Positions 1-64,000 of a stretch of 64,000 nt of DNA are shown piece after piece. The position numbers and the translations under genes are program-made. Position 1 is the stretch's first letter. Every line of letters begins with the position of its first letter. The stretch is from positions 1,364,001 to 1,428,000 of the forward strand of contig NZ_CP024870.1 of assembly GCF_002795265.1 (NCBI RefSeq). The letters run 5' to 3'. This stretch comes from Spiroplasma clarkii (GTDB lineage Bacteria > Bacillota_I > Bacilli_A > Mycoplasmatales > Mycoplasmataceae). A model generated the notes under the pieces. It was not told the origin of the DNA and made no database searches. It worked only from the letters and a program-made list of their open reading frames with translations.

Positions 1-1591
1 CAATCCCCACAACTCTGTAACCATCAATATTTAGTTCTTTTACTTTTTGAATAATTTTTTCTTTGTGTTTATCTGTAATCGGTTCAATGTTTCCATTAAT
101 TGAAATACGATTACAAATTTCTAAAACTTCTTCAACAGCACCTTTTGTGAAGATTTCTTTTTGTTCATTTTTTGAAAGAATTACTGAAAGGATTTTTCTT
201 TCAAAATCAAAAGGTACTTCTCATTCTTTTTCATAATCATCAATATCTGCAGGTTCACTAATTTTTGTAGATAACATTACTGCACTGTCAATTGGATTGT
301 GGAAACCTGATTGGTAGTAACTATTTAAGTATAAGAATTTTTCAACCAGTGGATTTTTTGAATTAGTAAAGTCCAGAACTTTGTCTAATCGAATTTCTCC
401 ACTTGTAATTGTTCCAGTTTTATCTGTACACAAAATATCAATTGCTCCCATATTCTGAACAGCATTTAGATTTTTTACAATTACATTTTCTTTTTTAATT
501 TTTGCATAACCTTTTGAAAGGTTTGAAGTAATAATAATCGGTAGCATTTCTGGTGTTAAACCAACAGCAATTGATGCTGTAAACATTAATGCATTAATTC
601 ATTCTTCATTATTGTTTCATGCTCCAGTTCTTCCAACAAAAATTAAAAGCACAATTGGTGTTACTGCTAACATAAATGAAATTAGTAACAAAGTAATTTT
701 TTTAACTCCTTTTTCAAAAGAACTTTTTGGTCTTTTTTGAGTTACTCTTTCATTAATTGATGAAAGATAAGTTCTTGAACCAGTAGCTACAATAACTGCT
801 AAGGCTGAACCTGAAATTACATTAGTTCCCATATAACAAATATCTTGGTATTCTAAGTAATCTGTGTGTTCATTTGTATCACCTTTTTGAACTGGGAATG
901 ATTCCCCTGTAAGTGAAGTTTGGTTGATATACAAGTTGTTTGATCACACTATTTTTAAATCAGCAGGAACTAAATCACCATTTGATAAGTAAATTAAATC
1001 CCCTGGTACTAGTTCATCTGAATCAATGCTTTCAGCATGTTTTATCAACTTAATTGAGTTAGCATTGTCAATGTCATCAACCTTAAAGTCAACATCTCTG
1101 ATAACTTTTGAAGTTTTCTTGTTATCAAAAGAAATTCTTTTCATAACAAAATGAGAACGAACCTCTTGCACAAACATAATTGTAGTACTAATTACAATCA
1201 TTGTTAAAATAATAATACATCCAACTAAAGTTGGGATTCACTCTTTTGGAGTTGAACTGGCAACTTCTGTACTTCATTGGTAGAAGTTAAAAGCTACAAT
1301 CACCATTAAAATTAAATTAAATGGTGTGAATAATGATTTTAAGAACACTAAAAAGTAGTTAAACTTTTTTTGTGCTAAAGTATTGTCACCATATTTTTCT
1401 CTTTGGATTTCCACTGTTTCTTCATTCAACCCAAAGTTTTTAATATTGAATTTTTCTAAAACTTGCTCTTGCGAAGCATTGGTAAAGTTTTTAAGGTTGT
1501 CTCGAACAGAATTCTTCTTTGGAGTTTTTAGTGTTCTAACCTTATTAGTTTTATTATTGTTGTCATCAATTTTATTTTCTAATTTGTTCAT
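1..1591 (-). CDS. mgtA: Magnesium-translocating P-type ATPase, C-terminal part outside the window
   Basis: P-type ATPase that imports Mg2+ at the membrane using ATP. Only the first 530 or so residues are present; the gene runs off the left edge. Seen: an N-terminal lysine/asparagine-rich cytoplasmic segment, hydrophobic segments at about residues 85-130, the actuator motif TGES, the membrane stretch AVGLTPEMLP typical of MgtA/MgtB, and the phosphorylation motif DKTGT at about residue 385. The reading frame continues through several UGA codons read as Trp. Start ATG has a strong AGAGGGAG ribosome site. MgtA-family assignment rests on the GLTPEMLP motif, which separates it from Ca2+ pumps. It is preceded by its own promoter and a structured leader. 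Confidence 0.93.
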
Positions 1592-1745
1592 TTTTATCTC
1601 CCTCTATAAAAGGGTACAGATAAACTAGACATTTAAAAATAAAGAGGCTAATTTACTTGCACCCTTTCTTTCTTTGATTATATTCTGAAATATATGGCAA
1701 CTGACGGAAGGAATACTCATAAACTACCACCTCTTTTCTAATACC
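1592..1745 (-). promoter_or_regulatory. Structured 5' leader of mgtA, candidate riboswitch
   Basis: The transcript leader can form a closing stem AAAGAGG (1730-1736) with CCTCTTT (1641-1647), enclosing about 100 nt. Inside is a perfect 6-bp hairpin TATATT-TCAG-AATATA. The same CCTCT strand can instead pair with the ribosome site AGAGG at 1602-1606. A second alternative pairing joins AAAGGGT (about 1655-1665) and ACCCTTT (about 1605-1615). This is the layout of a translational on/off switch. I could not match it to the M-box or yybP-ykoY consensus, so the family is open. Confidence 0.5.
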
Positions 1746-1750
1746 ATTTT

Positions 1751-1778
1751 ATTATACATTTTTAATGAAAAATACCAA
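1751..1778 (-). promoter_or_regulatory. Promoter of mgtA
   Basis: Perfect -10 TATAAT (1751-1756) with a weak -35 TTGGTA (1773-1778), 16-bp spacer. Transcription would begin near 1744, just upstream of the first strand of the leader closing stem. Confidence 0.6.
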
Positions 1779-1840
1779 GGAAAATCAATTTTTTTTGTTT
1801 TTTTTATTATATTTTTTCTAAAATTTTACTTGAAGATTAA

Positions 1841-1865
1841 AAAAAGTATAAAACTTATACTTTTT
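1841..1865 (-). terminator. Terminator after the MATE gene
   Basis: Eleven-base inverted repeat AAAAAGTATAA/TTATACTTTTT with a 3-nt loop, overlapping the MATE stop codon and followed by a T tract on the minus strand. It separates the MATE transcript from the mgtA promoter. Confidence 0.65.
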
Positions 1866-3618
1866 CTCGTTTAAAGTTTTTAAATGCTGGTTTTGCTTTG
1901 ATTGTTTGTTCAGTATCTTGATCATTGTCACCAATTACATTATTTACTCATTTACCCTTATGATAGAAAATTTGAGCTGGAATTGTTTTCATCACTTCAA
2001 ACAAACAAATAATTACATGAATATAAATGATGTCTAACTTTACAAAACCATTACTTTCATTAACATGAGAGTTAAATAAAATCAAGATTGCTAAAGTTGG
2101 AATTTGAAAGGTTCAATTGAATCCTGAATCCATTGCAAAAGCACTATAAACATTGCCCCCAGCTCTCAGAATTGAGTAAACACATGAGTTTAACAAAATA
2201 AATGGATAAGTCATAGCATAGGCAAAAATCATTCACTGTCCAATGCGAATTGCTTCACTTGAAGAACCTCTAAAAATTAAACCTGGAATGAAAAATGAAA
2301 GCCAACTAAAGATTGCCATAAATCCAATTGCAATCATAAAACTCAAACGCATTAATTGTTTGGCATTGTATTTTGCTTTGTCAAAGCTTTGTGCTCCCAA
2401 TTCATTCCCCACAAGAGTTGAAATACCTGCATTTAAGCCATGATACATTGGAGAAAAGAAAGCCATTAAAACTGTTTCATACATTGCATTAGCAGTTAAT
2501 GAATCCACTGAATACTCAGATCTCAATTTAACTTGCATAACTTGTCCAAAAACAAATAAGGTTTCATTTACCAAAATTGGTAAAGTTTTCTTTAATGAAC
2601 TTGACACTATCAATCTATCAATTTTGAAATGTCTCCAACTTGGAATAAATTCAAACCTTTTAATAGATAGTAATGAAATTACAAAAACAGTTTGTAATGT
2701 TCTAGATGCCACTGTTCCAAAAGCTACTCCTAAAATTCCAAAACCATTATAGCCAGCAAATGTTGGTGCAGTTAAAAAAGTATTGCACATTAAATTTGCA
2801 AATAAAGCAATGAATGACATTGCAAATGAATAAAATGGACGGCGAGTTTCACGCAAAGCGGTGATTGCCACATAGTTTATTGTTAATAATGGATAACTTA
2901 AAGAAACTATTGAGTAGTATTTTACACCTTGCTCAGTAGCTAACTGGGCAAAACGATACTGGATGTATTGGTACATTTGATGAATTTCTGCAGTTGAGGC
3001 CCCATTAGTTAAAGCAGCTGTGGGGGCTTCCGCATACTTAGGATGTGTAGTGAAACCAATCATTTTTTCTACAATTCCAGGCATACCTAAGATCACAAAA
3101 ATTATTGTGATTGTTAATACTATATAAATTTTTAAGGTAGTGATTTGTTTAAGTTTTTGGTATTCTCCAGCCCCATAGTACTGTGCACCAAAGATTCCAG
3201 CACCATAACAAAACCCAGATACCATAGCAAACATTAAAATGAAAAGTTGGTTACTTGCAGAAACTCCATTCACTCCAATTTGACCAGGTGAATAATAAAT
3301 GTTATCACCATAAAGTGATTCTAAACCTAAAACTTTCAATTGTTCATGGCTGATATTATTTCAACCACTATTCTTGATAAAACCTATGAAATCATCATAA
3401 CCATCAATATGAACATCTAAAAGCATATTGACAAAAATATTATCAATCAGGTCAGTTGAGGCCATGATAATCTCTTGAAGAACCGATCATAAAATTATGG
3501 TTAATGCAATTTTATATCATAATCTATTTGCTAAAAACTTTCTTTTTACTTTACCATTTTTTTTAACCACAGTTGTTTGAAATGCTTTATCAGAACTCAT
3601 TTGTTTTGGTAAATTCAT
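1855..3618 (-). CDS. MATE family multidrug/metabolite exporter
   Basis: Predicted 587-residue polytopic membrane protein. Hydrophobic segments recur along the whole length, in the two-bundle layout of MATE proteins, with a segment rich in G, N and E late in the protein (about residues 395-410) of the kind seen in the second half of MATE transporters. Known family role: cation-coupled export of drugs or metabolites. It is longer than the usual 450-480 residues because of a hydrophilic N-terminus (about 40 residues), a tail of about 30 residues, and an enlarged loop near residues 190-220. Start chosen at ATG 3618 because GGAGGGGAAG lies directly before it; reading needs UGA=Trp at several places. 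It follows tRNA-Ile and its terminator with almost no room for a promoter, so it may rely on readthrough. Confidence 0.85.
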
Positions 3619-3646
3619 GACTTCCCCTCCTTGTCTGTGTTAAGAG

Positions 3647-3675
3647 AAAAGACACTTCAAAAGAAGTGCCTTTTT
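3647..3675 (-). terminator. Terminator after tRNA-Ile
   Basis: Hairpin with arms AAAGGCACTTC and GAAGTGTCTTTT around TTTT, with T-rich flanks on both strands. It sits between tRNA-Ile(GAT) and the MATE gene. Confidence 0.7.
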
Positions 3676-3685
3676 ATATTCTAAA

Positions 3686-3762
3686 TGGTCGGAATAAGTG
3701 GACTTGAACCACCGACCTCACCGTTATCAGCGGTGCGCTCTAACCAGCTGAGCTATACTCCG
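3686..3762 (-). tRNA. tRNA-Ile(GAT)
   Basis: Cloverleaf with acceptor arm CGGAGTA/TATTCCG, anticodon loop CTGATAA (GAT), T loop GGTTCAAGTCC and encoded CCA; 77 nt. Confidence 0.97.
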
Positions 3763-3776
3763 GTAAAACAATATTA

Positions 3777-3804
3777 ATTATATAGATTTATTACAAATTT
3801 TCAA
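3777..3804 (-). promoter_or_regulatory. Promoter of tRNA-Ile
   Basis: -10 TATAAT (3777-3782) and -35 TTGAAA (3799-3804) with a 16-bp spacer, about 8 bp before the expected start and 15 bp before the tRNA. Confidence 0.65.
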
Positions 3805-4061
3805 TAACTTTAAAAAGAAATCTGCAATTCAATCCTAAATATTGCCTAATTTTAAAGGGTTTTAAAATTAGTACTAGATTATTTTATCTTATTTTTAAAA
3901 TAATACAATGTATTTACTGAAATAAATCAATTTATTATTGAAAACTATCAGTTTATTTTAAAAACTAATCCTCTACTATTTTAAACATTTTCTGTTAAAT
4001 AAACCAAGTTTATCAACTTAATCTAACCTTTATTAAATCTAAGTTATTGAATCAAAACCAC
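3805..4061. other. AT-rich intergenic stretch, no gene seen
   Basis: Very AT-rich spacer between the tRNA-Ile promoter and the terminator of the lipoprotein gene. I see no open frame with a ribosome site, no tRNA and no clear repeat. Confidence 0.5.
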
Positions 4062-4088
4062 AAAAAAACTCTACCATGTAGAGTTTTT
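4062..4088 (-). terminator. Terminator ending the module C operon
   Basis: Hairpin AAAACTCTAC-CAT-GTAGAGTTTT with A/T tails, 30 bp after the lipoprotein stop codon. Confidence 0.75.
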
Positions 4089-4118
4089 AAAATCTAATTT
4101 GATAAAAATGATTAACTT

Positions 4119-6164
4119 TTATAAATCTGTATCTGCAAAAACAATGTCAAAGGTTAAATCATCTTTAGTGTAATAAACAAAGGTTCCATTTTCAGGTGTT
4201 TCAAAACTAATTTTAAATCTTACTTTTGTTAGTTTAACCTTCATTCCTGTATAGATATTAAACTTATTACCACTAATTCCTTTGGTTTGTGATTCTCATT
4301 CACTTTGATCTTGGTTATAAAATTGAAAAACAAATTTAGCCTTATCAATTTCAATTGAGGCAATATCTAAATACTTTTCAGGAATGTTTAATTCTTTTAA
4401 CATCATTTGTGGACTTAGATTAATAAGAGATTGCAATGAAATTCTTGGTAGTGCCCCATTAATTGCTGAATTTACTTGTGTTGCAATTGTTCCAGCAATC
4501 GTTCCAGAAAATTGTTTTAAAATGAATTTGAAAGCATCATTTAAATCAGTACCATCAATAATTTCATCCATATTTAAATCATCCTCTTGAATAAATGTCA
4601 TATTTAAATCTGGACTAATAAATTCAGTGTTTAGGTCAATTGTTTCTGCACCATTCAATTCAAACATGGTATTAATAATTTTTGAAACAATTTGTCCTGG
4701 ATTTATGTTGATTTTACTTAACAATGATTCTAGTGAATCATCAAAAATTCTGGTTTTTCCTACCGCAGGCACTGTAACTCAAAGTTTTAAGTTAAAGTAT
4801 AAATTTACATCCGCTTTTGCTCTGTTTTTACTATTATAATCTAATAGCAAATTAAATAATAGTGAATCTAAACCTGTATAGGCTGCTGCAGCACTTCTAT
4901 TTTGAGAATTGTTTTTATCATTAATTGTTCTTAAATCAGGATCCATATCAATTAATAGCTCTTTTAGTAGTAAAAATACCATATTATGGCTACCACCCTT
5001 TGAGATATCATAAGTATCTGTATCTAAGAATTTTGCTAAAATTTTAACTAGATTTGGTGCTGCATTAGCAAGTAAATCAATAATTTTTAATTCTCCATCT
5101 TTACCTTTTGAACCAAGACTTAACTCTATATCAATAGTTGTGCTATCACTAACTACTTGAGTGTTAAAAGCACTGGTGTCAATTGAGACCAATTTAAAAA
5201 CATCTTGGTCTAAAATTTCTGAAATTTTTACCAGAACTTCTTGTCCAGCTTCACCAACAGGTAAACTAATAGTATCTGCCATTCCAAATTTCTTTAAAAC
5301 ATCTCCCACTCCTGCCAAGACTTCTTTTAAACCATTTCTAAAGTCCTGATTGAACTTTATATAGGTGTTATCACCTGGCTCAGCTTGAGCCAGGGCATGA
5401 ACATCAAGTTTAGTTAGATTTTTAATGGGTTCTAACACTGGTTTGATGATATCTGAAATTCCAGGAATTCCTCCCCCAGAATTTGGTCCACTAATTACTC
5501 CTAGCATTGTTAACATTGTACTTAGAGTTCCAAGTGTTATTTTTAAAGGGAAACCAATACTTGCAAGATCTACAATAGGAATATCAATTTTGCTAACATC
5601 ATAATCTCCAACAGCAGCATAACTGTTGGTATTTAATAGGTTTGTAACTGAAACTAATAACTCGTATTCAGGAATATTTCAATTCAATGATTGAGTTGAA
5701 AGTACTTTATTTAAGTACTTTAAATTTACAGTGGCAGTTCCTTTTCTAACATCAATTTCTTGTAAACTAACATTATTGTTATCATAACCATCAATTAAAG
5801 GGATTTGAAAACTGTTATCATTATAAATCTCAATTGATAAATTGGGGCCTTGAAAATTACATGCCTTGGTAATATATGCTTCTAAAGCACTTATATTTTG
5901 TTTACGGTTTGACTCAAGTTCTTCATTAATACTTTGAATTCTTGCTGTGCGAATTGGAGTTGCAATAACTATGTTAGAGATTGCTAGTTTTTCAAAAGCT
6001 GCAATACTTGTAGTCAAACCTTGGGCAATTCATTCACCCTGGTTTGTTTTGGTTTCAGTGTCAAATAAATCATCATAGTTTTCACTTCAACCACAACTAA
6101 CAGCATAACTTGTTGAGGATGTAATTAAGGCAAAACTGCCCATAATCGATAATAATTTTTTCAT
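4119..6164 (-). CDS. Lipoprotein, last gene of module C
   Basis: Predicted 681-residue surface lipoprotein of unknown function. N-terminus MKKLLSIMGSFALITSS is a typical mollicute signal peptide followed by lipobox AVSC, so Cys is the expected lipid-modified residue. The rest is hydrophilic with long amphipathic helices and repeated valine/leucine/aspartate segments, with no catalytic motif I recognise. Start supported by GAAAGGAG nine bases before ATG. It begins 13 bp after the stop of the giant FtsX permease, so the two are almost certainly co-transcribed. It broadly resembles the large alpha-helical lipoprotein at 13926-15872 and may belong to the Mollicutes 'MOLPALP' lipoprotein group, but that is a guess from composition. 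Confidence 0.85.
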
Positions 6165-6177
6165 AATTTGCTCCTTT

Positions 6178-9100
6178 CTAAGTACTTGTACTTAATGAAT
6201 CAATTGGTTTGATTCTAACAAATTGTTTAAATGAAATAATAATTGTTAGTAAATAGATTGCCACTAAAATCCCTAAAACTGAGATTGGGATCCAAAAACT
6301 AAAAGTATAAGGAATTACAAATGTGTAATTTGATGAAATAAATCCGACAACTTTTTTTAAACCAAACCATCCTAAAGTAAATCCTAAACCGTACATTGTT
6401 ATAAATGGAAGAACGTAAATTCCTAAAATTTGAATCATCACATACCGGTTAGTGTAACCTAAGATTTTCATTGTAGCAATGAATTGGGAATTTTCTTGGA
6501 TAATTAAAATTGTGGAGATCACAATAATAATTGTGGAAATTAACAGCGAAACTGCAGTTATAAAGTAAACAATTACTTTTAAGATAACTGCCACTTGTCT
6601 TAATAAAGTTCTTTTGTCACTTAATGAGTTAACATTTTTTAAACTGTTTTCTCCATATCCTACTGTATAGTTTATGGTTGAAGTCCCTGTATCATCAATT
6701 GTTACAACACTTGACCCCACTAAACCATTTGAACTGTAATCACCAAATGCTTGCGTGGTTGAAGCATTGATGTTTTGATCATCATAATGTTTTCCTATTG
6801 TATATTTATAATTAAAAACAGGATAAGTATTTTCAAAAATACTTCAAAAATATTGAGCCGATAAGGCATAGGCTTGAGGATCAATATCTCCTGGAGCAAA
6901 ATTTAAGAATGTGTTTTTAAAATCATCATAAGGATTATCTGCTGTTGAATTGTACTTATTAGCAGAATCTGCATTCTCTCATTGTTCCATAATAATGCTT
7001 AAGTAAACATTAAAGTCTTTTCATTCTTTCTCACTAATATCTCCCATAATATTTTCATCATAGCCTTCTAGTAAGGCTGGACTATCTCTTCATTCATTAA
7101 TAAAGAAGTTATTAAAGAAATATTTTTTAATTTGATCATATCCTAAAATTTTGTTGGCATTGTCATTTGAAATTCAAGCCTTAGATTCTCCATAATTCTC
7201 AGTAATACCAACAATTACAAACTCTTTATTTTTACCAATAAAGGTTTTTTTAATCTTTGAATCATTTGCTGCTGTTTGAATTTCACTATCTTTGTTAATA
7301 CCATCTATTGATTTAGATGCTATTGAGTGACCATTAATTGCAGCTGTTTGAATTTGCGATTGAGAATTTCAACCACTGTTTGTTGAGTTATAAGCAAAAT
7401 AATTTTTTCGTCCTTCTGCAATTATGTTGTTAGTTGTTTGAGTTTGGTAATTGTATTTTTTTTGAACTCCCATTTTAACATCATCCAAACCAATTTCTTG
7501 GTTCTCACCATCAACTAAGACTTTTTTCATAATGGAGATATCCATGGTGTCTCTAACACCAACTTGCATTTTCTCTGCAACTGTTCGGTTGATAATAATG
7601 GGTACATAATTTTTATAACCATCAGCTAAATTTTTAAATAAATTTGCTTTAATATCTTGTCCAGAGTGGTCTTTTAACTCTACTGCTGAACTTTCATCTC
7701 CAAGTCCATAGACTTTTAAATTTAATTCCTGGGTGTTTGTATGGAAAGTTCCATTCAACATTGTTCCAAGTTCTTCATAAGTTTCATCATAGGGTACAAT
7801 GTTTGTTGAAATGTTATAGCTAATTCCTTGTTCTAAAGCACTAACCATATTTTGTTGAACTGTGTTGTTTGAGTTTTGATATGTTGCCTCCATTAACACT
7901 GTACCTAATTTTGATTCAAAATGAATTCAATATCATAAAATTAAATTTGTATTAAAATTTTGATAGTCTTGTAAACTAAATGAACTTTCATTTAAGTCAA
8001 TTTTGGCAATATCTTCACCACCAAATTCTAAGGTATGTGAATCAAAATCAAAATTAGTTTTTACAAATTCACTTACCAGTGAATTTCATCTCTTTTGATT
8101 ATCCTCTTCACCTGATCTTAATGAAGAACCATAAAATTGATTTGCTTTTCCAACACTAGCTAATTTTAATGGTGTTTTAACTTCTAAATCGCTATAAATT
8201 TGGTTAGTTGATAACTCATAAAGTTGTTCATCATAATCCACAGCTAGAACTTTGTTAAGATCTAGTGCAGTTTTACCAGTATTTAAGTATTTATCATTGA
8301 CATGAATTGGAATTCCATTAACATATTTTTTATAAAAGTTTTGAAGTTCGTTTGCTGTACTTTTAACAGCATTTAAAACTCCACTTGTGGTTCCTCTAGA
8401 ATTTAAAGCAATAGCAAATCTTTCAATATCATTCATTAAATACTTGTAGTCTAATCACTGATTTGTGATTGTAGCAATTGCATTATAAGGAACCCCTTCG
8501 GCTTCACGATCGGGAATTTCTAATTCATCAAGTTTTTGTAAGTATTCAGTTGATAAAACTTTTCAGTTGGTGTAGTTATTACGAGCAATCTCGTAATAAC
8601 TCAAGAAGTTGTCATCTTGAATCACTGGAATATTGTATGAATAGTAATTACTATTAATATTGTTACTCATCAAATCATGAAGAATTGTTTTTGAATCATA
8701 CTCATAACTTGAATTATCCCTGTTATAAATTAAAGGGTAAGCTGTCATGTACTGCTGGGTTGAATTTGTAACTTCACTAATATCTGTCACTTTATTATTT
8801 TGGTTATAACTTCAAGTTTCATCATTGTTGGGGTTATAAGTTTTCATAAAGGTAGCAGGATTATTTGAAATTGGTTCAGTATATTCAACCACATCATCAT
8901 AATCTAACCCAGCAAAAACACCTTGGTTATTTTTTTCCATAACTGTTGGCATAATTGTTACTGCAGAAATTAATACTGTTGAAACCAATAAGGTTGTAGC
9001 AGTTGCTAAGATTTTCCCAGTCGATCCAATTAATAAAGCTACATGTAATTTTATATTTGGATTTGCACGAGCAAAAATTCGTTTCACACCTCTACCAATA

Positions 9101-10881
9101 AAAGTATTTTTCTTTGCCAGGTTTCCTTGTAATAGGGTTAGTGCTGATTGTTCAATTACTAAGTAAGCAATTATCAAAGTAATTAAAGACATTAATCCTA
9201 AAACTAAGAAGAAAACTAAGAATGCTTGCCAAGCAATGGCATCAAATGGCCTAAATAATACACTAAAGTAACTTCCAAATAAGTTTACATAAATATTTTG
9301 TAAACTTAATATTAAGATGTAAGCAATAACAAATCCTACCACCGAAATTACAATTGGCAGTGAAACAAAGTATGACATTAGTTTAAAGTTTGAATAGCCT
9401 AATGCTTTGAAAGTTCCTAATTTTGTTTTTGCTTCATCAATTTGTTTTTTTACAATTAACACAATTGTAAAGGTGGCAATAATTGCCAATAGCATAACTA
9501 GCATAATTGAAAAAACTCAATATGCTCAAATTACTTGGTTGTAAGCTGCAATTCGATAATAATACTGATATTCAGTGTCATCAATACTGTAAAATAATTT
9601 AATATTTTCAGTATTTAAATTTCCATAACGAACTCATTCACGATTGAATGCTTTTAAATATGAATCAAAATTAGCAGATTTATTTTTGAATTTACCAGAG
9701 AAAAAAACCTCTTTGTCACTTTCTGAATCTACTGTTAATTTTGAAGCTGCTAAATCTGATGAATAAATTTTAAATTGTTCATTTGGTTCAGATTTAATTG
9801 TTTCAAGTTTTAATCCAAAAACACCTGGATCTACATATGCCACCAAGTCTCGGTAAGCACTAGGGATTTTTGTTTTGGCATTGGTAATTGGATAAGTAAA
9901 ATCAATTGAAGTTCCAAAACCAATAACTTGAAATCAGGGTTGGTCTTTATAAATTGAATTGTCAATTCCATTGACATCATCATTTATACTTGTGCTTCCG
10001 CCAAACTGTAAGTCTTTAATATCTTGGTTAAGCAATAATTGACTTCCATAATTGTCAGGTGTTAACCTAACTATGTCTCCTCTTTTAATGCCATTGGCTT
10101 TGGCAAAGTTTGGTTGTAAGATGACTTCATGTTCTGCTTTGACTTTATCAGTTGAAAACATTTTATCTTGACTTTCATTACTTAAAACTATTTTGTCAAC
10201 ATTGACTGTTTCAACTTTTGAATCAGCATAAGTTTCATCAACATGACCTGTTTTTGAAACTACTTTAACATTTAAATCTCTTTCACCATTTTTTAAATTT
10301 CTAAAAGTTCTTGCTTCTGTTCTTGATCAAGTGAACAAACTATCTCCAATAATTTGTCCATTATCATTTGTAATTCCTTTTCTTGATAAAACATTAATTA
10401 AATACTGTTCAAATAAATCTTGACTTGAATAATTATCAATGTTTTCTCCACCAATTCATTGATCTTGGTTAAAATAAATTCGAGTAGTGTTATTCATATC
10501 AACCACAAAATCATGTTGCACAGAAGCTGTTTGTAAATCTTTATATCCTGCTTGAATTCTTGAGGCTGTTGTAATTGAAAACAAACCCAAAATTAAGGCA
10601 GAAGTTACTAAAAAACCTAGTCCAATTAATTGACCTAAATTTTTTAAAGTGTTTTTAAAACCTGCTTTTAAAATTAATTGTTTATATTTTGGTGGTTTAT
10701 CATCGGGTTGTGATTTTTTACTAGTTTTTTTTGAATTCTGAGCACTTTCACTTTCTAAACTTTCTCCTTGAATGCTGTCAACTCTATCTTGAAGAAACTT
10801 TTCTCTATCTGTTAATTTAAAATTATCAACCATGTCAAGAGAATCTGAATTGTTTTTGTCTGGATCAAAATAGTTACTCAT
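6178..10881 (-). CDS. Giant FtsX/MacB-type ABC transporter permease (module C)
   Basis: Predicted 1567-residue membrane protein. I walked the frame through every UGA-interrupted gap and found no UAA or UAG. Layout: acidic/polar cytoplasmic N-terminus (1-75), one membrane helix (about 80-105), a large extracellular domain, three helices at about 460-575, a further helix near 615-645, a second very large extracellular domain, and three C-terminal helices (about 1428-1552). This is two copies of the FtsX/MacB unit (one helix, ectodomain, three helices) in one chain. Family members work with an ABC ATPase to export or extract lipoproteins or peptides by mechanical transmission rather than classic transport. 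No ATPase lies nearby. It starts one base after the preceding stop, with no ribosome site visible, and it is followed at once by a lipoprotein gene. Confidence 0.88.
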
Positions 10882-10882
10882 A

Positions 10883-13000
10883 TTAATTAATATCTATTGA
10901 ATTAATTGTGACAGCATAATTTGATTTTAGTGTACTACAAGATGAGTGCTCAGCCATACTAGTACTTATAACAATTGAAAATTTTACAATACTTTGCCCA
11001 TTCTCAGTTGCAATTTTTGCACTATATTTAAATGATGAGGTTACATTTCAACCATCACCATTTTTTCCACAAGACCCTCATCAATTTCTAGATTCAAAAG
11101 GTACTCAAATTGATTTAGCTGTTCCTAAATCTTTATTTTCAATTCCTGCACCATTAAGCAATGACAAAGGAGTTTGTAAATCTCCAACTTGTTTTGCTTT
11201 TTCAAGTTCAGTTGCTGAAACACTTTGAAAAGTTGAAATGCTATTTGGTCTTAGTTGGTAAGACAAAACTATATTTTTCTTACCGGCAAGAATTGCATTG
11301 TTCAATCCATTTGGAATCACATATGAAAAGTCAAAACTTGAATTAGTAGCAGTCTTGTTCTGACTCATTACTGCTCATTCAATTGTTTGCATAGCATTAA
11401 ATTGTTCTCCATCACCTGTCCCACCTTTGAAGTTTGTCATATTGTGGTCTGTGGTTTTTTTAAAGTTTGTGTTAAAAGTAATTGTCACAGATCCATAATA
11501 ATTTATTGAACTGTTTTTTGCAGTTAAAACAATATTTGTATAACTTGGTTCTGAATAATCAATTTCTTCATCATTAAAACCTGCACCATTTTCATTTTTA
11601 ATTCTTTTAAGAATATCATCCTTTGTAGTTCAATAAAATGTTCTCAGGTCTGTGGTTCTCAATAGTTCACTTATGTTTTTACGCTTAACATCAAAACTCA
11701 TAGTGATTTTTCCTTGATAGCCAACAATTGAAATATCAAACTTATTGTTTCTAACATATGCATCAGCTGGTACAAATGAATTGTAAGCAACTGCTTCAGG
11801 TTTAATATTAAAATCAACAAGTTCTCTTAAAACTGGGTTCACTTCTTTAATTTTTTTAATCAACATAAGGTTAAGTGTTGCAGTATCCGCAGGAAGTAAT
11901 TCTAATTCTCCTAAATGTGTTTTTGAAACAATACCACTAATATCTCTAATTTGATAAGTCACTGTTGCAGTATCAGTTAAAACTCCAGGATTAGAAACTT
12001 TTGCAGAACCCAAAGTAAAATCAATTTGGGTGTTGCGGTAATTTCTTAAATTACCATAAATTGGGTTCTTAACAATAATTGCTGCTAAAATTGTTTCTCG
12101 ATCTAGTTTTTCTAAAACTCCTAAATCTGTATTGGTAATAATTGAAGTAATATCTTTGACATTGTAAGTTACAGTCAAGAAATTACCTGCATCCAAGCTA
12201 ACTAAGTTATCTTGGTAAAATAATTGGATTTTTGCATTTTCTGGTGATTGGTTACCTTCATCATAAATTTTTATTTGATAATCTTTTGTTAAATCAATAA
12301 AACTTGCTTGTGGATTCACATGCAATAAGGTTTTACTAATTCATTCACTTGAAAGGTCACTTGTGTCACCAAGATTGGTGTTCAAAAAGATTCCTTCCAA
12401 TGACATTGGCTCATAAGTCAATGTTATTTTTGAATTTGAGTCTGGCCTTGCGTCAACTCAATCCATTTCAATTTGATTAAGTGAAATAACTTGTAATTTG
12501 ATTTCACTTGACAAATCCGTATTTGAAATTATTTTATTCTTTTCTTTAATTTTATTGATAATTGCTTCATCAGTGATTTTAGCCACTTTACCTAAATCTT
12601 TATTAGCAATTAAACTATCTAAACTTGTAATTTTATAAGCTGCTTCAGCAGTACCTGTGTACTTTTCAACAGTAAATCTCACTTTTGATAAAGTTAATCC
12701 TTTGATATAGATGTTTAAATCTTTTAACTGGGGATTAACTTCTTTTAATTTAGCAATTACATTTTCTTCACTGGGGCTTTCAATAGCACCAAGAATTGAT
12801 GTGATGTCTAGAGTAGTTACATCTAAAAACCCTTGATTACTTGAACTGACATTGGTGTCAATGTCAGAATCTTGTGGGTTTGCATGATCGACTTTTTTAT
12901 TAAGACTATTACTAAAACCTCGCATTACAAAAACTGCGGGTACAGCAACTGCTGTCGTTCCTAAAGTAATAGAACCTAATATGATTATTAATTTTTTCAT
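10883..13000 (-). CDS. Membrane-anchored surface protein with internal repeats (module C)
   Basis: Predicted 705-residue protein. The N-terminus MKKLIIILGSITLGTTAVAV is a hydrophobic signal/anchor, but no lipobox cysteine follows, so it is probably an uncleaved membrane anchor. The body contains several degenerate repeats of 70-90 residues. They share a motif like I-x-(S/N)-T-x-L-G-x-(L/V), and several continue into an I-x-x-K-N-P or I-K-E-V-N-P helix (about residues 60-130, 135-215, 270-330 and 345-410). No enzyme motif seen. Start ATG has AGGGAGA eight bases before it. It lies between the small membrane protein and the giant permease, where module A has two lipoproteins; this suggests a shared surface-display role. 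Function unknown. Confidence 0.82.
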
Positions 13001-13050
13001 TCTTTTTTTCTCCCTTTAACATTTTTAATATTAAAGGTTACCATCTCAAA

Positions 13051-13761
13051 TTATGCAAAAATATTCAATTCTGGAGGTGTTGTTGATTTCTTTGTTTCAA
13101 CTAGTTTTCCAGACTGAATTTCTTGATAACGAATTAAATAAAGTCATTTTGTGTTTTTGATAAAAAAGTTAATTCTGTCATCAAATTCTTGAATATAGTG
13201 TTTTAAATCAAACACTAACAAAGTTAAGTAAAAATAACGTTTGTAGATTCTAAAAATTACTCAATCGACTTCATCTTCATAAGAAATTACCAATTGTTTG
13301 TGAATTAGTGAACCAAATACTAAATACATTAATGTTAAAGTTGTTACAAAAAAGACAGCCATTGCTAAGTATGGAAAGTAAACTCCAGTTAGAGAAGATC
13401 CATAGTAATACTTAATTAAAAAGTATGAATCTAAAACTTTGAAAATTACAAAAGGAATTGTTAAATCTGCTAATTTAATAATAATTTTTAAATTACTAAT
13501 TTTAAAAATTCATTTACAGTCATTTCTACTAATTGAGTTTTTATCAACAATTTGTAAAAACTTAGAATAAGTCATTACTAGGGTACAAAACATGATTGCA
13601 TCAAAAGCAAATGTAATCAATGGATTATGTAAAAAATACAAAAAGTAACTATTTAAAGCATGGATGGTATGAACATAATTTACAAATGAAATTGTATAAT
13701 GAAAAATTATGTAAAATAGAACTGCATTTAATAGCAGATTTACATTTTTATTATAATTCAT
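13051..13761 (-). CDS. Small four-helix membrane protein, TTPP family (module C head)
   Basis: Predicted 236-residue integral membrane protein with four hydrophobic segments (about 8-30, 48-68, 100-120 and 130-155) and a polar C-terminal domain of about 80 residues ending in STTPPELNIFA. Paralogous to the genes at 16086-16811 and 25637-26353: shared N-terminal FHYTISF, a shared LADLTIPFV/LIQLTIPFV segment, a K-R/K-Y/L-F-Y-L-x-x-L-x-F-D block, and the terminal T-T-P-P motif. I do not recognise a named family. ATG 13761 is preferred over GTG 13767 because AAGGA lies nine bases before the ATG. It heads the block of anchored repeat protein, FtsX permease and lipoprotein, starting 50 bp before the next gene. 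Confidence 0.82.
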
Positions 13762-13885
13762 AATCACACATCCTTCTCTTATAAAAGTTTAACCTAGAAT
13801 ACAACAAAAATCAACGCTATTGCCTAAAACTATCTTTTTTAATTTCCAGAATGAACTTATATCTAAGAATTTTTGATAAAAATAA

Positions 13886-13912
13886 AAACATAACTACAAA
13901 GTAGTTATGTTT
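13886..13912 (-). terminator. Terminator after the module B lipoprotein
   Basis: Perfect 12-bp hairpin AAACATAACTAC-AAA-GTAGTTATGTTT with A/T tails, 13 bp past the stop codon at 13926. Confidence 0.75.
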
Positions 13913-13925
13913 AAAAAATTTAAGT

Positions 13926-15872
13926 TTAATTGTAGACTATTTTTGAAATTACAAAGCTTTTGTTAACAGCTTCAATTTCAAAAGCTATCTGAATTCTACT
14001 ATTAATAGTTGCTTTATATTCTGTATCACTGATTGCAACAATCGCTGATGTTTTAATAGCTTCATAAGCTGTCTTGATGTCTTTGGTAATTTTTGTTTTT
14101 TGATTTTTTCCCATTGCTTGGATTTTTTCCATAATCCCTTTTAGCCCTTTTGCATCAGCAATAATTTTAAATAGTGCCTCAAGTGCTGGGTCAGAAAGTT
14201 TTGCAGAAATTCCCTCAACACTTGTAGGTAAATCAACTATGATATCCCCAATGTTTTTAAAGACTGCTGCTAAATTATCAAAGTTTAATTTAACATCATC
14301 TGCACCCATTGAATCAACTAATAGTTTTAAAATATCTTTAATTGACATATCAGCACCAGTATCAAGATCAATTAGGTCTAATCCCCCAGCTTGATTTAGT
14401 CCAAATAGTCCATTTAAAGGACTTGTTAAAATTCCTTTAAGACTGAAATCTCCCTCCAAACTAGCAAATACACGCAAAAATGTCCCCAGTGCATTTTTAC
14501 TTCATAGTTCTTTAATTGGGTCAGCATTTGTTAAAATACTTCCCAATTCATCAACATCCTTGTCACTTATCGCAGGTATTAAACTTGTAAATCCTTTAAT
14601 AGCACCTCCCAAAACTGTTCATGTACTAGAATCAAGCAGTGGGGTTCCTGTTGTAATCATTCCCAAAATATTGACTGAAATAGAACCAACATTTTCAAGC
14701 AAGTTACCTGATGATGGTGCTCCCGGTATGAATTTACCTAAATCCGCTTCAATTGTAACAGCTCCATTTATAATAGCTGCCACAAAACTACCCAAACCAA
14801 AGTCTTCATTTACATATTCATATGAATTTAAATTTTCTAGGTTTTTAAATAAATCTTCACTTTTATTTAAATATTTCCCATCATAAAACCCTGCTCTAGT
14901 ATTTAAAAATAGGGCTTTTAAAATATTTTTAATAGCTACTGGACCTGTTGAATCTTGACTAGCTCCAAATAAAGCATCATTTAATTTGATAACAACACCT
15001 TTTAAATCAAAAGTGGTGCTTGCAATTACTGCCTCTCTTGCTTTAATAAAGTCATCATTTTCTAAGTCTTTTGATAAATCTAATGTGAAAATATGGTTGA
15101 TGTATAATAAAGTCAATTTAAGAACATCAATGAATGCTTTTGAACTTTCAGCTGTCGCAAATAATGCAGCAAAATCAAATCCAGTTCCAGCAGTACTTAG
15201 TTTTTTAATTGTGCTAGTTAAACTAGTCATTGCTTGTGCAAATTGAGTTGCAGTAAAACTTGTGTTAACTCCAGCCACTTTGTTTATTTCATTTACTAAT
15301 TTAACCATTGCTTCATTGATTGCACTTGCATATGATTTTCCAATATATGAATTTGTTTCCAATGCAGTTCCAACATTTTTTAAAATAGCTCCAACACTTT
15401 GCATTTCTGCTTTTGCTTCAGCAGTAACCCCTGTTTGTAAATTAACATTATACATTTCTAATGCTTCTTTAATTGCATTAGTAACTTGGGCTTTTTTATC
15501 TCCACTTGCATCAAGTCCTAATAATTTTGCAGTGATTGCTAAAATTGCTGTAATCTCATCTGAGTCACTTGGTTGTTTTCCAACAACATTAGCAAATCCT
15601 GATAAAGTTGCTGAGTCTCCAATCAACTTGTCTTTAAAATATTTACTGTAATTAGTTTTTATTGTTTCATTTTTAAATGAGTATTCTTGTAAAACATAAT
15701 CCATATTGTAGCCTTTTGTTTTGTTTAAGTAAACTGCTTTACCAATTTCTTCTAAAACTCCACTCATTTCAGCTTGATTAACTTTTAATTCAGTGTCTCC
15801 ACAGGCAATAACTGTTGCTGTTGTTGAAGCAATCATAGTTAATGCACCTAATAATGATAATAACTTTTTCAT
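13926..15872 (-). CDS. Large alpha-helical lipoprotein (module B)
   Basis: Predicted 648-residue lipoprotein. Signal peptide MKKLLSLLGALTMIASTTAT then lipobox VIAC. The mature part is rich in Ala, Leu, Lys, Thr and forms long predicted helices with no catalytic motif I recognise. True start is ATG 15872, preceded by AGAGG; a longer open frame upstream to 15974 lacks a ribosome site and would bury the signal peptide. Module B contains just this gene and the small membrane protein to its right. It resembles the lipoprotein at 4119-6164 in size and helical character, so the two may be distant paralogues. Function unknown; surface exposed by inference. Confidence 0.87.
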
Positions 15873-16085
15873 ATTCTTTTTACCTCTTCTAATAATTTTA
15901 AGAAAATCAACTTTTGTTAAGATTCTTTTTTGGTGTTTAATCTTGTGATTGAAATTGTTTTTTGGCAATTTCAATCAACTTATTTTTTGCTGATAAAAAT
16001 TTATAGTTTTGATTAATGTCGTATTTAAAATTACAAAAAATTCACACACTTTCAATTTGTGATCTCTGTAAAAATAAAATTTGCT

Positions 16086-16811
16086 TTAAAAATTATTTAT
16101 GTTCTCAACCTCAACAACTAGTGGAGGAGTTGTTGACTTTCTAACATTAATTAAAAAATTAGACTTAATTAAAGTAAATCGTATTAAATAATTTGTACTT
16201 GTCTTTTTAATAAAGTAATTAATTTTTTTCTCAAATTCAGTTTCATAATTTTTAAAATCAAAAATTAAGATTGCTAAGTAAAATAGTTTTTTATAAATAT
16301 TAAAAAATAAGTAATCAACTTCACAATCTTGGGTTATTACAAGTTTATGATATGAAAATGTTAGACATGCAACATAAAGAAAGGAAACAATTGACACCAC
16401 CATAACCATTACAGCTAAACAAGTGTAGTACACATCTGTGAGTGAAGTTGACAAGTAGTATTTTAAGAAAAAGTAAGTATCTAGTGATTTAAAAAGTACA
16501 AAGGGAATTGTTAATTGAATTAGCTTGAAAATCAAATTTAAATTATTAAACTTTAAAACTCAATGTAAGTTTTTATTTGTTAGTAGATTTTTATCTAGCA
16601 TTTGCATAAAACTCACAGAGCAAGTTAGCAGTAAATAAACAGTTAGAGTATCAAAAAGGAAAAGCAGCATTGGGTAACTGCTTACATAAGTAAAGTAATC
16701 ACTCAATGGTGTTAAAGTATGGATTCTATTTATAAATGAAATTGTGTAATGAAAAACAATACAAATTATCAAACAATTTCAAAGCAAATTAAAATTTTTA
16801 GACTTACTCAT
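16086..16811 (-). CDS. Small four-helix membrane protein, TTPP family (module B head)
   Basis: Predicted 241-residue membrane protein, second member of the paralogous family (see 13051-13761, which it resembles most). Shared features: FHYTISF near residue 20, L-I-Q-L-T-I-P-F-V, a cytoplasmic-looking segment with FYLAILIFDFKNY, and a C-terminus with KSTTPPLVVEVENI. Four hydrophobic segments. Start ATG 16811 follows GAGGT at a five-base distance. The next gene on the strand is the helical lipoprotein, after a 213-bp gap in which I see no other gene. Confidence 0.82.
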
Positions 16812-16914
16812 AACACACCTCGTTCATCACTATGAGTTTAGCCTACTTTTATGTGAAATGCAACTCCATTAGAATCAAGGTTTTAATCTCTCTTGCTTTC
16901 AAAACTTCAAAAAT

Positions 16915-16941
16915 AAAAAAGCAATTTTACAATTGCTTTTT
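16915..16941 (-). terminator. Terminator ending the module A operon
   Basis: Hairpin AAAAAGCAATT-TTAC-AATTGCTTTTT followed by T-rich sequence on the minus strand; it contains the stop codon of the preceding lipoprotein. Confidence 0.75.
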
Positions 16942-17964
16942 AAAATTAAAATAACTAAAAGTAATTGTAATTCCATCACTATCATTTAAATAGTGAGCAA
17001 AATTATCATACTCAGCATTTTGTTCCTTTGGTGTTAGAGGTCTATTTTGTCATTCATATGGTTTGGTTTTAAAAGTAACCTCATATTTACTATTTTCCCC
17101 TACACTAGGTTGGACAGTTATTAAATCTAAATCATTGATTAGAACTCCTAAGTAATTGTACAAACCTAAGTTGCGAGTAATTAAATACATCAAAATAGAA
17201 TAAGTATCATTTTTATCCACTGTTGCTAAATCAGTTTCTAACTCTCCAACTAGTTGGTCAAGTTTAATTCCTCAAGTTCCTGTTGGAGATACAGGTTCAC
17301 CACTTGCAGAAAATCCTAAATTTAAACTACCATAAAAACTAGTAGGAATTTCTTGTGGGACCACATCATCAACTGCTAAAGTAGCACCAATTACTTCACC
17401 TTTTTCATTATAGTTATATTCATAATTGTCAACTGCAGTAAGTTGTTCAGCAATCTCAGTAATTTTCCCTAAAGAATTTAGGTTTTTTTCCATTAAGGCA
17501 GTTAAAATACTTTTTGGACGATAGTCAAAAATTGCTCCTAATTGTGTCACCCTAAAGTTATCTGCAAGATGTTTGGAATTTGAAATTGTTAAGTTAGCAA
17601 TAATTTGATCAGAACTATTTTGTTTGTTGGTAATTATAAACTGGTAGTTACCATTGCGAAATAAATCTGCATCCATAGTTATTGCAGTACCATCTTTACT
17701 TACTTGATAATCAAGATTTTGTAAATCATAATCTGCTTGGACCAAGATTTTATCTAAATCATGTAATAAATCTACATTGTATGAATATCTTTCAATATCA
17801 ATTTTATCAAGACTAACATTAGCAAATCCTGTTTTGCTGATTGGCAAAATTGGGTCAGGGCGATAAAAGTCATCACTGAAATCGCAACCAACTACCTGGC
17901 TGACTCCAACCATAAGACTAATTCCTTGTAAAAAAACTAGATATTTTTTAAATCATTTTTGCAT
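16927..17964 (-). CDS. Lipoprotein following the module A permease
   Basis: Predicted 345-residue lipoprotein. N-terminus MQKWFKKYLVFLQGISLMVG, then lipobox VVGC at about residue 27. A perfect AGGAGG precedes the ATG; a shorter start inside the signal peptide at Met18 would remove its basic part. The mature region is a mostly beta-type hydrophilic protein with no motif I recognise. It begins four bases after the stop codon of the FtsX permease, so the ribosome site overlaps the permease end and translation is probably coupled. It holds the same place after its permease as the 681-residue lipoprotein does in module C. Function unknown; a partner of the permease is a reasonable inference. Confidence 0.85.
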
Positions 17965-17968
17965 CTTT

Positions 17969-20900
17969 TTAACCTCCTTGAATTGCCAATAAAGGACTAA
18001 TTCTTTTTAATGATCCTCAAGACATTGAAACACTAATAGCATACAATATTCAAGCCACTAAAATTCCTGGTAAAATAAATCATCATTGGAAAGTAAATGG
18101 TAAAACTACAACATTGGTAATTGAGGTTAGCATCAAGGTTAACGATAACCAACCAACCACAAACCCAATTACTGAAGCTAACACCACTATTGGAATGTAG
18201 GTACCAATAAAGAGTTTTGCTAAATAACCTTCTTTATAACCTAAAATTTTCATAGCTGCAATTACTTTTGCATTTTGAGCAATAACCAAGTTAATAATCA
18301 ATAAAATAATTACTGCACTTAGTACCAAAGCAATTAGTATGATAAAGTAAATGATACTATTAACTGTTAGGTTAATTCTACTCATCACTTTTAAAGCTTC
18401 ATCAATTTGTAAAGCATTTTCAATTGCAGCCTTAGCATAACCTGAATAAACTTTATTGTTTGATGAAGTACCTCCATTTAAACCGTACATTGAAAAGTCT
18501 CCAAAGACTTGGGTTGTACTAACTCCTGCTGAGATATCTAAAAAATCACTATTTTGAGAAGTTTTGTAATTAAAGAGAGGATATTCATTTGTAAACAAAG
18601 TGTAATATTTTGAATACTGTTCACTCTCAGTTCATTCTTTAAATGCTTGAAAATCAAAATCTGGATCATTCATTTTACTTATAAATTCACTATCAGTATC
18701 ACTTTGCTTTTGAGGCTTTTCTCATTCTTTTTTAAAGACTTCAAATAGTTTAGCTTGGGTTTGATCAAACCCAGCAATACTTTTTGCTAAATCATTATTA
18801 ATTCAAGCTTTATTTTCACCATATTGGTCATGAATTCCCACAACTTTATAAGTTTGAGTTACAGTTTTTGTTCCCAAAGTAACTTCACCATTGTCAACTT
18901 TTTGACTCATAGCATTTGGTGCAGTTTGGTTTGCTGCGGTTGGGTCTGCTTGAGAATGATAAACTCCTCCTGTTTCATTGATTTGTGTATTTAATCAATC
19001 ACTTGGATTAGAATGAGTTTCTAATAAAGAATTGTTATAAAGGTTTTTAGAACTAGTGAATCCTGCACTATCTTGGGCTTTTAACTGTTGTGTGTCTCAA
19101 CTGTCAACTTGGATTTCTTCTCCTTGATGTTTTAATGCTTTTAAAACATTATCAATATCAAGTTCATCACCAACTTTGGTATGTAACCTTTTTGCTAAAC
19201 TTTGATTAATGACAATAGCATTTTTTGTATCATTAGCAAATAATTTCGGTTTTAAATCTTCACCCTTAGCAGAAACTAACTGTTGGTTTTTGTGATCTGC
19301 TGCAATCCCATAAATTTTTAAAGTTTGACCATGGGTTGCACCAGCAAAATAAACTCCTAAATCATCAGTGGTTGCACTATAAGGAATTAAATTAAAACCA
19401 ATAGTGAAGTTACCAACTTCTTTGTCAAATTCTGCAGTTATCCGGTCTTGGATTAAATGTGGTGAAGCAGAGTAAATTCCTTGTAAGAAGGCTTGTTGTA
19501 AATTGTTGAAAAACATAGCTACAAATCAATTATAAATTGGTACCATAATTTCAATTCTTTTTAGTCTAAAAGCAGTATCGCTAACTCCTTCATCAATATA
19601 GTTATAAAGTGAATCATTGAAGTTGACATTAGATTTAATTGAACCATCATTATTTAATTGAATGGTTCTTTGAAAATCTCCTGCATCTGCTCGACTTAAG
19701 TATGCTGGATTTTGTTGTGATAGGATAGTTCCACTAATGTAGTCTGGTCTTCAAAAGCTACGAGCAATACCAATTGTATTTTTATATTTTAAATAAAAGA
19801 GTCTGATTTTTTCTAAATCCTCAACCCTTTCTTTGGCTAGTGTATTGCTGTTTAATAATTCAACAAATTGATTTTTGTCTCAATATGTATCTAAACCATA
19901 TGCTGTTAAATCTTGTCATAAGTTTATTGCAATTGCTTTGTAATAACTACTATTAACTGCTTGACCTGTACCAATTGTTAGATTGGGGTTCTTTAAAAAA
20001 TCAATTCCAAAACTTTTATAAGTCATGTTACCTAAAGTTGCTAAATTTGTATCAGCACTATATGCTTGCGCTGAAATTTGATTTTGCACATACATATCAA
20101 TTAATTGTGAACTTGATAAATTTTGAAAATCTAATTGTGGTGCTGTGGGGTCATAAGTTTTGTAAAAACTAACAGGACTGTTATAAACTGGACTTTCATA
20201 TTCAACTAAATTATCAAAGTTATTTCCTGTATATAATTTAGCCTTATTTTCAGTTAAGATGACACTTAACAATGATCCAATTGTTAGTAAACCTGTGGCA
20301 ACTAACATAACATTAAAAACAGCTACAAGTTTGGCAATTGAACTTGATAGCATTGCTCCTTGAAAACGAGCATTAAAACTTTTACGACGAGTAAAGATTT
20401 TTTTAACTGCTAACTTGAAACGATTAGTAGCACTATGGTTCTCATAGTTTATCATTTTTAAGGGTGAGGTTGAATTTAAAACTGAGAAATAAACTGTCAG
20501 AGTAATTAACTCTAAGAAAACAAAAATCCCAAACAAAGTCACAAACAATGTCTCTCAGGTAAAGGTAAAGGGCTGCATTGCTACTGCAAAGTACCTGTTA
20601 ATGATATTAATAACGATACCTTGACAAACTAATCCCACTAAAAAACCACCAAGTCCACCAGTAAAGGTAATAAATAATGGATATAAACTATTAGATCATA
20701 TTAGTGACGACTTTTTATAACCTAGGGCTGTTAAAACTCCCATTTGACCAAAACTTTTTTTAATTTGGTTATTTAACATAACTACAAGCATTACCACACC
20801 AATTGACATTACCACACCAATAATTATGTAACTAAAAACTTGGTAAGCCACAATTGTAGTTTGCAACAATGTTGTTCTTTGACCATAACGATAGTCTAAA

Positions 20901-22042
20901 CTACCTTGTAGAGTTACTAAATTTTGTTGTGGATTCACCACATTGACAAATCCAGCATGTAAACAAATTTTTTTTGCTTGATCTAGGTCAGTTAAATAAC
21001 TGTTAATTGTTTTTGCTGCCACATCAACATCCACTTGGTTGTTGAATTTACCAACATAATAAATTTCTTTTTCTTTATCTGAACTTAACTTCAAAGTTTC
21101 TTCACTGGCAAGATCTCCATTGGTGTATCAAATTCGAGTATTTTGGGTATTAACCATCTTGTCATTGTCAGCAATTTTTTTAATGCCTTCATCACTTGAA
21201 GCCACCACATCTAAATAACTGTATTTTAACCCAAAATTTTTGGGACTAACATAGACTAATGCTTCATTTGTAGTGTTTGGTAATGGTTTGGTTTGATCTA
21301 CAATTGGGGTTGCAAAGTCAACACTTGTAGCATAACCAACAACTTGAAACCAGTTTTGACTTGCATATTCAGTTTTATTAATAATATAGTTGATATCCAT
21401 ATTATCAAACAAGCTAGTGTCAACTGGTTTGTATTCTGAATCCTTAACTTTAATTGAAGTTCCATAATCATCATCTTGTAAACGAATAACATCGTTTATT
21501 TTGATATTGTTTGCTTCAGCAAATTGTTGATTAACGTAAACTCATTTTTTAGTATAATCATTACTTGCTAAGCTATATTGTTTTCAAGAAGTAAGTTCCA
21601 TTCCCTTAGTCACTACAACTCGGTCAATATTTTGTTCAGGGTTCAAGGCAAAAACTTTTAAAGTTTTTCCTGAACTCAAACCAAAGTTTCGCGCTTCAAC
21701 TCGATCAAAAGTAAAGCTTTCTGTTTTTGAAGCTAGTTGATTTTGTAAGTAACTTAATAATAAGTTGTTTCGCACTTCTTGGTTTGAAATTCCTTTAAAA
21801 TCATCAGCATTATAATTATTTATGTAAGAAGTAGCATTTAAGTCTACTACAAAATCATGTAAATTACTTGCAGCTGGTGAAGCAAAGTTTTGGTACGAGC
21901 GATTAATTCTTGATGAAGAGGTATATGCTAGTGTAAAAATAAATGAAGTTATAAAAACCAAAATAATTATTGCCACTAGTTGAATTTTATTTTTTATTAA
22001 GTTTTTAAAAGCATTTTTAAAGAATGGTCTTTGTTGGCTCAT
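17969..22042 (-). CDS. Giant FtsX/MacB-type ABC transporter permease (module A)
   Basis: Predicted 1357-residue membrane protein, paralogue of 6178-10881. Frame checked through most UGA-rich gaps with no UAA/UAG found. Layout: basic N-terminus FFKNAFKNLIKNK, helix at about 16-38, an extracellular domain of about 360 residues, helices near 400-420, 455-480 and 499-522, a further helix near 566-595, a second large extracellular domain, and three helices near 1190-1325 with the segment MKILGYK between them. It shares with the module C permease the phrases HDFVVD after helix 1 and N-x-P-x-(S/T)-F-x-K-T-Y after the central helix. ATG 22042 is chosen (AGGAGG seven bases before) over the TTG one codon earlier. 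No ATPase is adjacent; family members need one in trans. Confidence 0.88.
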
Positions 22043-22137
22043 CAATTTTCCTCCTAAATATATATTTTGCTTCCTAAAGTAGTCAGCAATAGTTTAAACA
22101 AATAAAATTAACTTAAAGTGAATTTTATTGTCTCTTG

Positions 22138-23781
22138 TTATTCAATAAATTTACTTAAATCATAAACCCCTAATTCTCCATCAAAGTTATATTTTGAGTT
22201 CTCAAAGTTTTCATCTTCAAAATCTTCAATTGAGCCTTTAATCATTAAAAACCATGCTATTGCATCATGTCCATACAAAATATTTGAACCTGGAATAATT
22301 GATAAACCAGGGAAATCTTCATTGTCAATGAACCTAGCATACTCAGTAAAGTGCTCTAATGACACTGTTTTTTTAAAATCTTCATTTAGATTTTGATAAA
22401 TAATCTTCACAGCAGTTTGAGCTGCTTGACGATTTGTTAAGGCAGCCTCATAATCAGCTTTTGTAATTTTATGGGTGACTGTAATATCTTTAACAGCATC
22501 TCTGAAACTCAAACGATCTTCTAAACTAAATCTTAGGTTAAATACTAAAGGTTTAGTTGAAGTTAGAATACAAAATGATGGAAACTCATTAATTGTGTAT
22601 GAGGAAATTTGCATATTTCCTCCTAAAATTTTAAATGCTGCACTTGGATCTGTTAAAACATTGGTTTTTAAATACTCAAAAATTTTATTTCGAGCTCCTA
22701 TATTTTCAAAAATCATTGAGGCCAAGGCAGTTCTACCATCAGGGTCCGCCATTACCTCTTGCAGTCTTTCGAAAGTACCTTTTGTCAATTTTACATCTCC
22801 AATATTTTTGTTTATGAACAAGTCATTAACATCAACATCTTGATTTAAAACTAAACTCATAGTTCCTTTAATATTTTTAGCATTACTTTGAGCGGCTAAT
22901 GTCACTATTTTTCCAATCCCATTTGTTCCGCCATTTTGTTTGATTGTGACATCTTGAGGTGATAAATTTAAATTATTCATTAAATTAAATGAGTCAAGAA
23001 CTGATTCATCAGAAACCACAGTTTGTGGTTTACCAATTGCTATAGTAGGATCAATCAGCTGATTGTTCATGTTTCCTGCTAAAATATTTGTGACAAAATT
23101 GTCATTTTCCAAGTCAATTGTTCTTTGGTTTATTTTTAATTGCACTAAGACACTGTGATTTGAGTTTTTTGAAACAACATTCATCGTCAAATCAGTACTT
23201 GCATCTTTATTTGTTCTAATAATAATTTCTTTGGTTGCTGTATCAATTGATGCAGTTGCCAAATTTTCTTTATTAAATGTAATTGTGCTTGGTCAATTTT
23301 CAGTTGCAAGATAGTTAAAATTAGTAATTCTAAGTTTTACAATTGCATTGGTTTGTAAAGTTAAATTTGTACTTGCTAAAGTAAACTCTGTTTCAACAAC
23401 TGCTTCGACAACTTTAATATTAATTGTGGCAGTAAAACCATTCTGTGATGCTAATTTAACTTGAAGATCTCCAAGAAAATCATCTTGAATTAAGGTGAAG
23501 ACTAAAACTCCTGCTGTTTCATCTAGATTAACAGCTAAAAAGTTTTTATAGTCATCAACATTCTCTTGAATTGTTGGGTATGAACTTTTATCTAAAATAT
23601 TAAAGTTTTCAATTCCAACTTCTCTTGGATTTTTAGCATCCATTTCAAAACTTGATGTTGCTAATTTAAATGCCCCTTTTGGGTTATTGTATTGACCACT
23701 ATTGTTACAAGCCACAACGCTTGTAACTCCTGTTGTTGCAACCAAACTTGTGGCCGCTAAAATTTCTAATAATTTTTTCAT
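22138..23781 (-). CDS. Ig-like lipoprotein with LYGHDA motif (module A)
   Basis: Predicted 547-residue lipoprotein. Signal peptide MKKLLEILAATSLVATTGVT, lipobox VVAC. The first 180 residues look like two beta-sandwich (bacterial Ig-like) repeats, each starting F-x-L-x-(S/T); the C-terminal part is a mixed domain ending with IPGSNILYGHDAIAW and an acidic tail. It is clearly paralogous with 23880-25541: same order of segments, shared LAGNM, NNLNL, F-x-K-I-L/F-G and PGS-x-x-LYGHDA blocks. The two genes are tandem, 98 bp apart. Ribosome site GGAAG is modest. Function unknown; surface adhesin or substrate-binding roles are only guesses. Confidence 0.85.
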
Positions 23782-23879
23782 TTCATTACTTCCATTTCTT
23801 TATTTTAATTATTAAAATTTGCAAATCTAATAGATTTTTACATCACTTAAAATCTAATTAATTGCTCTATTATTATACT

Positions 23880-25541
23880 TTAAAAAATATCAAATCTTAT
23901 ATTTATAGCATCTATATATTTTTTATCTTTTGGTTCATATTTTTTATCTTGAGATGCTATGAAAAATCCATATGCAAGTGCATCATGTCCATAAAGTGAA
24001 CTAGAACCAGGTAAGATATCAAAGTAGTAATCCTGACGTGCTTTTTTAATTCTAGTAAACTCTTTAAATGTTGCAAATCCCACCTTTTGTCTAAAATCCT
24101 CTGACATTAATTCATCATAAACCTTTTGTTGAATTACTTCACGTTTTTCAACATCAAACATTCCACCATCTAATAGATCACGATCAACTTCAACCTTACT
24201 TTTACTATCTCAACCATCTAAGAAAGTAATACGATCTTCTTTTACAAAAGTGAATGTAAACTCTAAATCTTCTTTTACAAAAATCCCTCCAAATTCTTGA
24301 AATGCTAACTTAAAGCTTGTTTTGCTCATTCTTGACTCAAAACTCATACGCAATGACTCAGCCAATCCAAGAGGTGCAAAAAATATTGGTTTTAAATATT
24401 CCATTGATTTATTTCTTGAGCCAACATTTTCTAAAAGCTGTGCTATTAGAGCAAGAGGTCTTGTATCAGATTCAGGATTTGCTTCAAGAATTTCTTCAAG
24501 ATCATCATAATACTCTTCAAATATTCTTACTTCTCCTACATCTCATTTATTCATAATAGAAGAAGGGGCAATTTCTCGATTTGTAATTACTTCAATTGAT
24601 CCTGTAACTGAGCTACTCTTTGAACTAATTTCTCAAACAGAACCCATACCTTTACCTTCAAAATCGGTATCAACCACATTAATATCAATATCCTCTAATG
24701 TTAAATTTAAGTTATTTGCAATATTGAATGATGTAATAATAGATTCCTTTGTTATTACATAACTATCATCCTGACCAAGTACTTGGTCAGGGATAATTAC
24801 TCCATCTTTCATATTGCCAGCTAGAATTCTTGTTTCATAGTCTGCATCATCTGAACCTAAATCTATTATCTGTTTAATAATTTTAACTTTGACATTTCTA
24901 GTGACATTGTTATTTTCATCACTAACTGTTAGTGTTAAATTATTTGTAGCTTTTCCATTTGTTCTTACAATGATTTCTTTATTTGGTAAATCAATTTCTG
25001 CCGATGCAAAATCTGGAGTATCAAAACTTACAGTAGAAGGATAATATGTATTGTCTGGTAAAATATCAAAGTTTGATATTTTGATGACATTTATTGTGTT
25101 TGAGTTAAATTCAACATCATTACTTTCTAATGCAAACTCAGTTTCTGTAAGATTTTTAATTGTTGCTTCAACAGTTTGTGAATGTTTGTTCTGAGCTTGC
25201 TTAATTGTGATAGTGATAGTTTTATCAATTAACTCCTCATTTGCCTCTAAAACTCTAAATATTAATGATTTTTGCGCTTTATTAAGTGAAACTTCAATTA
25301 TATTTGGTTCTGAATATTCAAATAATGATGGCAATGCCTCATCATTTAAAATACTATAATTTTCAATTGCAACTCCTTTTGAATATGAAGTTGAATTGTG
25401 AATATCAAATTTATTTGTTGATAATTTAAATGCTCCATCTGGTTTACTATAAATATCATTAGTACCACAGCTAACCACAGCTGTAATACCACTTGTAGCC
25501 ACTAATCCCGTTGCGGCTAATAATCCTAATAATTTTTTCAT
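23880..25541 (-). CDS. Ig-like lipoprotein with LYGHDA motif, tandem paralogue (module A)
   Basis: Predicted 553-residue lipoprotein. Signal peptide MKKLLGLLAATGLVATSGIT, lipobox VVSC. Two Ig-like beta repeats in the first 220 residues, then a domain shared with the downstream paralogue, with PGSSSLYGHDALAY near the C-terminus and a charged tail. Ribosome site AGGGG nine bases before the ATG. It follows the small membrane protein of module A by 95 bp. Gene duplication of this pair is evident from colinear motifs, with strong divergence in between. No enzymatic motif seen. Confidence 0.85.
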
Positions 25542-25636
25542 AATTTTTTATTCCCCTAAATTTAAAAATTTGCTTGTATATAATTTTATTTTGCTATTAC
25601 AAGTTATTTGTAATAGATCTTTTTGTTTATAAAGTT

Positions 25637-26353
25637 TTAAATTACATAAGGAATTATTGGTGGTAAAGTCGCCTTTTTATTTATAACTTGACGTAATTGT
25701 TTGTTTCAATTTATAACCATAATTTGTTGTTCATTAACAATTTTGATGTAAATTTGAATTTTTTCATTTTCAACAATTTTATTTTGAACATTGTTTTGTG
25801 TTTCAACCTTTTTACATTCAATAACTAAACTTGAAATCAATAAAAAACAAAGACCAACTTCATCTTCTAAAAATTCAATGTGGTTTCTACCAATTAAGTA
25901 AGCCACAGTTAAGTACATGATTGCTGAAGTCAAAATTAAGGTAATAGCAATTGTGATAGCTAAAACCACAAAAACATCTAATGAAAAGCTTAGATTTACC
26001 CCATTAAAAGCAAAGAAAGTTGATAAATAAATTATTGTAAATAAAACTAGAGTTGGTAATACTTTGCTTATTGTTCAAATATTTTTATTTAATTTTTGTC
26101 ATGCTAAAATATTAATCATTAATGAATTTTGTTCAATAATTCTTAAAACTTTTGCAGTTTGGATAATTAGAAAAATTACAACTGCAGATGTTAAAAAAAT
26201 ACTTACAATTGCAGCAAAATAGCCTTCAAAAATACTAATTCTTATGTTGAATAGCTGGTTAATATTCCCAGCAATTGCCACTAAGACATAAAGCAGCGAG
26301 GAAATATTGATTGTAGTCAACAAAAATTTCTTACATAATATAAAATTTTTCAT
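25637..26353 (-). CDS. Small four-helix membrane protein, TTPP family, divergent member (module A head)
   Basis: Predicted 238-residue membrane protein with hydrophobic segments at about 10-30, 43-65, 97-115 and 125-155, then a polar tail ending KKATLPPIIPYVI. The layout and terminal T-x-P-P match the two paralogues at 13051 and 16086, but sequence identity is low. AGGGGAATAAA precedes the ATG. It is the first gene of module A and is divergent from the DUF2130 gene, with a 238-bp shared upstream region. Function unknown; its repeated position at the head of each surface-protein module suggests a helper in insertion, export or assembly of the following products. Confidence 0.78.
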
Positions 26354-26591
26354 TTTATTCCCCTTATAACTCTCATAAGTTACTATATATCGAATAAAAA
26401 TAAATGTAAATACATACGGCTAGTTTTTTTAAAATTAACACTCCTTTAATGGATTTAGAATTTTAAAGTTTAGCTAATTCTTTTAGCAGTCTTTGTTAAA
26501 ATCAAGTTGTTAGTCTAGATGAATAGATTTTGAGTGAATAAACCTAAATTTGCTTCATGATTGACACAATTAAAAAGGAAGGGGTTTTAGA

Positions 26592-27872
26592 ATGGAATTA
26601 AGTTTTCAATGTCCCAAATGTCACCAAACTATTACTGAACTAGATTTTAATCAGAGTGAATCTAGTTTAACCCATTTAAAGGAGTTTTTTAATCAAAAAG
26701 AACTAGAATATAAAACTGAGATTAAAAATCAACTTACTAGGGAATTTGAACAAAAACAAAAGCAAGCAATAGAATTGGCAGAAAAATCAATAGAAAATCA
26801 ATATGTTGCCCAAATAACTGAGTTAAAAAGCCAATTAAGTAATTTGGAAAACCAAAAAGAGCAAGAAAAAACTGCTCTACAAGAGCAGGCAAAACTAGCT
26901 CAAACTATGGCAGTTCAAAAAAAAGAGATGGAGTTAAAGAATGAATTAAATGAATTACAAAATCAGGTCAATAGCTTCAATCAAGAGAAAATAAACTGAG
27001 AAGAGCAAGCAAACTTAATCAAGACCACAGCAGTTCAAAAAAAAGAACTAGAATTAAAAGATCAGATGAGTGATTTACAATTAAAAATTAAAGAATTGCA
27101 GTCTCAACTTCAACAAACTGAAAGTAAACATAAAGAACTTGTTTTAAATGAAACTAGTGCTATTAAAGAAGAAAAAGATAAAAAAATCAATGAATTAAAA
27201 GAACAAATAACTGATCTTGAAAAAGCCAATCTTCAATTTAAAGTTATTCAAAACAAAACAAAAGGTGAAAACTTTGAACATGAAGTTGAGGGTGAATTAC
27301 GCAAGGTTTTTGTTGATGATGTCATTGAAAAAATTACAAATCAAGTTCAAAAAGCTGACTACCTGCAAACAGTAAAAGAAAATGATATGATTTGTGGAAA
27401 AATTGTTTATGAAGTTAAAAATGCACAATGACAAAAAGGGTGAGAAAAAAAATTAGTTGAAGACATGGCAAGTCGAGAAGCAAAATATGGGATTCTAGTT
27501 GCTACTAGTTTTAATGATCAGTATAGAGGAATTCCCTTTAAAGTATCAGATTTTAGTCCTAACATCTACTTAACTGACCCTGATAGTTTTACCTTTGTAG
27601 GTCATATTTTAAGAAACATGATTAAAGTTGAAAATAGAATTAATGAAAAATATAAAAATAAAGATATTTCAGATAAGCTGCAAGAGTTCCACAAATGAAG
27701 AGAAAGCACTTTTCAAAGAGTTAATAAGGTCTTTGCAGAACAATTTGAAAAAATTGAATCTAGTGAAGCTTCAATCCTAAGCAAGGTTGAAACTATTAAA
27801 AAAGCTAGAGAAAAAATCAGAAGTGATTGAACTAGTTTAATTAAAAGTTTCATTGAAGGTCTAAATATTTAA
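26592..27872 (+). CDS. DUF2130 family coiled-coil protein
   Basis: Predicted 426-residue cytoplasmic protein. N-terminal CPKCH, part of a small possible zinc-binding motif (FQCPKCHQTI); residues about 20-220 form a long Gln/Glu/Lys-rich coiled coil with heptad character; the C-terminal 200 residues match the DUF2130 pattern: GENFEHEVE, then KIVYEVKNAQWQKGW, then a basic helical tail. DUF2130 domains have been compared with PD-(D/E)XK-type nucleases; here the order E..E-V-E then V-Y-E-V-K is compatible with such a site, but activity is unproven. AAGGAAGGGG precedes the ATG. Several UGA codons are read as Trp. It is the only plus-strand protein gene in the first 40 kb, and it ends at a bidirectional terminator shared with the tRNA cluster. 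Confidence 0.8.
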
Positions 27873-27903
27873 TATTATATTTTTAAAAACAACTAAAGAA
27901 AGT

Positions 27904-27937
27904 AAAAACCTGGTCTATATGACCAGGTTTGTTTTTT
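27904..27937. terminator. Bidirectional terminator
   Basis: Perfect hairpin AAACCTGGTC-TATAT-GACCAGGTTT with T tracts on both strands; it ends the plus-strand DUF2130 gene and the minus-strand tRNA cluster. Confidence 0.85.
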
Positions 27938-27990
27938 CCTATATAAACAATAATGCACCAGTAATCTTGGTGCACTTGCAGTTTCAATAA

Positions 27991-28066
27991 TGGTGGTTTT
28001 GGACGGAATTGAACCGCCGACACGTTGAGCTTCAGTCAACTGCTCTACCAACTGAGCTACAAAACC
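27991..28066 (-). tRNA. tRNA-Phe(GAA)
   Basis: Acceptor GGTTTTG/CAAAACC, anticodon loop CTGAAGC, encoded CCA; last gene of the nine-tRNA cluster. Confidence 0.97.
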
Positions 28067-28073
28067 AAAATAA

Positions 28074-28150
28074 TGGCGACCCCAACGGGACTCGAACCCG
28101 TGATCTCCTCCGTGACAGGGAGGCGCGATAACCAACTTCGCTATGGGGCC
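28074..28150 (-). tRNA. tRNA-Asp(GTC)
   Basis: Acceptor GGCCCCA/TGGGGTC, anticodon loop CTGTCAC, discriminator G as expected for Asp, encoded CCA. Confidence 0.97.
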
Positions 28151-28153
28151 ACA

Positions 28154-28229
<76 letters not shown>

Positions 28230-28237
28230 ATGATAAA

Positions 28238-28330
28238 TGGCGGAAGATGAGGGATTCGAACCCCCGCTCGGGTTTCCCCGACTCTCGGTTTTCAAGACCG
28301 ACCCCTTCAGCCAGACTTGGGTAATCTTCC
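28238..28330 (-). tRNA. tRNA-Ser(TGA)
   Basis: 93-nt type II tRNA with a long variable arm, acceptor GGAAGAT/ATCTTCC, anticodon loop TTGAAAA, encoded CCA. Confidence 0.97.
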
Positions 28331-28383
28331 GTTATTTAAATTGTCTTGGCCCACATAATTCAGCATAAACTAGAGTCAAATTA

Positions 28384-28460
28384 TGGTGGACCTTATTGGA
28401 TTTGAACCAATGACCGTCCGGTTATGAGCCGGATGCTCTAACCAACTGAGCTAAAGGTCC
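28384..28460 (-). tRNA. tRNA-Ile(CAT), lysidine type
   Basis: Anticodon loop CTCATAA reads as Met, but the body GGACCTTTAGCTCAGTTGG matches the Bacillus-type minor tRNA-Ile that needs TilS to convert C34 to lysidine. The true elongator Met tRNA is the next gene. The identity is inferred from similarity recalled from memory. Confidence 0.85.
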
Positions 28461-28473
28461 ATAATAAAATATA

Positions 28474-28550
28474 TGGTAGCGGGGAAGAGACTTGAACTCT
28501 TGACCTCCCGGGTATGAGCCGAGCGCTCTAACCAGCTGAGCTACCCCGCC
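28474..28550 (-). tRNA. Elongator tRNA-Met(CAT)
   Basis: Acceptor GGCGGGG/CCCCGCT, anticodon loop CTCATAC, encoded CCA. Lacks initiator features. Confidence 0.92.
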
Positions 28551-28555
28551 ATATA

Positions 28556-28631
28556 TGGTGGACCCGAACGGGATCGAACCGTCGACCCCCTGCGTGCAAG
28601 GCAGGTGCTCTCCCAGCTGAGCTACGGGCCC
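28556..28631 (-). tRNA. tRNA-Ala(TGC)
   Basis: Acceptor GGGCCCG, anticodon loop TTGCACG, encoded CCA; 76 nt. Confidence 0.97.
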
Positions 28632-28659
28632 ATATATAAATAAAATATAAAATTATAAA

Positions 28660-28736
28660 TGGTCGGGAAGACAGGATTCGAACCTGCGACCCTTCGGTCC
28701 CAAACCGAATGCTCTACCAAACTGAGCCACTTCCCG
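28660..28736 (-). tRNA. tRNA-Pro(TGG)
   Basis: Acceptor CGGGAAG/CTTCCCG, anticodon loop TTTGGGA, encoded CCA; 77 nt. Confidence 0.97.
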
Positions 28737-28794
28737 ATGAAGTATGAATAAATGATGTTCTTATGTATCATGTATTCATAAGTTGTTACTATGA

Positions 28795-28871
28795 TGGCGC
28801 GCCCTGAGGGACTCGAACCCCCAACCTTTTGATCCGTAGTCAAACGATCTATCCAATTGATCTAAGGGCGC
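28795..28871 (-). tRNA. tRNA-Arg(ACG)
   Basis: Acceptor GCGCCCT, anticodon loop CTACGGA, encoded CCA. First gene of the cluster; a -10 TATAAT lies at 28898-28903 (minus strand) with no convincing -35. Confidence 0.96.
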
Positions 28872-29261
28872 AGGTTTAAAACATAACAACTAATGATATT
28901 ATAATACATTTTTTAAATAATTGCTGAATATTTCTAAATTCAACAATTATTATTATAACAAAATTCTGGTAATTGTATATAAATTTTTATTTTTTTTATT
29001 ATAAAAACATTATAAAGTGTGCCAAATTCTATTTTTATTGAATTTGAGGCACATAAAATATTATACTTTAATTACAACAATAAATATAAAAATAATTAAA
29101 AACATTGTTATCAAAACAAAAAAGGACTAAATGTTATCAAAACAATAATTGCACCTCCATTTAAGTAATAAAACAATTTTAGAGTCTAGTTTTTCCTTAT
29201 TTAAACAACTATTTTCAAAGGAGTTTAAATAATTTAATGTTGTAATATTTAGTAAATTAGG
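28872..29261. other. Intergenic region between divergent tRNA units, with repeats
   Basis: About 400 bp, AT-rich, no protein gene seen. It holds a minus-strand -10 (28898-28903) for the tRNA-Arg cluster; an imperfect inverted repeat (about 29018-29054) with arms GTGCC+AAATTC and GAATTT+GGCAC and a two-base bulge; and a 14-bp direct repeat TGTTATCAAAACAA at 29106-29119 and 29132-29145. Role unknown. Confidence 0.55.
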
Positions 29262-29267
29262 TATAAT
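29240..29267 (+). promoter_or_regulatory. Promoter of tRNA-Cys
   Basis: -35 TTGTAA (29240-29245), 16-bp spacer, perfect -10 TATAAT (29262-29267), 12 bp before the tRNA. Confidence 0.7.
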
Positions 29268-29279
29268 TACTTTTGTAAT

Positions 29280-29354
29280 GGTACCATAGCCAAGAGGCTA
29301 AGGCATGGGACTGCAACTCCCTGATCGTCGGTTCGACTCCGACTGGTACCTCCA
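29280..29354 (+). tRNA. tRNA-Cys(GCA)
   Basis: Acceptor GGTACCA/TGGTACC, anticodon loop CTGCAAC, T loop GGTTCGACTCC, CCA encoded; 75 nt. The only plus-strand tRNA in the window. Confidence 0.97.
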
Positions 29355-29363
29355 AAATGAAAT

Positions 29364-29390
29364 AAAACCTGCAATTAAGCAGGTTTTTTC
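29364..29390. terminator. Bidirectional terminator between tRNA-Cys and potCD
   Basis: Hairpin AAAACCTGC-AATTAA-GCAGGTTTT with T tracts on both sides; serves tRNA-Cys on plus and the polyamine operon on minus. Confidence 0.85.
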
Positions 29391-29429
29391 TTTATAAAAT
29401 TTATAAAAAACCTTTTCAAAGGGTTTTGG

Positions 29430-32400
29430 TTATTGTTTCATTGCAACTATTTCATTAAATTTATCAACTAAATAATTATCTCAAGAAACATTTAAATCAA
29501 AGAGACTTCCGTTATCTGTAACCTGAATAATGTCAGTTAAATAACTTCCAAAGTATTCATCATCAATAATTCTATCAACCATTTCATCAAAACCTGGAGT
29601 TGAACCAGTTTCATCTAAAATAGCTCATTGAGAGTTTCATCGATACATAAAGTTTATAAAACGATAGGCAAGCTCTTTATGTCTAGTATTTTTACTTATT
29701 GCAACACTATCTGCAAAAATATTGGTTGATTCATATTTTGGTGCTCCATCAGCAGTAGTTTGGTTTTCTACAAGTGCTCCAGGAATACCAACAAAAATAT
29801 TTGGATCTGTTGATTCTTCTTCATCTTCTTCTTCATCTGCAAATGTAGTAGCACCTTTTGTGCTAAAAGCATCCTCTTCAGCTTCTGGGGCATACTCATC
29901 TCCAAGTGCATAAACAATATCACCATTATACATAGCAGCAATATCAAAGTTTCTTTCATGAGCTACATCAATTAACTCATCTCCATATAGTCCAACATTT
30001 CTACGTTGTAATAATAGTTTTAAAGCATTAGCTGCTTGATCAATTTCTTCTTTCGCAGTTTTACCAGATGAAATTTGAATATTTCCAAACAACTTTTGGA
30101 AAGCATACATAAAGACATTTTTTGGATCATTGTTTAATGCTAAATTAAATCCAGCTTCTGCAGCTTCTCAAAGAATATCTCAAGACAAGTTTCCTACATT
30201 TAATCCTTCAATTTTATCTTCATCAGCAATTAAACCTTTATCAGTCAATCACTCAACAAGTTTGGCATTATCTTTATTGAAGACAATTCTAACATCCCCA
30301 TAAATTCAAGGTAATGAGTAATCAGTTAGGTCATTTGCTGAACCATCAGGTGCTTCAACACTAATTGCATGTAAAGCATCTTTTAAACCATCTGAGACAT
30401 TTAAAGTGTCTGGAACATCTTCATCATCAAAAGTTGGTTCAGCAAAAGGTTCGTTATATGGGGTAATTTTCATTGTTTCATGCCCCTCAACTTCACGATT
30501 TAACTCTTCTCAATCAATTTCTTGTAAGAAACCTTCTTGGGCAAGTTTTTTGACCATGTAATCACTAGGAACCATCAGGTCATAGTTAAAGGTGTAGTTT
30601 TTGTTATATAAGCTTTCATTTGAGTCATATTGTTGGTAATTAACTTTTACACCATATTCTTTTTCAAACTCAGAAATTAACCTCATGTCAATGTAATTTC
30701 CCCAGTTTCCAATTACTAAATCATATGTGTTATTTAACACATATGCTGAAGTAACTAGGGCAAAAGAACTTGTTAAAATAATTCCCATTCCCATTTTTTT
30801 TCAGTTTTTAACAAATCAGTTTCTATTTCTAATAATAGTTTCATCATTGTCATCGTCACTGGCTTCTGGGAAGTATTTTTCCTTTTTAGCTTTTATTTCT
30901 GCATATAATGCCTCTAATCTTGCTTGTTCATTTGCTAAGCGCCCTGCAATTGCAGTTTTCACTTTATCGTTTTCAGCAACTTGTGCTGCAACTAAAGTAG
31001 GGTCAACAGCAGCACCACTAGCAGTTAAATCATTAATCTGAGCAATAATTTTATGAGCAAAAGGCACAATTTGATAAATTGCACTTTTAGCAATTTGTAA
31101 CTCTTCATAACTTGTTACCAACTTGTTTGCAAGTTGTTTTTTGTATTCTGCAAGTTTTGCAATTGTTGTTTGTAACTTAGCATTGTTTCTTCCCAAAGCT
31201 AAGTTGTTTTTATCAACTGTAAGTTTTGCAATTTTTTTCTTGTATCACAATAACTCTTTTTGACTTGGATCAGTCAAAGCATCCATTTCATTGGTTAGAT
31301 CAATTATTTCTTGCCCTAACTCCACAGCTTTATTTTTGTCAATTTCATTTCTTTCATTAATTCAATCAATTTCTGCTTGGTACTTGTTAATACGAGCATC
31401 AAATTTATTAATGATTTGTTCTATTTTTTTTGATTTTTTCTCATTATTTGAACTTGCTAATTTAGCTTCAAACTGAGCTTTTTTTTCTGTTAGTTTTTTA
31501 AAGATAGTAAAATAACGTGCTTCTTGTTTAATCTCTTGATTAATCAATTCTTTTTTTCATTCTAAACGTGAAATTTTAATATCTGTGTTTTTATTTTGAA
31601 TTCGTCTTACTTTTGCTTGTAGCACCTTAAACTTAATCCACTTAAGGGGATTTAAAGATTTGACAATAACTGTATCAGTGGCTAAGCATTTATTTAAGTA
31701 AGCAATTTTGCTATTTATTTTACCTATTTGTTTCATTTTGTATTCATTTTTTTTGATTTTCATTTTAGTATCGGCAATGTGGTGACGAGTAATTGACACC
31801 CCATTTCAAATTAAAAATACTGTAACAATTATTAGCACTAATAAAGTACCAAAGGCATTGATTACTGGTTTTAGTTTCTTTTGTGTATAAATAAATGTTG
31901 AAACATTGGTTTGTGAACCACCAGTAAAGTAACTAATAATAAAATCATCAAAACTCATTGCAAAACAAATTCCAGTTGCAGTAATAATTGATGGCAGTAA
32001 AGTTGGTAAAATAACTCGGTAAAATGTTTGTCTTGGAGTTGCTCCCAAATCTCTTGAGGCTTGAATCATGTTTTGATCAATTCTCAACATAAATGGTAAG
32101 ACAGTCACAATCACATAAGGTACGTTAAATGAGACATGGGCTGCAATTAAGGTAATGCTTCCAAATTGGATTCCAGCCAAAACAAAGAAAATCATTAAAC
32201 CAATTGCAGTAATAACGTCTGCATTAACTAATGGGATATTGGCAATTCGCACTCAGTTGTTACGAGTTTTACGTCTAACTTTGGTTAGACCAACACATGC
32301 CATCACTCCAATAATAATTGAAATCACAGTTGAAACCATGGCAACAAACAGTGAAACAATCAGTGATTTAATTAATGGTGAGTTACTTGCTAATTCACCA

Positions 32401-32537
32401 TATCATTTTCAAGTAAATCCTTGTCAGCTAAACAATGAAGTGTCATTGTTGAATGAAAATAAAATCATAACAAAGATTGGGACATAAATGAATAACATTA
32501 TTAATGCGAAGTAACTACTTTTGATGAATCTTTTCAT
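29430..32537 (-). CDS. potCD: Fused spermidine/putrescine ABC permease and substrate-binding protein
   Basis: Predicted 1035-residue fusion, read through with UGA=Trp and no UAA/UAG. Residues 1-245: PotC-type permease with six hydrophobic segments and the coupling-loop pattern RDLGATPRQTFYRVILPTLLPS. Residues about 246-573: a lysine/glutamate/alanine-rich coiled coil. Residues about 580-605: a membrane helix. Residues about 606-1035: PotD-type periplasmic-like binding domain starting DLVIGNWGNYI and holding a strongly acidic insertion (near EEEDEEEST). The fusion keeps the binding domain at the outer face; PotC-PotD fusions are known in mollicutes, but the length of the coiled-coil linker is striking. 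ATG 32537 has AAGGA before it and overlaps the end of potB by 37 bases. Confidence 0.92.
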
Positions 32538-33535
32538 TTTTTAGATCCTTTCATTTCGAATTTTCTTGATAAGAAATTCATAAGTCCCATAACAATAAAT
32601 AATAGTACTGCTAAAGTTGCAGCAATTGTGGCTCCAAATCCAAAGTCACTTCCTTTAAAGAAATATGACTCGATGATACTTGGAATCAAGGTGATTCTAC
32701 CATCACCCATATATTGGACAATTAACAAACTAGTAGCTGATTGCACAAACACTAATGTGAATGCTGCAAAAACTCCTGGCAGTGATTGTCTAAAAATAAT
32801 ATGTCAAAAAGCTTGTGTTCTTGAAGCTTTTAAGTCCAAAGCAGCTTCATAAAGAGTTTTATCAACTCCTTCTAAAGCATTGTAAATTGGTGCCACTGCA
32901 AATGGTAAAAACATGTAAATCATACCAATAATTATGGCTGCTTGGGTTCCCAATAAACTTGCTGATAAAATACTAAATAAACTTCTCAAACCAATTGTTT
33001 TTAAAATCATACTGATTCAAATTGGCATTGTGAAGATAATTCACAAGTTTTGGGCTGCAAATTTTGATTTCATAGTACTTAAAATATGAGCAATGGGAAA
33101 GGCAATGACAATTGCTACAATACTTGCAACAAAAGCATATAAGACTGTTAATCCTAGAGACAACATAATTGGGTAGCTTGTAAATAACTTATGAAAGTTA
33201 GCTAGTGAGAATTCAAACTTATAACTGTTGTTGGTTGTCTGAACCACAGAAAAGATTAGGATTCCTATCAAAGGTAAGACTACAAGTACTATCATCACAA
33301 AAATAAATGGTGCTAGTATTGGTCAAGTTTTACCAATGAATGCATTTGCAAATTTTGATTTCATAAACTTTGTTTTAAATGAAATCTTTTTAATATCATC
33401 ATTTTCAATTCCTACTGATTCAATTGATTCAATAATATCTGCAGCATCTATATTTTCATTAATTTCAAGATCTGCTTTTGCACTTTGGTTTTCTAAAATA
33501 GTTTTATCAAGTGCATCACTTTTTGAATTATTCAT
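32501..33535 (-). CDS. potB: Spermidine/putrescine ABC transporter permease PotB
   Basis: Predicted 344-residue permease. The stop is TAA at 32501; the apparent earlier stop at 32534 is UGA read as Trp. The core has six hydrophobic segments and the coupling loop EAALDLKASRTQAFWHIIF typical of PotB/ABC importers. An acidic N-terminal extension of about 65 residues precedes the first helix, which is unusual for PotB. Start ATG 33535 chosen because AAGGAAATTG lies just before; longer open sequence upstream belongs to potA. It overlaps potA by 8 bases and potCD by 37, so translation is coupled. Confidence 0.92.
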
Positions 33536-34586
33536 CAATTTCCTTTCACATGACATGGATATCATCACGATCTCATTTGACAGCTACTTTTGTATCAAAG
33601 TCATGGAAATCAGTAGTGTGTGAAATATAATCACGATGTGGTGTTTTAATGGTGATTTCATAATGTACTCCTTTAAAGATTACATTTTCAACCACTCCAT
33701 CAAAAAATCCTTTGCCTGGTTTAACAATTTCAATATCCTCAGGTCTTAAAACAATATCAATATTGCTTTCATTGGTTCCAAACCCTTTATCATTACAATC
33801 AAAAGTTTGACCATCAAAGGCAACTTTTAAATCTTCGACAAAGACTGCGTCTTCAATTAGGTTTGATACACCAATAAAGTTTGAAACTCATTTATTTTCT
33901 GGCTCATTATAAATTTCTTCAGGTGTACCAATTTGTTGGGTAGCACCTTCATTCATAACAACAATACGATCACTTAAAGTCAAAGCTTCTTCTTGATCGT
34001 GGGTTACTAAAATAAATGTTATGCCGATTTCTTCTTGCAGAGCTTTAAGCTCATCTTGCATTTTCTTTCTCAGTTGAACATCAAGGGCAGACATTGGTTC
34101 ATCAAGTAATAAAATTCTAGGTTTTAGTACTAGTGCACGAGCAATTGCCACACGTTGTTTTTGTCCTCCTGAAAGTTCACTAATGCGTTTATTTTCATGT
34201 CCCTCTAATTGCAATTTTTTGATGTATTTCATTACTTCTTTTCTGATTAAGTCTTCTTTTTGTTTTTTAATTCTTAATCCATAAGCAATATTATCATATA
34301 CATCATAATGGGGAAATAAAGCATAATTTTGAAAAATTGTGTTAATTTGGCGCTTATTTGGCGGGATTGGTGCTAAATTTTTTCCTTCAAATAGAATCTC
34401 TCCTAAATCAGGTTTTTCACGTCCTCCAATTAAGTTCAAAGTTGTAGATTTTCCACAACCTGAAGGTCCTAAAAGAGTGATAAATTCACCTTCATGGACA
34501 TTAAAACTTACTCCTTTTAACACAACTTTTCCTTCGTAAGTCTTGGTTAGGTTACGAATTTCAAGAATGTTATTAGATTTTTTCAT
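33528..34586 (-). CDS. potA: Spermidine/putrescine ABC transporter ATP-binding protein PotA
   Basis: Predicted 352-residue ATPase that powers polyamine import by PotB and PotCD. Walker A GPSGCGKST (about 40), Q-loop TIFQNYALFPH, signature LSGGQKQR (about 140), Walker B ILLLDEPMSALD, switch His in LVTHDQEEA, then a C-terminal regulatory (TOBE-like) domain. ATG 34586 follows AGAGGAG. The gene starts about 60 bp after a small upstream ORF and hairpin, which may control it. Confidence 0.95.
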
Positions 34587-34628
34587 TAGTTTTCTCCTCT
34601 TAAAATGACAAATGTTATTAAATTTTAA

Positions 34629-34652
34629 CGCGTAATCTTATTTCATTACGCA
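34629..34652 (-). promoter_or_regulatory. Hairpin overlapping the uORF stop, upstream of potA
   Basis: Stem GCGTAAT-GAAATAAG-ATTACGC. The left arm contains the stop codon of the small upstream ORF; no T tract follows, so it is more likely a pausing or attenuator hairpin than a terminator. Confidence 0.4.
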
Positions 34653-34771
34653 ATCAGGAGGAGCTGTTCAGTTTCAAGTATTTTTTCAAATCATTCAGTT
34701 AGGGAATGTACTACATCCAATCATTCTGAAATTAAATATTGTGAAATATTTGTTACAGTTAAAAGTTTCAT
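34646..34771 (-). CDS. Small upstream ORF in the pot operon leader
   Basis: Possible 41-residue peptide beginning MKLLTVTNISQYL and ending EQLLLIA, with two UGA-encoded tryptophans. Ribosome site AGGAGG six bases before the ATG is better than that of potA. Another frame starting four bases upstream is also open but too close to the ribosome site. The peptide is amphipathic and acidic, without known motif. It lies between the operon promoter and potA, so a leader peptide is possible; a genuine small protein is the other option. Confidence 0.5.
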
Positions 34772-34801
34772 ACATTACCTCCTTTTGATTTTTACTTTTT
34801 A

Positions 34802-34829
34802 ATTATAATGAATAACTTGGCAAGTGCAA
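34802..34829 (-). promoter_or_regulatory. Promoter of the pot operon
   Basis: -10 TATAAT (34802-34807), 16-bp spacer, -35 TTGCAC (34824-34829). The transcript would begin about 25 nt before the uORF. Confidence 0.6.
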
Positions 34830-34901
34830 GTGAATTTTAAAAATTTATTAAAAATAAAAAAACTTTTGTGAGTGTTGTCCTAAAAAAGTTCCAAAATAAT
34901 C

Positions 34902-34930
34902 AAAAAACTCACAGTTAGACTGTGAGTTAA
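34902..34930 (-). terminator. Terminator after the HAD phosphatase gene
   Basis: Hairpin AACTCACAGT-CTA-ACTGTGAGTT followed by TTTT on the minus strand, overlapping the stop codon at 34927. Confidence 0.75.
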
Positions 34931-35754
34931 TTATCTTTTAAAATTATTTCTCTAATTTTATGGGCTACTCCTCCACATTTATGGTGAATGGTAACATCAT
35001 CAGCAACTTTTTTAACTTCACTTGAAGCATTACCCATAGCAATCCCTAAACCAGCTCATTTAATTGAACGAGCATCGTTTTGACCATCACCAAAGTACAT
35101 TACTTCACTTGGTTGAATTGCATATTCTCTGGCAACCTTTTCTAGGGCATGTTTTTTATCAACACCAACTGGTGAAATTTCAATATTAACTGTTTTATCT
35201 GAGACATAACTTCATGAATAAACTTCATATTTTTTTTGCTTAACTTTTTCAACTAAATTGTTCATATTAGCTCTTTTGCCACAAGCCAATATTTTATAAG
35301 CTCTTTGGTTCATCTCATCTTTACCATAAATTTTTGCTTTACGTTTTGAGATCTTTTTCATAAACCAAATAAACACTCCACGATTTTTAATTACATAAGT
35401 TATTTTTGGATCTTCAGAATATGAAAAACAATTAACTTTTGTTTTAACTGCAGTATCATAAATATATTTAACGTCATTAACAGAAAAAAGGGTTTCCTCA
35501 ATTAATTGAGGTTCACCAGCAGCATCAAATTTATAAGTGACACCCCCATTAAGACAAATTAGGTATTCTTGATGTTTATCAATACCAATTGTTCGTGCAA
35601 TGTCAATTGCACGTTTTAGATTACGTCCTGTAGCAATTGCTATTTTTATTCCTGTGGCTCTTGCTTCATTCAAAGCTGCAATGTTTTCACTTGGAACTGA
35701 CTTTTTTTTGCCCAATAATGTTCCATCAACATCTACTACAATTAATTTTACCAT
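34927..35754 (-). CDS. Cof-type HAD-IIB hydrolase
   Basis: Predicted 275-residue phosphatase of sugar phosphates or similar small metabolites in the cytoplasm. HAD motif I DVDGTLL at residue 8, motif II in IAIATGRN, motif III/IV FGDGQNDARS late in the chain, followed by GIAMGNAS, the usual Cof ending. Substrate cannot be told. It starts 14 bp after trxA and forms one unit with trxA and a second HAD gene. Ribosome site is weak (GGGAAATGG). Confidence 0.9.
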
Positions 35755-35768
35755 TTCCCTAGTGCTCC

Positions 35769-36071
35769 CTATTTTACCAATGCTAATAATTGGTCTTTAC
35801 CTAAAACTCCAACTTTTCTAGTTTCTTCTTTACCATCAACAATTTTTATGATTGTTGGGATTGAAGCAACTTCGAATCTATTTGCAATTTCTGGAAGTGC
35901 ATCAGTATCAACTTTTATAAAGTTAACTCCACTCACTTCAGTTGAAGCTTGTTCAAAAATTGGTCCTAACATTTTACATGGACCACATCAATCAGCATAG
36001 AAGTCAACTAAAGTAACTCCTTCGCTTGTTATTTTGTCAAATTCTTTGACTGTACTAATAATTTTTGCCAT
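35769..36071 (-). CDS. trxA: Thioredoxin
   Basis: 100-residue thioredoxin reducing protein disulfides in the cytoplasm, recycled by thioredoxin reductase. Active site WCGPC near residue 30, with the Trp coded by UGA, a strong sign of the mollicute code. Cis-proline region ASIPTI and the conserved VDTD segment are present. ATG 36071 follows GGAGAG. Lies between two Cof-type HAD genes with short gaps. Confidence 0.97.
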
Positions 36072-36083
36072 ATTTATCTCTCC

Positions 36084-36935
36084 TTAAAGTATGTATTTTT
36101 CTATAAAATCAGCAACTCCATTTTCATCATTTGTTTTTGTAATGTAAGCTGCATCTTCAAATAATTGGTCAATGGCATTGCCCATAGCTACTGGATATTG
36201 AGCAGCTTCAAACATTGGAATGTCATTAACACTATCCCCAAAACAAAAAACAGAAGTATTTTGTTCATTCAAATTTAAATAATCTAAGATTAGCTGTAAT
36301 GCTTCTCCCTTGTTAATTCCTTTTGGTGTTAGTTCATGAACTCGATCATAATAACGAATAGCACTTAACTCTTCATTGACAAATTCAAATTCTTGATAAA
36401 ATGCCTTAATTTCTTGTTCGCTAACACCTTTTTTAAGAACTATGGTCATATGGTTGATTGGTTCTGTTATTTCACCAAATTCAGTGACAACCTTATAATC
36501 CATATTCATTATATCACTTCAATAGCGAGAATTCTCACCAGCTCCATAAACATAAGTGGTATTATCTGCAAAATAATGAACTTTGTACTTGCCAACCTTA
36601 CCATATGTGTGTCTAAAGACACGTTCCACCATTGTCTGGCTAACATAAGCTTGACGAATTCAGTGGTTTTTCTTAAAGTCATAAATATGAGTTCCATTAT
36701 TTGCCACTGCAATACCTCCCAATTTATCTAAGCCTAAATATAGTGCTTGATGCTCAAAAGTATCTAAAGTACTACGAGCAGTAATTGGGATAAAATAGTG
36801 TCCAGATTTATAAACTTTTTTAACTATATCTTTTGTTTTTTGACTAAACTTATGACTTGACAATAGGGCTGTCCCATCTAAGTCTGAGAAAACTATTATA
36901 TTCTCTTTTAATTTTTTTCTAATGTTGTCTTTCAT
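36084..36935 (-). CDS. Cof-type HAD-IIB hydrolase
   Basis: Predicted 283-residue HAD phosphatase. Motif I DLDGTAL (residue 18), motif II IPITARS, motif IV FGDSVNDIPM then PVAMGNA. Paralogous in type, not close in sequence, to 34927-35754. It starts 81 bp after tRNA-Leu on the same strand and ends 12 bp before trxA. Substrate unknown. Confidence 0.9.
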
Positions 36936-37016
36936 TTCATCACCTTTACTTATTAATTATAACCTATTAATAAAAAATCACCCAAAAAATTATTTAGGTG
37001 ATGTTAGTTTCTATAA

Positions 37017-37101
37017 TGGTCCGGATTAAGGGACTTGAACCCCCACGTGTTACCACGCCAGATCCTAAGTCTGGTGCGTCTGCCAATTCCGCCAAATCCG
37101 G
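37017..37101 (-). tRNA. tRNA-Leu(TAG)
   Basis: 85-nt type II tRNA, acceptor CCGGATT/AATCCGG, anticodon loop CTTAGGA, long variable arm, encoded CCA. Confidence 0.96.
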
Positions 37102-37106
37102 ATGGA

Positions 37107-37182
<76 letters not shown>

Positions 37183-37221
37183 AAAATCAACAAAATAATA
37201 TTAACATAAAAAATCAAAATA

Positions 37222-37602
37222 TTACACAATTTCTTTATTTAGTTTCAGAATTAATAGACATGCTATTAAGATAATTATACACGCAATAAAGTTAATAAAC
37301 CAGAAAATTCAGGTCACAATCAATCATGAGAAGGCCACAATGAAAATAGTGGTAACAATACCAATAATTGCCCCAACCTGATTGGTTATTGGTTTTTTAG
37401 AGCAAACACAAACAATCATGGCAACAAAAACAGCACATAACAATAAGATCATTGCATATTCAGTGGCAGCTTCTCAATAATTTCCACCCTCAACCAAGTT
37501 CAAAAGAACCCTAACTTTATGTAAAAGTGCTAAGACTAAAACTTGATTTAGAAAGTAAAGACCAATACCAGTCCAAAATAAGATTATTTTTGTTTTTTTC
37601 AT
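37222..37602 (-). CDS. Small four-helix membrane protein between tRNA genes
   Basis: Predicted 126-residue hydrophobic protein, MKKTKIILFWTGIGLYF at the start, with about four membrane segments and a lysine-rich end. ATG 37602 chosen from AGGTGTACT before it; a longer frame upstream has no ribosome site. It sits within a same-strand tRNA cluster, between tRNA-Thr and tRNA-Lys, so it is probably on the tRNA transcript. No family recognised. Confidence 0.75.
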
Positions 37603-37667
37603 AGTACACCTCAAATAGATTATTACACAAAAAAAATCCCTTTGGCAAGAGATTTCAAATTCGCACA

Positions 37668-37743
37668 TGGTGCTGATGATAGGACTTGAACCTACAACCT
37701 ACTGATTACAAGTCAGTTGCTCTGCCAATTGAGCCACATCAGC
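37668..37743 (-). tRNA. tRNA-Thr(TGT)
   Basis: Acceptor GCTGATG/CATCAGC, anticodon loop TTGTAAT, encoded CCA. Confidence 0.97.
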
Positions 37744-37753
37744 ATAAATAAAA

Positions 37754-37829
37754 TGGTGGAGTGCGACGGGATCGAACCGCCGACCGTCTGCTTGTAAGGC
37801 AGGAGCTCTCCCAGCTGAGCTAGCACTCC
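37754..37829 (-). tRNA. tRNA-Val(TAC)
   Basis: Acceptor GGAGTGC/GCACTCC, anticodon loop TTACAAG, encoded CCA. Confidence 0.97.
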
Positions 37830-37852
37830 ACATATAAAGAAATATAAAAATA

Positions 37853-37928
37853 TGGTAGCCTGTACGGGGTTCGAACCCGTGTATGCACGGATGAAAACCG
37901 TGTGTGTTAACCGCTTCACCAACAGGCC
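37853..37928 (-). tRNA. tRNA-Glu(TTC)
   Basis: Acceptor GGCCTGT, anticodon loop TTTTCAT, encoded CCA. Confidence 0.97.
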
Positions 37929-37944
37929 ATACATAAAAAAATAA

Positions 37945-38020
37945 TGGCGGCTTTTGTAGGACTCGAACCTACGACCGATCGGTTAACAGCCGAGCGCTCT
38001 ACCAACTGAGCTAAAAAGCC
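37945..38020 (-). tRNA. tRNA-Asn(GTT)
   Basis: Acceptor GGCTTTT/AAAAGCC, anticodon loop TGTTAAC, discriminator G, encoded CCA; first gene of the Asn-Glu-Val-Thr-Lys-Leu cluster. Confidence 0.97.
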
Positions 38021-38049
38021 AATTTGTAATTGTTAAAATATACTCATTT

Positions 38050-38079
38050 ATAATAGCATACTTTTTAATTTGAAATCAA
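38050..38079 (-). promoter_or_regulatory. Promoter of the tRNA-Asn cluster
   Basis: -10 TATTAT (38050-38055) and -35 TTGATT (38074-38079), 18-bp spacer, about 30 bp before tRNA-Asn. Confidence 0.45.
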
Positions 38080-38254
38080 CAAATTTTAATTTTTTTTGCA
38101 TTTACTTTAATGCTTTAATATTTTATATATAAATTAATTAAATTACAATATATTTTAAAAAAAATTACTTTTTTTTATGCCAAAATTGCTATGATTACCT
38201 AGTTAATCTTAAAAGATACCCTTTAAATAAAGGTTTTTAGTCTTCAAGCCAAAT

Positions 38255-38282
38255 TAAAAAACACTAGTTTTAACTAGTGTTA
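38255..38282 (-). terminator. Terminator after ktrB
   Basis: Hairpin AACACTAGTT-AA-AACTAGTGTT with a T-rich tail on the minus strand, overlapping the ktrB stop. Confidence 0.7.
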
Positions 38283-39938
38283 ACCAATGGTCACATCTTC
38301 TTCTAAGTAACCAAAATTGTGTTTGGTTTTAGGTTTAACAAAGGCTAGTAGAGTGTTTGAAATTCCAAGTTGTCCAATAAACATTGTTAGAACTAAAATT
38401 ATCTTGCTAATAACTCCCATGGCTAAAATTTCACTATTATCAAATGGTTGGAACCCAACTGTCCCAAAAGCACTACAAACATAAACTATTAGTTCAATAA
38501 TTGTGTAGTTGGTTCCAGCAATTGTTGGATCTAAATCTCAGAGCATTTTATTTGAATCAATGTAAACAACAAAAATACTACTTACTACTACAAAAATTGA
38601 GATAAAAACTACTACAAAACTACGGCGCACTGTTTTTTCTGGGATTTTTTTATGAAAGGATTCTACTGATTGTTTATTTCTCATAACTGCAAAAATTGCA
38701 AAAACACAAATCCCAAAAGTGGTAGTACGAATTCCCCCAGCTGTTGATGATGGGGCAGAACCAATGAACATCCAAAATGCCATAATTAGTTTGCTTCCAG
38801 CAGTGAAATTATTAACTGAAACTGTTGAAAACCCTGCATTACGACAAGAAGTTACATTAAAGATAATGTCAAAGACTCAAGCAAAAGTACTTCTTTTTTC
38901 AACACCATTATAAATAATTAAACTCTTTTCATAAGTGGCCACTTCTGAAATTACCACTAAAATTGGGCCTAGAACAAGTAAAATTGAATAAATTAAAAAG
39001 TTTATTTTAGTAAATAATGAAAAGCGATATTCTTTTCCCTCTTTATGAGCTTTTATTTTTCGCTTAATATCTGTATAAGTTGGGTAACCTAAACCACCAA
39101 TAATTCATTGAAACATAAAAATAACCTGAATAAAGTATGATTCTTGACCTGGTTGATTATAGGGTTGCAATGAGGCATTACTTAAAATGTCAAAACCTGC
39201 ATTATTAACAGCACTAATTGAGTGAAAAATTGCAGCTCAACCTGATTTGGCAAAATCATGATAGGGATTATTAACTACAAATTCTGTTGTAGACATTGGT
39301 GTAAAGTAGAATCCAAAGAACAAGACAAACATTCCAAAAATTTCAACTGCAGTTAGGAAAATAAAAGCATCCTTAATCATTTCAACTGTATTTCCTAAGG
39401 TTCCAGCCCCTCTTTCAGTTCCAGCCACATTTTGATCATCTACTGAAACTTTTTTGTTTAACATCGATAGCAGCACTATTTTCAAGGTTAACAACCCAAC
39501 TCCACCAATTTTGATCATAATCAAAATAAAAACTTGTCCCCAAATACTGTAATCTACATGTGTATCTAAGGTTGTAATTCCTGTGTCAGAAATTGCACTT
39601 GATGCTGTAAACATACCAGTTATCATGTCTCATTCTTGTCCACTAGCCACCACAACCCCTGGAATACTTAGTAAAAATCCACCAATTAAGATTGCTAATA
39701 AGTAACCAAAAATAATTCTACCGCTTACTTTAGAAAAAGGTCATCAAGATTTTAGTTTTTTAAAGAAGCTTAATTGGACTTTTTGTTGTCTAATTTCAGC
39801 TTTGGTTCGGCTTTTTATTTGTCTTTTATTATGTTTTTTTGCTTTACGCAAATTTCTTTTTGCTTTTAAACCAGTTTTTTTCTCAAGACTATCTTGATTG
39901 TCTTCAACAAGCTTGGATTTAGCTTCATTATTTTCCAA
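38280..39938 (-). CDS. ktrB: Potassium uptake membrane subunit, KtrB/TrkH family
   Basis: Predicted 552-residue K+ channel-like subunit. An N-terminal basic, lysine/arginine-rich cytoplasmic tail of about 65 residues precedes the membrane part, where the pore-loop pattern TASSAISDTGITTLDT and a later SAPSSTAGGIRTTTFG match TrkH/KtrB glycine-containing filter loops. It starts at TTG, chosen because GGAGG lies seven bases upstream and no ATG is suitably placed. It is transcribed divergently from ktrA, which encodes the regulatory subunit, and the two share one promoter region. Confidence 0.92.
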
Positions 39939-39971
39939 AACTCTACCTCCTACCTTTTTATAAAAACCTAC

Positions 39972-40014
39972 CTTAAATTATACAACAATATAAAAAAGAG
40001 TTGTATAATTTAAG
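39972..40014. promoter_or_regulatory. Palindromic divergent promoter of ktrB and ktrA
   Basis: Perfect 15-bp inverted repeat CTTAAATTATACAAC / GTTGTATAATTTAAG, arms at 39972-39986 and 40000-40014, 13 bp apart. Each arm contains a TATAAT -10 (minus 39977-39982, plus 40004-40009), so one dyad carries both divergent promoters. Confidence 0.7.
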
Positions 40015-40040
40015 AGATATTGAAATTAGAGGTAAAAAAT

Positions 40041-40730
40041 ATGGCTAAAAAGAAAAGTTTTGCAATTATTGGTGCTAACCGTTTTGGTTTAGCAGTAGCC
40101 CAAGAACTTGAAGAAAAAAAGCAATCAGTTAAATTATTTGATATTAATGAAGAAAAACTAAATCTCTATATTTCTGAATATGAATCAATTGATGGAATCA
40201 TTATGGATACTACCAATAAAGTAGCTTTAGAAAAAAATGGGATTATTCAATATGACTATGTAATTGTTTGTTTTGGTTCAAATATGGAAGCAAGTATTTT
40301 AACAATTTTAAACTTAATTGACTTAGGAGTGGACAATATTATAGTTAATGCCCGAGATTTTAACCATAAAAGAATTTTAATGGCTTTAGGAATTGAAGAG
40401 GATTCAATTGTAATACCCGATGAAATTACAGGAAAACTTATTGCCACCAAGTCCTTATTTGACATTGAGGGACAAGTACAATCAACTGATGGAGATTATA
40501 GTTTCACCAATATCATTGTAAATGATGCCAAAGTTATTGGACGTTCAATTAGTGAATCGGGTTTAACTTCAAATCGTGATTTTACAATTGTACAAATTAA
40601 AAGAAGTGGAAAAGTCGTTATTCCTGATGAATACACCATTCTAAAAAAAGATGATTTACTAGTTATTTTTGCAAAAAACAACATTATTCGTGATTTAACC
40701 ATTAAAATTAGGGGTGAAGAAGAACTCTAA
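40041..40730 (+). CDS. ktrA: Potassium uptake regulatory subunit, KtrA/TrkA family
   Basis: Predicted 229-residue cytoplasmic RCK protein. Rossmann fold FAIIGANRFGLAVAQEL (the usual G-x-G-x-x-G appears as G-A-N-R-F-G), an acidic residue ending strand 2 (LFDIN), then a TrkA-C domain ending KKDDLLVIFAK. It gates KtrB by binding nucleotides. ATG 40041 chosen: GAGGT precedes it, while the TTG seven codons upstream has none. Followed by a strong terminator. Confidence 0.94.
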   Translation: MAKKKSFAIIGANRFGLAVAQELEEKKQSVKLFDINEEKLNLYISEYESIDGIIMDTTNKVALEKNGIIQYDYVIVCFGSNMEASILTILNLIDLGVDNIIVNARDFNHKRILMALGIEEDSIVIPDEITGKLIATKSLFDIEGQVQSTDGDYSFTNIIVNDAKVIGRSISESGLTSNRDFTIVQIKRSGKVVIPDEYTILKKDDLLVIFAKNNIIRDLTIKIRGEEEL

Positions 40731-40754
40731 AATGTTCTTGCAAATAACTTAAGA

Positions 40755-40784
40755 TAAAAAAACAGCAGTTTTACTGCTGTTTTA
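40755..40784. terminator. Bidirectional terminator between ktrA and a lipoprotein gene
   Basis: Hairpin AAACAGCAG-TTTTA-CTGCTGTTT with A/T tracts on both sides, between convergent genes. Confidence 0.8.
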
Positions 40785-40789
40785 TTGAT

Positions 40790-41356
40790 TTATTCATTAT
40801 TCTTAAAATCATTTATTCTAGTTCAATCAACAATGGCTTTATAAAACTCAAATGTTGTTCTTGTTAAGGCCGTATCTTTTAGTTCAGTATTGTTAAAATT
40901 TTTTTTAACCAAATCTTCCAACTCATTAATTGCTGCTTTTGAGGATTCAATTAATTGACTATCAGCACTTTTGGGCATAAAGCTAATACCTTTAATTTGA
41001 TCAAAATTAAAATCAGCTCCAATTTCAGAATCTAAAAACATGCTAAATTTCACAATTAGTGCAGACACCTTTGAGGTCACTTGCATATAAAATTGCGCAT
41101 CAGCTGAAAGTCTGATAGCTGAAGGTCATGAATTTAAGGCCTCTCCATATGACTCTGTCAGAACACTATGAATTTCCTTGGCTTCATCCAATTCATCAAT
41201 TTGATAATGTATCAATTCTAATAAACTTTCTTCAGAATTTGGTTGAAATCTAAATGGTCTTGCTCTTGAAATTGCTGGAGCAGAACTACAAGCGACTGGA
41301 TTTGAAACTGCAATTAGTAGTGATGTTGCTGCTAAACTTGCCAAGATTTTTTTCAT
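40790..41356 (-). CDS. Small lipoprotein
   Basis: Predicted 188-residue lipoprotein with signal peptide MKKILASLAATSLLIAV and lipobox PVAC. The mature part is a short helical protein with no motif I know. AGAGGAG precedes the ATG. Single-gene unit, convergent with ktrA. Function unknown. Confidence 0.82.
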
Positions 41357-41448
41357 TTTGTCTCCTCTTTCATAACAGATAATGTACGAACTTTATCTTT
41401 AAGTTTAGTTATATTATATAGATATTTAAAATATTCTACAATAAGTTA

Positions 41449-41472
41449 AAAATAATGGTAACCCATTATTTT
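41449..41472 (-). terminator. Terminator after the ABC exporter permease
   Basis: Hairpin AAAATAATGG-GTTA-CCATTATTTT overlapping the stop codon at 41466. Confidence 0.55.
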
Positions 41473-43106
41473 CTAATATTTTTTTCAAAAAATCTTGAAC
41501 CTAATCATAATAATACAATCCCTATTATGAACAAAGCAATGTGATAAGCAACAGAACTATATGTTGTCCCATAAACTTTCTTGTTCTTTGTGGTATTTAA
41601 AGCAATTTGGTTGAAACTACCTTCTGAGGCATTTTCATTATAGAATCGATTTCCTCGATAATATGTTGCAAAATTAACTCCAGCTCCATAGTTATTATCA
41701 ACATAATGATCAAGTTTATTTAATAAACGGTTTGGATTTGCACTTATTTCTGCTGTCATAATTCAGGGCAATAAACTCAAAATTGTTCTTGCTTTTGCCA
41801 AGGTTAATGTATTATAAATTTCAATTTTATATGCTGAATTGGCTTGATAAACCAATTTTGCAATAGCCTCGTTCCAAACCTTTAACCCAACAGGAGTTTC
41901 AGTGGTTTCATTTAAGCTTTTATTAATATATCCTATAACACCATATTCTCTAACATCAAAATTAGATAAATCATAACTAATTGGATAGAAGTTTGAATTC
42001 ATCTCACTAACAACAAAATCTCTAACAAACTGATTGAAGTTATCTACTCCAGGATGGTCTTGACCATATTTGCTGTTAATCAAGGCTATAACTTTATCTA
42101 GTTCCTCTAAAGTAAAAGCAGCTTTTGCTTTTGATGAAGGTATTCAACTATAAATTGATTTACCATAATCTCTTGATAATGTATCCTCTTGTATTAAATC
42201 TTGATTAATTTTATATAATTCAGTATTTTTAAAATCCTCACTTAATTCTAAAACAATAGGATTTTCAGAATCCTGAATCAATTCAAGAAGTTCGCTCAAA
42301 TGGTCAATATCACTTTGGTTTAATAAACCCAATGCTAAAGGTAATCATTTAGAAAGTTGGTTTTCTTCATCTTCAGCAACAACATAATCATTGTAATAAT
42401 GAGATTCAGTCAACAATTTATTAATTAATGAATCATCAACTTGATAGTACTCAAAGACTTTATCAGTAATTAAACTGGTTCTGATATTTTGGGGAACAAA
42501 CATTTCTAATTCTTTATTACTAAACAAAATTGGTGCAAGCATATAAAAAATTAGTGAACCAAGCATTGTTAATATCAAGTAAATATTCAAAGCTACTGAA
42601 ATAACTTTATTAAAGCCCAACCCAAAAAAGAAAGAGAAAATCCCCAAATTAATCAGTGAAAGGACAAAAACTAGGAAAAATAATAATGGTAAATTATTCA
42701 ATTGTTGTGGTTCATAAGCTGCTAGAAAGATAATGTTAATTACTAAGAATATTAAATTTAGCGATGTGGTAATTACTAAACTTGCAAGCAGCCTTGAAAA
42801 AAGAATTTGCTTTGTAGTACGTCCCTTTCGTAATTCCATATTTAAAACTTGATATTGTCTTTCATTTATATAATTATAAGTACAATCAGTAAGTAAGAAA
42901 ATGAATTGGGGTAGTAGTCAAAAAGTAAAAATTTGATTACGACTATTCAGAGATGCTAAATCTCCCTCTGCTCCTCATAATACTGATAAACCAATTAAAA
43001 TTGCAAGAAATATGATTACTACAAATCAATTCCAAAAATTTTTAATGCTTTTTACTAAAGAATGCTTAAAGATTGTGATATCAAATATGGATAGTTTGTT
43101 TTTCAT
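41466..43106 (-). CDS. ABC-type exporter membrane protein
   Basis: Predicted 546-residue membrane protein, partner of the ATPase at 43167-43937. Membrane helices near 25-50, 110-130, 140-165, 170-190 and at the very C-terminus (SVAYHIALFIIGIVLL), with a hydrophilic domain of about 300 residues between the fourth and last helix. The layout is like ABC-2 permeases with a large outer domain, though no signature is decisive. GAGGAGC precedes ATG 43106. It starts 60 bp after the ATPase gene. Substrate unknown. Confidence 0.78.
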
Positions 43107-43166
43107 TGTTAATTGCTCCTCAATATCTAAATTAATCGTATATTTTATTACAAAAAAAATAAATTC

Positions 43167-43937
43167 TTATTTTTTTGAATTAGTTTGATTTTTATACATG
43201 TCTTTTAATAGATCTTTATTAATTATTGGTTTATCACTTGTAAATGCTTTGTCATAAACTTCATAAATATTTTCTGTTTCTGAGTTAAATTTATCATCAT
43301 AAACCACTTTACCTTTTTCTAAAAAAATTAAGCAATTAGCAAACTTTTCTAGTTCCTCAATTTGATGTGTGGTTATCAAAATGATTAGACCTAGGTTACC
43401 AGCTAATTCTTTTAAAAGTTCAATAAATTCCCTCTTAGCTTTAATGTCCACATTAGATGTTGGTTCATCCAAAAATAAGATTTTTGGTTTCGTAACCAAA
43501 ACTGCAGCTAAAAGTGCTCTTTTTTGCATTCCACTTGAAAGTTGGCTAAATTTTGATTTCATTTGTTGACCCAAAGATAGTGCCTTAACTACATCTTTGA
43601 ATAGATTTTTAAATTCTGCATGTTTTGCTTTCGGAAAAGTTAGTTGATAATTATATCAACAATAATCTATTATCTTAAAATCTTTGGGGAAGTTATTTTG
43701 ATCTGGGAAGAACTCCATTTCTTTTAAATTATCTTTGCTAATTGATTCACCATCAATTAGAATCTCCCCTTCGTCAATGCGATATTCATTGAAAATTGCT
43801 TTGATAGTTGTGGTTTTCCCAGCCCCATTTGTTCCAACAAACCCAGCAATATCACCTTCATTTAAGGTAAATGAAATATCATCTAACACCAACACATCAT
43901 CAAAAGATTTTTTCAAGTTTTTTACTTCTAATTTCAT
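43167..43937 (-). CDS. ABC transporter ATP-binding protein
   Basis: Predicted 256-residue ATPase. Walker A GTNGAGKTT, signature LSSGMQKR, Walker B ILFLDEPTS, switch His in TTHQIEELE. The short N-terminal domain and C-terminal helix fit ABC-2-type exporter ATPases (drug, antibiotic or lipoprotein-linked). AAAGGGAG lies before ATG 43937 and a TATAAT lies at 43958-43963 on the minus strand. It forms a two-gene unit with the following permease. Confidence 0.92.
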
Positions 43938-44035
43938 TAATCTACTCCCTTTTAAATATTATACATAAAAAACACTCACGGGTTTTGACAATTGACATTA
44001 AAATAAATCTGTAAATTTTTTTCACAATCAAATTA

Positions 44036-44059
44036 AAAACCTGCACTACTGCAGGTTTT
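44036..44059 (-). terminator. Terminator after gatB
   Basis: Hairpin AAAACCTGCA-GTAG-TGCAGGTTTT, three bases past the gatB stop, T-rich beyond. Confidence 0.8.
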
Positions 44060-44061
44060 CT

Positions 44062-45504
44062 TTACTTCAAAGTATTTTTAATCATTTTATTAATGATAGT
44101 TAAAGCAACATCAGGGTTAACATTTCCCCCAGTTTCTTTCATAAGTTGCCCCATTAAAGTTTTTTCAACTCTTTCTGGTCTGTTTTCATAATTTTCAACA
44201 ATTAGAGTTTGATTTTGTTTAACAATTGGGATTAATAAATCTTCAATAACTTTAACATCACTTATCAATTTTAAGTTATTTTCCTCAACAACTTGTAAAA
44301 CAGTCTTATCGCTTGCAAACACTATTGGTAACAATGTTTTTACATGTTTTGAAGAAATAACCCCTTGTTCTAATAAATTAATAATGTCACAAATATCTTG
44401 TGGTTGGAGTTGAGTTTTATCAATTGCTAAATTCTCCTTATTTAACAAGGCCTTAATATCAGCAGTCAAGTAATTTAAGACCTTAATCGGATCACACCCC
44501 AAGGCTACTGTGGCTTCAAAAAAGTTTGTTAACTCTAAACTTGCTAAGATGTAATTAACATCTTCAAGTTTCATTTTGTATTGTTCAACATAACGTTGGC
44601 GTTTTGTTGCGGCCAATTCAGGTGAACTTTTAATAATTCCTTCAATTCAAGATGGTGTTAACCTAATTGGAACAAGATTTGGTTCTCGAAAGTATTTATA
44701 ATCAATGCCATCACTTTTTACTCTCATTAAAACTGTTTCTTGTGTGTTTTCATCAAAACGTCTTGTTTCTTGACCAATAGTTTCACCATTCAACAAGGCT
44801 TGACTTTGTCTTCTAATTTCAAATTCAACTGCTTTTTTAATGTTATTTAATGAGTTTAAATTTTTAATTTCAACTTTTGAACCAAAAGTTGGATTTCCAT
44901 AAGGTCTTAAAGAAATATTAATATCACAACGTAATGAACCTTCATTCATTTTGACGTCACTTACTCCCAAAAACAATAAGATTTCACGCAAATTGTTCAC
45001 ATACTCAACTGCTTCTTCTGCTGAACGAATTTCAGGTTTTGAAACAATTTCAACTAAACCCACTCCACTACGGTTGTAATCAATATAGGTTAAATCACCA
45101 ATATGATTTTGTTTGGCAGTATCTTCTTCAATGTGGAGTCTCTCAATACTAATAGTTTTTTTACTACCATCAGTTAAAGTTATTTCCAAAGCACCTTCAC
45201 TACCAATTGGGTGAAATTGTTGAGTTATTTGAAATCCTTTAACTAAATCTGGGTAAAAATAGTTTTTACGATCAAATCTTAGTAAAGGGTTAATTTTCAT
45301 GTTTAAAGCATGACACGCTAAAATTGCTAATTTAACTCCAGCTTCATTTACTGTTGGCAGTGCTCCAGGGTATCCTAAATCTACTGCACTTACTTGTGTA
45401 TTTGGTTCTTCACCATAAGTCACAGGAGCAGGGGCAAACATTTTTGATTTTGTTTTTAATTCAACATGGTTTTCAATACCAATAATCACTTCAAAATTAG
45501 TCAT
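44062..45504 (-). CDS. gatB: Glutamyl/aspartyl-tRNA amidotransferase subunit B
   Basis: 480-residue GatB, which with GatA and GatC converts Glu-tRNA(Gln) (or Asp-tRNA(Asn)) to the amide form. N-terminal domain begins FEVIIGIENHVEL; conserved LHIEEDTAK, NRSGVGLVEIVS and CDINISLRP are visible; the C-terminal YqeY-like helical tail ends the chain. ATG 45504 with AAGGAGG eight bases before it overlaps gatA by eight bases, so the upstream TTG is rejected. Last gene of the ligA-gatCAB unit. Confidence 0.96.
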
Positions 45505-46945
45505 TTGCAAATCCTCCTTGTTGCACTAAGCCTTCAACATACTTAGCAGCTTGTAGTACCAATAAATCTGCTGTTGGTTTAGCATTTAAATTGATGCCAA
45601 TGGGCATTTCTTCTTTTTTAATGAAAGGAATAGTAATTGAAGGCATTCCATTAAAGTTTGCCAAAATTAGTAGATCTTGTAAGAAAACTTTTTCATCATC
45701 TTGACGATCTTCAACATCAACCCCAACAACCTCAGAAATTTTTGGAGCAATATCAAGTGCTGGAGGTAAAATTAAAATATCTACAAGTTCATATGCTTTT
45801 TGTAGTTCTTTAATAATTAAGGTTCTTACTTTTTTTGATTTTGCTAACAATAGTTCTTGGTTTTCTTTTCTTAATTGATAACTACCAATAACAAATCTTT
45901 TTTTAACATTCATTCCAAAACCACTTGCACGACTTTTTTTAATAGTTTCAATGTAATCTTTACCTTCAACTCGCTCACCAAAATTAATACCATCTAAATT
46001 TGAGTGAGTTGAAACAGCTTCTGAAAAAGAAATCATCATGTAAACAGCCGGTAAAGCATCAAGTAGTTTTTTACTAAAGTCAATTTCTATCACTTCATGG
46101 CCATCAGCTTTGATTTTTTGGTAAAGCTTTTCATAAGCTTTTGCTAACTTTCCATCAATATATTTTTGAACATCTTTAATGTAACCAAATTTGGCATTTT
46201 TATGTAAATCATTCAAATGACTTGCAAAATCTGCTGGATTGGCAATTGAAGTAAAATCTTTTTTATCAAACCCATATGTAGCATCACAAACTAGGGCCAT
46301 ATCTTCAACATTACGAGTAAAGTATCCTAAATGGTCTAAACTTGGAGCATAAGGAATAACTCCATACCTTGATAGACTACCATAAGTTGGTTTAAAACCA
46401 ACAACTCCTACAAAACTTGCAGGTTTTCTAATTGAATCACCTGTATCTGAACCTGTAGCGAATGGAACATAACCTTTAGCTACTGCATAAGCACTCCCAC
46501 TTGAACTACCTCCAGCAATGCGAGTGGTATCAAAAGGATTTGCTACTTTACCATTAAACCCAAATAAGCCAGTTCCTCCCATTCCTAATTCATCCAGAGT
46601 GGTTTTTCCAAGCAAGACTGTACTTTTATCTCTTAGTTTTTTAATAACAGTACTATCTTCAGTTGGTTGAAAATTACTTAGGATTTTTGAACCTGCAGTT
46701 GTTCTTAGATCCATGGTTCAAAAATTATCTTTTGCTAAATAAGGGATTCCACTTAAAATATTATCTTTATCAAAGTATTGCTCTAATTTTGAGTAATCTG
46801 GTTCCTCACAAATTGTCACTAAAAAATTTGAAGCAAAATCTTTTTGCATTGCTTGATAAACTGCTTTAATATAATCTCCCACTGAAATTGTTTTTGATTG
46901 GTATAATTTATGAATTTCAGTTATTGTTAAACCTAAAAGTTGCAT
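45497..46945 (-). CDS. gatA: Glutamyl/aspartyl-tRNA amidotransferase subunit A
   Basis: 482-residue amidase subunit of the GatCAB complex, releasing ammonia from glutamine. Amidase signature with catalytic Lys in AKDNF, the GGSSSGSA loop, and the cis-Ser/Ser pair region TGSDTGDSIRKPASF (the usual G-x-x-I-R follows). Stop of gatC abuts the start. Overlaps gatB by eight bases. Confidence 0.96.
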
Positions 46946-47236
46946 CTACTTCACCACCTTACTAATAACAACATACCCATCTTTTTGTGCTGGAGCATTT
47001 GCTAGTAATTGTGCTTTTGAAATTGTAGTGATGTCATCATCACTGCGTAAATAAGTATTTTCAGTGGCAAAAGGATGGTGACTTTCTGGAACATTTTCAG
47101 TATCTATTAAAAAAACCTTTTCAAATTTACTTAAAATATCATTTTCAGTTTTTAAAATTTCATTTTTTTCATGTTCAGTTAATTCAATTAAAACATCATC
47201 TGCTAAAACTTGAACAAATTCCTTAGTTATCTTCAT
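46946..47236 (-). CDS. gatC: Glutamyl/aspartyl-tRNA amidotransferase subunit C
   Basis: 96-residue GatC, which stabilises GatA on GatB. Matches by size, by place directly before gatA, and by the C-terminal AQLLANAPAQKDGYVVISKV. AGGAGA precedes the ATG. It starts four bases after ligA and ends flush with the gatA start. Confidence 0.95.
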   Translation of the reverse strand: MKITKEFVQVLADDVLIELTEHEKNEILKTENDILSKFEKVFLIDTENVPESHHPFATENTYLRSDDDITTISKAQLLANAPAQKDGYVVISKVVK

Positions 47237-47240
47237 ATTT

Positions 47241-49235
<1,995 letters not shown>

Positions 49236-49249
49236 ACAAAAATCCTCTA

Positions 49250-50857
49250 TTTAATTCAGTTATATTTTTTGATAATTTTTAATTGCTCTGGTTTACGAGC
49301 ATCAACTTTGTTACACAACCAAATAACCAAGACATTGGCTACCACCATTCCTTGAATGATCATAATTATTCCATTGGAACTAGTCATACTTGGGTAAAAA
49401 AGGTTGATGAATTTTACAACAATTGGGTTATAAAATGTCAAATATGATATTAACATTAAATCGACACTATCTGTTAAAAAATCTTTTTTGAATTTTGCTC
49501 TCACAAAAAATCACACAAGTGCTACTACAAGTATTGCCAAAGCAATTATAAAAGTAGTAATATATCGAGCACTTTCTCACTTAATAATTGTTGTTCACAC
49601 ATAAATAAAGTTTAAGTAGTTGTTTTCTGAATCCACAAAGCTTGTACCAGAGTTCAAAGTCATTCCAATAGATATCACCATAAAAATACTTGGTAAAATC
49701 AAACTTACTAAGCGAATCCGGCTATCAACAAAGGTCTCAAACTTAGTAACTACTGAATAATTGTTGGTCATTGCTGCTGCAATGACTAATAATAGTAATA
49801 GTAGAGCTGAAAAAATAATAGCTTGGATGTACAATTTCAAGATAATGTTGTAAAAACAAATATCAATTAAAGCAAACATTGATATTTTTAAAATATCTTT
49901 GGTAAAGTTGCGAGTAAATTTTCTTTGAATTACAAAGAACAAACAATAAATTAAAAAGACAATGTGATAAGAACTATCTCATGAGAAGGAAATATAACCT
50001 CCCAGAACCATTCCAATAAATGTGGCTTTGTGTCTTTCTCGATAATCCATTGAAGTATAATTCAAAGTTAAAACTATGGCATAAAAAATTAGGTTAACAA
50101 ACATAACTTCACCACTTCAAAAACTAAAGCCATAAATTGAAAGAACTAATTTTGTGGAAACAAAGAATACTAATGAAACCACTAGAGTGACATATTCCAT
50201 TAATTTTGTTCTTTTTTTTGCAAATGATTCATACATTGTAATAAAAACTGATGTTGAAATAACAGCTTCAATGATAAAAGTAAAAGGAATAATAACATCT
50301 TGAATTTGATAAGTTGAAGCTCTGGAAAGAATCACAGCAGAAATTTGGAATGTTTGTCAACTTTCAAAAGGTTTGAAACCTAAAAAATTATAAAATGTTG
50401 AGTTATTAAAAAAGGATACAGGGTTATCTCTTAATCAATAAATTATTGAAAGGACATTTTTGTGTCTGGCAAAGTTTTCTGTTGCAAAATATTGATGACC
50501 AGCATAACTAATTCCTGCAATAACTGCTAAACAAATTAAAAATACTAATGATTTTTGTGAAATAAACCCAGCTGTTATTCAAAACTTTAAAAAAATTAAA
50601 CAAAATATCAAGTAAATTATTGTAAGTGTAAATAAGTAATAGACAAAGAAAACATAAGGAATAACAGATATCAATTGTAACGGGAATGAAAAAATTGAAA
50701 TAAAGGTAAAATAAGCAAAAAAACCACCAGCTATATATGAGAAGGGATTTGTTATTTTAAAGCGTAGTAGTTCAAAAATGATAGCTCCTGATGTATAGAA
50801 AATAAAAATCATCAAAGTTGAGATCAAAATTGGCACTCATATGTTTATGTTTGTCAT
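49250..50857 (-). CDS. Multipass membrane protein, function unknown
   Basis: Predicted 535-residue protein with about 11-13 hydrophobic segments and few charged loops; one hydrophilic outer loop (about residues 110-150) contains aromatic and basic residues. The layout is reminiscent of O-antigen ligase/polymerase or GT-C-type membrane enzymes, but no signature is decisive. AGGTGA precedes ATG 50857; the stop is TAA at 49250, two codons beyond a UGA. It lies between a MOP-like flippase and ligA, on the same strand. Confidence 0.72.
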
Positions 50858-50922
50858 ATTATTCACCTAAAATAATTATAACATCTTAACTCCTTCCCCA
50901 ATAAAAAGACTTATTTTTATCT

Positions 50923-50949
50923 AAAAAACCAAACTTTAAGTTTGGTTGC
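50923..50949 (-). terminator. Terminator after the flippase gene
   Basis: Inverted repeat AACCAAACTT/AAGTTTGGTT with a T tract on the minus strand, just past the stop at 50952. Confidence 0.7.
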
Positions 50950-50951
50950 AA

Positions 50952-52892
50952 TTATTCTTTACCTTTTAGTACATAAATTTTTGCATTTTTGGAAACAATT
51001 TCAACATGATCATTGTCAATATCTAAAGTATCTGTGAAATTTTTCTCATCAATTGCATACATAGCTGCAGCAAGTTGATTGGAGTTGTCAACAATTTCTT
51101 GTTTGTCAATTCCATATTCTTCAAAACGTTGTTGGCGCATTGCCTCAGCTTTTTTACTTAAAAAACTACTTATTATTGGTAGATTTTGAATGATACCATT
51201 CATCATTTTTGGAGAAAAAGCATATGCCATTAGTAGTAAACCAACTGTAGAAATAGCAATTGTTGAGAAGAACAAGGCCACTAGTGGTCCTAGTTTTGCA
51301 TCTCCTGTGGCATATTCTGCCACACCTAAATATGGATTTAATAAGTAAACATTTAAAATACTTATTAAAATAATTGGAGTTATTAAGATTGCAAAATTAT
51401 TAGCAACATATTTAAAGTTTGAATTATAAGTTGCATATTTTCACACATATGCCCATAAGTACATGTAACGAATTAATAAAGTAATTATTTTTAAACCATA
51501 CATTACCCCCAAAGCAATGACTAAACAGTTTTCTCCCCCAAGTTGTAATGCATTAATAATATAAGTTATCACAAAAGCAGCCACAACATAACTAAATCCT
51601 AAGTAATTTTGGAATTTTGAAACTTCTGCATAGCGCCCTTTGGCTTGAATAATTGTAGTTTGAGCTTCACACATAATAATTAAAGCAGTTGTGGCTGCAT
51701 AAAGAATTGAAAATCTTGGGTTAAAGAACATAAACTCAAAAACCCTAGTATCCATTATTGCCGAATCAGTTCCAGCACTTAAACTACTTGCTGCTAAATT
51801 TCCATATAAAGCACTAACAAAGTATGGTGATAATACTGCCATATTTATAAAAGTAAAGCCTGCAATTAAATATGTATAAAGTTCATATTTAACATAGCTT
51901 TCTCAACTCAAACGCCCCCGCTTGGTAACTAAGGTTACAAAGAATTCTCTAAAAGAGGTAATGAAATTAGTCATTATTAAGCGAGTGTTTACAGCAATCA
52001 CCAAATAAAGTGACAAAGTTGATGAAACATTAAGTCCCAACACTAATGAAGCCACCAAGATATCGCTATTTAACAAAATACTTGTCCCCAAAGTTGAGAT
52101 CATAATTTTGTTTTTTGTAGTAGATAAACGATAGGTATTGAATTCCCGATAATATTTTAATCAGACATTTTTTTTCTTGACATAAAAATAAATCATTAAT
52201 CCTTTTAAAGGTCCATAAATAAACATTGATAAAAATGGAATAACTGGATTGACGTTTGTGACTCCCAACAAAATAAACATAATTGAGTAAACAATAATGT
52301 CAGTAAATAAAATCACAATTCTTCGCACTGTGTTTTTGTTTTCTGCTGCCAAAATATTTTCATAAACTGCAAAAAAGTAGGCAGTAAAGAAATTTTTTAA
52401 ACTAAAAGTTAGAGTAATTCCCAATAAAACTCAATATGATGCTAAGGCAGCATTTGGACTAAGGTTACCCCCAATATCTGAACCAACAATGACAATCCCG
52501 ATTTCTTTTCATGAATCTGGTGAAAATATTGGCCCACTAGCAGTTACCCCAGCATATAATGGATATGCCAAACTTGCCAGTACTGCTAAAATTAACCCTG
52601 AGATTGCTCCCTTACGATAATTTTTTTTAGCAGTTGAATAAATTTCATTAGCAGTAATTCAATCATTTTGAACAATTGGTTTAACTAATAAAATTGTAGT
52701 AGCAACTCCTAAAGCTGCATCTGCAGTCATTATTATCATTGAAAATGATGATACCAAGCGGATAAAACCATTAAATTGAGAACCAAATGTTGACAAAACA
52801 AAGAAAATAGTTAGAAATTGAATCACTGCATTTAATAGTGAGATCATTGTTCCAACAATTGTACTAAATATACCTTGTCTTGTAGATACCAT
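50952..52892 (-). CDS. MOP-superfamily flippase-like membrane protein
   Basis: Predicted 646-residue membrane protein with about 12-14 helices. The N-terminus, with a polar helix 1 and GIFSTIVGTMISLLNAVIQF, and the regularly spaced helices suggest a polysaccharide/lipid flippase of the Wzx/MviN type; the C-terminal 120 residues are soluble (KKAEAMRQQRFEEYG ...). GGAGAACGG precedes the ATG. Known role of the family: moving lipid-linked sugars across the membrane. It follows the pseudouridine synthase by 37 bp and is followed by a terminator, then the multipass protein. Identification is moderate. Confidence 0.65.
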
Positions 52893-52929
52893 AACCGTTC
52901 TCCATTTCTTACTTTTTTAATTTTACCAT

Positions 52930-53823
52930 TTAAATGGTGGCTTTTGAATGAAATTCTTTCCCATTTAAATAACTCAAGTGATCTGTAAAGTTTTTAAACA
53001 ATAATTTATAAGCCACTAATCCAATTCTTTTATCTGTATTTCTTGGTGCTCCATATTTAAAATCCCCAACTATTGGGCAATCATAAAAAGCACTAATGCA
53101 ACGAATTTGGTGTTTTCGACCTGAAATTAATAACACTTCTAAAATATTGTTTTTCTCATCAAACCATCTGTGTAACTGCATACATTCTTTTGATTTCCCA
53201 TTAGTTCGTTTGGAGAAAAACCCTCTTTTTTCAGCCTCACTATACTCAATGTAACCATGAATGCGACCCAGTTCAATGGTGTTATTAGTTAATTTAACAA
53301 GATAATATTTTTTAATTTTATCCTTATTTTTAATAGCATCAAGTAAAGAATCTAATGAAATTTTATTTTTAGCATAAATTACTAGTCCTTGAGTTAGTTT
53401 ATCTAAACGATGAACATGACTTATAACAAATGAATTTTCAGCAGCAATATCATATTGGTTTGAACTTATCAAATAACTTTGCACCATAAGGTCCAAACAA
53501 ATGTTATAGGGGGAATGCATTTCTAAGTTAGTAGGTTTATCAACTATCAAAAGGTTTTCATCTTCATAAATAATTTCTAATGTTGAAAAATCAACTAACT
53601 CCTCAGTTTGACGTTTGACCACAGATTCACTATCATAAACCTTGACTTCATCACCTAATTCAAGTTTTAATTTATGATCTTTAATTCTTTTGCCATTAAC
53701 TTTAATTTTATTGGTGCGAAACCATTTATAAATTATTGATAAATTGGTGGCTTTAAAATTTTTCTTAATAAAGTTGAATAGTGTTTGACCTGCATCATTA
53801 CTATTCACAGTTAGTATTGTCAT
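52930..53823 (-). CDS. RluA-family 23S rRNA pseudouridine synthase
   Basis: Predicted 297-residue enzyme that turns uridine to pseudouridine in rRNA. N-terminal S4-like domain (about 1-75, with WFRTNKIKVNGKRIKD), then the catalytic domain with HRLDKLTQGLVIYAKN, whose Asp is the catalytic residue, and the C-terminal GRKHQIR segment typical of RluC/RluD. Which uridines are modified cannot be told. Start ATG 53823 with AGGGAGAAG before it lies inside the end of the CPBP gene. Confidence 0.93.
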   Translation of the reverse strand: MTILTVNSNDAGQTLFNFIKKNFKATNLSIIYKWFRTNKIKVNGKRIKDHKLKLELGDEVKVYDSESVVKRQTEELVDFSTLEIIYEDENLLIVDKPTNLEMHSPYNICLDLMVQSYLISSNQYDIAAENSFVISHVHRLDKLTQGLVIYAKNKISLDSLLDAIKNKDKIKKYYLVKLTNNTIELGRIHGYIEYSEAEKRGFFSKRTNGKSKECMQLHRWFDEKNNILEVLLISGRKHQIRCISAFYDCPIVGDFKYGAPRNTDKRIGLVAYKLLFKNFTDHLSYLNGKEFHSKATI

Positions 53824-54848
53824 AAACTTCTCCCTATAAGTACATTATTTATAATTACTATGAATGACAAGGCATTATTGAATAGATGGGTTCATCAACA
53901 TGCCACAGTATTGCCTTTAGTTCATAAAAACACTCCACTAAAGACAAATCCAGCAACAGTATATGATAAAGCATGAGCATAATCACCAGTTATACCATAA
54001 TGAACAAATCCAAAAGCGATGGCACTAGTTACAAATCCAAATCATCGATTTGAAGTATTAAGGTTTCAACAGTAGCGATAAACTATTTCTTCAATAAGTG
54101 GTGCGATTAAAACCGTATAAATAAAAATAGATAGAGCATAAATAGTCTTTTCTGTTCTGGTGGCATCATCACCCTTTAAAATACCTATAATTGAACTTTG
54201 ATTATTTGAGTCAGTACTTGGAGCTCATAAATTCTCTAACTGGCTAACCCCAATTTGAGCCACAAATAAGACAAAGGCACCAACTAGAGCTGTTAAAAAT
54301 AATGGTAAAAATCTTTTACTTAATGATTCTTTGAAATTCTTAACAAAATTTTTGTCAATAATAAAAACCATAAGCAAAACAGTACCACAACTAATAATCA
54401 TAATCCAAATATTAAGCATTGCTTCAAGGAATTGATTTTTATTTAATAATTGACCAATAACCATTGACAGAGCAATTGCAAATGCAATTGGTAAAACTGA
54501 GTAAAAGAATAATCATGCCTTACCATTGTATATATAGTTTTTTTCTCTACCAATCAAAACAACAAACCCTACAAATATTGAAATAATTTGTAAAATTTGC
54601 ACATAAGATGCAACACTTTGGTTTTCACTTTTACCAAGTCCAAAAACCAATGTAGCAATTACTGAAAAAGTAAATGGGATAATGATGGCTGTTACTACAA
54701 ATATCATCCCATTAACCTTTCAATTGCCCTTATCAAACTCAAATTTATGTTCTAAACCATAGTATTTATTTTGAAATTTTTGAAATGAGTTTAGTTCTTT
54801 TTCTGGTTCTTGTTCATCAATTGGTATGAACTGTCCTAAATCTTCCAT
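53811..54848 (-). CDS. CPBP family intramembrane protease
   Basis: Predicted 345-residue Rce1/Abi-type membrane protein with about eight helices. The three CPBP motifs are present in order: EEIVYRY (E-E-x-x-x-R), FGFVHY (F-x-x-x-H) and HLFNN (H-x-x-x-N), all near the C-terminus. Family members cleave membrane-embedded peptides, including bacteriocin or signal-peptide remnants; substrate here is unknown. AGGTGA precedes ATG 54848. The end overlaps the start of the pseudouridine synthase gene by 13 bases. Confidence 0.88.
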
Positions 54849-54883
54849 TTTAATCACCTGAATATATTTTACTTTATTTCCTT

Positions 54884-54913
54884 AAAAAACTCATTTCTTA
54901 TGAAATGAGTTTA
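54884..54913 (-). terminator. Terminator after budA
   Basis: Perfect 11-bp hairpin AAACTCATTTC-TTAT-GAAATGAGTTT with a T tract, close behind the budA stop at 54921. Confidence 0.85.
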
Positions 54914-54920
54914 AATTTTT

Positions 54921-55613
54921 TTAGTCATTATGTCCTTCAAGCTTTTTAATTTCTGCTTGAACATCAGTTTGATCAAAATTTTTGGCTCCTAACTTTAAAG
55001 CAATTTCAGCAATAGTACATTGACTCATTGTTCCTTGTTTTAAAGTAAAGTTTAAAACATGACCTCCACTATTTAAATCGCTAGTTAAAAAATGAAAATG
55101 AACTCCCTCAACCCCAATGGTGTTTAAATAACGAGGTGTATAAAATCCCACTATTGTTCCAGTTTGATTTTGAAAGTGCATTTCACTTTGAACATCATTA
55201 ATTTCAAACATTTTTTTATAAGGTTTTACTTGTTTTCTCACAGTTCTAGTAGAAACTTGTTCAAATTCACCTTCAATTTTAATTGCAATAATTTTTGAAC
55301 TAGCTGTAGAATTTAAGATTTGGTCTAAAACTTCTGGCTGTTTAAGATTTGTAAGTTTGACTGTCGTTTCAGGAGTAAACTTACAAATTGACAAAAATGG
55401 TGAACGATAATTTTGGTCAACAATATTGACACTTCCATCAGCTAAAAGTTGGTAAAATACCCCATTTAAAACAATCATTTCTCCATCAAGAGAATCAAAA
55501 GTTCCTAAGCCAAAATCACCTTGATCTTTGAAATCAACATAGTTGATTTCTCCCTCATAATTTCCTTGAACTAATGAAGTAATTGTTGAATACTGAAATA
55601 ATTTTGTAGGCAT
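54921..55613 (-). CDS. budA: Alpha-acetolactate decarboxylase
   Basis: 230-residue enzyme converting acetolactate to acetoin and CO2. Metal site HFHF then GGH in VEGVHFHFLTSDLNSGGH; N-terminal KLFQYSTITSLVQGNYEG and the GDFGLGTFDSLDGEM segment are typical. Family length. It starts three bases after alsS and ends in a terminator, so the pair forms one acetoin operon. Confidence 0.96.
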   Translation of the reverse strand: MPTKLFQYSTITSLVQGNYEGEINYVDFKDQGDFGLGTFDSLDGEMIVLNGVFYQLLADGSVNIVDQNYRSPFLSICKFTPETTVKLTNLKQPEVLDQILNSTASSKIIAIKIEGEFEQVSTRTVRKQVKPYKKMFEINDVQSEMHFQNQTGTIVGFYTPRYLNTIGVEGVHFHFLTSDLNSGGHVLNFTLKQGTMSQCTIAEIALKLGAKNFDQTDVQAEIKKLEGHND

Positions 55614-55616
55614 TTT

Positions 55617-57308
55617 TTATTCAACCCCTTCTAACAACATGTTTCCTAAAATAATGTTGTCAGCGTAGTCAATTGGTACATCAACCACAGCAACTCCCTT
55701 GTATGCAAGAGCTTCTCTTAAAATTTCACCTAATTGGGCAGGGTTATTTACTTTAAAACCTTTGGCTCCAAATGCTTCTGCATATTTTGCAAAATCTACA
55801 TCTCCAAGAGTTGTAGCAGCTCCTTTACCATATTTAGCAACTTGTTGGAAATCAACCATATTGTAGGCTGAGTCATTTCAAATTATATGAGTAATATTTA
55901 GCTTTTCACGAACTGCTGTTTCAAGTTCTTGACCACTAAATAAGAAACCTCCATCTCCAGATAGCGAAATTACTTTTTTGCCAGGGTTTAAAAATGATCC
56001 AGCCATTGCTCATGGCAGGGCAACTCCAAGAGTTTGCATTCCATTTGAGAATAAAAGTTTTCTTGGTTCATATGACTTAAAGTTACGGGCCATTCAAATA
56101 TAAATTGAACCAACATCTGTTGTAATAATGGTATTATTGTCTACTGTTGAGAATTTTTCATCATCAATTATTTGACGTAATTCTCACATAAATTGTAGTG
56201 GGTGAGTAATATCTTCATGATACTTAAATAGTTTGGTGATATTTTCAAATTTATCTTTTAATTTTGTCAAGAATTCTTCATTTTCTTTTGGAATTTGATA
56301 ATTTTCCTTCTCTAATAGTTCAGATAGTTTTTTAATGGTTCTTTTAATACTACCAATTAATTCAATATGTGGTCGGTAATAATTGTCAATTTCAGAAATA
56401 ACATAATCCATATGGTAAATTTTTTTATTAATGTCTTTATTTCAAATTTCAGGATCATATTCAATTGGGTCAAAACCAACAGTGATTACTAGGTCTGATT
56501 TATCAAGCAACAAGTCACCTGGTTGGTTTTTAAAGAGACCAACTCTTCCATAAAATGTGTCTTCTAAATGTTTTGGAATGATTCCAGCCCCTTGAAAAGT
56601 TTCTACAACCGGTAATTTAATTACTGATAATAATTCACGAATTGCAGCCACAGTTGGATCATCGCTAGCTCTCATACCCAATAGTAAAACAGGTAATTTT
56701 GCTTGTTTAATATCAGAAACTAATTGTTCTAACATTTCAAGATTGGCATGTCCCAATTTTACCAAAGTGGTTGGTTTTAATGGTTCAAACTCAGTTTCCT
56801 CAGTTGAAACATCAGCAGGAATAGATAAGAAAGTAGCTCCCTTTCTTCCAGAAATTGCTGTTTTATAAAGGTTTGTGATTGATTCACTAACATTGGCTGC
56901 TGATAAAACTTCTTCAGCAACTTTTGTTAGCGGAGTCATTGCTGCCACATTGTTCATGGCTTGATGTCTTCTTTTAGTCATGTCTTGTCTCTTAACATTT
57001 CCCCCAATTGCTAAAACAGGATCAGATTCACTGGTTGCAGTAACTAAACCAGTGGCCAGGTTTGAAACTCCAGGACCTGAAGTTACTAAAACAACTCCTG
57101 GTTTTCCTGAAATTCTTCCCATTCCTTGTGCAATTAAAGCTGCATTTTGTTCATGGCGACAAACTATTAGTTTGGGACCATTTTTACGATTGTCAATTTC
57201 ATCAATAATTTTGTCAATTTTAGCTCCAGGTACTGTGAAAATATATTCAACCCCATGGTTGATTAAAGTATCAGCTACCAATGAAGCTCCTGTGTTTTTC
57301 TTTTTCAT
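55617..57308 (-). CDS. alsS: Catabolic acetolactate synthase
   Basis: 563-residue TPP enzyme joining two pyruvates into acetolactate. N-terminal [13 protein letters not shown], catalytic Glu in [20 protein letters not shown], and the TPP-binding [12 protein letters not shown] near residue 440. The NGAKID-type N-terminus and lack of a regulatory subunit fit the catabolic AlsS type rather than the biosynthetic IlvB. GAGGTAAATATT precedes the ATG; a -10 TATAAT lies at 57436-57441 on the minus strand, giving a leader of about 120 nt. Followed at once by budA. Confidence 0.96.
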
Positions 57309-57435
57309 AATATTTACCTCTTATCTAATGCACTTTTAATTATATGACTATTACAAGAAAAAAATTTTTAAAGTTTCTTTTAACAATAACCCCAATATAA
57401 CCTAAAAATACAATTAATTACCTCTCTCTAGTTAT

Positions 57436-57441
57436 ATTATA
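57436..57441 (-). promoter_or_regulatory. Probable -10 of the alsS-budA promoter
   Basis: TATAAT on the minus strand 120-130 bp before alsS; a -35 is weak (TAGTAA at a 16-bp spacing). The leader has a possible AAGAAA/TTTCTT hairpin but no clear riboswitch. Confidence 0.4.
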
Positions 57442-57497
57442 CTCTAATCAGTGTTTTTTACTAAATCCCCAACTAACAAGGGTGCAAAAAAAATATC

Positions 57498-57534
57498 AAA
57501 AGAGCCTATTTCTAGTGCTCTTTTGAAAAAATAA
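57498..57534 (-). terminator. Terminator after the membrane protein at 57575
   Basis: Hairpin AAAAGAGC ... GCTCTTTT with a 21-nt loop, ending the eda-ABC unit before the alsS promoter. Confidence 0.6.
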
Positions 57535-57574
57535 AGAAGAAAATCTCGAGAATTTGTTTGCTTTAATCTAACTT

Positions 57575-58531
57575 TTAATCTTGACTCTTTTCATAATTAG
57601 ATTTTTGCTGTGAACTTGGTCTCTTTTCAGCTCAATTGCTTTGCAATTGCTTAATCTCTGCCAGTGATTTAGCATTTTTAATTTTCCTCAAATAAGCTCT
57701 GGTTCCAGCAATATCATCAATTTTTTTAAACTTTAGTCTTTTTAAATATAAAGTTTTTGCAACAATTAAAATAATTAAAGTGCCAATAATTGTAAACATT
57801 AGTCCTAAAATTAGTCCAAGATTTGTCCCAATTCTTCAGTACAAATCATACTTACCAGCAAAGTAAACATCAACATAATCAAAATTTCAGGCTTGAACAT
57901 ATGATGCTTGTAAAAAGTTCATTGCTAAACGATTTGGCATAATGTAACTTAAACTATTTAAAACTTTAATATTAACAATTGAATAAAATGGGAACGTGCA
58001 CCCCATAGCATTATAAGTAATCATATGAAAAGCTACAATTAAAATTTGACAAGCGACTGTGGACTTAATATAACTAAAACAAAAGTAAGTAAATAAAATA
58101 CAAGTTAGCCAAAACAGAAGGTAAGCACCAAAAAAGATTGTTAGTGAAAACCAAGTTAGATAACGCAGTTGTTCAGTATATAATAACCCAACTCCAAAAA
58201 ACAATATTGAACCAATAGTGTTAATAAGAAAATTAAATAACATGGTTGCAAAAATGTAAGTAAAACTACTTACTTTGTTATATGCAAGTCTTTGGTAAAA
58301 CTGTTTTTGTTTATGAGTATTTAAACTTTTTAAATAAACAATTGTAGTATTGGTGATTGTTAAGGTCGCAATGGTAGCAGAAATCACAAAGGGATCTCCA
58401 ACTCTAATTTCTAACCAAATTATTCCTAAACACAAAGCTAAAATTCATGACAAGAAAATATACATTGGTGATTTCCGATACAAGCCAAATTCTAATATCA
58501 AAATTTGTTTTATAACTTTACTATTTTTCAT
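57575..58531 (-). CDS. ABC-associated membrane protein (second permease)
   Basis: Predicted 318-residue protein with six to seven hydrophobic segments; a lysine-rich, Gln/Ser-rich cytoplasmic tail (KRLKFKKIDDIAGTRAYL ... SQQKSNYEKSQD) ends the chain. It overlaps the preceding membrane gene by 11 bases. With the gene at 58521-59468 and the degenerate ATPase it looks like an ABC-2-type transporter of two membrane subunits. Function unknown. Confidence 0.7.
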
Positions 58532-59468
58532 TTAGTTGATCCTCTTGTGCACGTAAATATTTTTTAAGTTCCTCTTTATTTTCCATAGTTTTAAATTTGG
58601 CTTGTAAATATTTTTTACTACGATGCATAATTCTTCTTAACTGTCTTTTTTTAGTTTTAGTGTGTTTAATATAAATAATACTTAAAATTATTATTCCCAA
58701 AACCAACACAAGTAGTAAAGAAACTACATATGGGATCCAGGCATTTTCATGATAACCTAAGTCTACTGCTGAACCATCTTGATTGACAATAATGAAATTT
58801 TTAGAATTCATCCATCCAGCACAAATAATATTTATTGAATAGCGATAAAAAATAAAGTAACTAGCAATTAATGTTAACTTGTGATCTGCAATTAAGTAAA
58901 ATGGAATCACTAGGCCAAGTAGGTAAACACCAGTAAAGTAATGGAATTCCATTAAAGCTTCATTTAATTCTGGGTTTTTGAAAATTAAATTTAAGCACAA
59001 AGCAAATAAATTTGCAGTAAATAAAATTAGAAAATAAGCATAAATTACCATCCCCCAATTTATATTTGAGATTATGTAAATACTGCGCGAAAACAAAGTG
59101 GCATAACCAACAACTGCAGCCACATTAATCAAATTGATTGTGTGGTTGAATAAAAATAGTGACAAATATACTTGTAATCTTTGACGAAAACTATTGATTG
59201 ATTCTAATTTAATAATTTGATTAACATTAGTAATATTTTTTGATAAGTTGTTCATTCCAGTTCTGACAGTAACAACCCCAACACAAGATCCTAAAATATA
59301 ATTATCATATAAAAAACCATTTTCACTTCTAATTAACATCCAAATCGACAAAGTAATAACAATCAAAATGGTTCCGGAAAACAAATTTAAAATGTCTTTT
59401 CAATAATTGTTTCACTGGATTTTAAAAAGATGAGTGAAAATTTTTTGGTTATTTAATGTCAGCATCAT
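58521..59468 (-). CDS. ABC-associated membrane protein (first permease)
   Basis: Predicted 315-residue protein with six to seven hydrophobic segments and a basic tail (RRIMHRSKKYLQAKFKTMENKEELKKYLRAQEDQL). The start is ATGATG at 59468/59465; no good ribosome site, but the end of the out-of-frame ATPase tail (59449) overlaps this start, fitting coupled translation. Its own end overlaps the next gene. Function unknown; the pair is inferred to form a transporter with the ATPase. Confidence 0.7.
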
Positions 59469-59652
59469 TTATCAATCCCATCTTAATTTTTTCTAATTCC
59501 CTTTTGATAATTTGTTTTTTAATATTTTTAAGTTCTCTATCTTTTTTATAATCATAAATTTTAATAATGCCTTCACCAAGTTTAATTCTGTCTCATTTGA
59601 AATGCTTTTTAAAATCATTCTTTAGAAAGTCAATATATTCAGTTCAAACTCA
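59449..59652 (-). pseudogene. Displaced C-terminal reading frame of the ABC ATPase
   Basis: After codons reading SEFE the ATPase frame meets TAA at 59622. A shifted frame, open from 59652 to TAA at 59449, encodes EYIDFLKNDFKKHFKWDRIK and then a lysine/glutamate-rich helix ending MGLINDADIK. Adding one base after the CT near 59641 would join both as SEFEL-EYIDFL. The charged, lysine-rich composition matches the upstream part. Cause: one-base deletion, programmed -1 frameshift or sequencing error; no canonical slippery heptamer is present. Confidence 0.65.
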
Positions 59653-60689
59653 CTATAAATTTGAGCAATATTTTCATGCAAATGTAAGTGCTGCGACATC
59701 TCTTTGTCATAATTAAGAATTTTTTTAACTTCATAACGAATATTCTTAACAAGTTTTTTTGAAATATTAGGCTCATTGCCAATTGAGGTTAATAATTTTT
59801 TAATATTACCTGAGTGAAAGATGATGTTTTTAAAGGCAATCTTATCAACGTCACTCTTATTAATTTTCTCATTGGTTTCTAATTCCTTTAAGATGCTTTT
59901 TTCAATCTTTAGAATCTTCTTTTCTCTTTCTAAAAATTCTTTCAACAAAACTTCAAGTTCATTGTGTTGACGTTTTAAAGTGGGTTCATTTAAACTTGCC
60001 ATAAATTTTAACTGGTAGGTATTAAAATCAAAATCTATCATATCTTTAATGTAAAAATCCTCAACAATATTTTTACTATCCAAACTGATAATCCGATTGC
60101 AAAGTTCTTTGACAATCATTTCATCAGCTGATAAAAATATTAGGAGAGCATTATTTTCTGCTTGATATTTTTTTAAAAAATTAATAATTTTGATTTTCTC
60201 ATCTAACCCATGTGTTGAAGAAATTGCATCAACAATTAAAACCTTGGGACGTCGTAAAACTGCTAAAAACATTGAGATAATTTGGTGTCAAACATAACTG
60301 CATGATGAAATTTGTCTATTTCAAATTTCTGCTAAGTTAAAAGTCTCAATCAAATTATTGTATCATTCATCATCAATCACATTGTGAATGTACTTGAAAA
60401 GTTTAACAATATCCTTAGTTTTAAAACCATTTGGTCAGCTATTATGCCTAAATTGATATCCAATTTGTTTATGGATATCTTTAATATCAAAATTATACTG
60501 CACGTAACCACTACTTGGTAAGAGCTCATTTGTGATTAACTTAGCAATTGTGGTTTTCCCAGATCCATGAGGTCCAACTAAAGCTAGACAGTCATTTTCA
60601 TATAATTTTAAATTTAGATTAGCTAATTGCAGATTTTTCTTATTATAAACTCCAATATCAGTTATTTTTACAACAAGTTTTTTAGACAT
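59622..60689 (-). CDS. Degenerate ABC ATP-binding protein, truncated by a frameshift
   Basis: Predicted 355 residues in the intact frame. Walker A GPHGSGKTT is good, Q-loop GYQFRH is present, but the signature is ISSCS instead of LSGGQ, and Walker B reads VLIVDAIS, with Ala where the catalytic Glu should be. After about residue 230 a long charged helical tail follows, cut by a stop at 59622; the natural tail probably continues in another frame to 59449. It starts eight bases inside the end of eda. A regulatory or inactive ATPase is plausible; also a decaying gene. Confidence 0.75.
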
Positions 60690-61314
60690 CTTTTACTTTG
60701 TTGACATATTGCTTGGCAATTGCCACAATTTCTTCATAACTTGCTTTAATTGGAGCACCACCAAGATCTGCAGTTACTCCTGCAGCAATACAACCAGCTT
60801 TTAAGTAGTCATTAATGTTGCTTAAATCAATTCCTCCAGTAGCTATAAATTTAAATTCAGGATGTGGGTTATGAATAATTTTGATGTAGTCAGTTGGCAT
60901 TGCAGTTGCTGGAAAGAATTTAATTAAATCAGCTCCAGCCTTTCATAAACTATACATTTCTGTTGGGGTAATTGCCCCAGCAATGCACAAAACATTTTTT
61001 GCTCTTGCTCATTTTACTAGTTCAACACTAGCAATTGGTGAAACCAAGTACTGAGCTCCAGCCATTAACGAGACTTCGGCTTGATCTGTGTTTAAGACTG
61101 TTCCTGCACCAATGAAAAGTTCAGGAAAATCTCGACGAGTTTTTGTAATTAACTCCAAGGCATTAGGAATAGTTAAAGTAATTTCAATAAACTTAATGCC
61201 TGCTTCATGACTGGCTTTGATAATTTTATATGCATGATCAAAGTCATTTGTTCTTACAATTGTTGATAATTTGGCTGCTTCTAAGGCAGCAATATGGTTT
61301 TTAATTTGACTCAT
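60682..61314 (-). CDS. eda: 2-dehydro-3-deoxy-6-phosphogluconate aldolase
   Basis: 210-residue class I aldolase splitting KDPG (or KHG) into pyruvate and glyceraldehyde 3-phosphate (or glyoxylate). Schiff-base lysine in LIKFFPA, catalytic Glu region FIEITLTIPNA, GAGTVLN and the phosphate-binding IATGGID. Family length. Divergent from citG with 54 bp between them. Feeds pyruvate into the same pool as the citrate genes and AlsS. Its stop overlaps the start of the ABC ATPase. Confidence 0.94.
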
Positions 61315-61346
61315 TTGTTGATTACCTTTCTGTTATATAATTATTT

Positions 61347-61352
61347 TATAAT
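61347..61352 (+). promoter_or_regulatory. Probable -10 of citG
   Basis: TATAAT 16 bp before the citG ATG; no strong -35 is seen in the short divergent spacer shared with eda. Confidence 0.4.
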
Positions 61353-61368
61353 AAATTGTGGGGTTCAG

Positions 61369-62154
61369 ATGAAAAATAAAATAAGTAAACAATTTTTAAA
61401 AGCTATTAAAACAGAATTTAGTTTTTATCCTTCATTAGGCTTAGTTTCTAAAAAGAATTCAGGTTCTCATCAAGATATGAACTATCATACCTATTTAAAG
61501 AGCTTTAAAGTTTTCAAACCCTATTTTTTAGAAATTGATTATAATTTTACTCAAATTAAATCATTTGATGACTTAAAAACAATTGGTTATAAGTATGAGC
61601 AATTAATGTTTAACCTTACCAAAAACATCAATACCCACAAGGGTTTAATTTTTTGTGCTGGAATTTTCTATTATTGCTTTAAATTGCACCAAGCTACAGG
61701 CCAAGACTTACAAAGTATCATTATAAATTTTTGCAAACCATTAAGAAATATGCACAGACCTGCCTCAAAATCGATGTCTCAATGTAAAATTTACAGTTTA
61801 AAGCATGCAATTGATTATGCCCTAACAGGTTATGAGATTGTTTTTGAGGGCTATAAAGTCTATAAAGCTATTGCCCAACTTGATTTATCAACCAATCTAA
61901 AATATTTTACAATGCTGATTTGATTAACTCTTCATTTAGATGACTCAACTTTGATAAACAAAATCGGTTATCAAGAATGATTAAAAGTAAAACAAAATTA
62001 TGAAAAAGTCTTCTCTGATTTATTAGAGCAAAAGCTAACTTGGGCTCAAATCATTAAAATCAACAACGAAGCTATCAGACAAAATATTTCACCTGGTGGT
62101 TGTGCTGATATACTTGTTCTAATTTTGTTTTTAGATAACATTAATTATTCTTAA
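61369..62154 (+). CDS. citG: Triphosphoribosyl-dephospho-CoA synthase
   Basis: 261-residue enzyme making the prosthetic-group precursor of citrate lyase from ATP and dephospho-CoA. Conserved N-terminal block PSLGLVSKKNSGSHQDM, the NTHKGLIF motif, and SPGGCADIL at the C-terminus match CitG. ATG 61369 chosen: GGGG seven bases before; upstream frame is not coding-like. Final residues overlap, tail to tail, the last 14 bases of citC. The citrate lyase subunit genes are not in the window. Confidence 0.92.
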
Positions 62155-62776
62155 AGATTAATTCAGGATGAGCAATTGCTCTTTGATGATATTTTTGGTC
62201 ACAAATTATTTTGTAGGTCTTGGTTGAAACTAAATTCTTCAAGCTTTCAAAATAATTTTCATAAATTAGCTTTCGAACCAATGAAGCACTGGTTGCTTTT
62301 TTTGCTTCCGCTAATCTTGAAATTTGTTTTAACGCTAAACCATGTTCTTCTAAAACTTTATGTAAAGTTTCATTGTATAATTTTGTAGTTTCTGAAAAAG
62401 GTTCATCACCAACATAGCGAGTGATGTTTTTTTTACCTTCTAGTAAATCACAAAATAAATTTGCATCTAAGTTTGATTGCTCTTTAATTGCTTGCAAGTT
62501 AGACTGTAAAAAATAACTTGGGAAAAAGTTTTTAGAAATCAAGTACTCTGTACCTGGCAATAAAGTAACATTTTCAAATTCATTAATATTTGCCTTAATT
62601 ATTTTGGTTCTTTCTGCATATGTAAAGAAAGAATTATCTTCTGCAACAGGAATTAAATAGACATGTTCATTTTCACTAGCTGCAGTTTTAATTAAGTAAA
62701 GATGTCCCAAAGTTAAAGGATTTGCATTTAAAACTATAAAAGCAGTTTTGTCTTTATACTCTAAACTTTGGATCAT
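62141..62776 (-). CDS. citC: Citrate lyase ligase, nucleotidyltransferase part (split gene)
   Basis: 211 residues holding the adenylate-forming domain of [citrate lyase] ligase, which acetylates the lyase acyl-carrier subunit. Begins MIQSLEYKDKTAF, then NANPLTLGH (family NANPFTxGH nucleotide-binding motif), VAEDNSFFTYAERT and SASLVRKLI. Together with the GNAT part (139 aa) the sum is 350, equal to a normal CitC. The join would be through an A8 tract (see 62754-63173). May be translated separately from ATG 62776, or by slippage. Confidence 0.85.
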   Translation of the reverse strand: MIQSLEYKDKTAFIVLNANPLTLGHLYLIKTAASENEHVYLIPVAEDNSFFTYAERTKIIKANINEFENVTLLPGTEYLISKNFFPSYFLQSNLQAIKEQSNLDANLFCDLLEGKKNITRYVGDEPFSETTKLYNETLHKVLEEHGLALKQISRLAEAKKATSASLVRKLIYENYFESLKNLVSTKTYKIICDQKYHQRAIAHPELIFKNN

Positions 62777-63173
62777 TTTTTTTATAATCTAAGTAGGTTT
62801 GGTTTTTTAATGCTAGAAAAACTATTACATCATTCTCATAAATTTTTTTAAAGTTTAAACTTGTAAAAATTTGTTTATTAATAAATTTTGTAATTACAAA
62901 AGCATTATCATAACCATTTGTAAAAATTTCTTTTACCATCATTGTGATTAAGGAATTTGTTAAATTCATACCACTATATTCTTCACCAATGGCAATATTT
63001 TTAATTAAGTTATTTAACTTGCTGCAAACTCCCACAATTTCATTTTCAATGGTAGCAATAATTGTAGTGTCAACATCAGTATAATTTAAATCAAATTGAT
63101 TTAAAAAATCAGTTACTTGAATTTTTCTTTTTGCATTATTTAAATCCAGTTTTTCAAATTGAACTTGATCCAT
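62754..63173 (-). CDS. citC: Citrate lyase ligase, N-terminal GNAT part (split gene)
   Basis: 139 residues corresponding to the GNAT-like N-terminal domain of CitC, ending NQTYLDYKKNDPKFRV by reading beyond an A8 run. If the run were A7, the frame would continue as YKK-MIQSLEYKD into the nucleotidyltransferase domain, giving one protein of normal size. Overlaps the second ORF by 23 bases. The start overlaps the stop of the preceding fusion gene as TAATG. Confidence 0.85.
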   Translation of the reverse strand: MDQVQFEKLDLNNAKRKIQVTDFLNQFDLNYTDVDTTIIATIENEIVGVCSKLNNLIKNIAIGEEYSGMNLTNSLITMMVKEIFTNGYDNAFVITKFINKQIFTSLNFKKIYENDVIVFLALKNQTYLDYKKNDPKFRV

Positions 63174-64000
63174 TAAAGATTAATGATAATTTCCTTTAAC
63201 TTAGCAAAATAAACTTGCAATGTTTCTAAAAAATTATTCCTGTCTTTATTCATAATGCATTCACAAATTTTCAAATGATATTGACCCATATTAAAACTCC
63301 CATCAATAATTTTTAAATCTATTTGATAATAGATGTGACTAAAAATTATCTCTAAATTTCTAAATAGATTTTTTGTATATTTTTTATTTGATAAAGCAAA
63401 AACCAAAACATAAAACTTTTTATTTCAGGTTTTCACTAAGTCAACATTTGCCTTATCAATTTTTTTTAATTTACTATGAATGGTTTTTATAATATAAAAA
63501 CCGCTGTTGTCAAGGTTTTCAAAAACATCCAAGAAGAGCATTTGCTTAATCTGAATTCTCAAGTCAGTAATTTCAATAACTTCTGCTTTGGAAAGCTCTT
63601 TGATTTCAGCACCCATTGATTTTTTTAAATTAATTACACCGTACTCACTAAGTTCTTTAAGAACTTCACGAATTTTAGTGCGAGAAACTCCATACTTTTC
63701 TGAGAGTTCTATTTCTTTCAAACGATCTCCTGGTTGTAAATCTCCTTGACTAATTTCTTTAACAATATCTTCTAAAATATATTTATGAGGTAAGACAAAT
63801 TTGACATCCTCATTTAATTTTTGTTCTGTAAAATCTAGTAACTCTTCATAAGAATGAGTTTGTTTGTAAGCACAAACTTTTGCAGGTTGTTCACACAAAA
63901 AACATTTTCTGGGGAACTCTGCTAAATCTTGACGAGATAGTTTGTCAAAAATACTTCTGTAAACATCAATATCTATTAAAACACTTTTATCTCCAATTAG
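63173..64000 (-). CDS. CitX-GntR fusion: apo-citrate lyase transferase joined to a transcription regulator
   Basis: Open from the right edge of the window to TAA 63173, about 275 codons. The first part (63998 to about 63815) matches the C-terminal half of CitX: LIDIDVYRSIFDKLSR, then PRKCFLCEQPAKVCAYKQTH, the conserved CitX Cys-rich block. It continues without stop, and without any ATG, GTG or TTG codon at the junction, into a GntR winged helix (about 63790-63600: LEDIVKEISQGDLQPGDRLK, YGVSRTKIREVL) and an FCD-like helical effector domain. CitX attaches the prosthetic group to the lyase carrier subunit; GntR proteins such as CitO control citrate operons. Fusion seems genuine, as the only in-frame Met after the junction is past the recognition helix. 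Confidence 0.88.

Follow-up and report, generated by a model that had tools for sequence, protein, structure and literature searches.

Small four-helix membrane proteins heading Spiroplasmataceae surface operons are candidate cis-acting leaders

In the 64,000-nucleotide stretch of the Spiroplasma clarkii genome analyzed here (the window), positions 4119–26353 hold a three-block gene array, entirely on the minus strand, in which each block is headed by a gene for a small four-helix membrane protein (hereafter SMALL), and the question is whether this protein is a part of the surface apparatus encoded behind it or a regulator of its synthesis. Gene order and sizes, read under genetic code 4, are given in Table 1. 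In blocks 1 and 3, one or two exported proteins come next, then a giant FtsX permease and finally a lipoprotein, in agreement with the order, strand and sizes (permeases of 1357 and 1567 residues) described in a previous sequence-only reading of this DNA. The very short gaps described there are found around the permeases (1, 4, and 13 nt) but not elsewhere: 98 nt separate Lp553 from Lp547, 92 nt precede FtsX1357 in the same block, and 50–213 nt lie between SMALL and the next gene in all three blocks. A promoter scan produced matches at chance level and was uninformative.

Table 1. Features of the array in order of transcription (window positions; all on the minus strand).
Block	Feature	Positions	Strand	Description
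1	S238a	25637..26353	-	SMALL leader protein, 238 aa, 4 TM, module 1 gene 1; C-terminus KKATLPPIIPYVI
1	S238a motif	25658..25678	-	C-terminal motif codons, KKATLPP (basis: sequence)
1	Lp553	23880..25541	-	Lipoprotein, lipobox AVVSC
1	Lp547	22138..23781	-	Lipoprotein, lipobox SVVAC; NF038029 lipoprotein signal
1	FtsX1357	17969..22042	-	Giant fused type VII ABC permease, FtsX-A orthologue group
1	Lp345	16927..17964	-	Lipoprotein
2	S241	16086..16811	-	SMALL leader protein, head of module 2
2	S241 motif	16122..16142	-	C-terminal motif codons, RKSTTPP (basis: sequence)
2	Lp647	13926..15872	-	MOLPALP-like lipoprotein, sole partner of S241; TIGR04547 N-terminus, NF038029
3	S238b	13051..13767	-	SMALL leader protein, 236/238 aa, head of module 3
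3	S238b motif	13072..13092	-	C-terminal motif codons, KKSTTPP (basis: sequence)
3	Surf705	10883..13000	-	Exported protein
3	FtsX1567	6178..10881	-	Giant fused permease, FtsX-B group
3	LpC681	4119..6164	-	Terminal lipoprotein of module 3

That the three blocks start with members of one family, as had been proposed, is borne out by pairwise comparison (S241 and S238b, 45% identity, E 1e-67; S238a and S238b, 23% identity, E 2e-4) and by a profile built from the three proteins, which recovered all of them when run on the whole genome. Matches were detected in nearly all of the 60 Spiroplasmataceae genomes searched, and nothing convincing was found outside this family, a search of 320 genomes of the order yielding weak partial matches only. 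Neither single proteins nor 49 members used as queries gave a useful match in Pfam, NCBIfam or PDB. SMALL is a conserved, previously undescribed family that is confined to Spiroplasmataceae as far as searched. Its members have about four transmembrane helices by hydropathy and a narrow length range (232–241 aa for the middle half), and their bodies are only ~15% identical to one another; AlphaFold2 on SMALL (7 sequences, shallow alignment) gave a mean pLDDT of 50.

Unlike the body, the C-terminal ~30 residues are conserved. In an alignment of 102 members, the consensus of the tail is S..L...KK[AGS]TTPP or, more generally, KK[AGS]xxPP; the two positions ahead of the proline pair are mostly T,T, and the residues at -5 and -4 are basic. 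The prolines are conserved in 96% of the members at both positions and the lysines in 95% and 93%, and the information content of the motif block is 2.4 bits vs 0.92 for the body. The motif lies 66–73 residues from the last helix (middle half) and ends 1–12 residues ahead of the stop; a small number of members keep a single proline or show an altered motif (KKGDEIP, KKRLFPK, SKRSSNPQ). Among 1,360 other local genes (466,843 residues), [KR][KR]xxxPP occurs twice, and the single C-terminal match is in a 4-TM gene directly 5' of a giant FtsX gene. The proline codons follow background usage and K and R interchange at the basic positions, which indicates that selection acts on the amino acids of the motif.

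The position of SMALL is also constrained. The gene 3' of it is on the same strand in 113 of 113 cases, and these neighbors are mostly lipoproteins (44) or giant FtsX proteins (41), and include 5 other exported proteins and 2 SMALL proteins. The association suggested by the sequence-only reading is strongly supported by neighborhoods in related genomes: at the examined loci, the gene run of 64 out of 80 giant FtsX genes begins with SMALL. Diversification by duplication is seen there too (e.g., SMALL-FtsX-LP-SMALL-LP and SMALL-LP-FtsX-SMALL-FtsX, where LP is a lipoprotein gene). SMALL also precedes lipoprotein genes that stand alone and, in about ten genomes, a valS-like gene. In two loci of the latter group, Rfam identifies a T-box in the valS leader region, so that SMALL is not an obvious regulator of valS; Rfam gave T-boxes nowhere else, and a T-box or riboswitch was rejected as the element in question. 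The spacing is distinctive as well: only 1 of 62 close SMALL junctions is shorter than 19 nt, whereas junctions this short make up 91% in the case of other polytopic membrane genes, 84% where another gene precedes a lipoprotein gene and 78% across all other close pairs. Across 31 divergent clusters, the distance from the PP codons to the next start codon is never below 39 nt, and tail length and gap show a weak inverse relation (Spearman -0.37, p 0.04). Upstream of the 16 giant FtsX genes that have no SMALL in the operon, no convincing short leader devoid of TM segments was found.

Given the combination of a conserved C-terminal peptide, a fixed position in cis and a minimum spacing, a regulatory leader fits SMALL better than a component of a display machine. 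Of the dedicated surface-display or lipoprotein-transport machine envisaged previously, the association with FtsX is upheld, but SMALL is not restricted to permease genes, as its occurrence before lone lipoproteins and valS shows. We consider it most likely that SMALL is a cis-acting leader rather than a transporter subunit and, judging from sequence features, it could plausibly be a membrane-inserted translation-arrest peptide. The fuller reading, to which we give slightly less than even chances, is that in each block a membrane leader protein acting in cis stands at the head of an operon and that its tail would pause the ribosome. Under this scenario, the ribosome would halt on the PP codons during membrane insertion of SMALL and so keep the next gene's Shine-Dalgarno (SD) site accessible; without the pause, pairing of this site with the CCNCCN proline codons is predicted. 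How far the surface gene behind SMALL is translated would then depend on the state of membrane insertion or of the surface machine itself.

There is precedent for such an arrangement. RAPP-like C-terminal arrest motifs are known in small membrane proteins encoded 5' of diverse genes (PMC12992588), and in MifM and CliM, a stem-loop that masks the next SD is opened by the stalled ribosome (PMC13183943). Similarly to SecM, MifM, VemP, ApdP and CliM (PMC10987492, PMC12992588, PMC13183943), SMALL is a small membrane-targeted ORF, with about four predicted helices, located immediately upstream of and co-directional with a gene for membrane machinery, and it combines a variable N-terminal part with a conserved motif close to the C-terminus that ends in prolines; masking of the next SD is predicted too, but most of this pairing is accounted for by the proline codons themselves (see below). 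The differences are that KK[AGS]xxPP is no known arrest sequence and does not conform to the R-A/G-P-P (or RAGP/RAPG) core of the RAPP-like peptides, that the SMALL body has four helices (~235 aa), and that the putative target is a giant FtsX or lipoprotein gene rather than sec/yidC; PMC10987492, on arrest peptides, names no Mollicute. Because the body of ~235 aa, with four helices and tightly kept length, is large for an arrest peptide, the finished SMALL protein may have a job of its own.

In the main rival reading, SMALL is a stable accessory subunit, and its cytosolic KKxxxPP tail would dock a partner in the cytosol (e.g., the shared LolD-like ATPase or else the Sec machinery) for assembly or powering of the neighboring lipoprotein or FtsX protein, every surface gene having a dedicated partner at its side. 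Conservation of the motif at the protein level, the tight constraint on the four helices, the length and the helix-to-motif distance, an even number of helices, which would leave the tail on the cytosolic side, and the presence of a shared ATPase in every genome all agree with such a role. Nevertheless, we regard it as rather doubtful, though deserving serious attention, given that SMALL is always 5' and, unlike the other genes of the same operons, almost never tightly coupled, that it accompanies lone lipoproteins and valS and is missing from the operons of a fifth of the giant FtsX genes, and that its body is almost unconserved, whereas subunits usually keep their interfaces.

At the RNA level, the C-terminal codons might simply serve as the anti-SD strand that is opened by translation of SMALL, with no peptide-dependent stalling. 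Indeed, the predicted pairing of the downstream SD with the PP region is 0.43 compared to 0.07 in control junctions. For the arrest reading, in turn, modeling a ribosome stalled at PP raises the predicted SD accessibility from 0.31 to 0.50. Synonymous recoding, however, reduces the pairing only to 0.33 (p 0.02), so that it appears to be largely a by-product of the CCNCCN codons, and does not significantly change SD accessibility. Judged by this recoding, an explanation of the tail by RNA alone is weak; moreover, the KK, S and L positions are kept as amino acids despite synonymous and K/R changes, and coupling of this kind would be inefficient over gaps of 100–230 nt. We therefore consider it unlikely. 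Since Mollicutes often carry lipoprotein arrays and duplicated genes, simple duplicated surface-antigen operons with SMALL as an unrelated hitch-hiking membrane gene come to mind, but the association is found again in different genera, at different loci and with different types of partner, in a fixed order and with a motif that hardly varies, which makes this highly improbable.

More tentatively than the leader-operon reading itself, we propose that SMALL might represent a new class of nascent-chain regulators, namely arrest peptides with a polytopic body of four helices and a KKxxxPP core, restricted to Spiroplasmataceae and encoded at the head of surface operons, that would monitor membrane insertion or the condition of a giant MacB-like machine and gate the translation of lipoproteins and giant permeases served by one shared ATPase. 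To our knowledge, few gene regulators have been described in Mollicutes, and we know of no explanation for most of the control of their surface lipoproteins. If the proposal is correct, many surface operons would share one simple and general means of control, the leader protein ahead of each of them, and the SMALL motif would be an arrest motif of a new kind coupled to a multi-helix sensor.

The products gated by SMALL would be lipoproteins and single-chain type VII (MacB-like) ABC permeases. Giant FtsX genes are present in all 60 family genomes. FtsX1357 and FtsX1567 are homologous over their length (30% identity), with two PF02687 domains apiece; the former has about 8 TM helices and two large extracellular domains, and the latter a cytosolic N-terminus of about 80 residues. 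Each half consists of TM1, a large extracellular domain and then three TM helices, the layout of type VII ABC permeases, and the giant FtsX profile matches the solved structures of MacB (5gko/5ws4, E 7e-5). The PF02687 domains and TM layout are shared with MacB, LolC/E, FtsX and BceB, from which the giant proteins differ in the fusion of two halves in one chain of 1350–1570 residues, in the very large extracellular domains, in the dedicated lipoproteins and in the lack of an adjacent ATPase. No ABC ATPase gene is found inside the modules, and the candidate MacB-type ATPase beside the giant FtsX in one relative (L050) was rejected, the neighbors being ECF transporter genes and truA. A LolD-like, hslO-linked ATPase is encoded away from the modules as a single copy in 60 of the 60 genomes. 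It is likely to be the shared motor of the giant permeases acting in trans, which would make them mechanical, surface-acting complexes and would assign a probable common motor to a large set of permeases that have none of their own. The system does not match the LolCDE exporter: the best ATPase scores 201 bits vs the curated LolD cut-off of 307.75, and there is no outer-membrane delivery pathway, Mollicutes having no outer membrane. None of the papers searched dealt directly with FtsX operons of Spiroplasma or with leader or arrest peptides there.

Among the exported partners, Lp553 and Lp547 are tandem paralogs (31% identity). Lp647, Lp547 and LpC681 resemble the MOLPALP and LP_plasma lipoproteins of Mollicutes (TIGR04547, NF038029) in signal peptide and lipobox, but the matches are N-terminal only and the mature proteins are unrecognized; the start of Lp647 is at 15872, not at that of a longer TTG frame. 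AlphaFold2 on Lp345 (5 sequences, shallow alignment) gave a mean pLDDT of 44. A lipoprotein of the Lp345 type follows FtsX-A in most genomes, with a gap of 1–15 nt, and orthologs of Surf705, which has a hydrophobic N-terminal anchor without a lipobox cysteine, precede FtsX-B in other genomes (e.g., L061).

The reading frames of the window (1,364,001-1,428,000 of the contig) were called with a simple script under genetic code 4, and the array consists of three blocks (see table), each headed by a member of the small four-helix membrane protein family (hereafter SMALL). These members (S238a, S241 and S238b) are homologous by sequence comparison, and a profile made from them recovers all three in a search of the 1.56 Mb source genome. 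The proposal of the sequence-only reading that one small protein family heads three blocks, two of which continue with surface proteins, a giant FtsX permease and a closing lipoprotein, is thus borne out by this homology and by gene order. Lipoboxes are clear in the lipoproteins (Lp and LpC in the table; Surf705 is an exported protein with an N-terminal anchor and no lipobox), and the signal regions of LpC681, Lp647 and Lp547 are matched by NCBIfam. Elsewhere in the window (29430-32537), a 1035-aa protein has the look of a PotC-like spermidine/putrescine permease with a coiled-coil linker and a fused PotD-like solute-binding domain.

Blocks of the array and the LolD-like ATPase found elsewhere in the genome
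Feature	Gene order or setting	Location	Strand	Frames
First block	S238a-Lp553-Lp547-FtsX1357-Lp345		minus	code 4
Second block	S241-Lp647		minus	code 4
Third block	S238b-Surf705-FtsX1567-LpC681		minus	code 4
Orphan LolD-like ABC ATPase	stands alone, at ~17.6 kb	G000:C1:17629-18636 (L229:1192-2205)		

FtsX1357 and FtsX1567, which represent the FtsX-A and FtsX-B groups, share 30% identity in an alignment that spans the whole length. Each contains two FtsX domains, about eight membrane-spanning helices and a pair of large extracellular regions, the layout of a MacB-type permease with both halves of a pseudo-dimer in one chain. The only solved relative matched by the FtsX-A profile is likewise MacB (E 7e-5). 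Giant FtsX proteins are present in 60 of 60 genomes of the family searched. In most Spiroplasma loci, an Lp345-like lipoprotein gene follows the FtsX-A gene by 1-15 nt, and in one genome short lipoproteins (165-203 aa) cluster just 3' of the second such module (L046:2525-5646). In many relatives (genus labels g1, g5, g11 and g12), the giant lies behind genes sized and ordered like ECF transporter genes and truA (NCBIfam names them in locus L050, and truA also in L075), and in part of these loci it precedes two genes of 151 and ~134 residues, which we take from size and position to be rplM-rpsI. Several such loci read truA-SMALL-FtsX, an order that may predate the others.

There is no MacB/LolD-type ATPase beside the giants within the window. 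Among the ATPases found in the genome, the orphan one is closest to LolD (201 bits, the next scoring 155) and falls short of the cut-off for LolD, 307.75. Its N-terminus is rich in Lys, Ala and Pro, and its flanking genes, named by eye from sequence, are presumably hslO-like and dihydrouridine synthase-like. This ATPase is single copy in 60 of 60 family genomes and adjoins a giant in none of the loci examined; it is reasonable to infer that one ATPase serves several permeases.

Iterated profiles yielded 102 aligned SMALL members, with 46 or 53 of 60 genomes positive depending on the profile; an order-wide search of 320 genomes gave only weak, partial matches beyond the family, and searches of Pfam, NCBIfam and PDB returned no family covering SMALL. 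The usual protein has 229-241 residues and four hydrophobic helices, members are only ~15% identical, and structure predictions were of too low quality for use. The conserved part is the tail, where, counting from the first proline, the favoured residues are F/Y at -29, L/I -28, N -24, I -21, I/V -17, N -16, S/T -12 (86%) and L -9 (78%), followed by the core K -5, K -4, A/G/S -3, T -2, T -1, P 0 and P +1 (KK[AGS]xxPP). The information content per column is 2.4 bits in the motif block against 0.92 in the body. The two prolines (PP) lie 66-73 residues beyond the last helix in the middle half of members, and the stop codon follows PP by 1-12 residues. In the 466,843 residues encoded by the 1,360 remaining genes of these loci, [KR][KR]xxxPP occurs twice, and the sole C-terminal match is in a further 4-TM gene immediately 5' of a giant FtsX.

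The gene after SMALL is on the same strand in 113 of 113 cases, a count that, like those of junctions, comes from related sequences and not from independent events. It encodes a lipoprotein in 44 cases, FtsX in 41, another exported protein in five and a second SMALL in two; the remainder are for the most part exported genes that were miscalled, or genes resembling valS (one, of ~880 aa, identified by Pfam, the others assigned by size and position). The association with giant FtsX read from the window holds in the neighbourhoods of related genomes, where SMALL heads the operon of 64 of 80 giants, the pair recurring in named loci of S. phoeniceum, S. poulsonii and Mesoplasma seiffertii. Recurring modules are SMALL-LP (lipoprotein) alone, SMALL-FtsX-LP, SMALL-LP-FtsX-LP, SMALL-FtsX-LP-SMALL-LP and SMALL-LP-FtsX-SMALL-FtsX.

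Furthermore, the junction between SMALL and the next gene has a minimum size. Of the 62 junctions that do not exceed 60 nt, one is shorter than 19 nt (a divergent member, probably with a miscalled start codon), compared with 91% after other polytopic membrane genes, 84% before other lipoproteins and 78% in all other close pairs. By the more honest count of 31 divergent clusters, the PP codons lie at least 39 nt from the next start codon, and tail length varies inversely with the gap (Spearman -0.37, p 0.04, with S241, one of the 31, entered with a miscalled start, its true gap being 213 nt). We infer that this distance is what a ribosome halted at PP would take up if the Shine-Dalgarno (SD) site were also to stay free. 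The proline codons are predicted to pair with the downstream SD more (0.43) than control junctions do (0.07). With a ribosome modelled at PP, predicted SD accessibility increases from 0.31 to the 0.50 of the controls. The codons used for proline are close to background usage, and pairing is still 0.33 after synonymous recoding, so the prolines as such account for most of it and selection acts mainly on the amino acids of the tail.

The most likely mechanism, to which we give slightly less than an even chance, is that the tail would arrest or pause the ribosome, because SMALL shares the features of regulatory arrest peptides: its membrane body varies, its conserved peptide is C-terminal and close to the stop, its gene invariably lies upstream of another, and space is kept free at the junction. 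Small secreted and membrane proteins whose genes precede a diverse set of others are enriched in RAPP-like arrest motifs close to the C-terminus (PMC12992588), and in MifM and CliM a stem-loop is opened by the stalled ribosome (PMC13183943). The SMALL core nevertheless differs from the R-A/G-P-P of RAPP-like peptides, and PMC10987492 makes no mention of Mollicutes. The main rival, that SMALL is a true subunit with the tail as its docking site, is favoured by the tightly kept helix number and length, but the SMALL genes paired with a lipoprotein alone and the minimum spacing at the junction speak against it.

Several SMALL variants were also observed. A longer subgroup (256-284 aa; loci L131, L138, L140, L146, L148, L172, L173, L216, L219 and L222), mostly with KKGTxPP or KKSTTPP, is encoded behind two other membrane genes and ahead of an ~880-aa gene (valS in one locus); Rfam T-boxes are present in the valS leader region of L138 and L172, and the element TACAAGTGT recurs past the SMALL stop. 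Another subgroup (L158, L162, L209, L210 and L213), with KKETTPP or RKETTPP, has a more hydrophobic C-terminal part with up to six predicted helices and precedes two related exported proteins of ~380-390 aa. In genome G042 (L057), SMALL and FtsX-A are both broken, as degenerating copies, and in G024 (L070) SMALL is split, yet its motif-bearing C-terminal half is still open before an intact FtsX-A.
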